A stretch of DNA of 64,000 nt, taken from positions 152,568 through 216,567 of the forward strand of contig NW_006889836.1 of the NCBI RefSeq assembly GCF_000231115.1. Direction: 5' to 3'. The stretch is from Vittaforma corneae ATCC 50505 (Eukaryota; Microsporidia; Nosematidae). Each line of letters begins with the position of its first letter. The stretch's first letter is position 1. Under the pieces are notes generated by a model. It was not told the DNA's origin. It made no database searches and worked only from the letters and a program-made list of their open reading frames with translations. The position numbers and the translations under genes are program-made. Positions 1 to 64,000 of the stretch are shown in pieces.

Positions 1-576
1 GGGCGGTCTAGGGATTTTAGGCTCAATTTTCATAAAACATGTATCAACCTTGGGCGGCGGCATAAAGCTGTTTTTTGAAACCTTCATAACATGCTCGACA
101 TTGGCAAGCAGTTGTACAATAACTGAAAGTCTACTGTACTCATCAGACCCTGGCCTTGCAGTAAGTCTATCTCCAAACTCCTTTTGAACCAATATATAGG
201 CACATTTAAAGTCATATGAAATCAGTTTAAGAATAATGGGGCAGCTTATATTGAATGGAATATTGGATATGCAAAGATCAAAGTGAGGAATATTTTGACG
301 AAGAACATTTGATTGAATCAGTTCAAGTTTATTTTTAAACTCCGCTGCCATATTAACCTTATGTATAAGCTCTCTTGCCAGTTTTTTGTCTGTCTCGTAT
401 GCAATTACTTTCTTTGCTTTCTGAAGTAGCTTCAAAGTGATACTCCCTGTGCCTGCACCAATCTCTAGAACGGTATCTGTATGCTTTACATGAGCCTTTT
501 CTATTATTGTATCTATCAATCCATGGTTCTTCAGAATGTGCTGTCCTTCTGATTTTTTGAGCTTAATGTCCCCCAT
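1..576 (-). CDS. DIM1: Dim1-type rRNA adenine dimethyltransferase (3' end beyond window)
   Basis: SAM-dependent enzyme that dimethylates two adjacent adenines near the 3' end of small-subunit rRNA and helps pre-rRNA processing in the nucleus. The reading frame starts at ATG 576 and stays open for 192 codons to the window edge, so the C-terminal helical part is missing. Visible motifs: an N-terminal KSEGQHILKN segment, the SAM-binding EIGAGTGSIT loop, the catalytic SNIPFNIS motif (NLPY/NIPF class) and the following LVQKEFGDRL segment. The start is followed directly by a G-run (ATGGGGG) instead of being preceded by a C-run. It is divergent from the membrane protein at 879. Family assignment is near certain; Dim1 rather than a mitochondrial homologue is inferred from the eukaryotic context. 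Confidence 0.93.
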   Translation of the reverse strand, partial: MGDIKLKKSEGQHILKNHGLIDTIIEKAHVKHTDTVLEIGAGTGSITLKLLQKAKKVIAYETDKKLARELIHKVNMAAEFKNKLELIQSNVLRQNIPHFDLCISNIPFNISCPIILKLISYDFKCAYILVQKEFGDRLTARPGSDEYSRLSVIVQLLANVEHVMKVSKNSFMPPPKVDTCFMKIEPKIPRPP

Positions 577-878
577 GTAAAATTTTTCTCATTGTTTGAT
601 AAAGAACGTAAAAATTTAGCATTTCAAGTGAGAAGATACTCAAGCAAGATGCATATCCATATAGACTAGGGATGAAGCGAAATCGAGGTGTTGTTGGCAC
701 TTTAACATACAATTCAAGGTCATTTTAATGTAACAACCTGATTACTCTGCACAAATACATTCAGGCTATATTTACCACTGTCCAAAGTCAATTGATATTC
801 ATAAATAGCATGTTGAGTGGAATGACCCTAAATTTCCCCTTAAAACAAGATTTAAATTCACTTACCCCTTTCACAAAA
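577..878. other. Divergent intergenic region
   Basis: Gene-free spacer between divergent Dim1 and the membrane protein. It ends with a C-run at about 864-868, 10 nt before the ATG at 879, which I read as the start-site motif of the downstream gene. No RNA gene or repeat is visible. Confidence 0.5.
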
Positions 879-2138
879 ATGAAAACTTTGAAGTCACTCA
901 CAATCACTGTGCTAAAAGACATGTGGGGGATAATAGCACTTTTTCTCCTTTCGCTTTATTTAAAGGACCCAGGATCCAACTCAAGCATATTGGACTTAGT
1001 CATTCCGGATAGATTAATTGTGAAGTTGAAGCTATGGTCACAACTCAAGAATGGAGACTGTCTACTGCTTTTAAACATATTCTTTACGTATTTTTTCCTC
1101 AGTTTTTTCATTTCAATATGCTTAACTATGTTTTTCTTTGCTTTCCATCTTCTTTATCCGTGCATCTCAAAAATTGTTTCAAGTCTTTTGCTTCCCTTTG
1201 CTGTTCATTACTTTTATTCTTGTCATGAATGGAGTGACTATAAATCTTTTTTTCTTTTTGCTTCTATCATGCTTTGCATCTATGGAGTCTACAAAGCATA
1301 CTTCAATCATGATCCAATGCCTTACGAAATGTGCAATCGATTTTTAGATAAATTTCTTCAGCAAAGTGCAGGATTTTATTTTTCCATATTCATTCAATGG
1401 ATCTTGATCCTTGTAGATGTTATGTTGATCAGAGCACAGGATTTGCATGCAGAATCGATCTTTGATAGCTGTCTTTTGTTCTTCTATTTGATTGCATTCA
1501 TTTACACTAGTTCATATTCAATCAGAGCAACACTTACAATCTACCATGCCAGCAGAAGACTCCCAGCCATTAAGGATGCATCATTTTTTGATAAAGTTTA
1601 CATATTTTTCAATGTGAGATGCTTTTCATTTGCCAAGACATTGTCATTTGCATTCCTTATACTTGATTCAGTTTACTCTACTTTCTTCCCACACGATCCC
1701 GACATACCATCGATATTTGAATACAAGCGATCTTCCTCCTTTGACTGTCCCATGTCTCGCCAATCATTCTTCAACTATGTTTTATCATCAAAAACTCATA
1801 TTTGGAAAGGTGATCTCAGAAGAAAGCTAAGAAAAGTGAACCTAAGGGAGGATGTTCTTCCTTCGGCTTTGATTAGTTGGATGACTCTATACACCTGTAT
1901 ACACTTTATTCAACCTGAATTTATTAGAATTCCAGAATCATTTGTAATACTCTTTTCCCATTTTTTCATTGTAGTGGAGGTTTTCAACAGCTTTATATTT
2001 ATAGAAATTTATAGAACAACATATGGAACGATTCAAGAGCCAGCAAAGAGCGTTCCTTTGAACCCAATAGCAGAAGATGATGTTGTTATATCAAAAATTG
2101 ATGTTAATAGCAATCCGAGTGAAAATGTGGAGATGTAG
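879..2138 (+). CDS. Multipass membrane protein, family not recognised
   Basis: A 419-residue protein with about six to eight hydrophobic segments. There is one near residues 15-27 after a short basic N-terminus, a very Phe-rich pair around 65-110, and further segments around 120-145, 165-185, 195-220, 250-265 and 340-390. A hydrophilic, charged C-terminal tail follows (about 395-419). The frame opens earlier (792), but the ATG at 879 has an ACCCC run 10 nt upstream, matching the start signal used across this window, so I chose it. A soluble loop with KGDLRRKLRKVNLRED lies before the last hydrophobic pair. The overall plan resembles nuclear-pore anchor Ndc1 or other lineage-specific polytopic proteins, but no diagnostic motif supports a name. 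Confidence 0.7.
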   Translation: MKTLKSLTITVLKDMWGIIALFLLSLYLKDPGSNSSILDLVIPDRLIVKLKLWSQLKNGDCLLLLNIFFTYFFLSFFISICLTMFFFAFHLLYPCISKIVSSLLLPFAVHYFYSCHEWSDYKSFFLFASIMLCIYGVYKAYFNHDPMPYEMCNRFLDKFLQQSAGFYFSIFIQWILILVDVMLIRAQDLHAESIFDSCLLFFYLIAFIYTSSYSIRATLTIYHASRRLPAIKDASFFDKVYIFFNVRCFSFAKTLSFAFLILDSVYSTFFPHDPDIPSIFEYKRSSSFDCPMSRQSFFNYVLSSKTHIWKGDLRRKLRKVNLREDVLPSALISWMTLYTCIHFIQPEFIRIPESFVILFSHFFIVVEVFNSFIFIEIYRTTYGTIQEPAKSVPLNPIAEDDVVISKIDVNSNPSENVEM

Positions 2139-2309
2139 AAACGAATAATTAAAACAAGATATTATTTGGTAAAAAATTTTATACCCAATATTGTGATTGG
2201 CTGAAGTATATAAAGTTAATATAGGAGTACATTTGCGTCAATGCTGTATGAACTGTGTTATTTAGGATGCATTCACCATCGTTTGTGCTTTCTCAAAGTA
2301 TACCCCCAG

Positions 2310-2750
2310 ATGAGTGACAACGAAAGTAGTCATGAGTTTTTGTCTCTTCTAAATCAAATAACAAATGACGGGATGGATAGGAGTTTATATGAAAAGATAG
2401 CATGTGAGTTTACAAACTTCAAAAACATTCCATCCTCTTATCTTTTGAGTCTTTTGAAACATTTTGTGAGATTCGAAGATGAGCCTTTATATGTTAATGA
2501 AATTAGAAACTATCTTAAAGAGAACGACCATGAGCTATTTATAGAGTATGGGAATAAGTTTAAAAACTGTAAAGGTTGTTTTGAGGTATTTGGTATTCAA
2601 CCTGAGAACCTCAAAGAATACGATTTTGTCAAAGTAGAAAGAGAAAAGAAAGAATGCAATGAGAAGGTGTATAGCAATCTTAAAGATAGAAGAAATGGGG
2701 ATAGAAAAATAAAGAAACAGGCGAAATTACTTGCTGCCGAAAAGATATAA
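2310..2750 (+). CDS. Unknown protein with charged C-terminus, probably frameshifted at its end
   Basis: The frame opens at 2241, but the ATG at 2310 has ACCCCCAG directly upstream and is the likely start, giving 146 residues before TAA at 2748. The protein is helical and acidic at first, then becomes Lys/Glu-rich from about residue 110. The stop falls inside that charged helix. A +1 change near 2745 opens a second frame at 2746-2829 that continues the same Lys/Glu/Leu helix for 27 codons (for example KEKLERLNEKKKKKEELEEL) and stops at TGA 2827-2829. The intact product was therefore probably about 173 residues. I do not recognise a family. The gene lies upstream of, and in the same direction as, topoisomerase II. 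Confidence 0.6.
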   Translation: MSDNESSHEFLSLLNQITNDGMDRSLYEKIACEFTNFKNIPSSYLLSLLKHFVRFEDEPLYVNEIRNYLKENDHELFIEYGNKFKNCKGCFEVFGIQPENLKEYDFVKVEREKKECNEKVYSNLKDRRNGDRKIKKQAKLLAAEKI

Positions 2751-3017
2751 AGAAAAGCTCGAGCGTTTAAATGAGAAGAAAAAGAAGAAGGAGGAGCTTG
2801 AAGAGTTAATTAGAAAGCAGAATCTGTGATGAATATTTTGTAGTAATAGTTCTATGCTATTCTTTGCCAGTTTATTAAAATAGACGCATATCAACACATA
2901 GTATTTGGTCTTGTATAGATACTAAACAGTAATGGCTGTTCTTTTAACATTTACTTGATTTCAAAATTTTACAACTTAAATATTTTCTAGCTCAAGTATC
3001 TTTCCGAAATGACCCTC

Positions 3018-4814
3018 ATGGGTAAAACAATTGAAGAGACATATCAGAAAAAGACACCGAAAGAACATATTCTTCTTAGACCAGATACTTACATTGGTGC
3101 CATAGACAAGGATGTGCAGCAGATGTACGTCTGGGATGATGAAAAAAAGAAAGTTGTTTGCAAGTCAGTCAGCTATGTTCCGGGTCTCTACAAGATTTTC
3201 GATGAAATACTGGTAAATGCAGCTGACAACAAGATGAGAGACCCAAAGATGAACATCCTGAGAGTGGATATATCAAAGGAACAGAACCAAATTTCAATTT
3301 TCAATAATGGAAGCGGTATACCTGTGAAGATACACGCAAAGGAGAATGTATACGTTCCTGAACTCATCTTTGGTCACCTTCTTACTGGAAGTAACTACGA
3401 CGATAACGAAAAGAAAATTACAGGCGGTAGAAATGGATATGGCGCCAAGCTGTGCAACATCTTTTCCACCGAATTTATAGTAGAGACTGCGGACAAGTCA
3501 GTTAAAAAAAAGTATTACCAAAGATTCACGAAAAACATGGATAATACCGAAGAACCAATTATTGAGAGGTATACCGGGGAAGAGTTTACTAAAATCACAT
3601 TTAAACCTGATCTGAAAAGATTCAAAATGGCGGAACTTGAAGATGACATCATTTCTCTTTTAAAGAAACGTGTATATGACATGTGTGGTACCTTGAAGAG
3701 TGTAAATGTGTACTTAAATGGTGAGCTTCTTCCAGTTAAAAATTTTAAGGAGTATATTAAACTATATCTTCACAATGAAGAACAAGTTGTTCACTCAATC
3801 GTGAATGGGCGTTGGGAGGTCGGATTTGCTGTGTCTGAGGATCAGTTCAACCAGGTCAGCTTTGTTAATAGTATTTCTACATCAAAGGGAGGCACACATG
3901 TAAATCACGTAATGGATCAGCTGATTGATCCTATAACAGAGGCTATTAAAAAGAAAGATAAAAGTCTTGATGTCAAACCTATTCATATAAAAAATAACAT
4001 ATTTATTTTTATTAACTGTCTCATCGAAAATCCGGCTTTTGACAGCCAAACCAAGGAAAACCTGACACTGAAAGTTTCTTCATTTGGATCAAAATGCTTA
4101 CCTATTGAATCGTTTGTCAAGGATATTATCAAAAATACTCCGCTAGTTGAGAAAATTGTTTCATTTTCCAGAGCCAAGCAATCTGCACAGTTGAAAAAGA
4201 CTGATGGAACAAAGACGTCACGTCTCAGTGGAATACCTAAGCTTGAAGATGCAAATCTAGCAGGTACGAAGCGATCGCAGGAATGTACTCTTATTCTCAC
4301 AGAGGGAGATTCGGCCAAAACACTGGCTGTTGCTGGATTATCAGTAGTAGGCAGAGACTTGTATGGCGTCTTTCCTTTAAGAGGTAAATTATTGAATGTT
4401 AGAGAAGCTAATCACAAACAAATTATGGACAACTCTGAAATATCGAGTATTAAGAAAATCCTTGGATTGCAGCACGGGAGGATATATGAAGACACAAGCA
4501 CTCTAAGATACGGACATATTATGATTATGACAGATCAGGATCATGATGGTTCCCATATCAAGGGATTGATTATTAATTTTCTTGATCATTTTTTCCCGTC
4601 GCTTCTCAAGATTAAGAATTTTCTCCTCGAATTTATCACGCCAATTATCAGGGCCACCAAGAAAGGTGTTACGCAGGATTTTTTTACAATTCCTGAATAT
4701 GAAAAATTTAAGGCAGAAAACGAGGGATGGGCAATAAAATACTACAAAGGTTTAGGTACATCGACCTCCAAAGATGCAAAAGCAGTATTTTTCAGATCTT
4801 CCAAAGCATGTTAA
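3018..4814 (+). CDS. TOP2: DNA topoisomerase II, 5' segment (ATPase, transducer, TOPRIM)
   Basis: N-terminal half of the type IIA topoisomerase that passes one duplex through another in the nucleus. Motifs in order: GHKL ATPase with DEILVNAADN, the GRNGYGAKL ATP lid, the transducer motif SKGGTHVNHV, then TOPRIM with LTEGDSAKTLAVAGL, PLRGKLLNV and the metal-binding DQDHDGSHIKGL. The frame opens at 3009, but the second ATG at 3018 follows GACCCTC, the usual start signal, so I prefer it. The real protein sequence runs to about DAK at 4773-4781. The remaining codons to the stop at 4814 are out of frame, because the conserved YFSDL continuation sits in the +1 frame beginning at 4783. See the next entry. 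Confidence 0.95.
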   Translation: MGKTIEETYQKKTPKEHILLRPDTYIGAIDKDVQQMYVWDDEKKKVVCKSVSYVPGLYKIFDEILVNAADNKMRDPKMNILRVDISKEQNQISIFNNGSGIPVKIHAKENVYVPELIFGHLLTGSNYDDNEKKITGGRNGYGAKLCNIFSTEFIVETADKSVKKKYYQRFTKNMDNTEEPIIERYTGEEFTKITFKPDLKRFKMAELEDDIISLLKKRVYDMCGTLKSVNVYLNGELLPVKNFKEYIKLYLHNEEQVVHSIVNGRWEVGFAVSEDQFNQVSFVNSISTSKGGTHVNHVMDQLIDPITEAIKKKDKSLDVKPIHIKNNIFIFINCLIENPAFDSQTKENLTLKVSSFGSKCLPIESFVKDIIKNTPLVEKIVSFSRAKQSAQLKKTDGTKTSRLSGIPKLEDANLAGTKRSQECTLILTEGDSAKTLAVAGLSVVGRDLYGVFPLRGKLLNVREANHKQIMDNSEISSIKKILGLQHGRIYEDTSTLRYGHIMIMTDQDHDGSHIKGLIINFLDHFFPSLLKIKNFLLEFITPIIRATKKGVTQDFFTIPEYEKFKAENEGWAIKYYKGLGTSTSKDAKAVFFRSSKAC

Positions 4815-6744
4815 AAGTTTTTCACCAATATCAGAACCTGATCGTGAACTAATTGACTTAGCTTTCAATAAAAAGAAGGCGGACGAACGTAAGTCTTGGC
4901 TTGGCGACTTTGTTCCTGGCACCTACTTGGATCAATCGGCTTCTAACATTTCAATTTCTGATTTTATCAACAAAGAGTTGATTTTATTTAGTGTGGCTGA
5001 TAACACCAGGTCTATTCCGTCCATTATGGATGGATTGAAACCTGGCCAGAGAAAGGTATTGTTTAGCTGCTTTAAGAGAAATTTAAAATCAGAAATAAAA
5101 GTTGCCCAATTGGTGGGTTATGTCAGCGAGCAATCTGCGTACCACCATGGCGAGCAATCACTTTGCGCCACTATTGTTAACATGGCGCAGGATTTCGTTG
5201 GGTCTAACAATATTAATTTACTATTACCAATAGGATCGTTTGGTTCTCGTTTACAGGGTGGCAAGGATGCTGCTAGTTCGAGATACATATATACCAATCT
5301 TAATCCACTAACTAGGCTAATCTTTAGTGAGCATGACGACCCTATTCTCAACTATTTAGATGAGGATAATGTAAGAATTGAGCCCGAATACTATGTTCCG
5401 ATTATTCCAATGGTACTTGTCAACGGTGCAGATGGAATAGGCACCGGATGGTCCACTAGTATTCCAAACTTCAATCCACTAGATGTCCTTAAGAATATCA
5501 GAAAGCTAATGCAAAATGAAAAGATGGATGAAATGGCTCCATATTACAAAAACTTTCGAGGAGAAATTCTGAGACAATCCGAAGGTAAGTTTGTAGTGAA
5601 CGGTATTGTTGAACAACTTGATGAGTATAACTCTGAGATTTTAGAACTTCCCGTAGGAACATGGACACAGACATACAAAGAATACTTGGAAAATCTATTA
5701 CAAAATGGAGTGATTAGAGATTACAAAGAATATCACACCGAGAAAAAAGTTAATTTTCTTGTGACCTCATTTAAAAAGTTTCCGTTAAAAATTTCAACAA
5801 CTTTAACAACATCAAATATGGTGTGCTTTGATTCAGAAGGCAAAATCAAGAAGTACGAGACACCTTTGGAAATAATCAAGGAATTTTACTATACTCGACT
5901 GAGATTTTATACTACACGTAAAGAATATCGATTGAAAGCAATTAAGGAGGAGTTAAATAAACTTGAGAATAAGGCAAGATTTATCAGAGAAGTTATTAAT
6001 GGAAGACTTGTAATCAACAATCGCCCAACGGATAGTATTGTTAGGGATTTGGAGTCAATGAAGTTTGATAGGTTTGATAACTTTGAGTATTTACTCGGAA
6101 TGAAGATTTCATCTTTGACTAAAGAAAAAGTTGAGAAGTTAAATAAGGAATGTGAAGAGAAAAGGACCGAGTATGAGACGCTTTCTAGGAAGTCTGCATA
6201 TGATCTATGGTCTGAAGACCTTGATAAATTTGAGGCTGCCTACATTAAAGTATTTGAAGAGGATAGAGCTGAGTACGATGCTGAAGTTTCTAAGAAATCT
6301 AAAAAGCCTCTCAAAAAAAAGTTTTCCACTCAAGAATTAGCCAAGTATGGGGTCATTGCCGAATCATCTTCAATAAAGAAGTTAGATAAAAAAGAAACGA
6401 CTTCAGTTCAAAAAAAAGTAAAATCAAAGACCAAAGCCAATGACAAGCCTGATAAAAAGTCAGTTAAAGTGACAAAGAAAAAGGCTAAAAGTAATGAACA
6501 GCCTGTCAAAAAGATTAAAACAGAAGCATCTGCTAAATCGTTTGGAGCAGCTGTAGAAAGTGACTCCTCTGAGTTCTCTAATCCTGGGATAAATACAGGA
6601 ATCTTGATAATTAAATACCTAGTGATTAACTTCCAAAATATAATGTGTTGTTTTGGAGTGTCTGAAGTTCAAAATACCAGGTTAATATTTGAAATTTTGG
6701 CAAGTTGGTGTGTTTTTTTAAAGTTTTGCACACAAGTACCCTAA
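4783..6744 (+). CDS. TOP2: DNA topoisomerase II, 3' segment (winged helix, tower, C-gate, tail)
   Basis: Continuation of TOP2 in the +1 frame. It begins with QYFSDLPKHVK and carries KKKADERKSWL, SDFINKELILFS, the KPGQRKVL motif and the winged-helix segment GGKDAASSRYIYT with the catalytic tyrosine. NGADGIGTGWST, the coiled-coil C-gate and a Lys/Ser-rich nuclear-type tail follow. One surplus base (G at 4782 in GCAAAAGCAG) separates it from the 5' segment. Everything else about the gene looks functional. The last ~50 residues, after SDSSEFSNPG (about 6590), turn hydrophobic and Cys/Phe-rich. This is unlike a topo II tail and may be read-through of a lost stop or a second frame change. Confidence 0.95.
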   Translation, partial: QYFSDLPKHVKSFSPISEPDRELIDLAFNKKKADERKSWLGDFVPGTYLDQSASNISISDFINKELILFSVADNTRSIPSIMDGLKPGQRKVLFSCFKRNLKSEIKVAQLVGYVSEQSAYHHGEQSLCATIVNMAQDFVGSNNINLLLPIGSFGSRLQGGKDAASSRYIYTNLNPLTRLIFSEHDDPILNYLDEDNVRIEPEYYVPIIPMVLVNGADGIGTGWSTSIPNFNPLDVLKNIRKLMQNEKMDEMAPYYKNFRGEILRQSEGKFVVNGIVEQLDEYNSEILELPVGTWTQTYKEYLENLLQNGVIRDYKEYHTEKKVNFLVTSFKKFPLKISTTLTTSNMVCFDSEGKIKKYETPLEIIKEFYYTRLRFYTTRKEYRLKAIKEELNKLENKARFIREVINGRLVINNRPTDSIVRDLESMKFDRFDNFEYLLGMKISSLTKEKVEKLNKECEEKRTEYETLSRKSAYDLWSEDLDKFEAAYIKVFEEDRAEYDAEVSKKSKKPLKKKFSTQELAKYGVIAESSSIKKLDKKETTSVQKKVKSKTKANDKPDKKSVKVTKKKAKSNEQPVKKIKTEASAKSFGAAVESDSSEFSNPGINTGILIIKYLVINFQNIMCCFGVSEVQNTRLIFEILASWCVFLKFCTQVP

Positions 6745-6816
6745 CATATTCTGATCCAAACGGTTGCAACATTGATAGTGCAATGCTCTATAAATAGCCA
6801 CACTAACAACTAAACA

Positions 6817-6831
6817 CCCCTAGGCTAGGGG
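6817..6831. repeat. GC-rich odd palindrome upstream of DCP1
   Basis: CCCCTAGGCTAGGGG: two 7-base arms perfectly complementary around a single central base, standing out in AT-rich intergenic DNA about 80 nt before the DCP1 start. It could be a dimeric factor-binding site. No function is shown. Confidence 0.45.
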
Positions 6832-6909
6832 TTTCAGTGCTAGGCATTTGATTAAGATCAAAGTAGTCTTCCTCTTGAAATGCTGATTTTCAATACCACC
6901 CTCAGTCGA

Positions 6910-7350
6910 ATGATTGAATCATTAAAATCCAAAAGCTACCAAGAATGCAATGAACCTTTTATAAACTCGACACAGCGCAAAATAGTTGACAGATATCTTT
7001 TGTCAATTGACAATTTGTATTCTAAGCTTGTATTTACTACCGGGAAAGTAATTCTTTATATTTTTGAAAACAATGAATGGATTGAGATGAATCTCGAAGG
7101 ACCACTGTACTTGTACAGAAGAAACAACGAGGAAAATGTAAGCTCGCAGTACCGACTGATAGTTTTAAGTAGAAACAATATGCAAGATTTTAAACTGAAC
7201 ATTCCAAACAGCTTTTATCTTGAGTGCCAGAATCAAGCCGTGGTATTCAGCCACTTGGATAAAAACAATATTTTTGGATTTTGGTTTGACAACGAGTTGG
7301 TTGTTAAAAAATTTTACCAGGTCTTGCAACATATTCTAAAAAATAAGTAA
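6910..7350 (+). CDS. DCP1: mRNA decapping subunit Dcp1
   Basis: Activator of the Dcp2 decapping enzyme in cytoplasmic 5'-3' mRNA decay. The 146-residue protein is essentially one EVH1-type domain. A helix with VDRYLLSIDNLYSKL is followed by the strand pattern VILYIFENNEWIEM, the conserved EGPLYLYRR strand, YRLIVLSRNNMQDF, and NIFGFWFDNE leading into the C-terminal helix KKFYQVLQHIL. This order and spacing match Dcp1. The open frame starts at 6880, but the ATG at 6910 has ACCCTC 9-14 nt upstream and gives the expected N-terminal helix. Lsm1, which acts in the same pathway, is at 48795. Confidence 0.85.
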   Translation: MIESLKSKSYQECNEPFINSTQRKIVDRYLLSIDNLYSKLVFTTGKVILYIFENNEWIEMNLEGPLYLYRRNNEENVSSQYRLIVLSRNNMQDFKLNIPNSFYLECQNQAVVFSHLDKNNIFGFWFDNELVVKKFYQVLQHILKNK

Positions 7351-7511
7351 AAATAAATAAGCAAGCAAATGCCATAAATAAATATATAATGCTCTGGAAC
7401 TCTAAGTTGTTATTGCACTTTGTGTATGAATCCATAACTGTGGAGTAATGCACCCACCTCCTGTTTATAACTAAATATACTTATTTTTGAAGCCAGCTTA
7501 ACAACAACGAT

Positions 7512-8060
7512 TTATTCAATATTTGACTGAACATTTTTAATGTACTTGCTGCACTCAATACCTGCAATACAGCCTGAGGCTGCCGCTGTGACAGCCTGTT
7601 TGTACTTAAAATCCTGTACATCTCCGCATGCAAAGAGTCCTTTCACAGAAGTATGCATTCGCGTATTAGTAATAACATATCCCATCTCATTGACCTTAAC
7701 ATCGCTCTCTAAAAATTTAGTATTTGGATCGTGCCCAATAGCAAAAAATAATCCACTAACTCTCAACTCAAACTTCTCGTCGGTTTGAGCATTTTTCAGC
7801 TTTATGTATTCAAGAAATTCAGTTCCATGTGCTGAAACAAGATTGGCCGGTGTGATTATTTCAACATTTCTAAGAGACTTCACTCGCTGGAGCATATCTC
7901 TTCTTGCTCTAAATTCATTTCTCCTATGAATCAAATATACTTTTGATGCAATATTGCTCATATAAATTGTTTCCTCCATTGCCGAGTCTCCACCACCAAT
8001 AATGGCAACGACTTCATCTTTAAAGAAAAATCCATCACAAACAGCGCATGCACTAATACC
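7512..8060 (-). CDS. TRR1: Thioredoxin reductase, 3' segment (catalytic CAVC, NADPH and FAD-closing domains)
   Basis: C-terminal two-thirds of a low-molecular-weight thioredoxin reductase, which passes electrons from NADPH through FAD to thioredoxin. It starts in frame with GISACAVCDG (redox-active Cys pair CAVC). The NADPH-binding GGGDSAMEE, HRRNEFRA, and the FAD-closing GLFACGDVQDFKYKQAVTAAASGC motif follow. The frame is +1 relative to the 5' segment: one C of the CCCC run at 8059-8062 (plus strand) is surplus. An ATG-initiated open frame begins slightly upstream (8120), but those codons are out-of-frame shadow of the 5' segment. Confidence 0.94.
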   Translation of the reverse strand, partial: GISACAVCDGFFFKDEVVAIIGGGDSAMEETIYMSNIASKVYLIHRRNEFRARRDMLQRVKSLRNVEIITPANLVSAHGTEFLEYIKLKNAQTDEKFELRVSGLFFAIGHDPNTKFLESDVKVNEMGYVITNTRMHTSVKGLFACGDVQDFKYKQAVTAAASGCIAGIECSKYIKNVQSNIE

Positions 8061-8460
8061 CCTTTTGCCAGAACTCTCCTTCCTTCGTGCCTGGGACATA
8101 CAATCGTCGTGCAGACGCACCTGTTGCTAATATAACACCCTTGGCCTCATATTTTGAATTTAAAGTATAAACAATAAAATTTTCACCATGCCTTTCCAAT
8201 TTGGTTACTGTACTGGAAATAACTCTAAGACCCTTACTTACTGCTTGGGCTTTCATGTCGTCCATTAGTTTAGGACCCTGCGTTCCATGTGGAAATCCTG
8301 GATAGTTATCTACTGCTGTAGTTGTGGTGAGCTGGCCACCAGGGCCGATGCCACCAACTACTTCACCTTCAAAGAGTAAAGGCTTGTAGTCTATAGTAAA
8401 TAATGCAGCTGTGTATGCGGCAGGACCACTACCTATTATCACAACATTTTCAACCACCAT
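8053..8460 (-). CDS. TRR1: Thioredoxin reductase, 5' segment (FAD-binding)
   Basis: N-terminal FAD domain with IIGSGPAAYTAALF, GGQLTTTTAVDNYPGFP and the ATGASARRLYVPG segment. It runs into the family-typical EFWQKG and then hits TAT-TAG because of the extra base. The family continues with ISACAVCDG, which is exactly what the other frame supplies. The start ATG at 8460 is preceded by AAATTTCCCCC, combining the AT-rich and C-run elements of the local start signal, so transcription and initiation look intact. Either an assembly indel or a recent inactivating mutation in this redox gene explains the break. Confidence 0.94.
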   Translation of the reverse strand: MVVENVVIIGSGPAAYTAALFTIDYKPLLFEGEVVGGIGPGGQLTTTTAVDNYPGFPHGTQGPKLMDDMKAQAVSKGLRVISSTVTKLERHGENFIVYTLNSKYEAKGVILATGASARRLYVPGTKEGEFWQKGY

Positions 8461-8802
8461 GGGGGAAATTTCGGATTAAAATAAATTTTTTGCCAGCACG
8501 CATGTAAAACATGTGAAAACTAGACAATCCCATGATCATACTCAAATTCCTACTATGTTTGTATTTAAAAATTGTGCTTAACAAATAATTTTTAAAGTAT
8601 ACTTCAAAGCTACATGATTGTATTGTATTTAATATTTAAGGCTGGTTGCAGCTGCATTAATATTTTATTTAGACATTTGTTTTAATGATAAACTTTTATA
8701 ACTAAACATGTATTGAGTGTGTTTTAAGCTATTCAATACAATTGTTGAAACATCAGTTTCGGACCAGAATATTATCATAAATAGTTTCAAAATCCACCAA
8801 GC
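8461..8802. other. Divergent intergenic region
   Basis: AT-rich spacer between divergent TRR1 and the secreted protein at 8803. An 18-codon frame at 8532 follows a CCC run (hydrophobic, ends at 8588), but it is too short to support as a gene. No RNA gene is seen. Confidence 0.4.
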
Positions 8803-9912
8803 ATGCTATTGTTTTTTGGATATGTTAGCGCAATCTACCTTTTCCATATCGATTCAAAGAAGTTTATAGGTGAGTTACGTGATAGTAACTTTACGCCTTA
8901 TCCATTTTCAGGCCCAGTGGATGATGTTAGTAATGCTCTTGACTACACAATCATTCAGCATAACGTTAAAAAGGGCGAGTATTTGAGAATTAAGCATCCG
9001 AACGGAACTCAATCATTGGATGTTACGTCAGGAAGTAACAGGAAAGACTTGCCTTTTATCATTTACAACCAAAATAACGCAAACTCCCAAGCTCTCAAAC
9101 TGAAATTGTTACACGACAATACTTTTGTTATAGGATATTATGACCTTTGCCTTGTGTATAATGATAAGTACAGAGGTTTCCAGAGTGGCAGCTGTAATGA
9201 TAGCAGATTAGAGAAAAGCAAATTTGATTTATACTATGAGAAAAATGAGCTCGATACATATCAAGTACAGGAAACTCACAAATTACCTATTATACCCACT
9301 TCAGATGGACATATTGATTTTGATGAAGATAATCTGGTTACAATGTCTAACGATGACTATAATAAAAACGATTATGACATACATGATCTTATGCATCACC
9401 ATCACCACAGGCCTCATGCTATTGAAGTTTCAGCAGATTTATCTAAAGGGGACGTGACCTTCCTCGCGGATGACGATAAAGCGATTAAAGACTCTGGCAT
9501 AAGAATAGGCCACAGTGTTTGGAAAAGGAACAAACGACACAGGAACCCATATTCAGGTCTTTATAAGCATGACTATGTCGATTGGAAAAACTTTGGCAAA
9601 TCAAATTCACCTTACTATGAGAATGGGCCAAAAAAATTAAAGAAGAGAAGTAGCAGTAGCAAGGCCGACGAAAATCCTCATGCAAGAAAGAGACCAAGAA
9701 GATCCGAAAATTTGTACAATGAAAGCAGCGATGATGACACATCGTATTATGATGAATGGATAGATGGAAGTACCTCCTCATCGCATTTTGATAATGAAAG
9801 AGTGCATCCATATGATGATGATTGCCGTTATTCAAATAATAAAAATTGTAAGAAACATCGCGACCACAGAAAAAAACGCGACTATAACTGGGACAATTAT
9901 TTAAGAGTATAA
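8803..9912 (+). CDS. Secreted ricin-B-lectin-like protein with His-rich and basic tail
   Basis: A 369-residue protein. The N-terminus (residues 1-14, LLFFGYVSAIYLF) is a plausible signal peptide. Residues about 45-150 resemble one lobe of a beta-trefoil: short strands, then YDLCLVYNDK, a second Cys in SGSCND and KFDLYYE. This Cys-x(8-14)-Cys-x(7-10)-F/W-x-L pattern is shared with the proteins at 25124, 26684 and 31236. After residue 190 the protein is low-complexity: an HHHHHRPH run, repeated KKR/RKRPRR basic clusters, and Asp/Ser-rich stretches. Microsporidia have families of secreted ricin-B-like proteins expressed during infection. Membership here is inferred from pattern, not from strong identity. 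Confidence 0.65.
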   Translation: MLLFFGYVSAIYLFHIDSKKFIGELRDSNFTPYPFSGPVDDVSNALDYTIIQHNVKKGEYLRIKHPNGTQSLDVTSGSNRKDLPFIIYNQNNANSQALKLKLLHDNTFVIGYYDLCLVYNDKYRGFQSGSCNDSRLEKSKFDLYYEKNELDTYQVQETHKLPIIPTSDGHIDFDEDNLVTMSNDDYNKNDYDIHDLMHHHHHRPHAIEVSADLSKGDVTFLADDDKAIKDSGIRIGHSVWKRNKRHRNPYSGLYKHDYVDWKNFGKSNSPYYENGPKKLKKRSSSSKADENPHARKRPRRSENLYNESSDDDTSYYDEWIDGSTSSSHFDNERVHPYDDDCRYSNNKNCKKHRDHRKKRDYNWDNYLRV

Positions 9913-10052
9913 TAAAGAGTATTTTACAGACGTTAATTGACAAAATAGAGATTTATGTTGCTTGTTAAACTGGCATTTGATATTTCCAACTAAATGGTAA
10001 TATTAATTTAAACACTATTATTATTTATTGCTCTGTCCAATATATCTCCAAA

Positions 10053-11201
10053 TTATTTATTTGATAATAAAATTGACACCAAAACTAGGGCTAATGAGCC
10101 AGTAAAATCAGAAATGGATGAAATCAAAGGAACAGTGTCTGAGCTGATATTCTTTCCTTGATTTTTTATGAATAATACCATATATTCAACAATTTTTAAT
10201 AGTAGTATTACCTGAATTATGAACATGAAAATAAAACAAAATGAAAATTCAACCGAATATCCAACGTAGATAGCACGTGCAATGCAGACATATGTTATCG
10301 AAATGAAAAAAGATATCAAGATGAGAGAGTTATTAGTTGATGATGGGATAGACACTCTTTGATTTTCAACTACTGTAAATGTCTTGTGCAGGCATATAAG
10401 AGCGATGGATGTTGACATCCCTGTAAACACCGGAAAGGCAGGCGCTATCATGGAAAACATTGCCGAGGATTTTTCAAGTATAAATCCGCTTATGATATTA
10501 AGTCCGAAAGTAAATGCAACTGTTTCAATGCTTTGTATAGGAAGCAAGTTTTCAGATACAAAAATGAAATAGAAGCAAACTCCAGTAGCAATTGTAACAA
10601 GAAAAAGAATCCAAAGATGGTCAGCCGTGGATAGCTTTTGTAAACCCTTTGCAAACATAAATAAAAACTTCACTACTAGCACGTCATTGATGACGTTCAA
10701 TAAGGGCATTAGAAAATTTTCAGGATCCATTGAAAAGTATACAGCTAACTCCAATGAAAAGATAAAAAGCAGAATAAATGCAGCTGTGCTAAGAAAACAG
10801 GTAAGAACAGAAGAAAGAAAAATGACTGAGTATAGCTGAACAGTGCTTTTTTTATCAAAAGCTATTTCAAAAGCGCCCAGAAGACCTGAAAAAACGCCAA
10901 CGGTGAACGATTCAACTGCAATTAAACAGCTATTGGCAATTACTATTCGTTTAAAATTGGTAAATGTTGTTGGGACTCTTAACGTAGATAAGTGCATTAC
11001 GTATCCTAGCTCAACATTGCTTTTGAACCCTAAAATAGTACTAGACAGTAATACAAATGGAAAATGTTGTAGACTTTTGTGACTTACCGCAGCCTTGAAA
11101 AGTGAACTAGTAAAAAGCATTCCCAAGAGCGTGATGGATATTGACAGAAGTGACTGGGAGATTACGCTTATGTCAAAGACTGAATTTATTAAGGTAAACA
11201 T
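10053..11201 (-). CDS. SLC41/MgtE-type divalent cation transporter
   Basis: A 382-residue protein with about ten hydrophobic segments and very few charged residues. Family signs are the LLSSTILGFKSNVELGYVMHLSTL segment in the first half, matching the 'P-LLGLKGNLEM-LASRLST' hallmark of MgtE/SLC41 channels, and FSMDPENFLMPLLNVINDVL, matching the 'DPDN-P---S-GD' hallmark. A second, weaker copy of the fold follows (GFILEKSSAMFSMIAPAFPVFTGMSTS). The role is probably Mg2+ or related cation movement across plasma or vacuolar membrane. There is no cytosolic CBS or N domain, as in SLC41. The start ATG at 11201 follows GGAACAAT, with no clear C-run. Confidence 0.7.
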   Translation of the reverse strand: MFTLINSVFDISVISQSLLSISITLLGMLFTSSLFKAAVSHKSLQHFPFVLLSSTILGFKSNVELGYVMHLSTLRVPTTFTNFKRIVIANSCLIAVESFTVGVFSGLLGAFEIAFDKKSTVQLYSVIFLSSVLTCFLSTAAFILLFIFSLELAVYFSMDPENFLMPLLNVINDVLVVKFLFMFAKGLQKLSTADHLWILFLVTIATGVCFYFIFVSENLLPIQSIETVAFTFGLNIISGFILEKSSAMFSMIAPAFPVFTGMSTSIALICLHKTFTVVENQRVSIPSSTNNSLILISFFISITYVCIARAIYVGYSVEFSFCFIFMFIIQVILLLKIVEYMVLFIKNQGKNISSDTVPLISSISDFTGSLALVLVSILLSNK

Positions 11202-11888
11202 ATTGTTCCTAAAAATTTTATGGCAAATAAATCGTGAAGAATGAATATTTTGTAATACACCTGAAACTATTGAGAATGATAAACACAGTGGAGTGGTTTA
11301 TTTACAGTGTCAAATATGGATAGTTTTGATAGATAGGAAGTTTATTTAAGGTTTACAGCATAGTTGTATTGCAATGTGGTAAATCGGGCATTACTGCTGA
11401 AATATTACAAATATTCAGATTAAACGAAGTATAACGAGGACTTGATCAGTCGGTACTGTTGAAATTCGAGCAATAGCATTTTCAGCACAGTTGTGTTATC
11501 TATACGCCTTCTTTTCTCAAGTATTTATGATGGATAGGTTTATAAGCTCATCTTTAGCTGCCAATCACTAGCAGTATTCTTCAGGAAATAATATAAAATT
11601 GGAGATAAAAGCTTATTCTTAATTTTTAAATATATCAAGCCAGAACTATGGGTCATAATGTATGCCTTTGCTGGGATTAAAGGCTCTTTTGAAAGTTGTA
11701 TGTATTAGGTTCTTTTAAAAGCTTTAGTGAACTGTCAGTCTGCATGATTAATAGCATGCCACTGTATCCAAGCATTATGTCTAGATGGTGCTCAAAAGGC
11801 ATTCAAACAGCCTATTAACTATAATATAATACTTAGTTCTCCGGAGTAGTATGCAATCGTATTTTGAATCCAAAACAAAATAACCCCC
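11202..11888. other. Divergent intergenic region, 687 bp
   Basis: Spacer between divergent transporter and aldo-keto reductase genes. No open frame with a supported start, tRNA-like T-loop or long repeat is visible. The last bases form the AACCCCC start motif of the reductase. Confidence 0.4.
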
Positions 11889-12722
11889 ATGGAATGTGTT
11901 CGACTAAACAGCGGCTATGAAATACCTACGATTGGATTGGGAACTTGGGAGCTGACTGATAGGGAAATCTTCCTCAATGCACTTGAAGAAGCCTATAACC
12001 TTGGGTACAGACACATTGATACTGCAAGCTTCTATGGAAATGAAGATATTATTGGGGAGTTCCTAAAGAAGCACGATAGGAAAGAGTTTTTTATAACATC
12101 CAAGCTCTGGAACACTGATCACAGCAATGTCCTCGCAGCGATCAACAAGTCTTTGGAAAAGCTAAGTACTGATTATCTTGACATGTACTTGGTCCACTGG
12201 CCAGTTAATCTTAATGGTCCATTTGATCTGAAGAGTGTGTGGACCCAAATGGAGAAGCTAGTTGATCTAAATAAGACAAAATCAATTGGCGTGGCCAACT
12301 TTGGCATTAAAAATCTTACCAAACTCCTAGAATTTTGTAAGATTAAACCTGCCATATTGCAGGTTGAGCTTCACCCTTATCTTCCTCAATATGAACTAAG
12401 AGAATTTTGCGAGAAAAATCAAATCCGAGTTATGAGCTATTCTTCTCTAGGCTCAAGTTTTGGAGGCAAGGTGATTCTAACCAAGGATCCTGTGCTGAGT
12501 GATGTGGCCAAGCGCCATAACTGTCCTGTCCAGACTGTTATTTTAAATTTTCTTTTATCGGAAGGGCTGTTAGTGATTCCACGATCCAAATCAAAAGAGC
12601 ATCTGAAAACAAATATGCAGAGAATTGAGCTAAAGGACGAAGATATGCAGAAAATAAGGGACATTAAGACTCGATATAGGTATATTGACCCCAAGCCCTT
12701 TGGCGACCACAGGTTTGACTGA
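11889..12722 (+). CDS. Aldo-keto reductase
   Basis: Cytosolic NADPH-dependent carbonyl reductase, (beta/alpha)8 barrel, 277 residues (slightly short for the family). Catalytic residues are visible: Asp in HIDTASFYGNE with the catalytic Tyr just after, Lys in ITSKLWNTDH, and His in LVHWPV. The NADP-binding region ends with VIPRSKSKEHLKTN. A second signature, GVANFGIKNLTKLLE, is present. The start ATG at 11889 directly follows AACCCCC. Substrate cannot be told from sequence. Confidence 0.93.
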   Translation: MECVRLNSGYEIPTIGLGTWELTDREIFLNALEEAYNLGYRHIDTASFYGNEDIIGEFLKKHDRKEFFITSKLWNTDHSNVLAAINKSLEKLSTDYLDMYLVHWPVNLNGPFDLKSVWTQMEKLVDLNKTKSIGVANFGIKNLTKLLEFCKIKPAILQVELHPYLPQYELREFCEKNQIRVMSYSSLGSSFGGKVILTKDPVLSDVAKRHNCPVQTVILNFLLSEGLLVIPRSKSKEHLKTNMQRIELKDEDMQKIRDIKTRYRYIDPKPFGDHRFD

Positions 12723-12926
12723 ATAAAAACATTCCAATCCAGTATAACTTTGGTCTTTAATATTAATTCTATGTATTTGGTCTGCAAGGAAGCAATAAAA
12801 CATAGTTGCATAATCAACGACAGTACTTTAATTAGTAAAACTAAACTGGGTTATTTAGTATTTTTATTTGTTTAATTTCCTATAAATAAACAGCATGGCT
12901 CTTTAAAAGATTTTTAAACTGTCCCA

Positions 12927-13601
12927 ATGATAGATAGTGAATTGAATAAGATACCAAAATTTATAAGAAGACTCTTTAGAGAGGTCAGTGATCCAGAAAA
13001 CAAGTATATTTGCTGGGGTGAAAATGGAGAGAAGATTAGGATTGTAAACAAGGACAAGTTCGTTAAAAATACACTCCCAAGGCTTTCGAAAACGAAAGAG
13101 TACAGCGGATTTGTACGACAGTTAAACATCTATGGGTTTGTAAAGATAAAGAGTGATAAAAACGATGAGATCGAAGAATACTACAACTGCTTCTTTAAGA
13201 GGGATGAGCCTAGTCTCATGGAGCATATTAAGAGAGTCAAGAAGTATGATGAGAAAGCAAGCAGACTGAACCACTCTGCGTTGGAAAATAGTCTTACGTA
13301 TCTTACAAATTGCAATTTTAGACTGACAAACGAGCTTGCAGAGCTGAGGGAAAGGATGGATAGACAGGAACGCACAATTAATGGGCTGTTGGAGATTCTA
13401 GGAAAAGTGTTTAGAACAGGCGCTCAGAACATTAGCTACGAGAGCAATCTATTGAAAATGAGGTCAGATTTCCCAACAAACCTACTTGAAAGCCAGAAGA
13501 ATGACAGTACATATACGCCTGGAAAACTGATTGAAGATAAAGAGTTGAAGTCTAAAAACAGCAGTATTGTCAAAGATATGAATGACATTTTCTACTTTTA
13601 A
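12927..13601 (+). CDS. HSF1: Heat shock factor-type transcription factor
   Basis: Residues 7-72 are a clear HSF DNA-binding domain: PKFIRRLFREVSDPE, CWGENGEKIRIVNKDKF, and the recognition-helix segment GFVRQLNIYGFVKI, followed by the FKRDEPSLMEHIKR wing. Residues about 105-145 form a heptad coiled coil (NFRLTNELAELRERMDRQERTINGLLE), the likely trimerisation region. The short C-terminal part shows no obvious activation domain. The 224-residue length is reduced relative to fungal HSFs. GTCCCA precedes the ATG. Confidence 0.92.
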   Translation: MIDSELNKIPKFIRRLFREVSDPENKYICWGENGEKIRIVNKDKFVKNTLPRLSKTKEYSGFVRQLNIYGFVKIKSDKNDEIEEYYNCFFKRDEPSLMEHIKRVKKYDEKASRLNHSALENSLTYLTNCNFRLTNELAELRERMDRQERTINGLLEILGKVFRTGAQNISYESNLLKMRSDFPTNLLESQKNDSTYTPGKLIEDKELKSKNSSIVKDMNDIFYF

Positions 13602-13763
13602 TCAGACAGAACGTGTTTGGTTACATTAATCAGATGCAATGAGCTGTCTTAGAAAGCATAGGCTAACTGTCAAGTACCAGGAAAGCCAGCTATCCATAAT
13701 TTAAACAAATTTCACAAGTGATTGGCAGTATCTGTTTAAATATTTTATTTGTTTGCTTGCCCA

Positions 13764-13997
13764 ATGCCAAGTAAGTCCGGGCTTAAAAGGTCTGAGTTCC
13801 ATTCTTATCTTATCAAGACCGTAATAATCACATTTTTAGTGCCAGTTATACTCTTTGCCATTCTCATAAAAACAAGATTAAGCCCAGTCGTCTCTTTGAT
13901 GATGTCAATGTTGATATTTTGCTGCTTGATGGTTCAGATGATCTGGAAAACAATCAAAGTATATGGAAAAAGAAAGAAGACAAGGAAAATCAACTAG
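13764..13997 (+). CDS. Small two-pass membrane protein, Vma21-like
   Basis: A 77-residue protein with two hydrophobic hairpin segments (about residues 17-36 and 43-62), a short turn between them, and a Lys-rich cytosolic tail. Length, two-segment layout and the F-LVPV-LF pattern in the first helix fit Vma21, the ER chaperone for V-ATPase Vo assembly; the terminal KKTRKIN could act as ER retrieval signal. The name is a suggestion only, since small two-helix proteins converge easily. The ATG at 13764 directly follows TTGCCCA; an upstream in-frame ATG at 13749 was rejected for that reason. Confidence 0.5.
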   Translation: MPSKSGLKRSEFHSYLIKTVIITFLVPVILFAILIKTRLSPVVSLMMSMLIFCCLMVQMIWKTIKVYGKRKKTRKIN

Positions 13998-14115
13998 TTT
14001 CTATTAAACACACAATTAAATAAGCTTATGCTTTGTGATATCCTTTTTATTGGCTAAGAATAAAAACTAATTGGTTAAGTTAACTGACAATATTTTCCTT
14101 CTTTTTTTATACCCA

Positions 14116-14985
14116 ATGTCAAAAGACAGCAAGTCAGATACAGAAACAAAGGATAGAAAGTTTAAAGCTAGTACGTTTGATGAGTCAAAAGTCCGACATT
14201 CATTCTTAGAAGTGTCTGTATTTGAAGTACTGTTTCCAAAGCACAGAGCACAGTACTTAAAAGGTGTTGAAAGCTACGCCATTAAAGCTTGTGAAGTAAA
14301 GAAAGTTCATTTTGAAGTAGACTATGACAAATTTACTATGAGGGTATCTACGACGGACAGGACAAGAGATCCGTACATTATTATTAAGGCTTATGAAATG
14401 ATTCAGCTTCTAGGCAGAGGGGTTACTCTTGAAAATGCAGTCAAGGTTTTGGAAGATGGAATAGCCAGTGAAGTTCTGCAAGCAAGGATGCTCTGCTCAA
14501 CTGAAAAGATATTTGAGAGGAGGAGGCAGAGACTCTCCAACCCAAAGATTCTCCAATCGATTGAGCTAATCACCAAAACACATGTTCTGATATCAAATAA
14601 AACAGTCTGTATTGTTGGAGAGTACAAAGGAGTGCATGAGGCCAAGAATATAATTATCAAATGCTTTGAAAATATTCACCCTGCTTTTGAATTAAAAAGG
14701 CTAATAATTAAGAAGAAGTTAATGAAAGATAATGCTGAAGGTGATTGGGAAAGGTTCCTTCCAAATATCAAAAAGACGCATTCCAAAAAGAAGAAGACGC
14801 GTAGAGAGACAGGAAGCATGCCAGAGGAGATACATGAAAGGAAAGAGGATTTACAAATGCAGACGGGGGAGTATTTTTCAAATCCTGAAAATACTGAAAG
14901 GCTAAGGATAAAAGAAGAGAAGAGGAAAAAGAGAGAGGAAATCAGACAGGCCAAAAAGACAAGGTTTGAGGTTCCTAATGAATGA
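14116..14985 (+). CDS. KRR1: Krr1-type small-subunit processome KH protein
   Basis: Nucleolar ribosome assembly factor for 18S rRNA processing. Family features in order: FEVLFPKHRAQYLKG, the first KH-like domain with VDYDKFTMRVSTT and DPYIIIKAYEMIQLLGRGV, then the second KH domain ending in CIVGEYKGVHEAKNIIIKCFENIHPAFELKRLIIK. The DWERFLPNIKK motif and a Lys/Arg-rich tail follow. The start ATG at 14116 follows TACCCA; the open frame continues upstream to 14071 without a motif. Length (289 residues) is close to yeast Krr1. Confidence 0.93.
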   Translation: MSKDSKSDTETKDRKFKASTFDESKVRHSFLEVSVFEVLFPKHRAQYLKGVESYAIKACEVKKVHFEVDYDKFTMRVSTTDRTRDPYIIIKAYEMIQLLGRGVTLENAVKVLEDGIASEVLQARMLCSTEKIFERRRQRLSNPKILQSIELITKTHVLISNKTVCIVGEYKGVHEAKNIIIKCFENIHPAFELKRLIIKKKLMKDNAEGDWERFLPNIKKTHSKKKKTRRETGSMPEEIHERKEDLQMQTGEYFSNPENTERLRIKEEKRKKREEIRQAKKTRFEVPNE

Positions 14986-15414
14986 AACCTGCTGTCATAA
15001 TAAAAGACTGGCGAGAAATGCTTGACATCCTTTTCTTTATTGATGAATCGTACTGTAATTCTTGAAAAATATGTGTGAATTGGCCTGATGCATTATTAAA
15101 TTAGACATTTTGATACAATAGTAATTGCAATGCCCTTTACAAATAAAATTTTTAATGTCGAATCTCATCAACATCGATTATTTTTTCGATGTGGTTTTAA
15201 AGCCAGACGATAAGACTTCAAAGCTAGCCAAGAATTCCTAAAAGTATAGCGTTTTAAGACGTTAAGCTAGCATTTCAAGAAACCATTCATCTTGCACAAT
15301 TTGCTTAGTCTATCAATGCTTGTCTAATACACATGGCTATTAGCACCCACCATGCTTCTCTCTACTTTATCTTTATGTTTTGCATTTTCATAGACCTTCT
15401 GAAAGCTAACTCGA
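14986..15414. other. Intergenic region, 429 bp
   Basis: Spacer between KRR1 and the unknown gene at 15415, both on the plus strand. It contains a 28-codon frame (15155-15241) and a 7-bp inverted repeat (next entry). No supported gene is seen. Confidence 0.4.
15171..15192. repeat. Short perfect inverted repeat with T-rich loop
   Basis: ACATCGA and TCGATGT arms separated by eight bases containing a T-run. It could form a small hairpin in RNA. It lies in intergenic DNA and has no assigned role. Confidence 0.35.
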
Positions 15415-16353
15415 ATGAAAATAAAAAGACTGAAGGTGGAAGACAACTCTGTTCTGGTGAGCAATGAGTCCAATGGTAAATTGATTATTGCCGATCAATC
15501 ACACATTTCTAGCCTTGAGTCTCTCCTTGAGAGAATTGAAAAGCATAAGTTCGCTAAAAAGAATAAAAGAGAAAACATAGTATTTGAGAAAGAGTTTGAT
15601 GTCGGTGCTGGCTCCATGAAGAGCTACAGGGACCAAGATGGAGACTTTGTGTGTACATATCAGATGAAGATCAAATCAACTCCCATTGAGATCAATGAGG
15701 ATTATGATTTTGAACTTGAGAGTAAAAAAGAATGCAAAGGCCAGTCCAATCTTTGGGGATCAGATAAAGATGAGCCGGTCCCACTTCCATTTACAAAAAG
15801 AGGGAAGGAAATTAAAGAGGAAGGAGATGAGGATTTTTTGATAAGCAACATTCAAGATCTAAGAGTTATGCATAGAAATCCGCCAAAAGCCGACGAGGAA
15901 AGGATATCTAGCAGAGAAGTGTACGATATTTCTTTTCACAGGCCGGGAAGTTCAGAAAGCCATAATCAGATTGAGACTAAATTTGCCGTTCCAAGAGCTG
16001 TTGTGACTAAGCATACACCACCGGACTATAAGTTCCAGAAAAGGCCAATCCCAAACTGCATGACAAACAAAATGAGGGTTTTCTCAGTAATGCTTAGAGA
16101 GCTGAGAACATACAAACCGACTAATATATTCACCACAGGGCTGTCCAATCTGATTTCATTCGCTAAAAAGGACAAATGGCGTCCATCAAATAGAATGGAT
16201 GGAGAGTTTTTTAAAGCTATATTCCGCTATAATCGGTTGTATGGCATTGAAGGCACGGTGGAGAGAAATTTTTATTTAAACAGCGAAAAAAATCAAAAAG
16301 TTACCGATGAAGAATTCGAGAGACTGCTTAAGGCGACAGTTGAATCAAAATAG
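15415..16353 (+). CDS. Unknown soluble, charged protein
   Basis: A 312-residue hydrophilic protein without signal peptide or membrane segment. The N-terminal 60 residues are Lys/Glu-rich. The middle is acidic with SNLWGSDKDEPVPLP. The C-terminal third is more ordered, with CMTNKMRVFSVMLRELR and LISFAKKDKWRPSNR and predicted helices. No catalytic motif is recognised; a nuclear or RNA-related role is possible from composition only. The start has no C-run, so a different start is possible. Confidence 0.65.
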   Translation: MKIKRLKVEDNSVLVSNESNGKLIIADQSHISSLESLLERIEKHKFAKKNKRENIVFEKEFDVGAGSMKSYRDQDGDFVCTYQMKIKSTPIEINEDYDFELESKKECKGQSNLWGSDKDEPVPLPFTKRGKEIKEEGDEDFLISNIQDLRVMHRNPPKADEERISSREVYDISFHRPGSSESHNQIETKFAVPRAVVTKHTPPDYKFQKRPIPNCMTNKMRVFSVMLRELRTYKPTNIFTTGLSNLISFAKKDKWRPSNRMDGEFFKAIFRYNRLYGIEGTVERNFYLNSEKNQKVTDEEFERLLKATVESK

Positions 16354-16803
16354 AACCAAGAAATGTCAATTTCAAGTCATATGCATTCAATTTTCTTTAT
16401 AATGCAAAATATCTTGGAATATTGTCTGAGATAGTCACCAGTAGGTAATCTTAGCCAAGACCACTCAGAGGATACTCTGCAACTGTCCTATACACAACAC
16501 TAGCTGTGCATTCGCGTTCGAATAAAACTATTGCTATATTAAGCATTGAAAATAGAGTGTAAATGTCCACACCATTTTTAAGCACTTTTATGAACTTATC
16601 TGTCGTAACACTTTGTTTCTCTTTGGATTTTAATCTCTTTCTGCACCTCATCTTTTCCGTTTTGTTTGTATTGAAGGAATACTTTTAAGTGCACACTGCA
16701 GTAATGCTCTTATGATTAGTTAGTACTATTCCGAGCTCTTTTGTAACTCATCCGGCAATGAATGAAGCTAATCCTTTGTTACCATCCCTTCCTACAGAAA
16801 GGC
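16354..16803. other. Intergenic region, 450 bp
   Basis: Spacer before SSL1. The only notable content is a 66-codon frame on the minus strand, listed separately with low confidence. The end carries CCC 16 nt upstream of the SSL1 ATG. Confidence 0.35.
16451..16651 (-). CDS. Possible small protein, unrecognised
   Basis: ATG-initiated 66-codon frame. The N-terminus is strongly basic (RCRKRLKSKEK), followed by alternating hydrophobic strands (FIKVLKNGVDIYTLFSML, AIVLFERE). It fills an otherwise empty 450-bp spacer and its composition resembles a small alpha/beta protein. There is no C-run before the ATG and no family match, so it may be chance. Confidence 0.25.
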   Translation of the reverse strand: MRCRKRLKSKEKQSVTTDKFIKVLKNGVDIYTLFSMLNIAIVLFERECTASVVYRTVAEYPLSGLG

Positions 16804-17811
16804 ATGACCGATTTTAAGTTTTCATGGACTCAGGAATTCAGAAGATCGTGGGAGGACAATGCCAGACTCATTAGAAGACCCCTTCCAACATACACGAAGC
16901 CATTCAATACAAACAAAAAGAACATAATAAGACACCTTCTTGTTTGTATTGACACTTCAGCCTCGATAGAGAAGTCAGACTATGTTCCTACTGTTAGGAA
17001 CATTCTTTCAAATACCATTCCTAGATTTGTTTCTCAATTTAAGATTTCTAATCCACTCTCCATTCTGTCTTTTCTTACCTGCCGAAGTGTTTTTGAGAAG
17101 TATTCACGGGAATTCAATCCTAAAATTATGCTGAATACGGTTGGAAGTGGAAACTTTTCCTTCCTCAACTGTCTTAAATCAGCAATTGAAATGATAAGGA
17201 CCAGTACATATAATAAGGAAGTCCTGGTTATCACCTCATCTATTGGGACAAAAGACACGGGTGCATATGAGCAGGTATTTTCGGACATTAAGAAGTACAA
17301 CATAAAAGTTAATGTTATTAGTATCTGCGGGGAGGTCACTCTATTTAAAAAAATATCAGAACTGTCAAATGGTGTATTCAAAGTTCCCCTTGACAGCTTC
17401 CACTTTGAAATTCTTTTACACCAATTTACAGAACCTTTGGAATGTCTTGAAGCTACAAGCTGTCTTGTGAAACTTGGATTTCCACAGATAACATCTAACT
17501 CTGGTCTTTGTGTCTGTCATTTAAAGTTTGAACATAGCTTGTATGAATGCCCTGTGTGTAAGGCTTACATTTGTTGTTTGCCTTGCGAATGTCCTATTTG
17601 CAGTACCCAGCTTGTCTCTCCTTTGAATATTTCTAAGTCTTACTATTTTATATACCCATTAAAACCTTTTATTTCAAATGAAAATGGAAAATGTAGAAAA
17701 TGTGGACGGGATGCGAAGTTTTTATGTGAAGAGTGTCAAAATCATTTATGCGAGAAGTGTAACAAATTTATGCATGAAGATTTAGGATTTTGCATATTTT
17801 GCAATGAGTAA
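16804..17811 (+). CDS. SSL1: TFIIH subunit Ssl1 (p44)
   Basis: Core TFIIH subunit that stimulates the XPD/Rad3 helicase in transcription initiation and nucleotide excision repair. The N-terminal region has FSWTQEFRRSWE, followed by a von Willebrand A-type domain (RHLLVCIDTSASIEKSD, then VLVITSS). The C-terminus carries Cys-rich zinc modules: CHLKF, CPVCKAYICCLPCECPIC, and the ring-like CRKCGRDAKFLCEECQNHLCEKC. The ATG at 16804 is preceded by a CCC run 16 nt upstream and gives the expected N-terminus; the longer frame from 16762 was not used. 335 residues. Confidence 0.92.
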   Translation: MTDFKFSWTQEFRRSWEDNARLIRRPLPTYTKPFNTNKKNIIRHLLVCIDTSASIEKSDYVPTVRNILSNTIPRFVSQFKISNPLSILSFLTCRSVFEKYSREFNPKIMLNTVGSGNFSFLNCLKSAIEMIRTSTYNKEVLVITSSIGTKDTGAYEQVFSDIKKYNIKVNVISICGEVTLFKKISELSNGVFKVPLDSFHFEILLHQFTEPLECLEATSCLVKLGFPQITSNSGLCVCHLKFEHSLYECPVCKAYICCLPCECPICSTQLVSPLNISKSYYFIYPLKPFISNENGKCRKCGRDAKFLCEECQNHLCEKCNKFMHEDLGFCIFCNE

Positions 17812-17953
17812 TTCCTATTATTTTGCACTAAGTTGATTGCAGGGACTCTTATTTTTAATATTAGACTTTTCGAATCAGCCTGTTTTCGTGTATGAGTAAA
17901 CATTTCTTTCCTCTACGAAAACTGACTTTTAAGTAGTTTATTTATACCTTTAG

Positions 17954-18334
17954 TCAATATTTCTTCTTTAAAATTGATTCTACCTTTTCCAATCCAAGAA
18001 TATCCTGGCTTAAGTTAACAATCTCCTTGTAATTTTCCTTTATGTATTCTTTTTGATTAATCTTCCTTATTTCATTCGTGTCAAATACTGTTGGAAAGAG
18101 CTTTTGAAGATCCTTAAACTCTACTTTTCCAGTGCAATTTATATTGAAAAGAACATTGCTATACTTCTTTAGTTTGTTTTTGCAATATACCCTGTCGTCC
18201 CTAACCTTGAACGTTTTAGGTAGAATGTCAGGCGTGTTGATAATAAAACACTTATCAAATGATATTACTTCGGTATCGTTTTCCATTTCTGCCTTGACTG
18301 TGAATCTTTCTGTTTGGTACTGCCTTACAAACAT
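17954..18334 (-). CDS. Unknown small soluble protein
   Basis: A 126-residue protein starting at the first ATG of the frame (18334). Strand-rich N-terminal half, then a Lys/Glu-rich helical C-terminus ending in KVESILKKKY. No motif is recognised. It lies just downstream of the HECT ligase gene, same strand, with about 130 bp between. Coding status rests on length and amino-acid composition only. Confidence 0.5.
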   Translation of the reverse strand: MFVRQYQTERFTVKAEMENDTEVISFDKCFIINTPDILPKTFKVRDDRVYCKNKLKKYSNVLFNINCTGKVEFKDLQKLFPTVFDTNEIRKINQKEYIKENYKEIVNLSQDILGLEKVESILKKKY

Positions 18335-18462
18335 TGCATGAAATGCAAACAAATTAATAAATGATCAGCTTTAATACTGGCTCAAATACAATATTGAGTG
18401 ATAAATCCATGAAGCTAATCTCAACACTAGTACAGTTTTATTTATCTCTGTCTCATTTATCG

Positions 18463-20577
18463 TTACATCAGGAAAAACCCTGCCGTCAAGCCTATCGCCT
18501 TTCCAAGCTTGTCTCTTAGCTTTTCCCTTGAAGAATACTCGGGAAGGAGAAGCGTGTTGAAACATGTTTGCGAGCTTGGAAGCCTATCAGTATCACACCC
18601 ATTTTTCATAATGATCAAATTCAATGCAGTGGATCCACCAACTGGCAGCCGATCATTCCCTGTTATAAACTGTATCAGTCTTTTCTTCTTTCGTGAACAC
18701 ATTTCATAGAAAAACTCCCAAAAGTGCTCAATAATCTCATCCTTTGGCTCGTATCCATTATAAGTAGTGGTTTTTTTGATTAGCTCAAAATCAAGATCAT
18801 CTACCCCCATCAGAATCTTCTCCAATTCATGTGGCTGAAATTTTTTAACGTTTTCAAAATTAATAATAGAATAAAACCCATCTGAAAAGGCTTTAAACTC
18901 ATCTTCAATGATCCCCTCCATCAAAAATGACCAGTATAGCTGCGTAAACTCTTCTAAGTTCTTTTTATTCACCTTTATTCCACTGCCATCCTCTATCAAC
19001 TCGTAGTTTATTCTCCTTCCCAACACTTCAAAGTCGGCTGTAAAGTTTTGATCCAAGAACTGAAAATCTTCAGGAGAGCATCTTTGAAGATTCTTTAATG
19101 AGTTGTATATTTCGGGTTCGATCTCTTCTAAATCATCAAAATCAAGGGGAATATGGAGTAGCTTTTTGAACAGGAGAGAGGGAAACGGAACGTTCAAAAC
19201 AACATCGTTGTACAATGCAATGCCCACTATTTTGCCAATTGTATTTAATAGTTGTAGGTCGACGCCCTTTCTAAACCATATTCTGTTGTTTGTCTGTGTA
19301 AATAGGCTGGTATCATTCTCTATTTCGTGCCCTAACAGTAGAAAATATTCCTTTTTAATTCCTCCAGAGTCAACCCCTTCTTCGCCAAGGAATTTTACTT
19401 TTAATTGCTTTTTTATGTCGATGCCATCGACTTCTAATATAATCTTTAACGTGTCAATGTACAGTCTATCTCTTCTAATGTTAATAAAAAGGTATGGTTG
19501 GGTTATTCCTTGAAATAATGCTTTGAAAAAGGCATCTTGAAGGGATGCTTTCATATACTCTCCATTTTGAGTCTTCAATATCTCTGCCTTGATGTCAATT
19601 GGAATAGCGAATGTATGATCTAATGGCGATTTTAATTTAAGTTTGCAAAATTTTAGTTCATTTTTTAGGTTAATTGTCGAAAAAAACTTTTTTACAACAA
19701 AATTTGATTCCTCAACAATCAGAAACTTTTCATTTATCAGAAAAAGGCATTCAAAAATCTCAAAAAGACAAGTTATCCTGTTGTTTTCGCGAAAATCAAC
19801 AGGAAAAGTATAATCAATTAATGAATGGATTGACTGTATGCATTCTACAAGATCATTTTTTGAGAGATCGAAGCAAAATAAGCATTTTCCAGAATCACAG
19901 CGTTCATGTTCCTTAAGAAACGGTGTTATGAGCGATGTTAGAGTCTTCTCTTTAATGGTTAAGAAGACATTTGCTAGAATTCGGTAAAATGACACATCAA
20001 TGTCTCCATCCTTTGAAATTATATTGAATAACCGTATTATAATTAATGATAGGTTGAAGTCTGGATGGGTTTTGAATTTGTTGAGGAAAACATGAAGAAC
20101 ACCAGTCAAAAGATATGAATCAACAAAGTTAGGACTCTGGGAGATAATTGAACAAAATCTGTGGTTTAAGTCCTTGCATGGCCTAATCATATTTGATTCC
20201 TCCTTTGTTTCTCTTTTTGTGCTAGCTATAGATTCATTTTCACACGCACCTTCTTTATGTTTTACATTTTCATTTGGCGTTATTTGCTTGAATAGCGTAT
20301 CGTCCAAATTGAACGTCGAAGGAGACTTCATGGCTTTTTCCTTACTATAAAACAGTCCATTTATATAGAACAATGAGTCAATGATAAGGTTTTTATCAAG
20401 CTTTTTGTCGTTTGAATTCAACTTTTGAATTTTCCTGCAAGTCAAAGTATCACCATACTTTGAAAGTATCTTCGAAATCTTCTGAACAGTGGCGCTATCT
20501 GGGACTGTACGACAGAAGGCCTTGATACAGTTTGATGCATTGCACTTTTGCGTAAGCTGTTTGATGTACTTCGACAT
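18463..20577 (-). CDS. AZUL-HECT ubiquitin ligase (UBE3A-like)
   Basis: E3 ligase of 704 residues. Residues 12-22 carry the Cys-x4-Cys-x4-Cys spacing of the AZUL zinc finger, known mainly from UBE3A; a second Cys cluster (CDSGKCLFCF) lies mid-protein. The C-terminal ~350 residues form a HECT domain. It has KVKFLGEEGVDSGGIKKEYF in the N-lobe, FRKGVDLQLLNTIGKIVGIALYNDVVL, and the C-lobe with RLPSSQTCFNTLLLPEYSS, where Cys673 is the expected thioester cysteine. The start ATG at 20577 is preceded by AGCCCCTGAC. AZUL retention in such a reduced genome suggests docking to the proteasome (Rpn10), as in UBE3A; that is inference. Confidence 0.9.
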   Translation of the reverse strand: MSKYIKQLTQKCNASNCIKAFCRTVPDSATVQKISKILSKYGDTLTCRKIQKLNSNDKKLDKNLIIDSLFYINGLFYSKEKAMKSPSTFNLDDTLFKQITPNENVKHKEGACENESIASTKRETKEESNMIRPCKDLNHRFCSIISQSPNFVDSYLLTGVLHVFLNKFKTHPDFNLSLIIIRLFNIISKDGDIDVSFYRILANVFLTIKEKTLTSLITPFLKEHERCDSGKCLFCFDLSKNDLVECIQSIHSLIDYTFPVDFRENNRITCLFEIFECLFLINEKFLIVEESNFVVKKFFSTINLKNELKFCKLKLKSPLDHTFAIPIDIKAEILKTQNGEYMKASLQDAFFKALFQGITQPYLFINIRRDRLYIDTLKIILEVDGIDIKKQLKVKFLGEEGVDSGGIKKEYFLLLGHEIENDTSLFTQTNNRIWFRKGVDLQLLNTIGKIVGIALYNDVVLNVPFPSLLFKKLLHIPLDFDDLEEIEPEIYNSLKNLQRCSPEDFQFLDQNFTADFEVLGRRINYELIEDGSGIKVNKKNLEEFTQLYWSFLMEGIIEDEFKAFSDGFYSIINFENVKKFQPHELEKILMGVDDLDFELIKKTTTYNGYEPKDEIIEHFWEFFYEMCSRKKKRLIQFITGNDRLPVGGSTALNLIIMKNGCDTDRLPSSQTCFNTLLLPEYSSREKLRDKLGKAIGLTAGFFLM

Positions 20578-21276
20578 GTCAGGGGCTTGCTTGCTTTTCA
20601 GAATACTTTAATAAGGAGTCTCCCCTTAAACCTCCTGATAGGACTGTTCACTCTTGATGAGTGCAAAACTGTGTTAAATTTGTGATCAAAAAGAGATTGT
20701 ATTAGATCTGCCATATGTTTTCATATTTCAATTAGTTTGAAATCAAAACAAACAAAAATTTATCCTTACAAAAATACAAAGTGAGAAGAAAGCTTTTATG
20801 ATTTTTATGCAGGTAAAAATAACAAACACTAACTTATTGTATATCTATCTATTTTATGCCTGTAGGATATGCCAGTCTTTGTTTTAAACTTAATTTAGTT
20901 AAAGTGCAATTTTAAGGTTAAAATAAACTTTAAAATTATTGATATAAAACAATATTTAAGTATAGCACGTACCAAGACAAAAACATTAATAAATTGGGGC
21001 TTGAAATGTAAAAGTGCTCATATACGGTGAAGCTACTATTAGATACAGCATTTACAAAGCCCAAGAAGTTCATTTATAACAAATATATAAAATCTTATAC
21101 AGCACAGTTTTCTAAACTTGATTTTCCATTGCAATTACTTCTTCAGCTTGTACAATATTTATAAAACGTGCCAGATTGCCTCAGTCACTGCCTTTTCTTA
21201 TTAGTATCTCTTACATGTATCAGTGTTTTGGCCATTCTTTCTTTTAGAATTGTGTTTAGACTAGCCCTGCAAATAA
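20578..21276. other. Divergent intergenic region, 699 bp
   Basis: AT-rich spacer between divergent E3 ligase and RPT1 genes. Only very short frames are present. No tRNA-like motif or clear repeat was seen. The right end holds AGCCCTGC just upstream of the RPT1 ATG. Confidence 0.4.
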
Positions 21277-22521
21277 ATGCCCACAAATCAAAAAGCAGTG
21301 CTAAATGAAAATGATGTGGGAATGGTCATGAGCTATGGAAAGAACTATTATAATGATGAAATAAGGACCATAGAAACAGAGATTGATGCTCTCTTTGACC
21401 AGATAAATCTAAAACTAGGAACAAGGGAGGTAGAGACAGGTCTTGCTCCCCCATCACAGTGGAATCTAATTGCAGACAAGCAAAGAATGCAAACTGATCC
21501 CACTCTTCAAGTTGCAAGAGTTGTGGATATTATAGAGGGATACTCTGAGCCTAGATATATGATTAGCATTAGACAAATGGCCAAGTTTATCGTGGGAAAA
21601 TCCAAGAAATTAGAATCCAACGAAATCCAAAAAGGAATACGAGTCGGTGTAGATAGAATGAAGTATAACATTATTTTACCGCTACCAAAGAAGATTGATG
21701 CATCTGTAACGCTCATGCAGATTGAAGAGAAACCAGAAGTTTCCTATAATGATATTGGCGGATGCAAAGAGGAAATAGAGAAAATTAAAGAAGTTGTTGA
21801 GGAGCCATTACTTAATCCTGAAAAATTCATTAATCTGGGAATAGATCCTCCTAAAGGTGTACTCCTATATGGACCGCCGGGAACAGGTAAAACATTAGTT
21901 GCTAGAGCTGTAGCAAACAGGACCGAAGCATGTTTTATTAAAGTCATAGGTAGTGAGCTGGTACAGAAATATGTAGGAGAAGGTGCTAGAATGGTCAGAG
22001 AGATATTCTCTCTAGCCAAATCTAAGAAAGCTTGCATTATATTCTTTGATGAGGTTGATGCGTTCGGAGGTACCCGCTTTGGAGATGGTGAGGACAACGA
22101 GGTGCAAAGAACGATGCTTGAGCTTATTAATCAACTTGATGGATTTGATAACCGTGGAAACGTTAAGGTTCTCATGGCTACAAATAGGCCAGATACTTTG
22201 GATCCGGCATTATTAAGGCCAGGCAGGTTGGACAGAAAAATAGAATTTGGGCTTCCAGATTTGGAGGGTAGAATAAAGATTCTGGAGATTAATGCGAGAA
22301 CAATGAGCATTGAGAAGAATATTCGATTCGATTTGATTTCAAGGCTGTGTAGTGGAGCAACAGGAGCGGAGCTGAGATCTGTCTGCATTGAGGCAGGTAT
22401 GTTTGCGATCAGGGACAGAAGAAAGATAGCAACGGAAAATGACTTTTTCAAGGCAGTTGATAAAGTCATTAAAGAGGGAGCAAAGTTTTCATCTACGCCG
22501 AGATATCTTACTTATAATTAA
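21277..22521 (+). CDS. RPT1: 26S proteasome regulatory ATPase Rpt1
   Basis: AAA ATPase of the 19S base that unfolds substrates for the 20S core. Subunit identity is given by the N-terminal YNDEI--IE--I--L segment, [41 protein letters not shown] (Walker A near residue 199), [12 protein letters not shown] (Walker B), [14 protein letters not shown], and the C-terminal [11 protein letters not shown], which corresponds to the Rpt1 ending. 414 residues. A CCC run lies 11 nt before the ATG. One of three proteasome subunits in the window. Confidence 0.96.
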
Positions 22522-22616
22522 ATAAAACTTTTCAACGAACCATCTTCACCCTCTCCGGTTTAGCTTTTTATGCTGTAGTTTCTTTGGCTGTCTCTTTGTA
22601 AACCCTAGGAAGAAGT

Positions 22617-22874
22617 ATGGCGAATTCAAGAGTGAATAAAGAAATAAATAAAGTCTTTGCAGAAATTCAAGAATACGTCGAAGAGAACAGAAACCCAAGA
22701 GAAAGAAACAACTTCAAAAAAAGACAGTTGCAATTCCTCAAGGCTGAAGTGCACAAACCATTTATTCCTTTTAGAAGATGCATGCTTATTGAAAAGAGGA
22801 AAAAAATAAGAAGACAGAGAAGTGTGCAAAGAAAAGAAGAGGTTGGTGCAAATAAAATAAGAAGTAAGAAGTAA
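22617..22874 (+). CDS. Small basic protein, unrecognised
   Basis: An 85-residue, highly basic, predicted helical protein (NPRERNNFKKRQLQFL, then KRKKIRRQRSVQRKEE). It follows RPT1 by 95 bp on the same strand. AACCCTAGGAAGAAGT precedes the ATG, fitting the local start signal and supporting a real gene. Composition suggests an RNA- or ribosome-associated protein, but no family is recognised. Confidence 0.6.
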   Translation: MANSRVNKEINKVFAEIQEYVEENRNPRERNNFKKRQLQFLKAEVHKPFIPFRRCMLIEKRKKIRRQRSVQRKEEVGANKIRSKK

Positions 22875-23319
22875 GAGACTGAAATGTGTATTGTATTGAA
22901 TGTTACATGATATAAAGGACTAAATTTATACTGCTGAGACTGTCTATGTTTACTTGTTTTAACAAACTCATTCACAGCCATTTTGTATTTTTATTTTGTA
23001 GGTGTGAAGTGCGTCAACGAATATGCGTCATGGAATAATCCTGTGAGAATGTTTGCAAAACAGTAGGTGTTCCGACCACTGGTATTTTTAATTCTCAAAG
23101 CCTTCGACTGTTAATTGATCTTTGCACTATCCTTAACAAAGTTTTTATGATAGCTCATTTAATGCTTTCGCTTAAAATCTGGAAATCAGTGTTTCCAATT
23201 AAAAATGATACTGCATGCAATTGGCTGAGCCGTTATGTTTATTTTCTATTCATCTCTGCTATTTTTGCTTTGTTTCTCCTTCAATTCTCTTAAATGTGTG
23301 AAAATTTTTCTTCCCTAAA
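22875..23319. other. Intergenic region, 445 bp
   Basis: AT-rich spacer with no supported gene. Near its end AAATTTTTCTTCCCTAAA leads into an ATG at 23320, a textbook start context that does not open into the main downstream frame (see next entry). Confidence 0.4.
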
Positions 23320-23387
23320 ATGGATAACTCTATTCTGCATACAATACCGTTTTTACAGGAAGCCAAGATCGTAGCAACAAATACTAT

Positions 23388-24086
23388 ATGATCAATGAGG
23401 TGTCAAAAGTACATAACGACAATGTCTGTGTGCCTGGTGATGTCTTTGGATATGCCCAGGAAAGTTTGTCCACAACTTACAAAACAACGGACGAGTTTCA
23501 AAGCACCTTCAATGAATCTGGTACAAAGTATATGGACAAAGTAGCAAAAGGCTGTTCACAAGCTAAAGCATGTTTCGAAAATCCTAAAGAATGCTTGGAG
23601 AGCATCCTAGATGCTAACAAAGATAAGTTTTCCTATTTGTCCGATCTTGTCAAAATACCTTTAACGTGGTCATGGCCAGAATTACTCTTCAGTAGCTTTA
23701 TTGCTGGGATTTTAATCTTGTCGTTATATTATTTGCTCAAGTTTGTAATATCTCACAAATTACTAAAAAGAAGTACTCTGCTTTACTTACTTACAGGCTT
23801 TGCATTCATCCTGCTTACTATTTGCTTACTGCCAGATGCGCCTGAGCAAATCAGCACTCTCTTTAATTCTTTCTCTGAGTGGGTGAAAAGTACTTCTGAG
23901 GAGCTAAAATTAAGTGAGAAGATCAATGTATTTTTCCAAGAAGTTTCTAATTTCTTGGAGGTATCATGGAATGCCATTCGTGATTGTTCGTTATACATTT
24001 ATGAAAGCCTGGGCAATTCAATATATTACATTTTGGCATATTTCTCACTAATGCTGAGAAAGCTAAGCTCTGAAAAAACTCAATAA
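23388..24086 (+). CDS. Two-pass membrane protein, unrecognised; true start may be 23320
   Basis: A 232-residue protein. The N-terminal ~95 residues are Cys-containing (VCVPG, GCSQAKACFENPKECLE). Two strong hydrophobic segments follow around residues 103-122 and 129-148, then a helical tail with another hydrophobic patch. There is no C-run before ATG 23388. An ATG at 23320 with TTCCCTAAA directly upstream starts a 23-codon frame ending at 23391, which overlaps this one in another frame. The main frame is open back to about 23328, so a single missing base would join them. No family is recognised. Confidence 0.6.
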   Translation: MINEVSKVHNDNVCVPGDVFGYAQESLSTTYKTTDEFQSTFNESGTKYMDKVAKGCSQAKACFENPKECLESILDANKDKFSYLSDLVKIPLTWSWPELLFSSFIAGILILSLYYLLKFVISHKLLKRSTLLYLLTGFAFILLTICLLPDAPEQISTLFNSFSEWVKSTSEELKLSEKINVFFQEVSNFLEVSWNAIRDCSLYIYESLGNSIYYILAYFSLMLRKLSSEKTQ

Positions 24087-24143
24087 AAGCTTTTGGATCA
24101 GATTTAATTTTATTAACGGTTATTAATAGTTTATATAAGGTTA

Positions 24144-24899
24144 TTATTGTGTAATAAAAGACAGTGCATACCCCAAGACAGACAGTTTCACGGAGTTCCT
24201 ACCTAACTGATCGATAATCTTGATCTTAAAATAGTCGCCAATATATGAGTCCTCGTCATTGTTCTTTGCTGTTTCTTTATATCCAACCTTAAACGCATCG
24301 TGCTCATTGAACACAAAAGAATCATTTTTCTCAATCAAAATACAACGGTAGAATAGCTTTATTTCATAGCTTTTTCCGTCTACTTTGAGAATGATCGAGT
24401 TTTTCATTTCAAAATACTCTTCAAAGAACTTGAAAATTAGCTGTTCTACTGAAAACTCACAGGTGAGTTCGTTGTAAAACATTTTGGTTCTTGCTTTGCA
24501 ACATTCAGGAAGTACCTTTTCACCCGCAATCAAATAGAAGTTTGAAACCAAAATTCCGTTCTTTCTAGGCTTTATTTTGAGATCAAGCATTCCTTTAAAT
24601 TCACTGTTGTGGCAAGACCAGCAATCAATCAGCTCCTCCCACCCCTCTTGTGGCAATCTATGAACGGTTGTAAATGTGAAATTTACGTCGTGTCTGCACT
24701 TTAAATTGCTGATTTTCAATAAATCTATTGAACTCTCTATTCTCTCGTACTCCTCAACGTCAAATGACCATATATCAGCTGATCCTGTTCTTTCGTACTT
24801 TTCATTTTGGAATTTTAGTCTCTTCACACTCTTTAACAGTTCAAAAGACTCTTTTCCGTATGCGAATCCTCTTTTTGAACTTTGTTCTATTTCAATCAT
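24144..24899 (-). CDS. HECT_2/Ipa1-type (UBE3D-like) protein
   Basis: A 251-residue protein from the first ATG (24899). The best sign is WEELIDCWSCHNSEF, the Cys/Trp/His motif typical of the HECT_2 family (yeast Ipa1, human UBE3D), placed after a strand-rich N-terminal half. Further conserved-looking pieces are KNGILVSNFYLIAG, CCKARTKMFYN and the C-terminal IKIIDQLGRNSVKLSVLGYAL. In yeast Ipa1 supports mRNA 3'-end processing; E3 activity in this family is debated. Assignment is moderate and depends on the CWSCH motif. Ends 57 bp from the convergent gene at 23388-24086. Confidence 0.6.
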   Translation of the reverse strand: MIEIEQSSKRGFAYGKESFELLKSVKRLKFQNEKYERTGSADIWSFDVEEYERIESSIDLLKISNLKCRHDVNFTFTTVHRLPQEGWEELIDCWSCHNSEFKGMLDLKIKPRKNGILVSNFYLIAGEKVLPECCKARTKMFYNELTCEFSVEQLIFKFFEEYFEMKNSIILKVDGKSYEIKLFYRCILIEKNDSFVFNEHDAFKVGYKETAKNNDEDSYIGDYFKIKIIDQLGRNSVKLSVLGYALSFITQ

Positions 24900-25123
24900 G
24901 TCTTTTATCGGCAAGGATGTTTGATGGAATAGTGCTTTCGGCAAAATGCACAATAAACAGTCTGCACTTCAAAATAGCTAAGTATAAAATATACTTGTTA
25001 AAACTAAGCATTTTGAAAAGTAAGGTGTGTTTAGTTAATAACTGAGCCTATTACAGGGATTTTTAACAAGTGTATTTTAAAGTTAATTAGATATAATATG
25101 ACATATCATTTATAAAGGTAAAT

Positions 25124-25591
25124 TTAATCTAATATCGTTAACATTTTCCTTGATGTTTCAAAAGTGGAATATAGGAAATCATCTATCCTTGGTTCTATTA
25201 TAAACCAGTAGTTGGTCACCTTTCGTTCATCTATCACATTAGCATCATACATTTCAGTACTTGAATTATAATCTCCTATTACAAGAACGTGAGATCCCCG
25301 CGTGCCAACCTTAAACATCGTTCCATACTGAATCAACTCAAAATTTGCATTATTCGGTCGGCCACTGGCACAAAGTTTAACTTTTGAGGAGTTTGGAGAT
25401 GCACACACTCTTTTATCATTTCTCATTAAGGCACCGTCCTTAAACTCTATCTTTTGTTCTGGGGAGGTTGGGTCGTATTCTGTAAATCCAACATTGTCGT
25501 CTGTTATAGTCAAGGCTAAGCCTGTGGGCCTGTTTTCTCTAATAGTGTATACCTCCGACTTTACAATAGTAAAGAGTAGCATCAAGTTCAT
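25124..25591 (-). CDS. Small secreted ricin-B-lectin-like protein
   Basis: A 155-residue protein. The start at ATG 25591 gives MNLMLLFTIVKS, a short signal peptide. The mature part is strand-rich with RVCASPNSSKVKLCASG followed by NFELIQ, i.e. the Cys-Cys-F-x-L beta-trefoil-like repeat shared with its neighbours. A VLVIGDYNSS strand and a second NYWFIIE strand follow. It is likely exported and host- or wall-facing, as known for microsporidian ricin-B-like families. Carbohydrate binding is not demonstrated. Confidence 0.6.
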   Translation of the reverse strand: MNLMLLFTIVKSEVYTIRENRPTGLALTITDDNVGFTEYDPTSPEQKIEFKDGALMRNDKRVCASPNSSKVKLCASGRPNNANFELIQYGTMFKVGTRGSHVLVIGDYNSSTEMYDANVIDERKVTNYWFIIEPRIDDFLYSTFETSRKMLTILD

Positions 25592-25717
25592 CTGAGTCTT
25601 AACGGTCAAATGTTTAAATTTGTATTATGAAACAATGACAGGTGAAGTTAATGAACGTTTACAGTTAGTTATCACACTTTCATCCAATAAGCTTTAGTTT
25701 GTTTAAAAATTAAATTA

Positions 25718-26032
25718 TCACTTTTTGTAATTCAAAAGTCCACTTCCATACGTTTTGTTGTGATAGTATTTTTCACTAATCTCTGCTGGTAGATTTTGCA
25801 TATACTTGTAAACGCTCAAATCATAGAATCTTAGAGATGTTCTTGGGTCAGTATACAAAGCTGGCAGTCCTGTAAAGTCACAAAGCTTTCTTCCTGGCTT
25901 TACAGAAAATCTAGGAAGACTTAAGTATGGATGGAAAGATGCAGCTAAACTTTTGTACATTTGTTTCATGGACTTGTATTTGATTTGAGAGGTTAAACGC
26001 GTGGAAAGCTTGTATTTTGAGAGTCCAGCCAT
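25718..26032 (-). CDS. IES6: INO80 subunit Ies6 (YL1_C domain)
   Basis: A 104-residue protein whose C-terminal half is the YL1_C domain: RKLCDFTGLPALYTDPRTSL, RFYDLSVYKYMQNLP and a final YYHNKTYG. This matches Ies6/INO80C better than the much longer Vps72/YL1. Ies6 pairs with Arp5 to couple INO80 to nucleosomes; Arp5 is present at 51449. The minus-strand start at 26032 is preceded by ATCCCCAATCCTTTTT. Confidence 0.83.
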   Translation of the reverse strand: MAGLSKYKLSTRLTSQIKYKSMKQMYKSLAASFHPYLSLPRFSVKPGRKLCDFTGLPALYTDPRTSLRFYDLSVYKYMQNLPAEISEKYYHNKTYGSGLLNYKK

Positions 26033-26683
26033 AAAAAGGATTGGGGATAAAAATATGCAAGAATAAATGGACTAGCAAGGTTTTAATGCAATAATCAAGT
26101 AGATGTACGTTGAACACAGACATATCGCAGATGTCAGAATTACTTGTCAGATTAATACTGATAGCTTGCGACTCGAGCACCAATACTGAGTAAGTGTCTT
26201 TAGCTATTTAATGTAGGTGTAGTATTTCCATAAACTAGTATTCTTACCAGTGCTATGAAGTAGTAGCATTAAATATTTGTACGGATTTTACAAAAGAATC
26301 TGCAATGCTTTGTAATTAGAATTTTATCAATTATACAAGAAAGTAAAAACGCCCTGTTTAATATTTTAATAACTCGATTCGAGAGCATAAAATATACCCT
26401 ACTTCAAAGCTCCACGCTTTCATACAAACACAAAAACAGACTGCAAATGGTTTTTATACTGGGTGAAATCAAGCAATTGTAAATGTTTAAAGAGTTTTCT
26501 TTTCTAAAAACTTTAATACAATATAATATTAAATGCTCCAGCAAATGCAATTCAATTCAACAGTTCATAAGCTGTATTTAAATATTAAAGCATCTATTAA
26601 GTACATATTTACAACTTATTTAAGCATTTTTAAGCACCATCATATCAAAAAGACAGCTGTCAATTAAAGTATAATTTAATGCT
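26033..26683. other. Intergenic region, 651 bp
   Basis: Very AT-rich spacer between IES6 and the lectin-like gene, both on the minus strand. No supported gene, RNA or clear repeat. The right part lies downstream of the lectin-like stop. Confidence 0.4.
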
Positions 26684-27232
26684 TTAAAAATTGAACATAG
26701 ATCTTTTAGGAATAAACCTATCATAAATCCTATTTAAGATTCCTGTATTTTCAGCTACTGTTCTCTCATTTGTTCCATTTATGTATTCGTCCATATTAAC
26801 TACTCTGAACTTGACAGCATTTCCAAAGCACGGCCCAACTTCAATATCTCTTTCATTACGATCAAATGGGCCGTAGACAGCACATCTCTGACCACTCCAA
26901 TCCCTAAGCTCAAATATTTTAGACCCGTTTGGCACCGGCCTCAGTTTCCATTCAGAAAAAATATCAGCATATTTACATAGCCTTAAATCTCTCCCACCTA
27001 TTCCATCATTACAAACATTTTTATCTCTGTGCTTTAATATTTCATTCCCACTCTGAAAGACTGTAGCTTCTTTTTGAGTCCTAGCGTCCTGCTCATTAAT
27101 AAAGAAAAGAATGTTGTCTCTGACAGCAAGTATAAAATTTGGATTATGAGCATCATAGAGCTCAAATTCATGGGAAAGTGCTGTGGCACGGACAATGCCA
27201 TTCACTAATAAAAAAATCAACACTAGAAACAT
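26684..27232 (-). CDS. Secreted ricin-B-lectin-like protein
   Basis: A 182-residue protein with a strong signal peptide (MFLVLIFLLVNGIVRATA). The mature region begins HEFELYDAHNPNFILAV, then NVCNDGIGGRDLRLC with SEWKLRP, and a second repeat RCAVYGPFD with GPCFGNAVKFRVV. These two Cys pairs, each followed by an aromatic-x-hydrophobic strand, are the pattern of ricin-B (beta-trefoil) domains and are the clearest of the four copies in this window. A basic tail (RFIPKRSMFNF) closes it. Probably a secreted effector or wall protein; the target is unknown. Confidence 0.68.
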   Translation of the reverse strand: MFLVLIFLLVNGIVRATALSHEFELYDAHNPNFILAVRDNILFFINEQDARTQKEATVFQSGNEILKHRDKNVCNDGIGGRDLRLCKYADIFSEWKLRPVPNGSKIFELRDWSGQRCAVYGPFDRNERDIEVGPCFGNAVKFRVVNMDEYINGTNERTVAENTGILNRIYDRFIPKRSMFNF

Positions 27233-27402
27233 AATATCATCGCTGTGCTACTGTATATATGCTACTTGAAACAAAATATCTTGTCATATAAATCAATGTT
27301 TTACTGTTTAACAACTGTCAAAGTAGAATTGTGAGTTTATTTCATATTTAACTTTAATTTAATAAGCTTAACTTTAATATGGCGTAAAATGACAACGAGC
27401 TA

Positions 27403-28689
27403 TTACAGATATTTATTAAATTTGAAGAAGTCATATAATTTTATTTGCAAATGCTCAATGAACATGCCAAATCTGCAAATAAAGTTACTTCTTCCGGGAA
27501 ATTGCAGCATTACGTTTTTAAAATCTATTGTTTTGGTAGGAATACAGTAATACACATCTTCAATTTGCTTTGCAATCGTTTTCCAGTTGTACTTCCCTAA
27601 AATATAACTGTAAAGCTTAAATGGATCATGTTGGTTAATCATCTTGAATGCATTAGATAACTGTCGGGAAATTCCATCCGCAGTAGGCTCACAAAAGAGT
27701 ATTCCCTCGTTGCACAGTATTTCATGGATTCCACCAACATTCGTACTGACAACTAACAACCCACAGGCGGCAGCTTCCAGTATAGCCAAACAAAATGTTT
27801 CAGTCAAAGACGTGTTCAGGAAAATATCTGCACTTCTTAGAAAATCTGGAACTTTCTCATACTCTACTTCTTCTAAAAGCTTAACTTGGCCATGCAAATC
27901 ATTTTCATCAATAGCCTGTAAGATCTCTGATTTTTTCGGGCCATTGCCAACGATAATAACCTCAAAATCTTTGTTTTTGCAAATCAAAGGAAGAGCCTCA
28001 ATCAAAAGATCAACACCTTTTCTAAAGACTAACCTTGACATTACAAGTATTCTTTTGGTTTTTCTTATTTTCCTTGAAACGGGATAGAATTTCTCAGGTA
28101 TTATCCCGTTAGGAATCACAGATATTCTCTCAAGGGGTATATTTGTCCTAATATGTGTGTTTTCTTTTGAAATCTCTGAAACGCAGATAGCCCAGTCTAC
28201 GTTCTTACATATAAATCTGCTTAAACCATTAACTAGTATTCTTTCAAACTTAGCCACTTCAAATAAAGAGTGATCTGTGATTACTGTCTTGATATTTAAA
28301 TTGCTTGCATGATAAACACCTTCAAAGCATAGGCTTGATACAGTTTGATGGCCGTGGACAATCTGAATATTGTGTCTTATAAAGATTTCCCTGAAAAGAA
28401 TGTAATTGGTAAAAAGTGTGGGAAATGTTCCATTTTTTGCTATTATTGGAATATCCAAATAATATACAACTAGGTTACCTATTTTCTTTACTCCTTCATA
28501 GTTTTCGTTTTTTGTTTTATACTTGTGAGTTATGATAATCACAGAGTGTCCAAGGCTATAAAGCTCTTCTCCAATTGTTTTTATGTGTGTCTCGACACCA
28601 CCTTTGCTTGGATAGAAGAAATCTGAGACTAATGCAATATTTAAACTTGGTTTTCCTGCACTATTTAGATTGTGTTTGGTAGTTTCCAT
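27403..28689 (-). CDS. SPT14: PIG-A/Spt14 GPI N-acetylglucosaminyltransferase
   Basis: Catalytic subunit for the first step of GPI anchor synthesis, transferring GlcNAc from UDP-GlcNAc to phosphatidylinositol at the cytosolic ER face. GT4-type fold: ALVSDFFYPSKGGVETHI at the N-terminus, VHGHQTVSSL, ITDHSLFEVA, SVIPNGIIPEKFYP, VMSRLVFRKGVDLLI and VIVGNGPKK. The EX7E-like ETFCLAILEAAACGLLVVSTN region completes it. A hydrophobic C-terminal stretch near residues 395-420 fits the ER membrane anchor. 428 residues. Divergent from ribosomal uL11 across 169 bp. Presence implies GPI-anchored surface proteins in this organism. Confidence 0.94.
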   Translation of the reverse strand: METTKHNLNSAGKPSLNIALVSDFFYPSKGGVETHIKTIGEELYSLGHSVIIITHKYKTKNENYEGVKKIGNLVVYYLDIPIIAKNGTFPTLFTNYILFREIFIRHNIQIVHGHQTVSSLCFEGVYHASNLNIKTVITDHSLFEVAKFERILVNGLSRFICKNVDWAICVSEISKENTHIRTNIPLERISVIPNGIIPEKFYPVSRKIRKTKRILVMSRLVFRKGVDLLIEALPLICKNKDFEVIIVGNGPKKSEILQAIDENDLHGQVKLLEEVEYEKVPDFLRSADIFLNTSLTETFCLAILEAAACGLLVVSTNVGGIHEILCNEGILFCEPTADGISRQLSNAFKMINQHDPFKLYSYILGKYNWKTIAKQIEDVYYCIPTKTIDFKNVMLQFPGRSNFICRFGMFIEHLQIKLYDFFKFNKYL

Positions 28690-28858
28690 TTAGGATATAA
28701 ATTGCATACAACACTAATTGCATACAGGGTTTGTCAAGAGAATTGCTGCAATAATAGCAACTTTGGGCGAATTAGTCCATGTCACATATTTTTGTTTTGC
28801 TTCTTGGATCGTTTTCCTTCCCAATCTTTGGTAAAATTTTTTAAAAATTTTCCCCCAA

Positions 28859-29412
28859 TGGTACTCATTCCAAATAAAGATCCAGAAGCGGATTATCTTC
28901 TTGTAAGAGTTGTAGGTGGTGAATTGCCTGGTGCGACTTTCTCTCAGAGGGTTGGTCCAATGAAAATACCTGGTAAAGTTGTTGGTGAAGAAGTTAGAAA
29001 GCTCACAGCCAAAGAGTTCGTTCAGCAGAAGATTCATGTTCTTTTGAAAGTAAAGGATAGAAAGGCAACGTGTGAACTAATGCCTTCTACAGCGCAAATC
29101 ATAATAAGAGAGCTTAAAGAGTGCAGAGAACCAAGAAAGAAAGGATCTGAAAAGGCACCAAGACTTCACAACGGATCTTTAAGTTTAAATGCGCTTTTCA
29201 AAGTCGCAACAGAGGTTAGAGCAAGATCTAGATCTAATTCTATGAAAGGGACAGTTAAAGAAGTTCTTGGTACAGCTAGAGCGGTTGGATGTTCTATTGA
29301 GGGAAAACACCCCAAGGAGGTAACATTTGCTGTTACAAACGGCAGAGCAGCAGTTGCTGAGTTATTTGGAATTGAGAATGTAAATTCTTTACCGGCATTT
29401 TTAGATGATTAA
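28859..29412 (+). CDS. RPL12: Cytosolic ribosomal protein uL11 (L12)
   Basis: Large-subunit stalk-base protein that binds the GTPase centre of 28S rRNA. The N-terminal domain has YLLVRVVGGELPG and KVVGEEVRKLT; the C-terminal RNA-binding part has the uL11 signature KGTVKEVLGTARAVGCSIEGKHP. 184 residues, longer than the typical ~165, with a ~20-residue extra C-terminal tail (VAELFGIENVNSLPAFLDD). The start at 28859 follows TTTTCCCCCA, the strongest C-run in the window, as expected for a highly expressed gene; the open frame extends further upstream but was not used. Confidence 0.95.
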
Positions 29413-29569
29413 AGAATATTTGAATTATTCATGCGTTTATGTTCATTATACACTCAATAATATATAACTTACTGATCAATGTATAAATATTAAATTACAA
29501 TATATTAAAAAGTATGCCATAAGGATTTGGATATCCAAATAATTTGATTGCAGTATAATGAAATTGGTT

Positions 29570-30787
29570 TTATTTATTAATTGATAGCTTATGCTTGCGA
29601 TTATCGATGAAGTTTCTCATCTCTCGGATGAACATCACAGACACTGCAAAAATTCCAGAAAATATCACAAAGTATTCAAGAATTAGATGGTATTTGTGAG
29701 AAGCAACTTCACTTGTTGATTCTGTCAAGTAATCAACATCATTCACTATTTTTGATAACCTTTTCAATTGAACATCCAACTGATTAATTTTTCCATCCAA
29801 ATCATTTCTGTTAGTTCTTCCGGACACGCCAGTCTTCATTTTTCCAACCTTTTCTGAGAGCGAATCGACTTCTTTAATCAGTTCCTTCTCTGCCTTTATT
29901 ATTGATGTTTCAGGAAGCTCTCCAATCACAGCTTTGGTATAGCTTATAACAGCATTGATCTTGAAGAGCAAATCTTGGACATCCACATTTGGATGCTTGA
30001 TCTCACTCTTTGGCTTGACCTGTGTTGTAATCTTCTGCATATTAACTTTAGTGACACTATAATCAGGTGTCTCTTCTCTATGGTAAAGTTGTGCATTTCT
30101 CAGTTCAAATGCTTTTCCAGATGATACGTGCTTGTAATCTGCAAACAGTGATAGATAGCTTCCACCTTTAGCAAATTCCAGATAGTCTTTTGTAAAGAAT
30201 CTGAAGTTGTCGTAAATTACAGTGTCTCCGTCATAAATCTCAACTTTAAAGTTCTTATCCGTACAGATAACCTTAAGCTTTAATGTCTCAAGGTTTGAAA
30301 ATCTTTTTGGATTTAGGGAATCAATCACAGAGACGTACTCATCCATATTGGTGTAATCAATCCCATCATTCTTAGCATAGACAAGCTCCACACCTTTACC
30401 AACAAACTCTAATCCAACAGCAAACCCATGAAACTTTGAAGGCCCACCCTTAAATGATCCTATGACAGGCTTTTCTTTTGTATAGAACAGGAAAATGCCA
30501 GCGGATTCCCTAGATTCAAGGTTGAGCTCATTGAATTCAAATGTGAATGACCAGTTGTTTTGGGGATTTTGGATCTCCCATCTAACCATAGCACTTTCAT
30601 CTATTGTAGATCTCATAAAAAGCTTGTCAGGTTTTACCATGACATTTTGAATTCCAATGCGATCATTATAGACGTGAGGAATGAAGCTGATCTCATCAAT
30701 GACAGATTCGGTGATGTCATTGTTGTTCGTGGTATTCTTTATATTCTCAGTGAATATCCCAACAAGATTCAGAAATAATCCAAGCAT
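29570..30787 (-). CDS. L-type lectin cargo receptor (ERGIC-53/Emp47-like)
   Basis: A 405-residue type I membrane protein. Residues 1-12 are a signal peptide. About 30-240 form an L-type (legume-like) lectin domain (NNWSFTFEFNELN, SAGIFLFYTKEKP, KFHGFAVGLEF, LSLFADYKHVSSGKAFEL). A charged coiled-coil stalk follows at about 260-350 and a membrane segment at 366-386, with the short basic cytosolic tail REMRNFIDNRKHKLSINK. In animals and fungi these proteins carry glycoproteins from ER to Golgi. A Lys-rich tail rather than a terminal KKXX is seen. Ligand residues are not all identifiable. Confidence 0.85.
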   Translation of the reverse strand: MLGLFLNLVGIFTENIKNTTNNNDITESVIDEISFIPHVYNDRIGIQNVMVKPDKLFMRSTIDESAMVRWEIQNPQNNWSFTFEFNELNLESRESAGIFLFYTKEKPVIGSFKGGPSKFHGFAVGLEFVGKGVELVYAKNDGIDYTNMDEYVSVIDSLNPKRFSNLETLKLKVICTDKNFKVEIYDGDTVIYDNFRFFTKDYLEFAKGGSYLSLFADYKHVSSGKAFELRNAQLYHREETPDYSVTKVNMQKITTQVKPKSEIKHPNVDVQDLLFKINAVISYTKAVIGELPETSIIKAEKELIKEVDSLSEKVGKMKTGVSGRTNRNDLDGKINQLDVQLKRLSKIVNDVDYLTESTSEVASHKYHLILEYFVIFSGIFAVSVMFIREMRNFIDNRKHKLSINK

Positions 30788-31235
30788 TGCTTGTTTTTAG
30801 TTTTCCCTTTTCAATATAATCTGAAACTGTTTTAAGCTATTTACAAAATAAACAAGATTGAAAAACTCAACATTTTATTATATTTATTAACAGTAGGCTG
30901 CAATAGCAGCACTCAGCAATTCATTTAATAAGCTTAATTTAAATTTACAACATACCGTTTAATTTTTAATTTGTCAATTGTGTTTGAATATTGCTAAGCA
31001 ATGGCACTGTCATTTAGTGCATATTAAAAAAAATTAGAATGTATCGAGGCTGTCTAGTTTTGATGTGCTGTCACGGGCTATCTTATGGATATATACTTTA
31101 TTTAAACTTAAGAACAATGCCTAAGATTACATTGAAATTAAAAGTAGTTTATTGGTTGTTAACCTCAAACAAATATATCAGCGATCCGACAGTTAAAACT
31201 TGCTTTTATTTAAGTTTCCTTCAGAATTTAGTTCC
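30788..31235. other. Intergenic region, 448 bp
   Basis: AT-rich spacer between divergent lectin genes. Only short frames without start motifs. No RNA gene seen. Confidence 0.4.
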
Positions 31236-31757
31236 ATGGCACTATTTCTATTCTTCATTACTGCACTATGCTCAACACTGATAATTCCTAAGGCACATCT
31301 AAATCACAGGCTTTCTTATCACAAAAATGGGGCCAAGTTCATCAACAGCTCTGTTAATGAAAATACACGGGTCGATGACTACTTTGATTTTCCTGACAGC
31401 TTCAGCTACCTCAGCAGCTCAGAATACTCGCTGTGCAGAAATTCAAACAACAAGCTATACATCTGTCCAAAGTCTATCAAATCTATGGCTTGGAAGCTTG
31501 AAGACATAAGAAGAGAAGTAAGGTTCAGAGATCCTTACGGTGATTGCCTTACAGTTGGGATGCATAATCTTAAAGATGATAGCTATAATGTTGAGCTGAA
31601 GGAATGCTCCGAGAAAAACCAAAATCAAATATTCATACTATTTAGTGATCATGGTAATATCAAAACTTCAGAAATTACAAGGAAAAACATAAACAGTGTG
31701 CCAGAAAACGAAAAAAATGATTTTAGAATGAAAAATATTAAATTTAAATGGTATTAA
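31236..31757 (+). CDS. Secreted ricin-B-lectin-like protein
   Basis: A 173-residue protein. The start at 31236 (after GTTCC) gives a clean signal peptide MALFLFFITALCSTLIIP; the frame opens earlier at 31200. Mature part: YSLCRNSNNKLYICPKS then SMAWKLEDI, and GDCLTVGMHNLKDD with ELKECSEK then QIFILFS. Two Cys-pair repeats each followed by aromatic-x-hydrophobic match the other lectin-like proteins here, especially 26684. A Lys/Asn-rich tail ends it. Confidence 0.63.
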   Translation: MALFLFFITALCSTLIIPKAHLNHRLSYHKNGAKFINSSVNENTRVDDYFDFPDSFSYLSSSEYSLCRNSNNKLYICPKSIKSMAWKLEDIRREVRFRDPYGDCLTVGMHNLKDDSYNVELKECSEKNQNQIFILFSDHGNIKTSEITRKNINSVPENEKNDFRMKNIKFKWY

Positions 31758-32654
31758 AGTGAAATTTCAACAATTACTGCTCTGGTTTTTAAAATCATCA
31801 CTTTAGTCGTGTTAGAACTGTTCAATACCTTCAACACTGTTCGATTCATTTTTACTATTAATGGTAAATAAATTATGTCAATTTTTAATGTTTTTATTTT
31901 ATTTTAACTGTTTAATTATTTTTTAACTTTTGAAAAATTTTAGATGATCAAACTAGCATATTTTGAAATAAAAGTGACAGGAATATCCAATTCCTTCAAA
32001 TTTAAATAGGTTAGCGATGATCTTTATTATACCTTGATTTAACTCTTGCTTGCAATGCTGGTATTATTGATTTGGCTATTCACTAGTAAATATTGCACGT
32101 GTTGTTCTTTGATTAAAATATAATCTGTTAATCAAACGTCAATTGCTTATTTTTCTTAACAGTCAAAAGATCATTAAAAATCTTTATCATTTGTTTAATA
32201 AAAACGTTAATTATTAAAAAAATGTCAAATGTCTTGACACATATCACATTCATTATATTAAGCTATAATTATTGATCTTAAGTGCACTTTTCTTTATATT
32301 TCTATACTAGCTATTCAAAACTCAGATTAGCTTGTTTAAAAGTCAGAGAAGTAACGGCGATCAAAAATGTAAAAATCAATACATTCCAACAATCAACAAC
32401 TCCACTTTTACTTCCCTTTATTTCAAATCATTGGCTTTGATCTGTCTCCTAAATCATGTACTTTCTCTAAAAATTTTGCAAAAAATTTAACTTCAATTCA
32501 ATAATTAAAACAACTGAAATTGCCAATAATATAATTGTTTTGAAAATTTTAAATTGATTTGCCACCACAATTGAATTCTTATAAAAATTTGTATTTTTAG
32601 TGTTAAGCTTTTGTTTTAAATTCAATTTATATCATATTTTTGAAACATACCCTT
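31758..32654. other. Long AT-rich intergenic region, 897 bp
   Basis: Extremely AT-rich, gene-free region upstream of SIN3, with runs of A and T and no frame with a credible start. It ends in ATACCCTT before the SIN3 ATG. It may hold an extended SIN3 promoter or a non-coding RNA; neither is visible. Confidence 0.4.
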
Positions 32655-33680
32655 ATGTCTACTGAAAGTGAAGCAGTTCAGAACAGTTCAGAGCATGATA
32701 GCGTAAAGAAACAGGCTATGATATATGAAGATGCAGATCAGAGACAAAGAGTAATGGAGGATCAGCAGATGAGATACCATCAGAGTGTCAGTCCACCACC
32801 TCATCCGATGATGTATCGGCATGGAATGGAACAGCTTATGATGCGTCAAGCGATGCCTCGTTCGATCTCTCCACGTATACAACCTACCGAAGATTCAGAT
32901 CTTACAGATGCAATGATTTTTCTTAATAGAATCAAAGAGGAGTTTAATGATAATTTGCATGTTTATGATAGCTTTCTAGAGACAATGAGAGACTTTAGAT
33001 TCGAAAAAATCGATGCCGAAGAAGTTTGTAAGGCTGTGAGAATTCTTTTCAAAGACAAGCCTCATCTGATTCGCTTGTTTGATGAGTATCTTCCTCATCA
33101 TTTAAGATATTCAGATATGAGTAGAAGTTATGACATGCAAATGCCAGAGAGACATAAAAATGCCTCATTTAGAGGATCAGGATTTATTCCTAAGCCACCT
33201 GCTCCTATGCATGTGGGTCAAATTCCACCTGGATCTGCTTTGCATATCAACAGAATGGGGCATCCAATACCAACACATCCTTCGTTTATTGGGAGGTCTG
33301 TCAGACAAAGCCCTCCGCCTCAGATGAATGTTCCTCAAGAATCTCAGTCGAGATTCAAAGCTACAGCACCCCAGCAACCACAGTCACCAAGACATAAAAC
33401 CGCACACGATTTTGTACAGCAGGTTAAGAAAAGATATTTAAATAAGCCATTGATATATAAACAATTCGTAGATCTGCTACAAAACTCTAAAAATAGCTTT
33501 GAGAAACTCTATACCCAAGTAAGTGCATTGCTCTGTGATTCACCTGATTTAATTGAGAAATTTGAAAGGAATTTTAAGACTCCACAATCTCCAGATGGAA
33601 TGATGTATACAAGCGACAGAGATCCTCTCAGAAAGATTAAACAGAGGCTGCAGAGCAAGGCAATCTTGAACAATTCTTGA
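32655..33680 (+). CDS. SIN3: Sin3 corepressor, 5' segment (two PAH domains)
   Basis: Scaffold of the Sin3-HDAC corepressor. This segment contains two paired amphipathic helix domains. PAH1 begins LTDAMIFLNRIKEEFNDN with YDSFLETMRDFRF and VRILFKDKPHLIRLFDEYLP. PAH2 begins AHDFVQQVKKRYLNKPLIYK with FVDLLQNSKNSF and LLCDSPDLIEKFERNF. A Pro/Met/His-rich linker lies between. ATACCCTT precedes the ATG at 32655; the frame opens slightly earlier at 32640. Family-like sequence ends near 33650; the last codons before TGA 33680 are out of frame, because the gene continues in the -1 frame. Confidence 0.9.
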   Translation: MSTESEAVQNSSEHDSVKKQAMIYEDADQRQRVMEDQQMRYHQSVSPPPHPMMYRHGMEQLMMRQAMPRSISPRIQPTEDSDLTDAMIFLNRIKEEFNDNLHVYDSFLETMRDFRFEKIDAEEVCKAVRILFKDKPHLIRLFDEYLPHHLRYSDMSRSYDMQMPERHKNASFRGSGFIPKPPAPMHVGQIPPGSALHINRMGHPIPTHPSFIGRSVRQSPPPQMNVPQESQSRFKATAPQQPQSPRHKTAHDFVQQVKKRYLNKPLIYKQFVDLLQNSKNSFEKLYTQVSALLCDSPDLIEKFERNFKTPQSPDGMMYTSDRDPLRKIKQRLQSKAILNNS

Positions 33681-35041
33681 AAGTTATCAATTATTACAAT
33701 CAAAATTACCTAAATGCTAGTGATGTTATCACTCTTGTTGAACCATTAATAGAAGATAAAGAGAACATGGCTGCTTTCAAATCATTTATTAAATATGAAG
33801 AGGTTGTGTTAGAAACCGAAGCAACTAGATATAAAGGATTAGAAAAGATAGGATCATACAAGATACTTCCAATAGAGATCACTTTAGATTCCTCTATACC
33901 CCTCTTTAAGGAAGTACTCAACTGTACCTGTGTTTCTGTATCTACACATGAGTCGGAAGATGACACGTATGTTTTTAGACATAAAAACCATTCCGAAGAT
34001 CTTCTCACCCGTATTGTAGATGAACGATCGGAGGCTGATTTAGTTATGGATCGCCTAAAGTATTTAATCATTAAACTTGAGGAAATCTATGAATCAGTTG
34101 AAGATGTTGAACTTGCTCCTAACGACATTCAAATGTCAGGTTCACTGGTCAAAGAAACATTGAAGAATGTGTATGATACCAAATGCCCCGAAATTCTTGA
34201 GTCCATTCTTATCAATCCTAAGAAGGCTATTCCTGTGGTTCTTAAGAGATTGAACAAGGTTTTTAGGGAAAATCTAGAACGATTACGTGATTTCAAAAAG
34301 TTCTGGCGGGATATTGCTGAAGAACATTATTACAAGGCCTATGATACTAAAGGCGTGCTGTATCGTTCCCAGGAGAAGAACTATCTTTCATTAAGAAACG
34401 TTGAATGCGAGTCTCACAGCCCCTTATCTTTCGACGTGAAAGATTTTGAATTGTTAAGCAATATACGAAATTTTTTTAGTGTTTTTGCTAAAAGTCACGC
34501 ATCTAACAGTTTTAGAAAGCCAGCCGTTGAAGCCCAGCTTCAAGTTTTTGATTCACTCCTTGAGGAACTGTACAAGGAGTCCACATCTAAAATAACGAAT
34601 TTTAATACCTATGCATTGTACTATTATCTTCTCATGCTTTATACTCGTCTTGAGGAAATAAAGAAATTAAAACTAGAGCCTATTTCCTCTAATCCAGTAA
34701 CTGTGTCTATCTCTCTTCAGGAAGAATATCACATTGAAGATCGATATGCAGAGATATTAAAAGCAGCCGAAGAGCTCATGAATAAGCAACTTGATGCAGA
34801 TAGATTTGAGGAGATTGTAAGAAGAATGACTGATAGTATGGGATACAAACTGTATAATTTTAAGAAAATAGTATCAAAAATAGAGAGACAGGTTAATAGT
34901 CTTATTGAGGGAAATACAGAAGAAGTACAGGATGAAGAGGGAGAACAAGCCAATTATTCCATAGTAAAAGCCGGAAGTATTGTAACAATTCGTAGGGTTG
35001 AAGATAGTGCTATTGAAGAAGTTTCAACAAATAAAAATTGA
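33653..35041 (+). CDS. SIN3: Sin3 corepressor, 3' segment (PAH3 remnant and HDAC-interacting region)
   Basis: Continuation in the -1 frame from about 33641-33660. It begins with EQGNLEQFLKVINYYNQNYL, the family-typical short PAH3-like helix pair, followed by the HDAC-interaction region (GSYKILPIEITL, LNCTCVSVSTHESEDDTYVF, DERSEADLVMDRLKYLI) and a helical C-terminus. The conserved 'S-E-F-RH-N--E--L' positions are present. The open frame has no ATG near its start; the nearest initiating codon would be TTG at 33677, further evidence that it is the second half of one gene. One base missing at CAG/GAG (33651-33655) explains the split. Confidence 0.85.
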   Translation, partial: EQGNLEQFLKVINYYNQNYLNASDVITLVEPLIEDKENMAAFKSFIKYEEVVLETEATRYKGLEKIGSYKILPIEITLDSSIPLFKEVLNCTCVSVSTHESEDDTYVFRHKNHSEDLLTRIVDERSEADLVMDRLKYLIIKLEEIYESVEDVELAPNDIQMSGSLVKETLKNVYDTKCPEILESILINPKKAIPVVLKRLNKVFRENLERLRDFKKFWRDIAEEHYYKAYDTKGVLYRSQEKNYLSLRNVECESHSPLSFDVKDFELLSNIRNFFSVFAKSHASNSFRKPAVEAQLQVFDSLLEELYKESTSKITNFNTYALYYYLLMLYTRLEEIKKLKLEPISSNPVTVSISLQEEYHIEDRYAEILKAAEELMNKQLDADRFEEIVRRMTDSMGYKLYNFKKIVSKIERQVNSLIEGNTEEVQDEEGEQANYSIVKAGSIVTIRRVEDSAIEEVSTNKN

Positions 35042-35355
35042 AACATTTGAGTATTTTAATTATGTTTACACTCACCTACTTTAATATTTACCTTGATTAT
35101 CTTCTTTAATACTTCTTTGCTAACTTTTTGTTGGTAGTTTAACAGTGTTTTTAATTAGATTTGTGATTGTTTTTGTCTTTAATAATTTGTACAAAAATTG
35201 AAGGCAGTGTGGCCCATTTGAATCTAAGGCTTATTTCAAGAATAGTCAGCAAAAACAATTAAAAACAACACTGTTATGAAAACATTTAAGCCATTCAATA
35301 AAGCAGAACTCATTGTAATGATAGATTGAATAATACAGTGCATCATGTAAATGAA
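35042..35355. other. Convergent intergenic region, 314 bp
   Basis: AT-rich spacer between the convergent SIN3 and syntaxin genes. Nothing further recognised. Confidence 0.4.
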
Positions 35356-36174
35356 TTAAGGTCTGTTATAAACGTATGTAGTATTGCTCTTTGATGCCAT
35401 AAACAGAATAAGCACAATAACTATTAAAATAACAACTCCAACAGCTATCCTTTTGATGATATTCAGTTTTCTTTGGTACGCCAAAGCAGATTCAAGCTCT
35501 TTGTTCGCTTGCTTCGTATTCATTTCTGCCGCTGTAACATTCACAACGATCTCATCTACAACCTTTGTGTTTTTATGAACCATTTCATCTATTTCATCTA
35601 TCAAAGCCACAAGCTTATTTATATTTTCCACAATGTTGTCTATTTTCTTTCTTCGATACTTGGCCTGTTTCAGCATTTGCTGTCCAGAATGTGTTCCTAG
35701 TGAAAATGCCGTATTTAATGATGCCTCGGAATCAGAACATTCAACAATCTTGTCAAGCTCAGCCTCACTTACGTTTGGATTTACAATCTGAAAGGCTTGC
35801 TTCAACAAATCTTTCTCCTTCGTCTTATACTCACTCTTCAAGTTTCTATAGGAATATACTGCATCAGATAACTCCTTATAATACTTATACGTATGGACTT
35901 TCCGTATTTCAATCTCTTCTTTAGTCAATTCCCCATTCTTCTCCAGTTTATTGGTCTCTTCTTGGGTACTTTTGATAGCGTCTTTTACAGCATGACAAAT
36001 CTTGTCGAATGTGATATCTAATGTATCAATCTTCTTATCCAGAGCAAGCTCCTTTTCCTCAGTCAGCACAGAAGTCTGTTTCATTCTAATACATTCTTTC
36101 ATTTCCTTAATTATTTTTCTAAGCTCTTTTATATTCCCCAGTATCAGTTTACTGTTGTCCAAAAATTCAATCAT
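35356..36174 (-). CDS. Syntaxin-type SNARE (Sso/Qa-like)
   Basis: A 272-residue tail-anchored SNARE. N-terminal Habc-like helices (about 1-110), the SNARE motif (about 175-235: KIDNIVENINKLVALIDEID, MVHKNTKVVDEIVVNV) and a single C-terminal membrane helix (IIKRIAVGVVILIVIVLILFMA). The SNARE layout and the plasma-membrane syntaxin-like ADTKQANKEL-type pattern favour Sso/syntaxin-1. In my alignment the central zero-layer position, normally Gln (ESQGEMIDRIE), is Asn here (HKNTKVVDEIV). CCCCTTT directly precedes the ATG at 36174. It shares only 37 bp with the divergent endonuclease IV start. Confidence 0.88.
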   Translation of the reverse strand: MIEFLDNSKLILGNIKELRKIIKEMKECIRMKQTSVLTEEKELALDKKIDTLDITFDKICHAVKDAIKSTQEETNKLEKNGELTKEEIEIRKVHTYKYYKELSDAVYSYRNLKSEYKTKEKDLLKQAFQIVNPNVSEAELDKIVECSDSEASLNTAFSLGTHSGQQMLKQAKYRRKKIDNIVENINKLVALIDEIDEMVHKNTKVVDEIVVNVTAAEMNTKQANKELESALAYQRKLNIIKRIAVGVVILIVIVLILFMASKSNTTYVYNRP

Positions 36175-36211
36175 AAAGGGGAATGTTATGTTTCATTTTT
36201 GGACCCTCTGC

Positions 36212-36790
36212 ATGAAGCTGATTGGCGCACATCTTTCAATAGCGAAAGGTCTTCACACTGTGCAGAAACAAATGGACATTTTGGGTTGTGAAACTTGTGC
36301 AATATTCTTAAAAAATCAGAGGAAGTTTGAATCTTCTGAACTAAGCTTGGCGGAAATTGAAAAATTTAGAAAAACAGTGAGGAATCCCACAATAATTCTA
36401 CCGCATGGCTCATATTTGATCAATTTGGCCAATCCTGATACTGTAGAGAAAAATATGACATGTTTTTTGGATGATTTGAGGAGATGTCACAAGCTAGGAA
36501 TACAACTGTATAATCTCCATCCAGGATCGGATACTAAAAAGATAGGGACTGCAGCAGCCACTAAGCTTATTGCCGACAATATAAACAGAGCCATGGAGGA
36601 AGTTCCTAACATATCAATTTGTATTGAAAATATGGCTGGACAGGGGAATGTCCTAGGAAAGACCTTTGAGGAACTAAGAATGATAATTGATAATGTAAAA
36701 GACAAGCAAAGAATAGGAATAACATTGGATACATGCCATTTATTTGTTGCAGGATTTGATATTAGAACAGATGAATCTTTTGAGAAGTAA
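36212..36790 (+). CDS. APN1: Endonuclease IV (Apn1-type), 5' segment
   Basis: AP endonuclease of base excision repair, TIM barrel with three Zn. Visible: KLIGAHLSIAKGL (first His ligand), LPHGSYLINLANPD, YNLHPGSD, ICIENMAGQGNVLG (Glu ligand) and GITLDTCHLFVAGFDI (Asp/His ligands). The ATG at 36212 follows GACCCTCTGC. After ESFEK the frame meets TAA at 36788. The family continues with a V-x-D-FD segment that is found at 36787-36810 one frame back (VIKDFDDK). That piece is itself cut by TAG at 36811, and the third segment follows in yet another frame. Confidence 0.92.
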   Translation: MKLIGAHLSIAKGLHTVQKQMDILGCETCAIFLKNQRKFESSELSLAEIEKFRKTVRNPTIILPHGSYLINLANPDTVEKNMTCFLDDLRRCHKLGIQLYNLHPGSDTKKIGTAAATKLIADNINRAMEEVPNISICIENMAGQGNVLGKTFEELRMIIDNVKDKQRIGITLDTCHLFVAGFDIRTDESFEK

Positions 36791-36809
36791 TAAAAGACTT
36801 TGATGATAA

Positions 36810-37055
36810 GTAGGGCTAAAGTACTTAAAAGGAGTGCATCTTAATGATTCCAAATTTGACCTGGGATCATGTAAAGATAGACATGAGACGATAGGAAAAG
36901 GGAAATTAGGGTTAGAAGCATTTAAATATATTATGAATAGTAAGCATTTTGACAATATTCCATTGATATTGGAAACACCTGAACCAGAGAAGTATCACGA
37001 AGAGATTGGGCTACTTAAAAGTCTTGTCGTTGATACAAAGCATACATTTCATTAA
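36810..37055 (+). CDS. APN1: Endonuclease IV, 3' segment
   Basis: Begins VGLKYLKGVHLNDSKFDL, giving the His ligand in HLND, then DRHETIGKG (Asp and His ligands), EAFKYIM and IPLILETPEP (final Glu ligand). All residues needed for a complete endonuclease IV are thus present across three frames. Both junctions (GAG-AAG-TAA and GAT-AAG-TAG) need the G of AAG to be counted twice, i.e. one base is missing at each. The internal ATG at 36834 is not a credible start for a partial barrel. Ends 36 bp from the convergent SNARE gene. Confidence 0.9.
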   Translation, partial: VGLKYLKGVHLNDSKFDLGSCKDRHETIGKGKLGLEAFKYIMNSKHFDNIPLILETPEPEKYHEEIGLLKSLVVDTKHTFH

Positions 37056-37091
37056 ATCAAATAAATATTAAAAACGGTTTTCATTTTTAAT

Positions 37092-37916
37092 TTAATTTTT
37101 GCTTGTGTCAAAATGTCTCACTGAAGAAGACTTCGGCCATTTCTGTTTGAATATTATTTGTGGATTTTCAACCCATGGAATTTTGTTTTTATATATTTTA
37201 ATAAATAATAATACCAGTAAAATACAAATGATGTAAAGTAGAGTATAAATTACATAATCCTTGAATCCACAGTAGTTTCCTGGAATTTTTTCTATTTCTT
37301 TATTGGCCTGTTCTAAATACATGTTTGATTTGTCAAAGCAGCTGTCAATAGTATCAATAAGGCATGTCTGTGATTTTAAAGCCATTTTCAATTGAATTAA
37401 TGTATTTGTGACATTGAAAATGCTTGTTTTAATATTGTTGCTTCTTTGAATTGTCTCTTGCAGTATTATTGTTTCAGGGTTCAATGCTTCCAAATAGTCA
37501 AAACTGTGATTGGAGCTCTGTGCGATATTAAAATTTTGAATGGTTTTATCACTTTTACACAATGATTTTTGCTCAAAATTTCTAAATTTTGCCAAATAAA
37601 TCCTTAGATTGTTCAGCAAGTACTGTTGAACAGATTCCACAATGTTCTTTTCTTCACAGTTGAATGATTTGACATTTTGTTCTATTTCCTTGACAAGTGT
37701 CTGAACCCTACCTTTTAAATCATTGATTTCCCTATATTTCTTTTCTTTCGATCCGAAGTTTGGCAGTGTGCTCATTTCCATTTTATTTTCCAACTGTAAA
37801 ATGCAAGATCCCAGGGCAACAAGCTGGTTTAAAATAGGATGTATTGAAATACACGCATAGCTTTTGGTCGGTTTTTGTCTTATTTTAAGGAAGTATTCAG
37901 TCTTATTCTGGATCAT
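37092..37916 (-). CDS. Qa-type SNARE, syntaxin-5/18-like
   Basis: A 274-residue protein. Helical N-terminal region (1-150), SNARE motif about 155-215 with IILQETIQRSNNIKTSIFNV and ALKSQTCLIDTIDSC (zero-layer Gln present in SQTCLIDTID), then a membrane helix (YVIYTLLYIICILLVLLFIKIY). A ~35-residue tail follows the membrane helix, which is unusual for a SNARE and would be luminal. N-terminal features fit ER/Golgi syntaxins (Ufe1, Sed5) more than plasma-membrane ones. The start at 37916 has no C-run. Confidence 0.75.
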   Translation of the reverse strand: MIQNKTEYFLKIRQKPTKSYACISIHPILNQLVALGSCILQLENKMEMSTLPNFGSKEKKYREINDLKGRVQTLVKEIEQNVKSFNCEEKNIVESVQQYLLNNLRIYLAKFRNFEQKSLCKSDKTIQNFNIAQSSNHSFDYLEALNPETIILQETIQRSNNIKTSIFNVTNTLIQLKMALKSQTCLIDTIDSCFDKSNMYLEQANKEIEKIPGNYCGFKDYVIYTLLYIICILLVLLFIKIYKNKIPWVENPQIIFKQKWPKSSSVRHFDTSKN

Positions 37917-38252
37917 TGCTATTTTGTGTATTATTCAGAATATAGCTTTTAAATAGTAATTTTGGAAGTACAACAAACCTGAAACATAGAAAATATTGAA
38001 ATAGGACAGATATTATAAGAAATTAACAGGACATCCAACAACAAATGCAGAAGGTATTTCTACATGTGGGTGTTTGTTGTAAATAAGAGCTTGGTGCATT
38101 AAAAAGAAATAATATCGTTATTGCAGTGTACTTTGACATAACGGATTTTTCAATATTCTTGATAGCTAAAGCTTTCAAAATGAAATGACATCCATTAAAA
38201 TAAACTATGACGTGCAAGGTTCTTAATGATTATCTATGACACATCACTTCTT

Positions 38253-38277
38253 ATTGAAGATAAAGAAAATCTTCAAT
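38253..38277. repeat. Strong hairpin followed by T-run
   Basis: ATTGAAGAT and ATCTTCAAT form a 9-bp perfect stem around a 7-base A-rich loop, followed directly by TTTT on the plus strand. It would fold in RNA and resembles a terminator or the end of a Pol III transcript. No surrounding RNA gene is recognised. Confidence 0.4.
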
Positions 38278-38723
38278 TTTTGAAAGTACATCAATGTTGA
38301 TTTTATACGGATAGATAATGTAAATATTGCATCTTGTCTTCTTCAAAGATCATCGAGTGTGTTTATCAAAAATTCACAATCCCAATAAATAGAAGTGCCA
38401 GGTAGCTTTATCAGTGAAATACTGAACCGCTTAATTTTTCTAGTACCTTTAAACGAGTATTCAAATTAATTAAAGATCAAAATTTACTTATATGCTTAAA
38501 TAACATGTCAAAGTCACTTGAAATTCAGGAAAATCATTGGTTATATCATATAAATTATTATACTTTAGTTTAATCTTAACTTTGATGTTGTATAGACAAT
38601 AATATCATTTTTTAAGAGCATAATTATCTCAAGCCAATGCTTTTCGGACCTTTAATATGGACGGCATTTTTCCTGTTCAGAATACAAACAAAACATGGAA
38701 AATAAAAGCAAGCAAAGAACTAT

Positions 38724-38793
38724 GCGTTAGCTGGGAATCGAACCCAGGCCGTCAGCTTGGAAGGCTAAAATCATACCATTAGAACACTAACGC
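38724..38793 (-). tRNA. tRNA-Gly (UCC)
   Basis: Perfect 7-bp acceptor stem (GCGTTAG with CTAACGC). Anticodon stem TTAGC/GCTGA encloses the loop CTTCCAA, giving anticodon UCC (codon GGA). The T arm CTGGG-TTCGATT-CCCAG is perfect. No intron and no encoded CCA. The D arm (TTCTAATGGTATGA) is weaker than usual. 70 nt. Confidence 0.93.
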
Positions 38794-39198
38794 TCATATT
38801 AAAGTAAATACATTTAATTTAATATTTTTATACTTTATTTTGTATGAAAACGGCAGTTAAATAGTAAATAATTATTTGATTGTTATGTTGGAAGTGCAAA
38901 AGCAACTGCTATGACATTAATTTAATCTTATTTTAGATCGATTGCATTTTCCTTTTTAAAATCAATAAACGTTTCAGCGAAGTGGCGTGACCAGCTTTGA
39001 GATTAAATTTAAATAGCCTGTTTTATCTATTCATTTTATATAAAGTAAAGTGCTATCCATCAATTTATGTGTTGTTTATTTCAATAAATTATGGAGTTGT
39101 ACTGTGCTTTATCTTCTTTATTGCATCTTCTTTTTAGTCTTATTTTCTTGATTCAACAAAAATGATTTTCATTTTTAAATAACAAAAAATATACCCAC

Positions 39199-40275
39199 AT
39201 GAAAATACCTTTTAGAGGAAAATTCCCCCCGTTTGCAGAGCTCGTCAGTCTTGGAAGTAACTTCTTTTTGAGATCGATTCTATCCATTGTAATGCTTTCA
39301 GCCTTTTTAAAACTTTGTGCCATGGACAAACTTTGGCTTGTTTTACTATCTTTTATATTGACATTCGGCATATCATTTGAACTGATCTCAATCACTAAGA
39401 AGAAAAGTGAAAACTATGTCCTGAGTCCTTTGCTCATCGCTACGATCTACCTTGCTATTTTTTTCTTCAATACTCTTCCTGCTTTAGTAATGGTCTACCC
39501 TGAAAAAAAAATACTCAGTAGACTCAACTCTTTTAAACCCTTGGTCTTTGCCTTGTATTCTATTGGCTTGATGTTGTCAGTTATCAGTTTTACAAGAGAG
39601 TTGTTAGTACCACAACTCCTTTTACTTGCTATGACGCACATCGCTGTATCCGTATGTAGTCTTGCCTGTGCCCTTAGTATCAAAAACATCATCCATGGGA
39701 AATTCTTTTATGTCTACCCTGCTCTACTCGTTATTATGAATGATATATTTGCCTATCTCATAGGAAAGTCATTCGGCAGAACACCTCTGATTTCACTGAG
39801 TCCAAACAAGACGGTTGAAGGGCTTGTTGGTGGATTTATCTTTACTTTTATTACTGGAATGGTTCTGTCGTTCCTGAAAATTAAAGGGCTATTTTTGTCT
39901 GACATGATGGATGGCAAACTAAGTGAGCCATTGAATTCTAGTAGATGGTATCTCAAGTTTCCTTGTGTTTACTTTCACAACTTACTGTTTGTAATGGCTG
40001 CTTCATTTTTTGCACCTTTTTGTGGCTTTCTTGCCTCAGCCATTAAACGTGCATTTGGAAAAAAGGATTTTGGTGCCCTAATTCCTGGTCATGGAGGAAT
40101 AACCGATAGGTTTGACTGCCAGGTATTAATGGTGTTCTTTACATATTACTATTTGAAAGGTGTAATGGATTTTGAAAATTCAACAATTACAATAGCCTAT
40201 AACTATTTGATAGACAATTTGAAAGATAAAGAAATTCAGAAACTCTCGGAAATACTACGTAGAAATGTGCATTAA
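39199..40275 (+). CDS. CDS1: Phosphatidate cytidylyltransferase (CDP-DAG synthase)
   Basis: Makes CDP-diacylglycerol from phosphatidic acid and CTP in the ER, the precursor for PI and the GPI pathway. 358 residues with about eight membrane segments. Signatures: NDIFAYLIGKSFGRTPL, LSPNKTVEGLVGG, and the terminal family signature SAIKRAFGKKDFGALIPGHG with GITDRFDC. TACCCAC precedes the ATG. Works upstream of PIG-A (27403) through phosphatidylinositol. Confidence 0.94.
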   Translation: MKIPFRGKFPPFAELVSLGSNFFLRSILSIVMLSAFLKLCAMDKLWLVLLSFILTFGISFELISITKKKSENYVLSPLLIATIYLAIFFFNTLPALVMVYPEKKILSRLNSFKPLVFALYSIGLMLSVISFTRELLVPQLLLLAMTHIAVSVCSLACALSIKNIIHGKFFYVYPALLVIMNDIFAYLIGKSFGRTPLISLSPNKTVEGLVGGFIFTFITGMVLSFLKIKGLFLSDMMDGKLSEPLNSSRWYLKFPCVYFHNLLFVMAASFFAPFCGFLASAIKRAFGKKDFGALIPGHGGITDRFDCQVLMVFFTYYYLKGVMDFENSTITIAYNYLIDNLKDKEIQKLSEILRRNVH

Positions 40276-40581
40276 ATTATTTGTTCAGTGGGCTTGTTTT
40301 AATTATCTTTTTAGTGATTGTAAAGTGGGAATGCATTAAATTCAGAACCTAGAAAGAGGTCAGAAAATCAGTGAATTTATGCTCAAGCACCCATTCTAGG
40401 AAACTTATGAATAATACCGTTAGTTACATCGTTGTTGTAAATACTGGCTTAGAACGACAAAAAACTGTGTATAAATACACTTATACAAACAAGAGCATGC
40501 TATCTTTTGGAGCTGATAAACACTGTGAGTTAAATTGTCTTATTCTCACTTTAGCTATTCCTAGTTTTTTACACTTTGCCC
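40276..40581. other. Intergenic region, 306 bp
   Basis: AT-rich spacer between two plus-strand genes, ending in the TTGCCC start motif of the SRP68-like gene. Nothing else recognised. Confidence 0.4.
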
Positions 40582-41619
40582 ATGGAAGAAGGCCTGCAGC
40601 TCATAAACCAAGAAAGGATTAGTCATGGATACACAATACATCATTTCAGAACATACAACAAGCACTGTAATAGAATGAAAAGGGAATACTTCAGACAGAA
40701 CCACGATCTTTACCTTATTTATAGTTTAGAATCTAATCTGGCCAAGTTTAAAATGTTAAACTCAATAACCTTCTTATACAAGAACAAAAGACTGTTGAAG
40801 AAAAGTGATGCTTCTAAAAGTGATTTTTCAAGGATTTATCTGAGGTATGTCCTGTGTTTCATTGAGAATGAAAAGAACAGTTTAAGTATTGATGATTTGG
40901 TCAGTCTAAGACATGAACTGGCTGATTACTACTCTTTTTTAGATGACATTTATCGTATGAACGACAACAGACATGATTTTGAACAGTATAAAATAAAATA
41001 CAAATGGCATGATGTTTCACTTCTATTTGAAACTCAGAAAATTTTAGACTCCTTTCTTAACAATTCATTCTTTCTGAATGACTTTCGATTCAATACACAG
41101 CTAGCCTTGAAAATTTTGGATGTTGAAAATAAAAAGATGGATCTTTTTGATTTTGTAAAGACTGAAAACGATCCATTTCATGTCTTTGATCGTGTAAATA
41201 TTCTCTTTTCTAGAGTCTGTGAACTTGAACGGTTCCTAAATGAAAACTTTGTTGAATCGGAGTATGTTCAACAGCTAAAAAACTCAAGTGAAAAAGTACT
41301 TGGGTTTGTTAAGAAAGTAATGGAATATAACAGTGGAGTGTTACATTCTGACATTGATTCATTTACCGTTCCTGCTCATTTTGAATTAATCTCTGACCAC
41401 TTAGAAAGTATGAAAAAGAATAAAAAGGTCAATCCATCAAAACTCAGATCAGTTCTTTTAGGTATTCTCGAGAAGAGACTTGCTGTTGATGTTACAGAGA
41501 GAAGCATGCCATTTCTACCTGTGTTTTATGATATTGCCAATGATTTTATCACGTATTCATCCGTTGATAATTCTATTGCTGGGCTTTTACAAGATTTCAA
41601 TTTTCTCCGTAGAAAATAA
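40582..41619 (+). CDS. SRP68: SRP68-like signal recognition particle subunit
   Basis: A 345-residue helical protein. The N-terminus ERISHGYTIHHFRTYNKHCN with RMKREYF matches the RNA-binding 'HG--GDY-RYR-YC-RRLRR' region of SRP68. The rest is helical repeats with charged faces, without catalytic motifs. It is much shorter than fungal Srp68 (about 600), as expected in a reduced genome, and lacks an obvious SRP72-binding tail. TTGCCC directly precedes the ATG at 40582; an in-frame TTG upstream at 40576 was not used. Confidence 0.65.
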   Translation: MEEGLQLINQERISHGYTIHHFRTYNKHCNRMKREYFRQNHDLYLIYSLESNLAKFKMLNSITFLYKNKRLLKKSDASKSDFSRIYLRYVLCFIENEKNSLSIDDLVSLRHELADYYSFLDDIYRMNDNRHDFEQYKIKYKWHDVSLLFETQKILDSFLNNSFFLNDFRFNTQLALKILDVENKKMDLFDFVKTENDPFHVFDRVNILFSRVCELERFLNENFVESEYVQQLKNSSEKVLGFVKKVMEYNSGVLHSDIDSFTVPAHFELISDHLESMKKNKKVNPSKLRSVLLGILEKRLAVDVTERSMPFLPVFYDIANDFITYSSVDNSIAGLLQDFNFLRRK

Positions 41620-41736
41620 ACACCTGACTTTTAGTGTGTCTTATACATTTTTGTAGTTTATAATTTTATAATGCTTTTATGCACTAGCTTTTAGAATACA
41701 TTCCAAATTAATACAATTTATTGATATTGTGGATTG

Positions 41737-43203
41737 TTATTTACCGTCAGACAAGCCCTGCTTGCGCTTGTCCGATATTGCTTCTATTCTTACATCCCCC
41801 CCTTTTCCATTAGTGCTTGTGTTATCTGTGCTTTTTCTCAAATAAATTGCTTGTACTGACGAAAATGAAGTGTTAAGCTCTGAAAATTCAATTTCATGCC
41901 CCATTTCCCTTAGTTTTTCAGTTATTCTGTCTGGAAGTGTTGGCTCAATCATTGTTTTGATTGGAAACAATTGATTATGAATCCTACATAGCGAAACTGC
42001 CCTTTCAAGCGTGTTACCTGCTAGCAAATATACTATTGTTGTTATTATGGCTGTTGGTATTCTTGTTCCACCTGCTGCACCAATTATGAGTATTTCATTA
42101 TCTTTTATTAATATTGTAGGTGCAGCAGATGAAAATGGCCTTTTCCCCCCCTCTAGAATATTAGCTGGCATCTTTTCTAAGCCAAAGGTATTGTCTATCC
42201 CAGGAATATAAAAATCATCAATTTGGTTATTAAAAATAATACCAGTTATCGGATCAAGTAATTTGGATCCAAACTCAAGATTGATCGTGGATGTAAGAGA
42301 AACTATCATTCCATCCTTGTCTATTACGTTTAGATGGGTGGTTCCGTGGTCTTCTTTGTAGAATGGGATATTTCTGTATTCCTCACTTGACATAGCATTT
42401 TTCAGACTGAACTGTCTAAATATTGAAGTTGCTTTGATGTCAGATATGATGAGAGAAACTTTCTTTTGCCATTTGTCAAGAAATTCTGGGTCTTCAAACT
42501 TTCCTCGCTCTGCTGCCATAAATTTAAATACTTCAATTAAAATGTGATAAAGATAGAATGAATTTTCATTGTTACTTAAAATAAAAAGATCTCTGATGTT
42601 TATTCTTTCAAGGATCTTCAAAGCTTCAATGATAAAAAGACCTGATGTGGGTAGATTTGTTGTATAGACTTGAAAATCGTAAAAATGTCCCTTTAAAACG
42701 CTTCTCTTCTTCACTTCATACTCTTTTAGATCTTCTAAGGTGAATACTCCACCCTTACTGTTAAGGAAGTCTACTATTTGCTTTGCAAGGGTTCCTGTGT
42801 AAAATGAAAGAGGATCATTGGAAAGTATTTCCAGCGTTTTTGAAAGGTTATCTCTTTCAATAATGTCTCCTTCTTTTACTAGGTCTTCATTTCTTGTGTA
42901 TGTACTTTTCAATCCCGGATCATCAAAAATATACTTTGAATTTTTTATTAGCTTTTGTTCAAGAATATTCGAAACTTTAAACTTTTTTGAAATTTCAATT
43001 GCATCTGTGAAGAGATCCTTCCATGGGAGTTTTCCATATTCTTTATGAACCTCGTAGAATCCTAGAACTTCACCAGGCACACCCACAGAGAGTCCTGTGG
43101 TTGTTGCTAGTCTTTGGTCATCCATGAACATTTTGTGATCTATTTTCTTAGGCGCTACCTCTCTAAAGTCAAAAGAGTCAAAAATATTGTCTATGTCAGT
43201 CCT
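41737..43203 (-). CDS. GGT1: Gamma-glutamyltransferase, 3' segment (large and small subunits)
   Basis: Continuation of GGT in the +1 frame. It starts RTDIDNIFDSFDFREVAPKK (family FRE-AP motif), then MFMDDQRLATTTGLSVGVPG, and the autoprocessing region DHGTTHLNVIDKDG, in which the conserved Thr begins the small subunit. TSTINLEFGSKLLDP, NNQIDDF, KRPFSSAAPTI and GAAGGTRIPTAIITT follow. The catalytic and substrate residues are all present. An ATG lies at 43131 in this frame, but starting there would remove the N-terminal strand that the 5' segment supplies. Confidence 0.92.
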   Translation of the reverse strand, partial: RTDIDNIFDSFDFREVAPKKIDHKMFMDDQRLATTTGLSVGVPGEVLGFYEVHKEYGKLPWKDLFTDAIEISKKFKVSNILEQKLIKNSKYIFDDPGLKSTYTRNEDLVKEGDIIERDNLSKTLEILSNDPLSFYTGTLAKQIVDFLNSKGGVFTLEDLKEYEVKKRSVLKGHFYDFQVYTTNLPTSGLFIIEALKILERINIRDLFILSNNENSFYLYHILIEVFKFMAAERGKFEDPEFLDKWQKKVSLIISDIKATSIFRQFSLKNAMSSEEYRNIPFYKEDHGTTHLNVIDKDGMIVSLTSTINLEFGSKLLDPITGIIFNNQIDDFYIPGIDNTFGLEKMPANILEGGKRPFSSAAPTILIKDNEILIIGAAGGTRIPTAIITTIVYLLAGNTLERAVSLCRIHNQLFPIKTMIEPTLPDRITEKLREMGHEIEFSELNTSFSSVQAIYLRKSTDNTSTNGKGGDVRIEAISDKRKQGLSDGK

Positions 43204-43465
43204 TTTTTCTTATTAATACAAACCCACCTCCACCAATACCAGCAGAAAATGAATTGACAACTCCAATAACTAAAGCAGCCGAGATGGCTGCATCTACAGC
43301 ATTGCCACCTCTTTCTAAGATTTTCTTCCCAACAGTTGAAGCAAGCTTACACTCTGTGTTAACAGCATAGTGGTAATATATTGAGTTTGAACAAACAGGA
43401 CCATGACCTGCATTTTCAGACATTGCTAGGTGGAGGAATGCTAAGATCAAAGACCAATAAGCCAT
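43196..43465 (-). CDS. GGT1: Gamma-glutamyltransferase, 5' segment (signal peptide and N-terminal domain)
   Basis: Starts at ATG 43465 with a signal peptide (MAYWSLILAFLHLAMSENAG), then KILERGGNAVDAAISAAL and IGGGGFVLI, classic GGT N-terminal motifs. It stops at TGA right after the run AGAAAAAAGGAC; removing one A of the six restores the frame to the 3' segment. GGT cleaves extracellular glutathione. The signal peptide predicts a secreted or surface enzyme, which could supply Glu/Cys-Gly or act on the host. Confidence 0.92.
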   Translation of the reverse strand: MAYWSLILAFLHLAMSENAGHGPVCSNSIYYHYAVNTECKLASTVGKKILERGGNAVDAAISAALVIGVVNSFSAGIGGGGFVLIRKKD

Positions 43466-43888
43466 TTTGTTTTTAATGACTTTTATTTTTATACTTGAAA
43501 CAATTCATATTTGAAGAAGGTTATTAAAATAGAAATATTTAAATAAAATTCATTCAACACTCGTTTACTTACGTGTTTATAATATTCGCTGTGTTTTTTT
43601 AGCTCTGGCTTTAATACTGGGACTCAAACAAGCTATTTTTGTGTTTTAACTGTTTGACATTTGTTTTTCATATGAATGTAACTAAAAATAGTTATAAACA
43701 AAGTGCTAAAGCTCTTACTCAACACACTCTACGAAGACAATAGTGTATAACTGACAAACAAGAAATATCAAAAACCCTAAATATAATCTACAGGCTTCAT
43801 TAGAAGTGACACTTCTTTGCCAGTGATTTTTAAGCTTAATTGTTCAATCTTTTTATTTAGTACATAAAAATATATAAATCTTGTCCTT
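43466..43888. other. Divergent intergenic region, 423 bp
   Basis: AT-rich spacer between divergent GGT1 and MRE11. No RNA gene or repeat is recognised. Confidence 0.4.
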
Positions 43889-45577
43889 ATGAAAGTACTT
43901 GTAACTTCCGACAACCATTTAGGATTTAAAGAAACTGATCCAATACGTGCCGATGATACATTCAATACATTTGATGAGATATTATTCATTGCCCAGAGAG
44001 AGAACGTGGATTTGGTTCTCCAAGGAGGAGATCTCTTCCACGAAAACCAACCTTCTCGTAACACATACAACAGAACAGTGAAAATCCTAAAAAAGTACTG
44101 TCTTGGAACTTCAAAGCCCAATTTCAAGGCAAACATCAGAATAAACACAGATGATCCAAATATGAACATTTCTCTTCCAATCTTGAGTATCCATGGCAAC
44201 CATGATGATCCTAGTGGATTCAATAGTGTTTCACCTCACGATATTCTACACAGTGGAGGATTTGTCAATTACTTTGGGAAGGTAGATGATGTGGACGATA
44301 TTGAATTAAAACCAATCCTCATTCAAGGAGATAGGAAAGTAGCAATCTATGGAATGGGTCATATCAAGGATCGTAGAGTCTATAGGACTTTTATCAAGGA
44401 TAGGGTTAGGTACGTTAGGCCAGAAGGTGAAGAGTGGATTAATATCTTTATTGTACATCAAAACCGAACGTTTAGACCAGAAGAGTATCTTCCAGAAGAT
44501 CTTATTAATCCATTTTTTGATATTGTGATCTATGGTCACGAACATGAAAGCATAAAAACTCGACATAAGAATTTTGAAGTACTCCAATGCGGAAGTACTG
44601 TGCGAACCAGTCTGTGTGAAGGAGAGATGGGTGATAAATTTGTCTATATCATTGATATTTCCGAGAGAGTGTTTATAAATAGGATTAAATTAGAAACAGT
44701 CAGGCCCTTTATAATGGATACTATTAAGATATTTGAGACAAATAACGCTAGTAGTATTAACAACAATATAACTGGTAGAAGTATTGATCAACAGATTAAA
44801 GACAAAGTTGAAGAAATCTTAGAAAGGTTGAATGAAAATCGAACTGGTTCTATGCTTCCTTTATTAAGATTAAGGGTTGATATTGATGGAAATTTAGATT
44901 TTAATAAGCATAATATTATAACGTCACTAGAATCTAAAATAGCTAATCCCAACGAGGCTCTAAGAATTTCTAGGAAGCAACATAAAGAAATACTTAAGCA
45001 TAGTTCTATTGTTCAAAAGAACGAAATTGAGGATGTTTACAAGAACATTTTAGATGGCTGTGATTTAAAGGCGTTAGTGCAAGGAAGAGTGATTGAAGCG
45101 TTATTAGAGTTTCTAAACAAGGATAGTAAAGAAGCTTTTAGTAACTTAGTAAAAGATAGTGTTAAAAGTATTATTGATAATATAAACATGAATGACTTAG
45201 TTGCTGACAGTATTGAAGATGCTATAAAAAATGCAAGGGAAAAGATTTCAAAAGAAAACAATGCAATATTAACGTTAGATAATAAAATAAACAGTATAAA
45301 TGATGAAAGCAAAAGTGACAGTGAGCTTTATGAAAAATATCAAAATTCCGAACTATATAAAACAATCCCTCTTCCACAACCGTCCATTTCATTTCAAAGT
45401 AGCTCAATCATTAACTTAAATAGCGATTATACTTTTATTGAGGATAAAATTGAAAATATTGAAAAAAAAGAAATTATTGAAAATGCACACAAAGAATTGG
45501 AAGAAAGAATCAAAAAATCCAAGATTGAGGATGACTTTGATGAATTATTTGGATTTTCAAAATTTATGCCAGATTAA
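43889..45577 (+). CDS. MRE11: Double-strand-break repair nuclease Mre11
   Basis: Nuclease of the MRN complex that starts resection. Calcineurin-like phosphodiesterase motifs in order: VTSDNHLGFKE, GGDLFHENQPS, SIHGNHDDPSG and VIYGHEHES. The Mre11-specific capping region is QCGSTVRTSLCEGEMGDKF-like. The C-terminal ~250 residues are Asp/Lys/Ser-rich, low-complexity and helical. 562 residues. No C-run at the start apart from TGTCC 3-7 nt upstream. No Rad50 or Nbs1 homologue was seen in this window. Confidence 0.95.
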   Translation: MKVLVTSDNHLGFKETDPIRADDTFNTFDEILFIAQRENVDLVLQGGDLFHENQPSRNTYNRTVKILKKYCLGTSKPNFKANIRINTDDPNMNISLPILSIHGNHDDPSGFNSVSPHDILHSGGFVNYFGKVDDVDDIELKPILIQGDRKVAIYGMGHIKDRRVYRTFIKDRVRYVRPEGEEWINIFIVHQNRTFRPEEYLPEDLINPFFDIVIYGHEHESIKTRHKNFEVLQCGSTVRTSLCEGEMGDKFVYIIDISERVFINRIKLETVRPFIMDTIKIFETNNASSINNNITGRSIDQQIKDKVEEILERLNENRTGSMLPLLRLRVDIDGNLDFNKHNIITSLESKIANPNEALRISRKQHKEILKHSSIVQKNEIEDVYKNILDGCDLKALVQGRVIEALLEFLNKDSKEAFSNLVKDSVKSIIDNINMNDLVADSIEDAIKNAREKISKENNAILTLDNKINSINDESKSDSELYEKYQNSELYKTIPLPQPSISFQSSSIINLNSDYTFIEDKIENIEKKEIIENAHKELEERIKKSKIEDDFDELFGFSKFMPD

Positions 45578-45779
45578 TAATTACTAATAAATTAAACTAC
45601 ATATTGAATAGTACTTTAATATTAAGTTGAGTGTTTTGTTGTATATTATATTGGAAATAGGCATTTAATGGATCAAACAGCCTTGTAATTGTTTTATTTC
45701 ATATGATTTATTGTTTGTTGGTTCTGTTTTAGATTGTGTATTTTTATAAACAATTCAAGTTGTCTCAATATTTTAAGAT

Positions 45780-48665
45780 ATGATTACATTGTGGATAGGT
45801 TTTATACTAGGATTTGTGTTTTTCCCTATTCTTTATGCTATCATCCCCGGATTCTTTGGCATACACAAGGCCAAGCACACATTCTCTCGGACGAAAAGAC
45901 CCAATCTACCGATATCTCAAAAGCTAAAAGAAGAAATAAAGAAAGGGTTGGTTCTAACGGAGAGCTTGGCTTGGGTAAACGTAGTCATCCAAAGAATATA
46001 TTTCGATAGCATCCGAAATTACAACTTTGAGCATAAAATAAGACAGAGTATTATGAGGAACTTTGCTTCTGTAATGGGGGAGGGATTGTTAAGGAGTGTG
46101 AAAATAACGGGATTGAATTTTGGATTTGAAGCTCCATATTTGAAGAGTATCCGATTGATAACCTTGGATGAGTACAATAGAATATCAGAAAATGGTAAAA
46201 GTGATTTAAAATTATGTAACGATGAGGTAGTCAGTAAGGACATAAAACAGGGAAATTCAATATACTCCAACAGGATGATAAATTTTTCATCAATGTCAAA
46301 TATCAACGACAATATTGATGAAAAACTCAATATTAAAAGCTTGGATGATATATTGGAGGATAAAGAGCAATCTGAAAATAATATATTGCTAAAATGCCCC
46401 GAGTTTGATAAAGACTGTGGGCATGGAGAAATATCAAGTATAAATGGACTACAAAGAGAAATTCAATTTGAATTTAATCAAAGCAATCATTTTGATAATA
46501 TCAAACATCAGGAGATTTACAGAAATGTTACATTATTAGGAAATCTCGAATACAATGGCGCTATTCAAATGATGATTGAAATTGAATTACCTAAAGGCAT
46601 TCATGTGAACTCAATAATCACTTTGAAGAAGCTTCAGTCAGATTTTCTCTTTAGAACGCCTGCTGTGGGATACAACACAAGATACGAGGTTACTTTGATT
46701 AACTCACCTGAAATAGAAATTGATGTATGCTCAGGACTGGTTACTGGCGATAGAAAACTGTACTTTCAAAACAGTATAAGTAGCTTCTTAAGGAGGACTG
46801 CTTTTAATTCATTAAAAAGCATGTTTTTCTATCCTTCGTGGTTTCAGGCAATATCGCCGATGGTTCCTTCTGGAAGATCATGCGAATTTATTCCTAGACA
46901 AATAATGATGGACAATATCGAGGAAGCCGAAGCAGAATTTGAAAAAATTTTACTGATAATTAACTGTGATTACAAAATTTTAGACATTAAAAATGATGTG
47001 GTCCATAGAAAAACCTACTCAATGATAAATAATGTAGATTATGTCAATTCATGGTCTTTTAAACTGCCAAAAGGCACTGCAACTTCACATAGAGACGGAT
47101 TTTCACTTTATGAAGGATTGAGTGTTTATGAATCAAAGGTTTTATACTCATTTGAGACTTTAGAGATTTTCAAATCAATATTAGCTAATATCAAAGAAGT
47201 GAAGGTTATTCACAAAAAGAAAAGCATTTCACTGATTAGAATTGTTATGAAGAACTATGAATTAGATCTTGTTCGGATGGTATACAAAAATAGCCTTATG
47301 TTTTTCAAAAATGGTTCAAAATACTCGGAATTTTTGGCCTTTAAAATTCAAGATGAAGAGCTACATCTTTTTTCATTTTCCAATAAATCCTCTGATCTTT
47401 TTATTAACAGCAAACGAGTCATAAAACTAAAAAAGGCTATTGAAAATCCAAGTGAACAGTCAAGGCTAAATCAGTCAATTACAGACTCGTTTTTACCCAC
47501 GGAAACGTCAGAAGTTAGCGATACAGAAAGTAAAATTTTAGGTATTGAAGAATTATTCAAGGAAGCATTGAGCTCAGAAATAGACTCATTTAACATATTT
47601 GACATAACATTTCAGTTAAAAAAGAGTGTTTTGCATAGGATTCTCCTTGACGATTCACTTAGAATGAAGAATTTTAATGAGTCAGCAAAGATTATTAGCT
47701 CTCAATATCAAAGTGAGAAGATCAGGTCCTTTGTAGTGGAATATCCAGTGAATGATGAGAAAGAATGTGTCAAGATTTATAGCTTTTTTAGTAAAGGCTA
47801 TGTTATTGATCTTTGTCCAGAGAAAAGTGGTGTGTTTATTCACAATCTTATAAAAGTTAAATCCAAAAAGACTAAGGAAAATGACACAAGGAAATTTAAC
47901 GAAGCCCCAAACAGTCTTGCCATGGTCGAGTCTGACACCAATGAATTTGACAGCAGTCAAAAGCTATTAAAAAGTATAAAAAGTTCTAAATTAGAAAATA
48001 GTACAAAGCTTCACATTCTGTACAAATCACTTAGTACAGTTGTTTTTCCAAACTTCTTTATTGAAGTAATAAAGATAAAATCAAGTTTTCTTAAATACTT
48101 TAATCTAGCAGATAAAATAGAATATAAGCACTCTAGAAATGAACTAAAAATTGAAAGCTATGTCAAGAAAGGCACAATCTTCCTTCAGTTTATGACAGAA
48201 ATAGAAGATGATTTTTCATTGTCTATTTTTAGCTGTAAAACTCAACTGATAGTTTTTGAAATATACAAAATTATCAGCTCAAAGGAATTTACTTTAATAT
48301 ATCCAGTAGATAACGATTATATTAAGATTGGCATTGTTTCCAAGCATCGAAAGAACATTTCTATTGATTATAAATTTATAAACTTTGAATATGATAAGGA
48401 TATTTACTTAAATGGAAGAATAGGACTCGATAACAACCACAAATTAAAAATAAAAATAGAGGGTACGCCTAGTCATGTAATATTCTGGGAGAAAAACTTT
48501 GGAATTCCACTAAAATGCTATATCCAGGACAGCGAAGAAAAGAATCTAATAGGTGAGTGTGGTGTGTTACGGTCTGAAGACAGAGAGTACTTACTTGTAT
48601 TTAAAAATAAAAAGGAGAAAAAAAGAAACATAGACATATTTGCAGGATTGGCAGAATTTTATTAG
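45780..48665 (+). CDS. Large ER-anchored SMP-like lipid-transfer protein
   Basis: A 961-residue protein, the longest unbroken open frame in the window. Residues 2-28 form an N-terminal membrane anchor (ITLWIGFILGFVFFPILYAI). Residues ~60-370 look like an SMP (TULIP-type) domain: the hallmark ESLAWVNVVIQRIYFD, then PYLKSIRLI, NGAIQMMIEIELP and SWFQAISPM. The SMP core is interrupted by a ~130-residue Asn/Ser/Asp-rich insert (about 150-260). The remainder (370-961) is a long charged alpha/beta region of unknown fold. The plan (N-terminal anchor, SMP, long tail) resembles Nvj2/Tex2 contact-site proteins. Function is inferred as lipid transfer from the ER to another membrane. Confidence 0.6.
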   Translation: MITLWIGFILGFVFFPILYAIIPGFFGIHKAKHTFSRTKRPNLPISQKLKEEIKKGLVLTESLAWVNVVIQRIYFDSIRNYNFEHKIRQSIMRNFASVMGEGLLRSVKITGLNFGFEAPYLKSIRLITLDEYNRISENGKSDLKLCNDEVVSKDIKQGNSIYSNRMINFSSMSNINDNIDEKLNIKSLDDILEDKEQSENNILLKCPEFDKDCGHGEISSINGLQREIQFEFNQSNHFDNIKHQEIYRNVTLLGNLEYNGAIQMMIEIELPKGIHVNSIITLKKLQSDFLFRTPAVGYNTRYEVTLINSPEIEIDVCSGLVTGDRKLYFQNSISSFLRRTAFNSLKSMFFYPSWFQAISPMVPSGRSCEFIPRQIMMDNIEEAEAEFEKILLIINCDYKILDIKNDVVHRKTYSMINNVDYVNSWSFKLPKGTATSHRDGFSLYEGLSVYESKVLYSFETLEIFKSILANIKEVKVIHKKKSISLIRIVMKNYELDLVRMVYKNSLMFFKNGSKYSEFLAFKIQDEELHLFSFSNKSSDLFINSKRVIKLKKAIENPSEQSRLNQSITDSFLPTETSEVSDTESKILGIEELFKEALSSEIDSFNIFDITFQLKKSVLHRILLDDSLRMKNFNESAKIISSQYQSEKIRSFVVEYPVNDEKECVKIYSFFSKGYVIDLCPEKSGVFIHNLIKVKSKKTKENDTRKFNEAPNSLAMVESDTNEFDSSQKLLKSIKSSKLENSTKLHILYKSLSTVVFPNFFIEVIKIKSSFLKYFNLADKIEYKHSRNELKIESYVKKGTIFLQFMTEIEDDFSLSIFSCKTQLIVFEIYKIISSKEFTLIYPVDNDYIKIGIVSKHRKNISIDYKFINFEYDKDIYLNGRIGLDNNHKLKIKIEGTPSHVIFWEKNFGIPLKCYIQDSEEKNLIGECGVLRSEDREYLLVFKNKKEKKRNIDIFAGLAEFY

Positions 48666-48794
48666 AGTCTTAGAATAAACATATTAGTTCTTTTAAAGTT
48701 CGCTAGCGCATTAACAATATAAGAAAGCTGTCCCTGTGTTGTTTAAGCTTGTTCAAGCTTATTCTCTGTTGAAACATGTTTTCTCTTTACCCTT

Positions 48795-49175
48795 ATGGAT
48801 AAGCCAAGCAGCAAGGAATCAAATACAATAAATACAGAAGAAAATATTGGAATTAATGATAGGGAATTTGTAGAATATCTGGAAAAAAATGTAGTGGTAT
48901 TGTTAAAGGATGATATTTATTTATATGGTGTTTTTAAATCATACGATCAATACAACAGCATTACTTTGAACTATGTTTTAGAGAGGATCTTTCATGAGGG
49001 TGCATATGCAGAGAGAAGGCAAGGATTAATGGTAATAAGGGGAGAAAGCATTATATTTATTGGGATTGGAAAATTTGATCTAAGAAATTTGAGAATGGTG
49101 GACTATGAGTATTTGAGTAAAATAAAGGAAGAGCATTGGGAACTTAAAAAAAAGACATCTGTTGAGATTAAATAA
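48795..49175 (+). CDS. LSM1: Lsm1 mRNA-decay Sm-like protein
   Basis: Subunit of the cytoplasmic Lsm1-7 ring that binds deadenylated mRNA 3' ends and promotes decapping. Sm1 has LEKNVVVLLKDDIYLYGVFK and SYDQYNSITLNYVLERIF; Sm2 has RGESIIFIGIGKFDL, closest to Lsm1 rather than other Lsm paralogues. An acidic/Lys C-terminal helix follows. TACCCTT precedes the ATG. It belongs functionally with Dcp1 at 6910. Confidence 0.9.
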   Translation: MDKPSSKESNTINTEENIGINDREFVEYLEKNVVVLLKDDIYLYGVFKSYDQYNSITLNYVLERIFHEGAYAERRQGLMVIRGESIIFIGIGKFDLRNLRMVDYEYLSKIKEEHWELKKKTSVEIK

Positions 49176-49346
49176 AAATAGAAATGAAATCACCTGTCAA
49201 AGTTGAATGAGAATATAAATCTTGTACAATACGACAGTATTTTGTAAGGATGACGTTCATTCAATAAACTTAATGAGAAAGGCAAAGAAGATTTTTTGTA
49301 TTTTGGATAGCTCAAAACTACAGTTATTTAGTGTGATCAAATAAGC

Positions 49347-49904
49347 TTATGAAATAAAGTTATAGTCATCTTGCCTATCATTAAATTCATCTATCTTTTT
49401 CTTAACCTTTGAACTGTCTACCCATGCGACAAAATCCTCCATAGTGCGTGAGATTAAGACACTTGGGTCATTTACTGTTTTTATTCCAACTCTAATATGC
49501 CCATGTTGAACAAATTCATCCGCATGAATAAATGTTTTGATCATTTTCTTTTTGACCATAACCATTGGCAGTCTACGCTCACAAAACGAACTAACATTAA
49601 CTTTCGTACACTCGACAAGCTTCCTTTCTGATATTATACCAGCATCATAAAGCAAGTTTATTAGCTTTTTGGCAACAACTAACTTTGTTGGGTCATTATC
49701 ACTTAGTCTACTCAATGTTTCTGATAGCTTTTTGATCATTCCCACTACTAGATTGTACTTTTTATATTCATCTCTTTCCTTCAATAGATATTTTGTTGTA
49801 ACTAATTGTTCCCTTGTAGTGTTTGTCTTCTTCCACTCGAGGAAGTTAACTTTTTTCAAAAGCTTTTGCTCGTGGAACTTCAGCTTTCTCATTTGGACAG
49901 CCAT
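49347..49904 (-). CDS. IMP3: U3 snoRNP protein Imp3
   Basis: Small-subunit processome protein, homologous to ribosomal uS4, that helps pair U3 snoRNA with pre-rRNA. N-terminus RKLKFHEQKLLKKVNFLEWK is the Imp3 signature; the S4 RNA-binding domain contains FCERRLPMVMVKKKM and FVQHGHIRVGIKTVNDPS. 185 residues, normal length. No C-run before the start. Complements Krr1 and Dim1 in the same pathway. Confidence 0.95.
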   Translation of the reverse strand: MAVQMRKLKFHEQKLLKKVNFLEWKKTNTTREQLVTTKYLLKERDEYKKYNLVVGMIKKLSETLSRLSDNDPTKLVVAKKLINLLYDAGIISERKLVECTKVNVSSFCERRLPMVMVKKKMIKTFIHADEFVQHGHIRVGIKTVNDPSVLISRTMEDFVAWVDSSKVKKKIDEFNDRQDDYNFIS

Positions 49905-50214
49905 AAAAAATTACAAAAATAGTAGAATATTTGATATGCTGCAGTATGAATGTACAATACGATGCATTGGTACTTTGCAGTAGACATCTTTTAATAGAAC
50001 AGCACTTATAATCAAAATATATCACATTCTTAATAGAAAACTAGCCATTATTTAGTAAAGACGATATTATATTAAAATAGCTTAACGTTGTGATGTTGCG
50101 TCTGATTTCTTCTTCAAAGTACATTCATTCATCCTTTGAATAATACAGTTTTTTATATTAAAACATCTCTCTACAGACTTTAATATGGGCTTATATATAA
50201 TATAAGATGGCAAT
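49905..50214. other. Intergenic region, 310 bp
   Basis: Spacer between two minus-strand genes, AT-rich, with no supported feature. Confidence 0.4.
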
Positions 50215-50952
50215 TTAATTAATTAGGCTACCACTAGTCATATTTGCGGAGGCCATTGAACGACTTTCGTATAAATTGTAATGAGAAACTGCTCTATAGT
50301 ATATAAATTTTGGCTGGTTCAGCAGCCATGATAGTGACATGTATATAAATATTGCCATAATCATTACCAATAGAAACATCAACAGCCTTTGGTAAATATT
50401 AAATCGGCCCAAAATACCGTACAAGTATCTGCCTCTTGTGAATGCATAGAATTCGCTCAGACCCCAGTAATATAGAATGAAAGTAAAAAGCATAGTTAGT
50501 TTATTGGAATCTATATCTGGGCATTGCTCAATGATAACGCCTATAAAAAGAACCAAAAATGGAATCAGATGCTTGGGAGATTCATAGAATACATGCTTAT
50601 ACCATGCTTGTGATGGCCGTTTGCCATCAACTACTAAGCTGGGATTTTTGAAAAACAAGATCCAAAACAATGCCGTTATTATAATTTGGATAACAAAAAT
50701 CAAAGGAAGCATCTGCCTATATGCAACTCTGAGCCCTTCATACTTGTAACTAGCAATATAAACACACAAAGTCAAAATTGTGAATAAATATCCAATGTTT
50801 GTGAGTTGGAAAAAGAACTTATCTGAAATTATCTTTTTTCCATTTGAAGTGGCAAAAAATACGTTGTAGATTGGTTCAAAGTGATATATTGAGTACGTTA
50901 TTAAAACAAATTGAGTTATACTCAGGACAACTATCCAAAACCACATTTCCAT
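50215..50952 (-). CDS. AIG1/FAR-17a family membrane hydrolase-like protein
   Basis: A 245-residue protein with six hydrophobic segments. FFFQLTNIGYLFTILTLCVYI carries a Thr in the position of the AIG1/ADTRP catalytic threonine, and PKHLIPFLVLFIGVIIE carries the His expected in that family ('H---P---L-'). Animal members hydrolyse fatty-acid esters of hydroxy fatty acids. Assignment is by topology plus these two residues, so moderate. No C-run at the start; ATG-GAA-ATG allows either of two starts. Confidence 0.55.
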   Translation of the reverse strand: MEMWFWIVVLSITQFVLITYSIYHFEPIYNVFFATSNGKKIISDKFFFQLTNIGYLFTILTLCVYIASYKYEGLRVAYRQMLPLIFVIQIIITALFWILFFKNPSLVVDGKRPSQAWYKHVFYESPKHLIPFLVLFIGVIIEQCPDIDSNKLTMLFTFILYYWGLSEFYAFTRGRYLYGILGRFNIYQRLLMFLLVMIMAIFIYMSLSWLLNQPKFIYYRAVSHYNLYESRSMASANMTSGSLIN

Positions 50953-51448
50953 TTACTGTATATTAGGGCATTGCTAAAATTTTTTTTAAAGGGAAATTAC
51001 TTCAATAGAAATGTTGTATTAGCAAAAATTAGAAGTCTCAAGTCAATTAATAGGGTACTACGTACATTTTAGAACATCTACAAAAGTATTTATCTATTTA
51101 TTGGATATGTTGTTTGTTTGGGAAATAGTTTTAATTTAAAGCAGTTTGTTCAAAATTGAGACGTGGAAAACTCCGCATTTTCAAGAGTGTGTTAGTCTAT
51201 CAAATGTGTATATAAAGTTTACTGTTAGTTAACATCCGCTTAAATCAAACATTCAACGACTGAGATTTATTCGTGTATAAATTGTAATTTAATGAAGAGT
51301 ATTTCTATTGATATATTTGAGTTAAAAGTACTCGCAATTAATTCAATGCGTAAAACTACCCTGCGGCTGAAAGATGACTAGAGCATATTATCCATTAAAT
51401 CTTAAAAGCAACCAAAAGCAAAGACATTCTATCACAGTATTACACGCT
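50953..51448. other. Intergenic region, 496 bp
   Basis: AT-rich spacer between two minus-strand genes. No supported gene or repeat was seen. Confidence 0.4.
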
Positions 51449-53200
51449 TTATTCTATGGTGTAATCAACCTTCTTTGATCTCTCATATGCTTCTCTCGTA
51501 TAAATGGGAAACATATCAGAGAACTGACAGTTATAAAATGGCTCCTTTTGAGAGTCTTTGATCTTAATTAAATTTACATTACCACTATGAAGATAGGTTC
51601 TTACTTCATTTATAATTCTATTTTCCAAGTTTCTAATAAATGAAAACCCACCACAAATCAAAACATTTTCAATTTGTGTCTGTGGAAATATATTTTCAAA
51701 TATTTCACTCAATCCCATTTGTTCAGAACCGATAATAGACGGGTCAAACATTATTTCTGGCCATTTAAGTAGCTCTACATTTACACATTGTCTTCCCAGG
51801 TTGTCTCCTCTCAAAATTTCAACGGTGTTAGCATAGAAAGGAATAAATTCAGGATCTAATTCTGTGATCTCAAGCGCTAATTTTTCAACATTTGAAATTA
51901 TAGCATTTTCTTGTTCTTCATCTTCTGCATCTATAATTTGATATTTTAGTAGTTGCTCCTCTTCAGTTAGCTGTCCTTCCTTAAACTTAATAGAAAATTC
52001 CCTCGACTTTCTATTTCTTGCTTCTCTTCTCAGTTGGTCTCTTAACTCAAGTTCTCTCTTCAATTTATCAAACTTGGCCTTTTTCTTCGAAATATACTTT
52101 TTTAGATTACTTTGTTTTTCAAGCTCATCCTCAAGACTTCCAATGCTCTCATCAAGTTCTATGAACAGTTTTTCTACCTTTGTTTTGAGCCTTGAAAGAG
52201 TGCCACAGAATAACATCTTCATCCTTCTTTTTTCCTTCAATTGTTCTTTACTAAGGCTTTCATCTGGAATATCAAGAAGACTATAGTCTACCACAGGAAT
52301 TTGTCCTGTTGATTTAATATCTACCTTTTTCATCTTTTTAATAGCCGGCTCGATCTTTTGTACCGTTGATTCTGTTAAAAAGATATTACGGTCATATATA
52401 CCACTACACATATCATGATAAATGGATAATGCCTCGCTATCATAATTATCAGAAACCCTAAGATATTCAACAAGCCCCTTGTAATCTTTTCGACTTTCCC
52501 TATATTTATCGATCATGGTGTAATTTATGTATTCTAACATGTCCTTGCCTCCAAAATTAATTTTGTAAATATCAAATATTTGATATCCCTTAATAACACA
52601 CACAATGATGCTGGAGTATTTAAAATCAACTACTACACAATCTTTTTTATCAAAATACTTGTGGTACAGATAAATAAAATCATATCCAATTTGAATCTTA
52701 TTAAATTTGTATGTTTCAAATAGAAAATCGATTAATTCCTGTTCTGTTGGACTATATGGGGTAGAAGTAAAGATTAAATTCTCGATGAAACTGGGTTTCA
52801 TGTATTCAAAAATCAAATCAATAGTCTGTTCTAAAACGTCAAAATTGATTATTACATCACCATCAAACATAGATCTAACTGTCGATGAAGGAAAAGGCTC
52901 CAAAGATACTTTATCCTTACTTTTAAATAATCTATTCCTGGCAATTATACATAGATCATTTAAATAACCAGCTTTGAGTTCAAAAGTGCCATTATCCATC
53001 ACAATAGTATTACTCTGGCTTCTTGGCTTGAAGTAAATGTTTGGGTAATGTTTTTCCGAAGTATTGATTTTTCCATTTGAATCCAAGATTTCTGTGCTAT
53101 TAGTGTTTTCAGCAATACTGGACCTATCTTGTGTGTCTTTTTCCCCAGAAACAGCCTCCTTCTTTTCATTTATAGTCATCTTTTTCACTGTCTTCGTCAT
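51449..53200 (-). CDS. ARP5: Actin-related protein Arp5 (INO80)
   Basis: A 583-residue actin-fold protein with a long coiled-coil insertion. Start of actin fold: NTIVMDNGTFELKAGYL. Then IFTSTPYSPTEQE, a phosphate-2-like CVVVDFKYSSIIVCVI, KINFGGKDMLEYI, and at the C-terminus MGLSEIFENIFPQTQIENVL with ICGGFSFIRNLENRI. Between residues ~300 and 430 there is a charged, Lys/Arg/Glu-rich helical insert (KKAKFDKLKRELELRDQLRR), typical of Arp5. A ~60-residue acidic/Ser-rich N-terminal extension precedes the fold. With Ies6 at 25718 it forms the Arp5-Ies6 module. Confidence 0.88.
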   Translation of the reverse strand: MTKTVKKMTINEKKEAVSGEKDTQDRSSIAENTNSTEILDSNGKINTSEKHYPNIYFKPRSQSNTIVMDNGTFELKAGYLNDLCIIARNRLFKSKDKVSLEPFPSSTVRSMFDGDVIINFDVLEQTIDLIFEYMKPSFIENLIFTSTPYSPTEQELIDFLFETYKFNKIQIGYDFIYLYHKYFDKKDCVVVDFKYSSIIVCVIKGYQIFDIYKINFGGKDMLEYINYTMIDKYRESRKDYKGLVEYLRVSDNYDSEALSIYHDMCSGIYDRNIFLTESTVQKIEPAIKKMKKVDIKSTGQIPVVDYSLLDIPDESLSKEQLKEKRRMKMLFCGTLSRLKTKVEKLFIELDESIGSLEDELEKQSNLKKYISKKKAKFDKLKRELELRDQLRREARNRKSREFSIKFKEGQLTEEEQLLKYQIIDAEDEEQENAIISNVEKLALEITELDPEFIPFYANTVEILRGDNLGRQCVNVELLKWPEIMFDPSIIGSEQMGLSEIFENIFPQTQIENVLICGGFSFIRNLENRIINEVRTYLHSGNVNLIKIKDSQKEPFYNCQFSDMFPIYTREAYERSKKVDYTIE

Positions 53201-53373
53201 TGAAGGAGTAAATTTTTATCTACATTACAATGAACATAGAAGAAATAAATGCTCAGATAATATCAATTATACCTATGTAATATCAATTTAGTTGTACTTA
53301 TTCAACTTATTGTCCATATAATTAAAATCATGCTATAATTTTATTATGAGCTTCTATCTATATCTGCCCCAAA

Positions 53374-54252
53374 ATGGCTACAGAAAATGGATTTCAGAAA
53401 AAATGCGCTAAAAAAGCAGTTATGTTCATGAAAAGCACAGATAATTTCATGAAAATTGATGATCAAGAGATAGTAGAAGCATTAAGTAGCAAGCATCATT
53501 CCCTTTTGTACTATTTGTACTTGAAAAGTGGAAATAAAAGCAAAGCACTTGAAACTCTTCAAAAAGCTAGAACATCAAGATTCGCAATTGCCCAAGTAAA
53601 GGAGATTATATTCACGTATATTTATTTTGAAGACTTTAATGGTGCCTTGAAATACATTAAAACATATGACAATTTGGTACCAGAGATTGTTCCGTTGGAA
53701 TGCTTAATTAATATACATCTGGCTGATAAGTCTAGCAATAATATAGACGATGTGGTATTTTCCTATGTTTCAAAAGGGCTTGAAACCTTTTATGATAGAA
53801 ATTTACTTGAGATTTTTAAAGAATTTTACTTGAATTCACCAAACAAAATAGCATTCAAGAAGAGGTTTGAAGATATTAACGACACCATTCTGACACTATA
53901 TTACAATAATCTTACATATAAGGAAGCTAAATATTTGTATAAGATTATGCCTGATAAGTTATCTTATTTGAAAAAAATGGTTGAAACCAATCCTTTTATT
54001 AAAAAGAAATATTATTTCCAGTATGCTAACAAATGTGGAATTCACAAAGAAGATATCATGCGTATTTTATCTGTAAAATATCGTACGTGGGCAATGAGCA
54101 TTGCTTTATTTAATGGATGGCTTGATAAATCAGCTAAAACGGCATTTGAGATTGGAAACAAGGCATGTCCGAAGTTACTGAATAAGCTAGGGAATTGGAA
54201 TTGTGACTACTCAAAATTTATGTGTTTTTCAAGAAAGCACACAACAGATTAG
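53374..54252 (+). CDS. Unknown helical (TPR-like) protein
   Basis: A 292-residue, all-helical protein with repeated helix-turn-helix pairs (SLLYYLYLKSGNKSKALETL, EIIFTYIYFEDFNGALKYI), resembling TPR repeats of scaffold subunits such as NatA Naa15, which begin with this 'ALY-YL---Y--ALE-L' pattern. A C-terminal Trp/Cys-rich segment (NGWLDKSAKTAFEIGNKACP) is not TPR-like. TGCCCCAAA precedes the ATG, so the gene is real. No firm family. Confidence 0.65.
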   Translation: MATENGFQKKCAKKAVMFMKSTDNFMKIDDQEIVEALSSKHHSLLYYLYLKSGNKSKALETLQKARTSRFAIAQVKEIIFTYIYFEDFNGALKYIKTYDNLVPEIVPLECLINIHLADKSSNNIDDVVFSYVSKGLETFYDRNLLEIFKEFYLNSPNKIAFKKRFEDINDTILTLYYNNLTYKEAKYLYKIMPDKLSYLKKMVETNPFIKKKYYFQYANKCGIHKEDIMRILSVKYRTWAMSIALFNGWLDKSAKTAFEIGNKACPKLLNKLGNWNCDYSKFMCFSRKHTTD

Positions 54253-54429
54253 AGCTAAATGACAATTAACTGAAATATTCTAATTTTAAAATAGATTGAA
54301 TGTCAAGATTGATATCAAAAGTTTCATATTTAATATAATTACAATGTAAAGTATTAATAAATTGCATAAAACAATTACATAGCTTTACTAAATTTCTGTT
54401 AAGATTTAAAATCACACCTTCGTTTTTAT

Positions 54430-55131
54430 TCAAATATACCTTTTAATCTGCTCAGGCGTAAGCATTTCCACTTTATCCTTGCTTACAATAGAAACTTCAA
54501 CGTTGTTCTCGGTCAGCTTTTCTTTCATTACTCCTTTCAAAACTTCTAAAATTTTGGGAATACTTTTTTCTCTTTCACTATAACTTTCATATTGCTTCTC
54601 TAAAATATCTTCAACTACTTCAGATGCAGCGCCCATTGCCCTAGCTTGATATTGAAGGTATGATCCGCTTGGATCTATACTGTATAGTACAGGCGTGTTG
54701 TTTTCAAAGGCTGCAATTAATAATGACACTCCAAAGGGTCGACTAAATATCTTTTTTGAAAGATCCTTTTCACTAAACTTCAAGGCTAAATCACAGATAT
54801 CTTCCATAAGCTTTTCTACTCCGATTTGTTCTGAAAAAAGTTTTTCATGATCTAAACATATACTTCTGCATTTATTAATAATTGTCGGTGCATCTCCACT
54901 CACTCCTGATACTGCAGCAACGATTGTATCGTAAATTTTAAAATGTTTCTTAACACTATCGGGATTTTGGAGTGAAGAAAGCAATTTTTTTTCAGATGCA
55001 AGGATAACGCAATCTGAAAGCTTTATGCCAATCGTCGTCGTACCCAAACCACATGCTTTCATTGCATACTCTACTTGTATGATTCTTCCTTCCTGGTTGT
55101 ATGTATTTATGTCCGAATGGGAATGGCTCAT
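54430..55131 (-). CDS. PUP2: 20S proteasome subunit alpha5
   Basis: Structural alpha-ring subunit. NTYNQEGRIIQVEYAMKACG is the alpha signature; FSRPFGVSLLIAAFENNTP, SIDPSGSYLQYQARAMGAAS and LKGVMKEKLTENNVEVSIV identify alpha5. The start at 55131 follows TGCCCCAAAAT; the frame extends upstream but was not used. The N-terminal Tyr-Asp-Arg gate motif of alpha subunits is not intact: the corresponding stretch reads SHSDIN. 233 residues. Confidence 0.93.
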   Translation of the reverse strand: MSHSHSDINTYNQEGRIIQVEYAMKACGLGTTTIGIKLSDCVILASEKKLLSSLQNPDSVKKHFKIYDTIVAAVSGVSGDAPTIINKCRSICLDHEKLFSEQIGVEKLMEDICDLALKFSEKDLSKKIFSRPFGVSLLIAAFENNTPVLYSIDPSGSYLQYQARAMGAASEVVEDILEKQYESYSEREKSIPKILEVLKGVMKEKLTENNVEVSIVSKDKVEMLTPEQIKRYI

Positions 55132-55334
55132 ATTTTGGGGCAAGTAAAATGAAAATAAATGATAATACACAAGAAGGCAGCTATGTTTGTAAATAACATG
55201 TGCAAATTGCATGTAATGAAATACAAGAGTATATTATAAATAAAATTATATATTCAAATATTAAAATGGTATGGATAAAAGTATATATCATAAATAATTA
55301 ATTTAAGCCTGTCTTAATCTATAAGCTAATTTAT

Positions 55335-55445
55335 TTATGAACGTAGATATTCAATCCTATCATATATCGTGGGGTGATAACTTTTTAATGAATTAAACAG
55401 CCATGTAGATTGTAAATTAGATTCCCCCTTTATTGTTATATCATA
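55335..55445 (-). CDS. STE24: CAAX protease Ste24, 3' segment
   Basis: Short C-terminal piece in the +1 frame: YDITIKGESNLQSTWLFNSL then SYHPTIYDRIEYLRS, ending at TAA 55335-55337. The SYHPTIYDRIE segment equals the family-typical 'FSHP-LLERL' ending, so this is clearly the missing end of the gene at 55441-56577. One T of a TTT run (55444-55446) is surplus. Confidence 0.85.
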   Translation of the reverse strand, partial: YDITIKGESNLQSTWLFNSLKSYHPTIYDRIEYLRS

Positions 55446-56577
55446 AAGTACTTTTCGACAGTTCTTTTCCATATCCGTGGGATTTTGCAACTGTGTCAGC
55501 TGAAAACTCCGAAACCTGACTGACCATTTTATGAAACATTAATAGCCACCTATTTATAAACAGAAAGTATATTAAAAATAAAACTATAAATGAACCATTC
55601 TTTGTTATTAAGCTGTCAGAAAACTTGTTTGAAATTGAAGCATAGATTTGAAGGACAACTACCATTTCAATGGTTTTGAGAAAGAAAAGTGTCAAAATCT
55701 TTTTTATCAATGAACAAAATTCAGAATGTCCTATTTCATGCATCAAAATTGCTTCAAATTCATTGCTTGTAAGATTTTGATAGTCACCATATATTTCAAT
55801 TCTTTCATATGAGCCCCAACCTACTAATGCTGCATTTATACTTTGAGATTTTTTAAGTTTCTCTGAATATACTTTGTTTTGGAGTCCTCTTTCAATCAGA
55901 TAATCTCTAACATTTTTTGAGAATTCTGAAATGTTGACTTTTTTCATGTTTTCTAAGTTTACATCCTCTAAGGATACAAAGTCAGATATTGCCTTAACAA
56001 AATATGCCATATAGCAAGCAATAATAAGCTTTGAAGAATATACTTTAAAGAGTTTCTTAAGTATCATGTAGAAAGTAGGTAGCACAAACAAGCCTAGAAA
56101 TGTGTAGAAAAGAATTGCTGCTAAAGTCAAGCTTTCTCCTGAAAATATATTAGCAAAAATTTTACTTCCAAAAACCGAAGCTAAAAGGAAGGTGCTAATT
56201 AATGAAATAAATAAGAGTTCTTTCATCCTTACACTGTGTCTAAATTTTGGAAGTATGTCAATACTGCTTGATATTACAGTTTGTAGTGATTTTCTAAATA
56301 TTAAATTTAGGAATAGTAATGAAGAGCCTAACACACAAAAATGCTTAAAAATTTCACTAGGAATTCTGTTTGTGCGCTTTTCAAGAGCTTTGAGTTGTGA
56401 ATTAATGTATTTTTTGTCGCTTGAAATAAGCTCAAGTGTTTTTGAGTTGGCTGGTAGACCATATAATTGTTTTGATAATGAAAATTCCAGTTGACGGTCA
56501 AATGAAAATTCATTAAGCAAAGTAAGCATTCCTAGAATAAAAGAAGACCAAACAGCAATGATGAATACGTTTTTCAT
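55441..56577 (-). CDS. STE24: CAAX prenyl protease 1 (Ste24), 5' segment
   Basis: Zinc metalloprotease of the ER membrane that trims prenylated CAAX proteins. Multiple membrane segments; catalytic HEIGH motif in FEAILMHEIGHSEFC, preceded by INAALVGWGSYERIEIYGDY. Third ligand region EFSADTVAKSHGYGKEL. Stops at TGA right after SKSTL, before the conserved final helix, which sits in the +1 frame (previous entry). The N-terminus is compact relative to yeast Ste24 but has the family plan. Confidence 0.92.
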   Translation of the reverse strand: MKNVFIIAVWSSFILGMLTLLNEFSFDRQLEFSLSKQLYGLPANSKTLELISSDKKYINSQLKALEKRTNRIPSEIFKHFCVLGSSLLFLNLIFRKSLQTVISSSIDILPKFRHSVRMKELLFISLISTFLLASVFGSKIFANIFSGESLTLAAILFYTFLGLFVLPTFYMILKKLFKVYSSKLIIACYMAYFVKAISDFVSLEDVNLENMKKVNISEFSKNVRDYLIERGLQNKVYSEKLKKSQSINAALVGWGSYERIEIYGDYQNLTSNEFEAILMHEIGHSEFCSLIKKILTLFFLKTIEMVVVLQIYASISNKFSDSLITKNGSFIVLFLIYFLFINRWLLMFHKMVSQVSEFSADTVAKSHGYGKELSKSTL

Positions 56578-56714
56578 AGCTTTTCAAAATGAAAATTAAA
56601 TTAAATGGACCTGAAACAATAGTTTCAAAAGAACTAATAATTGAAACTAATTGAAATTGCTTTAAAAACATTGATTTTGATACTGATTTATTGTAAAACT
56701 AAAATTTTTAAGTT

Positions 56715-58697
56715 TTAGTTTGAGTTAAAAGTTAAATGATTGTCCTCATCCTGACTAGAATCTTCAATCACTGTTGAATTTAAATTTGTAGAAAGTGTCA
56801 AAAGATTCTTTTCAGGCATATCAAAAGTGTTTTTACAAACTTCATGGTCATTGACACATTCATTATTGTGTAATATTTCTAAATTCTTATCATCACTATA
56901 TGCTGCTAAATTAATGAATTGCCCAACACCATTCAATGTGCTATCTAATGATTCGTTGTTTTCGTATTTTCTACTTAATCCATCAGTAGCTATATAGCTC
57001 AACAGCTTATTATCTATTGGTTTGTCATTAGTCAACTGAACAGGATTAATGAATTCAGAAGACCCCTTAAGACTATCAACATTGTTAATATCATTGGCAT
57101 TATAGATCGCATTTTCATCTATTGAATGGATAGGATTAATATATTCCAAAAATCCTTTCAACTTATTATTAATATGGATATCACCAATACTAGGAATTGT
57201 ATTTTCGAGAGATGATTCAATCATAACGATCTTTTCATTTTTCCCAGAATTATTTAGTTTAAAATGATTAGTGTTTAAAAAACTAGTAGAAAAGACTGGA
57301 AAAGTAGGTGGAGAATACTGTTTGTTTTTCTTTTCTTTTGTACATATATTTGAAAATATAGAATTCCCAGAACCTGATAATAAATTGATTGAGTTGGACG
57401 ATGGATTTAAGTCAGTACCAATCGAAACAGAATTTTCATTAAAACTAGGCTCAAAGATATTAATGGAGGATATGCTACCACTGTTGTCAACAGAATCAGT
57501 CAGATAACTTTTGTATCTTGAAGATGAATTCAACATCTGAGATTTTGGTATATCAAATGCCTGAGAACATTTGGGCATGACTTTTTTAGTCTTTTGTGGT
57601 ACTCGTTCTGCATTACTCTTGACTTTTCTTGAAGATTTAACTGCAGGATAGTTACTTTCAGGTTTTATATATGCGTTTAGATCTTGAATGCTCTTCATAC
57701 TTTCAGAGTCTATCGATGTATCTATTTTCTTAGCTTTAGTAATTTGATTATCATTTTTTGTTGATATTGCGGATTTACTATTACACTCTTTCAACATAAA
57801 TTGCCCAGCTAATACCTTTTCTAAATCATATCCTGAGCTTTCAACCTTCAAACAAATATTCTTGAAAATATAATGCTTGATCTTAGTTTTATTTGTGCAT
57901 TTTTCAGGTAATATAGTAGACAAATATTCAATTGCTAAATTCTTGACATGCTTAACGCTTTTTTCGGTTTTACATACATAGAAAGCAATATATAGGATGA
58001 TAAACTCTATCATTTCGTCTACAAATAGTTCATCTTTCAGCTTTTCAAAATTTTTCATATCAATTGAAAAATTTTTATCACATGATGCGCATTCCATATA
58101 ATTTTTGAAGCAAGATTCAATTTTTGAGTGTAAGCTTTTAAACTCAGTCTCAAAGTCATTTTCAAGAACGGAAGAACAATTCAATGTTGATAAATAACCT
58201 TCTTGTTTGAATGCAAAAATTATTTTATGTTTCAGGTATCTTTCAAACTCAGAGAAGGTGCTTCTAATAAAAACCATCCAAATTAATGCATTATCAAATC
58301 TTGGATCCTTTCTATATTTGCAACTTTGGTTTATAGACTTTATTAACCTTTTTTCAAATTCAAATTGCAACATTTTTGATGAATCTTCATTAAATTCTTG
58401 TTCATTATTTTGTATTGTATCAACCAACTTTTGTTTCTTCAAGCTATTGTTGTATTTTCTTGCAATTTTCTTTGGATCCTCAGTAATTTTACCTTTGTAA
58501 ACGAAAAAATTTTCTAATTTGCATTCAAGCTCAACAACATCAAATTCACCTTCAAAAGATTCTAAAAATGGATCATTGTAGTCGTAGTCGTCAACCTTAC
58601 GTCTTTTCTTGAGTTTTTCTGGCTTAAAATCTATCTGCATACTTTCAAAGATGTTAATTTGAATGTTTTTTCTCTCATCTGAGTTTTGAGTATCCAT
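56715..58697 (-). CDS. HPC2: Hpc2/ubinuclein-like HIR histone chaperone subunit
   Basis: A 660-residue protein, start chosen at ATG 58697 with TGCCCATTCAAG upstream. Residues about 14-62 carry a probable Hpc2-related domain: KRRKVDDYDYNDPFLES then FFVYKGKITEDPKK, matching the 'YD--DPFIDDSE...FFVY-G' signature. A helical, Cys-containing middle domain (120-310) follows. The C-terminal ~340 residues are an Asn/Ser-rich low-complexity tail with three loosely repeated units, each containing FLEYINPI, SEFINPV or VGQFINLA. The HRD binds HIRA and H3.3 in known systems; that role here is inferred from this one domain. Confidence 0.58.
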   Translation of the reverse strand: MDTQNSDERKNIQINIFESMQIDFKPEKLKKRRKVDDYDYNDPFLESFEGEFDVVELECKLENFFVYKGKITEDPKKIARKYNNSLKKQKLVDTIQNNEQEFNEDSSKMLQFEFEKRLIKSINQSCKYRKDPRFDNALIWMVFIRSTFSEFERYLKHKIIFAFKQEGYLSTLNCSSVLENDFETEFKSLHSKIESCFKNYMECASCDKNFSIDMKNFEKLKDELFVDEMIEFIILYIAFYVCKTEKSVKHVKNLAIEYLSTILPEKCTNKTKIKHYIFKNICLKVESSGYDLEKVLAGQFMLKECNSKSAISTKNDNQITKAKKIDTSIDSESMKSIQDLNAYIKPESNYPAVKSSRKVKSNAERVPQKTKKVMPKCSQAFDIPKSQMLNSSSRYKSYLTDSVDNSGSISSINIFEPSFNENSVSIGTDLNPSSNSINLLSGSGNSIFSNICTKEKKNKQYSPPTFPVFSTSFLNTNHFKLNNSGKNEKIVMIESSLENTIPSIGDIHINNKLKGFLEYINPIHSIDENAIYNANDINNVDSLKGSSEFINPVQLTNDKPIDNKLLSYIATDGLSRKYENNESLDSTLNGVGQFINLAAYSDDKNLEILHNNECVNDHEVCKNTFDMPEKNLLTLSTNLNSTVIEDSSQDEDNHLTFNSN

Positions 58698-58961
58698 CTT
58701 GAATGGGCATTGTTGTGGAGCTGAGAAGTAAAGCAACTTTTCCATAGAAATTAAATATAAATATTGTGTGTGCCTAAAAGTTTTCATAATTAAACATAAC
58801 ATATCCACATTTGACCAAATAAAAGATTTATATCTTTTTAAATACAGAGTTTTACTTGATTTTATTAACAGAAGATCGATTTTTTTATTTTTATTTTTAA
58901 TCTTTTATATTAACATTAACTACAGGCAAAAATACAGGCATACTTTAGGTTTTTATTAATT

Positions 58962-59456
58962 TCATATCAAATTTTGATCTAGCATATCGTTTTTAATATG
59001 ATAAACTTCAATAACTGGCCCTTCCTTCTTTAATAACATTTCTTCAAAATCTATAAGACATAGGCCGATTGCAAATATCCCTTGATTTAATATTTCAATG
59101 CCAACAACATCATCTTTTTTAAAGTGTACTGATTGGTTTTGATATTTTATTACTCCAGGTGCCATCACATCAGCACCCCTGCTGAGTGGGCCAACCGCAC
59201 CTTCGTCTAATACAACTGTTTTAAACAAACTTTTATCAAAATTTTGAATAGTTGGATAAATCCGATTGTAGTACTCAAAAAACAAGAATTTTTCCGAGTC
59301 ACGTATTAACTTAAGCTTGCCGGTAATTTGAACCATTTTATATTCTGTTTTCATGTCTAGAACATTCCCCATAGCTACGTTGTACTTCTTTTTGTCTGAT
59401 TTACTCATAGTAGAGCAGCATGTCTTTGTACCAATTTTGTCAAATAAGCCTTTCAT
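58962..59456 (-). CDS. TMA20: MCT-1/Tma20 PUA-domain translation factor
   Basis: A 164-residue ribosome-associated recycling and re-initiation factor. The C-terminal PUA domain is clear: FKTVVLDEGAVGPLSRGADV, MAPGVIKY, VVGIEILNQGIFAIGLC, EEMLLKKEGPVIEVYH and IKNDMLD, matching MCT-1/Tma20. The N-terminal DUF1947-like region is shorter. TACCC is immediately upstream of the ATG at 59456; an in-frame GTG at 59468 was not used. Confidence 0.88.
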   Translation of the reverse strand: MKGLFDKIGTKTCCSTMSKSDKKKYNVAMGNVLDMKTEYKMVQITGKLKLIRDSEKFLFFEYYNRIYPTIQNFDKSLFKTVVLDEGAVGPLSRGADVMAPGVIKYQNQSVHFKKDDVVGIEILNQGIFAIGLCLIDFEEMLLKKEGPVIEVYHIKNDMLDQNLI

Positions 59457-59609
59457 GGGTAAACCCACAATTAATCAAATAAAACTATTTAAATTTAATA
59501 CAATAAAATGGTTAGAATACCATCTCTAAAGCATTCCCAATTGCAAAGAACTTCATTTTAATTAATTTTTAAACTAACTCATTCGCTGAGATTTTTACAG
59601 CCCCAAAAA

Positions 59610-60314
59610 ATGGCAGATAAACAAATTACAGGAAATACATTCACCGAAGAAGGCAGACTTTCTCAAGCCGAATTTGCGATTAAAAATGTAAATGATGCAG
59701 GAACTATTATTGGACTTGTGTGTTCCAATGGTGTTGTTCTTCTTGGAATAAACCTTGTAAAATCTTCAAGTATTGAAAAAATCTATAAAGTCAATGATAA
59801 GGCTTATGTGGCAGTCTCTGGAATATTTAGTGATGCTTTACGACTACTAAAATTTGCAAGAGTTAAAAGCGTTAGTGTAAAGGAGGTGTTAGGAAAATAT
59901 CCACGTATTTCAGTACTATGTGATTTAATTAGTCAAGAGAAACAATATTATACTCAGATGGTAAGTGCTAGACCCTTTGGTGTATCTTTCCTTTATTCTG
60001 GCTATGAAAACGATGAATATGTACTTTTTTCAACTGATCCTTCCGGCACTGTAAACAGATGGAAAGCTTGTTGTTTTGGGATGGACTCTGATACCATAAG
60101 CTCTTGTCTTAGAAATGAAATTTCTGAAATTAATTACAATTTGGAGGAGGGTATTGAAAAGATCTTAAGAATATATGGAAAAACAAAAGAATGGAGTACT
60201 GATATTGCAGAAAGATTAGAAATACTTGCATTTAAAGAACGTAATAGTCGCATGCTCCATCACGAAGAAATTAAAGAGATTATTTCCAAGATTGGAAAAG
60301 AGACAAGTCAATAA
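59610..60314 (+). CDS. PRE9: 20S proteasome subunit alpha3
   Basis: Alpha-ring subunit. KQYYTQMVSARPFGVSFLY, STDPSGTVNRWKACCFGMDS and the Lys-Glu C-terminal helix (HHEEIKEIISKIG) identify alpha3. The alpha signature is degenerate: TFTEEGRLSQAEFAIKN in place of FSPEGRLYQVEYA, and no Tyr-Asp-Arg gate motif. TTACAGCCCCAAAAA precedes the ATG. 234 residues. Confidence 0.9.
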   Translation: MADKQITGNTFTEEGRLSQAEFAIKNVNDAGTIIGLVCSNGVVLLGINLVKSSSIEKIYKVNDKAYVAVSGIFSDALRLLKFARVKSVSVKEVLGKYPRISVLCDLISQEKQYYTQMVSARPFGVSFLYSGYENDEYVLFSTDPSGTVNRWKACCFGMDSDTISSCLRNEISEINYNLEEGIEKILRIYGKTKEWSTDIAERLEILAFKERNSRMLHHEEIKEIISKIGKETSQ

Positions 60315-60501
60315 ATCGTATTTTACTGATTTGAACTGATTTTAATCTAATTACTTATTTAAGAAACTATTGCTTAATTTTTAAAAATTTCAAAAGATAC
60401 ATTTATTCAAAGAACAAATGTGTTAAAAAACACAACTGGATAAGCTAAATATATAATAAATCAATGTATTCAGCTTAAAACACACATGTAAATCAAACTA
60501 T

Positions 60502-61035
60502 TTACTTATATTCTTGAGAATGCTTGTTAATATTGTCTAAGATAATATTGAATTCAACTACCTCATCAAATTCCCCAAGAGATCCTCTACTCACTCTTAT
60601 TAAACTATCCAATTCAGATTCTGAATCGTATGCTATTGGCTGGCCATTAGAATATTTGGATTCCAATCGTTCACAAGGACTGTTAAGATAGCTAGCTACA
60701 CCGTACAACTCTTGCTCAAGAAACTCTTTAATAAAAATATCTATCATTCGATAATTATAATCATCCTCAGCATACTCCCGATGGTCTGCACATTGAATAT
60801 GCGTGTTGTAATCCTCATACTTTACATAACACACCTCACAGTATCCAGACTTTATCTGATTCTTTTTCATTGGTTTTACACTTCTTCTTGCATTTGAGAA
60901 AGGACAGCATAGTACAGGACTAGACAAATTAATAATGGGAGTTTCTCTAATATATTCTTTGTATATTGGCTGGAATTTTCCTTTAACATCCTCTATCAAA
61001 ATGTAGGGAAATTTGAAAGTCGTATATTTTCTCAT
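60502..61035 (-). CDS. DBF4: Dbf4, regulatory subunit of Cdc7 kinase (minimal form)
   Basis: Activator of the replication-initiation kinase Cdc7. Motif M is RKYTTFKFPYILIEDVKGKF with QPIYKEY; motif C (DBF zinc finger) is SGYCEVCYVKYEDYNTHIQC then HREYAEDDYNYRMID. These are the two Cdc7-binding regions. No BRCT-like motif N is present from the ATG at 61035 (177 residues), which has a GAGGG 7-11 nt upstream. The frame is open to 61158. An ATG at 61168 with CCC 15 nt upstream begins a 24-codon frame in +1 register, so an N-terminal extension split by a frame change is possible. Confidence 0.88.
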   Translation of the reverse strand: MRKYTTFKFPYILIEDVKGKFQPIYKEYIRETPIINLSSPVLCCPFSNARRSVKPMKKNQIKSGYCEVCYVKYEDYNTHIQCADHREYAEDDYNYRMIDIFIKEFLEQELYGVASYLNSPCERLESKYSNGQPIAYDSESELDSLIRVSRGSLGEFDEVVEFNIILDNINKHSQEYK

Positions 61036-61168
61036 CCTTAGACCCTCGTTCTGTACTTCAAGAAAAACTAAAAAAGGCGGGAAAAGAGTACAGTCAAACA
61101 AACATAGTAGGTTGTTGTTTGTTATACTGTAGTTGATAAAATATAGCGTCACAATCACTTTCTTGCAT

Positions 61169-61523
61169 TTATTTTAATTGATGGGTTTTTGTAATTAAGA
61201 GTGTTAACATGAAAATATAAAAAGTGAAAAAAATCAAACAACGACAGCACAAGACAAATATATTGAAAATACACAAATATAATTACCTGATACAAAGTAT
61301 TAAATAAGAAAATTAATATTAAGGATGATTTTCTGACAGCTTTTTCATAATCTGCATACTAGGTTTTATATATTGTAATATTAATTGGCTAAATTGTGTA
61401 AAATAATATTCATTTATCAATTCCACTTGGTTATCAAATGTTGGTTTCTTGAGTTTGATAAATGATTGGACACTTTTGTAATAGTTTAAAACCATTGTGG
61501 TAGCTGAGATTACAAAAGTTTAA
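61169..61523. other. Divergent intergenic region, 355 bp
   Basis: AT-rich region between DBF4 and the arrestin-like gene. No supported RNA or repeat. A CCC run (complement of 61183-61185) could be the start signal of the ATG at 61168 on the minus strand. Confidence 0.35.
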
Positions 61524-62447
61524 ATGATTGAAATACACCTGAATAAATCACATTATTTTCCAACAAATATGATAGAAGGCCAAATAAGATTGAAGATTGA
61601 AGACCTGATAATGATAAAGTCTCTAAATATGAAATTTTATAAGAAACAGAAAATACTACTCAAAAAGATAGATGGATCTATACCTGAACTTATAATTGAT
61701 AGTGAAAGGATTGTTAGTGAGAGTATGCATGAGTTTTGCCAGAACTGTGAATTGAACTCTGGCGAACATGTTTTTCCTTTTAAGCTTAAACTCAAATATG
61801 AAGAAAATGGTACTGGAACGGTAAAAGGATATTTCTATGATTCAGTTTGTCAAATTGAAAATATTTGTGTCTTAGAAGGTATATGCATAGCCTACAATTC
61901 TAAATATTCAACCAAAAAAATAGTATCAATTTTTGATAAAAATGAAGAAAAATGTCAAACCGACTTCAAAATTAAGACAAATACTTTTCTGTGTCTTTTT
62001 GACAAAACAATACCTTATAGAATACTGCTTGATAAATTATGGTATATTAGAGGAGATAGCATTTCTGTTGATTGCTTTTCAATTGTTAAAACATCTCAAC
62101 CCGTGGTAGCAAGCGTTTCTGGAAAGCTATATCAACTTGTAATCATTAATTGGCCAGAACATAACATAATCAAATCAAAGTTAATGTGTATATCAAATGG
62201 ATTTCCTTCAAATAAAAATCGATTTAAATTGCAGTTTAGAATTCCAATGAATACAGGCCCAAGTATAACAGAGAAGGAGTTTGTAGTAAGAACAGTTATA
62301 TTTTTTGAGTTAAAGCTTTATAACGGTTCAGTTCTCAAAATTAAAAAATATCTAAATATAGGAGAACCATATTTTGAATTGCCTGATATTGAAAATAAAA
62401 GTTTTGCGAAGGGAATTACATTTTCGGAGAGAATATTAGAATACTAA
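61524..62447 (+). CDS. Arrestin-fold protein (ART/Vps26-like)
   Basis: A 307-residue, strand-rich protein with the arrestin layout. N-lobe: EIHLNKSHYFPTNMIEGQIR (first two strands and the 'G-----L' turn), SLNMKFYKKQKILL and the hallmark NSGEHVFPFKLKL, the counterpart of 'PGEH-FPF'. C-lobe: KLWYIRGDSISVDCF and FKLQFRIPMNTGPSI with the family 'IP----P'. No PPxY motifs, so an alpha-arrestin ligase adaptor role is not supported; a trafficking scaffold is more likely. No C-run at the start. Confidence 0.6.
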   Translation: MIEIHLNKSHYFPTNMIEGQIRLKIEDLIMIKSLNMKFYKKQKILLKKIDGSIPELIIDSERIVSESMHEFCQNCELNSGEHVFPFKLKLKYEENGTGTVKGYFYDSVCQIENICVLEGICIAYNSKYSTKKIVSIFDKNEEKCQTDFKIKTNTFLCLFDKTIPYRILLDKLWYIRGDSISVDCFSIVKTSQPVVASVSGKLYQLVIINWPEHNIIKSKLMCISNGFPSNKNRFKLQFRIPMNTGPSITEKEFVVRTVIFFELKLYNGSVLKIKKYLNIGEPYFELPDIENKSFAKGITFSERILEY

Positions 62448-62674
62448 CTTTGAATAAATACTATCATATTTCTTTCATTTGACTACGTTTAGTTGGTATT
62501 TTGGTGTTTGTTAAATAGATGAGCTTATGTATTTTTAGTGAAAACTATATATTATTATCAAAACTCCTGATATTATTATAGATGAACTTTATCTATAGTC
62601 ATAATTTATATAGAGACATTTTTTACTTTAAAATTTTTTAGAAATCTTAATAAACCCATTCGTCCTCCTATACA

Positions 62675-63709
62675 ATGAATAGTTTACAGCGCTCGAAAAT
62701 TATAAAAATAATATTTATAGTACTATTGCTGTTCATGCTAATTCCTGGAAGCATATTGATATGTTATAGCATTCTTAAATCTGATGTAGAGATTTTTAAC
62801 GAAGATATTCCGTCAATTGAAATGCATCTTACTTCTTGTGGAATTGATAACATAGGAAACACATGCTTTTTCAATGCATGTATGCAATGCATCCTTTCAC
62901 TTCCTGCATTTGTCAATTATTTTTCTACTGAGACATTTAATTCTGAAACTCAGCCCATTTCTATAGCCTTCAAAAACTTTATTGAAGATTATAAAAAGTC
63001 TGAACAATCAGTAAATCCAAAAAAGTTTATCGAAGTACTTAAAGGAAGAGAGACAATGGCAAATCTTTTTAACAGGGAAGCCCAAGATGCAAGTGAATAT
63101 TTGATACAGTTCATTGAAACTATACATCTGGAAATTGTTGAAAGAGAAACTAAATCCTCCAATTTAACATCTGAAGATATTAAAAATCTAGATATTATTG
63201 GGAGATGGTTTGGAATTATATGTGAATATAGTATAAAATGCCAAGAATGTGAGAATACTATAATTACTAATACACTAGAAAGATTTCTGAAGTTAAACAT
63301 AACAGAAGGTGTGCAAAAATCCATAGATAACTTCCATCAATCAGTAATTATCAACGACAAAGATTATGAATGGGAGTGTAGAACACAAAATTGTGGAAAT
63401 ATTATACATTTAGACACTAATTCAATCAAATCAACCCCAAGATATCTGATTATTTACAATAGAACACTCATAATAGAATCTAATGAGGATTGTAATGTTA
63501 AAATTTATATTGATCAAAATATTAAAATCAACAATACTGAATACAAACTTATTGGTGTGATATTTTATGAAAGAAGGCAAAGACATTATTATGCAATATG
63601 TAACAGGAACAAATGGATAATATTCAATGATGCTTCATATAACCAAAATGCAAAATTTTCTGCAAAATCTAATTCAGTATACATGTTGTTATATTCCCAA
63701 ATTTACTAA
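62675..63709 (+). CDS. Membrane-anchored ubiquitin-specific protease (USP)
   Basis: Cysteine deubiquitinase of 344 residues. An N-terminal membrane anchor (about 10-33, IIKIIFIVLLLFMLIPGSIL) precedes a USP domain. Catalytic Cys64 lies in GIDNIGNTCFFNACMQ, and the QEAQDASEYLIQFIE-type Q/D box is represented by NREAQDASEYLIQF. Zn knuckles are IKCQECEN and WECRTQNCGN. The His box is RRQRHYYAI (His304), and WIIFNDASY gives the final Asp/Asn. An N-terminal anchor plus short USP domain is the plan of USP30 and Ubp16, which sit on the mitochondrial outer membrane; in microsporidia ER or mitosome are candidates. Confidence 0.9.
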   Translation: MNSLQRSKIIKIIFIVLLLFMLIPGSILICYSILKSDVEIFNEDIPSIEMHLTSCGIDNIGNTCFFNACMQCILSLPAFVNYFSTETFNSETQPISIAFKNFIEDYKKSEQSVNPKKFIEVLKGRETMANLFNREAQDASEYLIQFIETIHLEIVERETKSSNLTSEDIKNLDIIGRWFGIICEYSIKCQECENTIITNTLERFLKLNITEGVQKSIDNFHQSVIINDKDYEWECRTQNCGNIIHLDTNSIKSTPRYLIIYNRTLIIESNEDCNVKIYIDQNIKINNTEYKLIGVIFYERRQRHYYAICNRNKWIIFNDASYNQNAKFSAKSNSVYMLLYSQIY

Positions 63710-64000
63710 TAGTTTTTTAATCTTGAAACTGTCTTTCTAGTTTTTTATATGAAGTTTGTTGATAAACACTAAAAATATAGTTCGCAAAGTTAATACTCTT
63801 CTTTCCGTGTCTAAATTATAAATAACCATGAGACAATTACAATACTAGCTTAGTCTGCAAAGAAAGTTCTGTTTACAGAGTTCCACACATAATTTATTGC
63901 ATTTATATTATATATTTTATATTGAAAATATAGAACTACGTGTAGTAACTAATGAAATGCTACGATTTTGATGTTTATTTGCCCATTTTTGCTTTTTTAA
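63710..64000. other. Downstream spacer to window end
   Basis: AT-rich sequence after the USP stop; no supported gene in the remaining 291 bases. Confidence 0.35.

What the first reader, a model, noticed from the sequence alone, without database searches (positions are those of the whole stretch)
2745..55446. At least seven genes are split by single-base frame changes while both halves stay conserved
TOP2, TRR1, GGT1, STE24 and the gene at 2310 need one base skipped (+1). SIN3 needs one base re-read (-1), and APN1 needs this twice. Family motifs run right up to each junction on both sides, so these are recent or artificial breaks, not old decay. The +1 junctions mostly sit in purine or homopolymer runs (GCAAAAGCAG, CAAAAGGGGTATTAG, AGAAAAAAGGACTGA, GAAAAGATATAA, ACTTTATGA). 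That fits homopolymer indel errors in the assembly, but five of five being 'one base too many' in otherwise intact genes is a bias worth testing. Alternatives are relaxed selection with pseudogenes, or genuine +1 recoding, which is known in some eukaryotes.
Basis: partly seen in the sequence, partly recalled or inferred. Interest (0 to 1): 0.75.

Follow-up and report, generated by a model that had tools for sequence, protein, structure and literature searches.

The report
Split genes from assembly indel errors
Several genes of this microsporidian parasite look broken by one-base frame changes, but the same kind of break turns up elsewhere in its assembly in both directions and relatives have the tested genes whole, so these are most likely sequencing mistakes rather than a new way of reading genes.

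Summary
The frame breaks are in the sequence. Six genes (TOP2, TRR1, SIN3, APN1, GGT1, STE24) spread one conserved protein over different reading frames; the seventh, at 2310, is weakly supported. The organism is a microsporidian (2.9 Mb, 35 contigs; closest named relative Glugoides intestinalis). One search per gene found no second copy of the six in the assembly. TRR1, GGT1 and STE24 are each exactly one base longer than the single open frame of relatives 54-85% identical. The window is not special: a coding model frame changes in 190.7 kb sampled from contigs 1-3, against 5 here, at Poisson-like density. Domains split elsewhere include Hsp70, a proteasome subunit and MLH1. Direction is mixed (18 extra-base, 12 missing-base, P=0.36); 'five of five +1' was a selection. 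Junctions show no clustering at stop codons. The two SSU rRNA copies found are identical over the gene except for one single-base indel. Uncorrected assembly indels explain all of this best. A preference for homopolymer runs is suggested but not significant. Programmed frameshifting and pseudogenes fit poorly. Raw reads, which would settle it, were not available.

The parts
2220..2826 (+). Gene at 2310, two ORF pieces (2220-2747 and 2713-2826); frame change somewhere in 2713-2750. Weak.
   Evidence: Coding model at penalty -8 only, ORF limits; no Pfam family
2991..4811 (+). TOP2 upstream piece (ATPase, TOPRIM, start of TOPRIM_C)
   Evidence: Pfam, PDB sequences
4756..6741 (+). TOP2 downstream piece (rest of TOPRIM_C, DNA_topoisoIV), one frame further; frame change within 4756-4811
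   Evidence: Pfam, PDB sequences, coding model
8056..8475 (-). TRR1 upstream piece
   Evidence: Pfam, tblastn of relatives
7515..8126 (-). TRR1 downstream piece; frame change about 8056-8062
   Evidence: Pfam, tblastn, cut placement with four relatives
32607..33677 (+). SIN3 upstream piece (two PAH repeats)
   Evidence: Pfam
33641..35038 (+). SIN3 downstream piece (PAH, Sin3_corepress, Sin3a_C); frame change within 33641-33677
   Evidence: Pfam, coding model
35996..36787 (+). APN1 upstream piece (homology from about 36218)
   Evidence: Pfam, PDB sequences
36788..36809 (+). APN1 middle stretch, two bases short of the 8 residues relatives have here
   Evidence: Arithmetic; two changes called by the model at penalty -6
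36810..37052 (+). APN1 downstream piece
   Evidence: Pfam, PDB sequences
43199..43504 (-). GGT1 upstream piece
   Evidence: Pfam, tblastn
41740..43209 (-). GGT1 downstream piece; frame change about 43199-43202
   Evidence: Pfam, tblastn, cut placement with two relatives
55444..56583 (-). STE24 upstream piece
   Evidence: Pfam, tblastn
55338..55454 (-). STE24 downstream piece, 39 residues, 95% identical to P0242; frame change about 55450-55456
   Evidence: tblastn, cut placement with four relatives

Best explanation
The breaks are uncorrected single-base insertion and deletion errors in the consensus of a microsporidian assembly, probably one made from error-prone reads without enough polishing. 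In the organism the genes are most likely intact. Shown: frame changes inside six conserved genes with both flanks conserved; one open frame in relatives for three of three genes tested; the same kind of change in sampled stretches of contigs 1-3, in both directions; one rRNA copy differing from the other by an indel alone. Inferred: that reads would show the in-frame base count, and what kind of reads were used.
For: Relatives read TRR1, GGT1 and STE24 in one frame, and the window is exactly one base longer in 10 of 10 gene-relative comparisons. 25 further frame changes in 190,734 sampled bases, variance/mean 0.83 per 10-kb stretch. 8 of 20 ORF pairs scanned carry one split domain (5) or neighbouring parts of one protein type (3), among them Hsp70 and a proteasome beta subunit. 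Mixed direction, 18 to 12. Two SSU rRNA copies identical over the gene but for one single-base indel. No second copy of the six window genes found. Precedent: 58 such joins ascribed to assembly error in Nosema ceranae (PMC2685015, passages).
Against: No reads were seen. Homopolymer enrichment, the usual mark of such errors, is not significant (12 of 30, P=0.15; 3.7-fold, P=0.20). 12 of the 20 scanned pairs outside the window get no support either way from Pfam, and the model's false-positive rate was not measured. The rRNA indel could be a real difference between copies.
Confidence: 0.93

Rival explanations
1. Real frameshift mutations: the genes are young pseudogenes under relaxed selection in a reducing genome, or the mutations segregate in a polyploid parasite.
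For: Microsporidia do lose genes (general knowledge). No second, intact copy of the six genes was found in the assembly.
Against: The hit genes include TOP2, a proteasome beta subunit and Hsp70, unlikely to be lost together. Apart from the junctions the pieces are long open frames that still match their families; STE24's tail is 95% identical to a relative. One rRNA copy shows the same kind of indel.
Confidence: 0.05
2. Programmed or widespread +1 ribosomal frameshifting, as in Euplotes ciliates.
For: A sizeable share of gene models carries a called change (30 events in 180 models), similar in size to the 11.4% of genes reported for Euplotes octocarinatus (abstract of PMC5011710 in listing). 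In TRR1, GGT1 and STE24 the upstream-frame stop is only 2, 1 and 4 codons beyond the best cut, and 5 of 30 called events lie within one codon of it.
Against: 12 of 30 kept events go the other way. Distances to the stop do not differ from random coding positions (observed median 11 codons, random medians 6 and 9, P=0.13). Relatives need no frame change in three of three genes. It cannot explain the rRNA indel. I saw no shared site, but ran no formal motif search.
Confidence: 0.01
3. Short introns at the junctions.
For: Microsporidia have very short introns (recalled).
Against: Lengths differ from relatives by exactly one base in TRR1, GGT1 and STE24, and APN1 is short of DNA, not long.
Confidence: 0.005

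Closest known systems
Apparent frameshifts in draft microsporidian assemblies (Nosema ceranae, 454 reads, PMC2685015; passages seen)
   Same: Adjacent ORFs match different parts of one protein and can be joined by assuming a single-base assembly error (58 cases there).
   Different: Different species; the read type behind the present assembly is unknown to me, and no correction was made here.
Widespread +1 frameshifting in Euplotes (PMC5011710, PMC10235951, PMC4759687; abstracts in the listing only)
   Same: A sizeable share of genes appears to need a frame change.
   Different: There +1 and specified by stop codons; here both directions, no clustering at stops, and relatives need none in the three genes tested.

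Membership tests
Assembly indel error | Breaks spread at random over the assembly | tested here: met
   25 events in 20 stretches of 10 kb from contigs 1-3, variance/mean 0.83
Assembly indel error | Close relatives have one intact frame | tested here: met
   3 of 3 genes tested, 10 of 10 comparisons; the other window genes were not tested against close relatives
Assembly indel error | Indels also in non-coding conserved sequence | tested here: met
   One indel and no substitution between the two SSU rRNA copies; a single case
Assembly indel error | Preference for homopolymer runs | tested here: inconclusive
   12 of 30 against 27% (P=0.15); 3.7-fold, P=0.20
Assembly indel error | Reads contradict the consensus | not testable with these tools
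   No reads held
Programmed +1 frameshifting (Euplotes type) | One direction, +1 | tested here: not met
   18 extra-base, 12 missing-base
Programmed +1 frameshifting (Euplotes type) | Frame change at a stop codon | tested here: not met
   Median 11 codons before the upstream-frame stop, not different from random positions (P=0.13); model positions are rough, but homology places it 2, 1 and 4 codons away
Programmed +1 frameshifting (Euplotes type) | Full-length product made | not testable with these tools
   Needs cDNA and peptides
Pseudogene | Further decay: more stops, indels, loss of constraint | tested here: not met
   Pieces are long open frames with family matches running up to the junctions; no substitution-rate test was run

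The most novel reading that the evidence does not exclude
A microsporidian that tolerates or decodes frame changes in both directions in a large minority of its genes, TOP2 and a proteasome subunit included, without a fixed site, and that acquired this recently because relatives read the tested genes in one frame.
Probability: 0.01. Interest if true: 0.95.

Novelty: not a real feature. Interest (0 to 1): 0.06.

Why it matters
Taken at face value, this assembly would make essential genes look lost or recoded, and comparative studies would count false gene losses. The model frame changes among 180 gene models in the 264 kb examined, so the assembly should be checked with accurate reads before gene content is compared. 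If the indels proved real, it would be a striking case of tolerated frame changes.

Tried and rejected
Rejected: introns (lengths differ by exactly one base); a +1 bias; stop-coupled recoding; a second intact copy in the assembly (one piece or one family per gene). Inconclusive: homopolymer enrichment by two tests. Led nowhere: PDB sequence search with STE24 (no match at 0.001) and with the Hsp70 piece (no match at the strict cut-off of 1e-70 that I set); paper searches for microsporidian frameshifting (23 papers hold both terms, 15 listed, none about microsporidian decoding by title) and for this assembly or like cases (one search found none). Literature seen: passages of PMC12449221 and PMC2685015 by word search; PMC5011710, PMC10235951, PMC4759687 and PMC11232133 as abstracts in listings only.

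Limits: at the penalty used for the survey the coding model finds 5 of the 8 changes the finding lists in the window, and 7 of 8 at a laxer one, so rates are probably low. Its positions are rough: for TRR1 it put the change about 10 codons before the stop, homology about 2. Of 34 calls, 4 were dropped before counting, three near masked bases and one at a stretch end. Of the 25 kept outside the window, 20 ORF pairs were scanned with Pfam: in 5 one domain is split over both ORFs, in 3 more the ORFs hold neighbouring parts of one protein type, in 12 Pfam does not help. One further event had only its downstream ORF scanned (no family), and 4 were not scanned as pairs. The sample comes from contigs 1, 2 and 3 only. 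The model was trained on the same 264 kb it was applied to, and its false-positive rate was not measured.

Full report
WHAT IS THERE. The window is the last 64 kb of contig C3 of a 2,900,220-base, 35-contig genome. It is AT-rich (GC 28-37%) and gene-dense (47 gene models). Its TRR1, GGT1 and STE24 are closest to microsporidian proteins; the nearest hit with an organism name is Glugoides intestinalis (76%, 56% and 52%), and unnamed assemblies reach 82-85%. Stop-to-stop ORFs scanned with Pfam show families cut at ORF ends and continued in a different frame: TOP2, TRR1, SIN3, APN1, GGT1. STE24 is shown by relatives. The seventh gene, at 2310, has no Pfam family and only a faint coding signal after the junction.

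WHERE THE FRAME CHANGES LIE. Relatives' proteins aligned in separate pieces meet at the junction: TRR1 P0002 residues 1-133 in one frame and 131-313 in the next; GGT1 P0122 1-89 and 88-576; STE24 P0242 1-375 and 375-413, the last 39 residues 95% identical. In 10 of 10 gene-relative comparisons (4 for TRR1, 2 for GGT1, 4 for STE24) the window is exactly one base longer. The upstream-frame stop lies 2, 1 and 4 codons beyond the best-supported cut, so the stop is where a shifted frame ends, not the site of the change. APN1 is two bases short over an 8-residue stretch (arithmetic). A run of four equal bases touches the cut in TRR1 and STE24; in GGT1 the best-scoring cut falls just beside a longer A run, not in it.

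NOT A PROPERTY OF THIS WINDOW. I trained a codon-position model on 136,440 coding bases and let it change frame at a penalty. In 20 stretches of 10 kb from contigs 1-3 it, of which 25 remain after dropping those at masked bases or a stretch end. That is 25 events among 133 gene models and 190,734 unmasked bases, with Poisson-like counts per stretch (variance/mean 0.83). Pfam scans of 20 of these pairs show one domain split across both ORFs in five: an ATP/ADP transporter and MLH1, the DUF3591 protein with a bromodomain (TAF1 by recall), Hsp70 and a proteasome subunit (a beta subunit). Three more pairs carry neighbouring parts of MutS, CPSF2 and an RsmF-type methyltransferase. The other 12 pairs are neither confirmed nor refuted by Pfam.

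DIRECTION, STOPS, RUNS. Of the 30 kept events, 18 are one base too many and 12 one too few (P=0.36); outside the window alone it is 14 to 11. The 'five of five' bias does not survive: the five were chosen for being +1, and the same list holds three -1. The junction-to-stop distance (median 11 codons) does not differ significantly from random coding positions (medians 6 and 9, P=0.13). Runs of four or more equal bases near the junction: 12 of 30 against 27% expected (P=0.15). A likelihood test over the uncertain positions gives a 3.7-fold preference, P=0.20. The homopolymer reading is possible, not proven.

A CHECK OUTSIDE CODING SEQUENCE. The genome searches find two SSU rRNA copies. They are identical over the gene except for one single-base indel; the spacer behind them differs by substitutions as well. 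The shorter copy scores two bits higher against the Rfam model, but the Rfam alignment shown stops before the site, so I cannot say which copy is off. An indel without any substitution in a conserved rRNA is what consensus error leaves, and translational recoding cannot explain it. It is one case and could be a real difference between copies.

ESSENTIAL, NO SECOND COPY FOUND. TOP2's DNA_gyraseB family has one match in the genome. The probed pieces of TRR1, GGT1, STE24, APN1 and SIN3 each match only themselves, and the split proteasome subunit has otherwise only matches of 22-31% identity. A parasite with all of these broken is unlikely to live, and the pieces show no further decay. Consensus error explains this with one cause.

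PRECEDENT. [quoted passage not shown] The abstract of PMC11232133, seen in a listing, gives 99.95% accuracy for Nanopore bacterial genomes, about one error in 2 kb; the density seen here is lower than that. What reads this assembly was made from is unknown to me; searches did not identify it.

VERDICT. Ordinary: assembly indels in an otherwise normal microsporidian genome, confidence 0.93. Raw reads, which I could not see, would settle it.

Noticed in passing
L002:1400-3300 and L003:1400-3300: The two SSU rRNA copies are identical over the gene but for one indel, while the DNA starting about 70 bases behind it differs by substitutions and small indels; a 5S rRNA gene lies upstream on the other strand in L002.
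   Followed up: partly
L005:2594-4661 (-) and L004:4351-6719 (+): An MLH1-like and a MutS-like mismatch repair gene are both among the split ones. If the breaks were real this would hint at a mutator; but transport, proteasome and chaperone genes are split as well.
   Followed up: no
window 1-64000: GC falls from about 35% at the start to 28% at the end of the window, which is also the end of contig C3.
   Followed up: no
window 64000 (end of C3 at 216,567): The protein database lists the window's own TRR1, GGT1 and STE24 pieces on a contig of 228,241 bases, longer than C3 as held here.
   Followed up: no
window 31197-31754 (+): Weak Ricin_B_lectin match, 22.9 bits, below the family's cut-off of 29.
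   Followed up: no
L012:1-3068, L018:5481-10000 and six shorter stretches: 9,266 of the 264,000 bases used read N, so some gene models next to them are cut.
   Followed up: no
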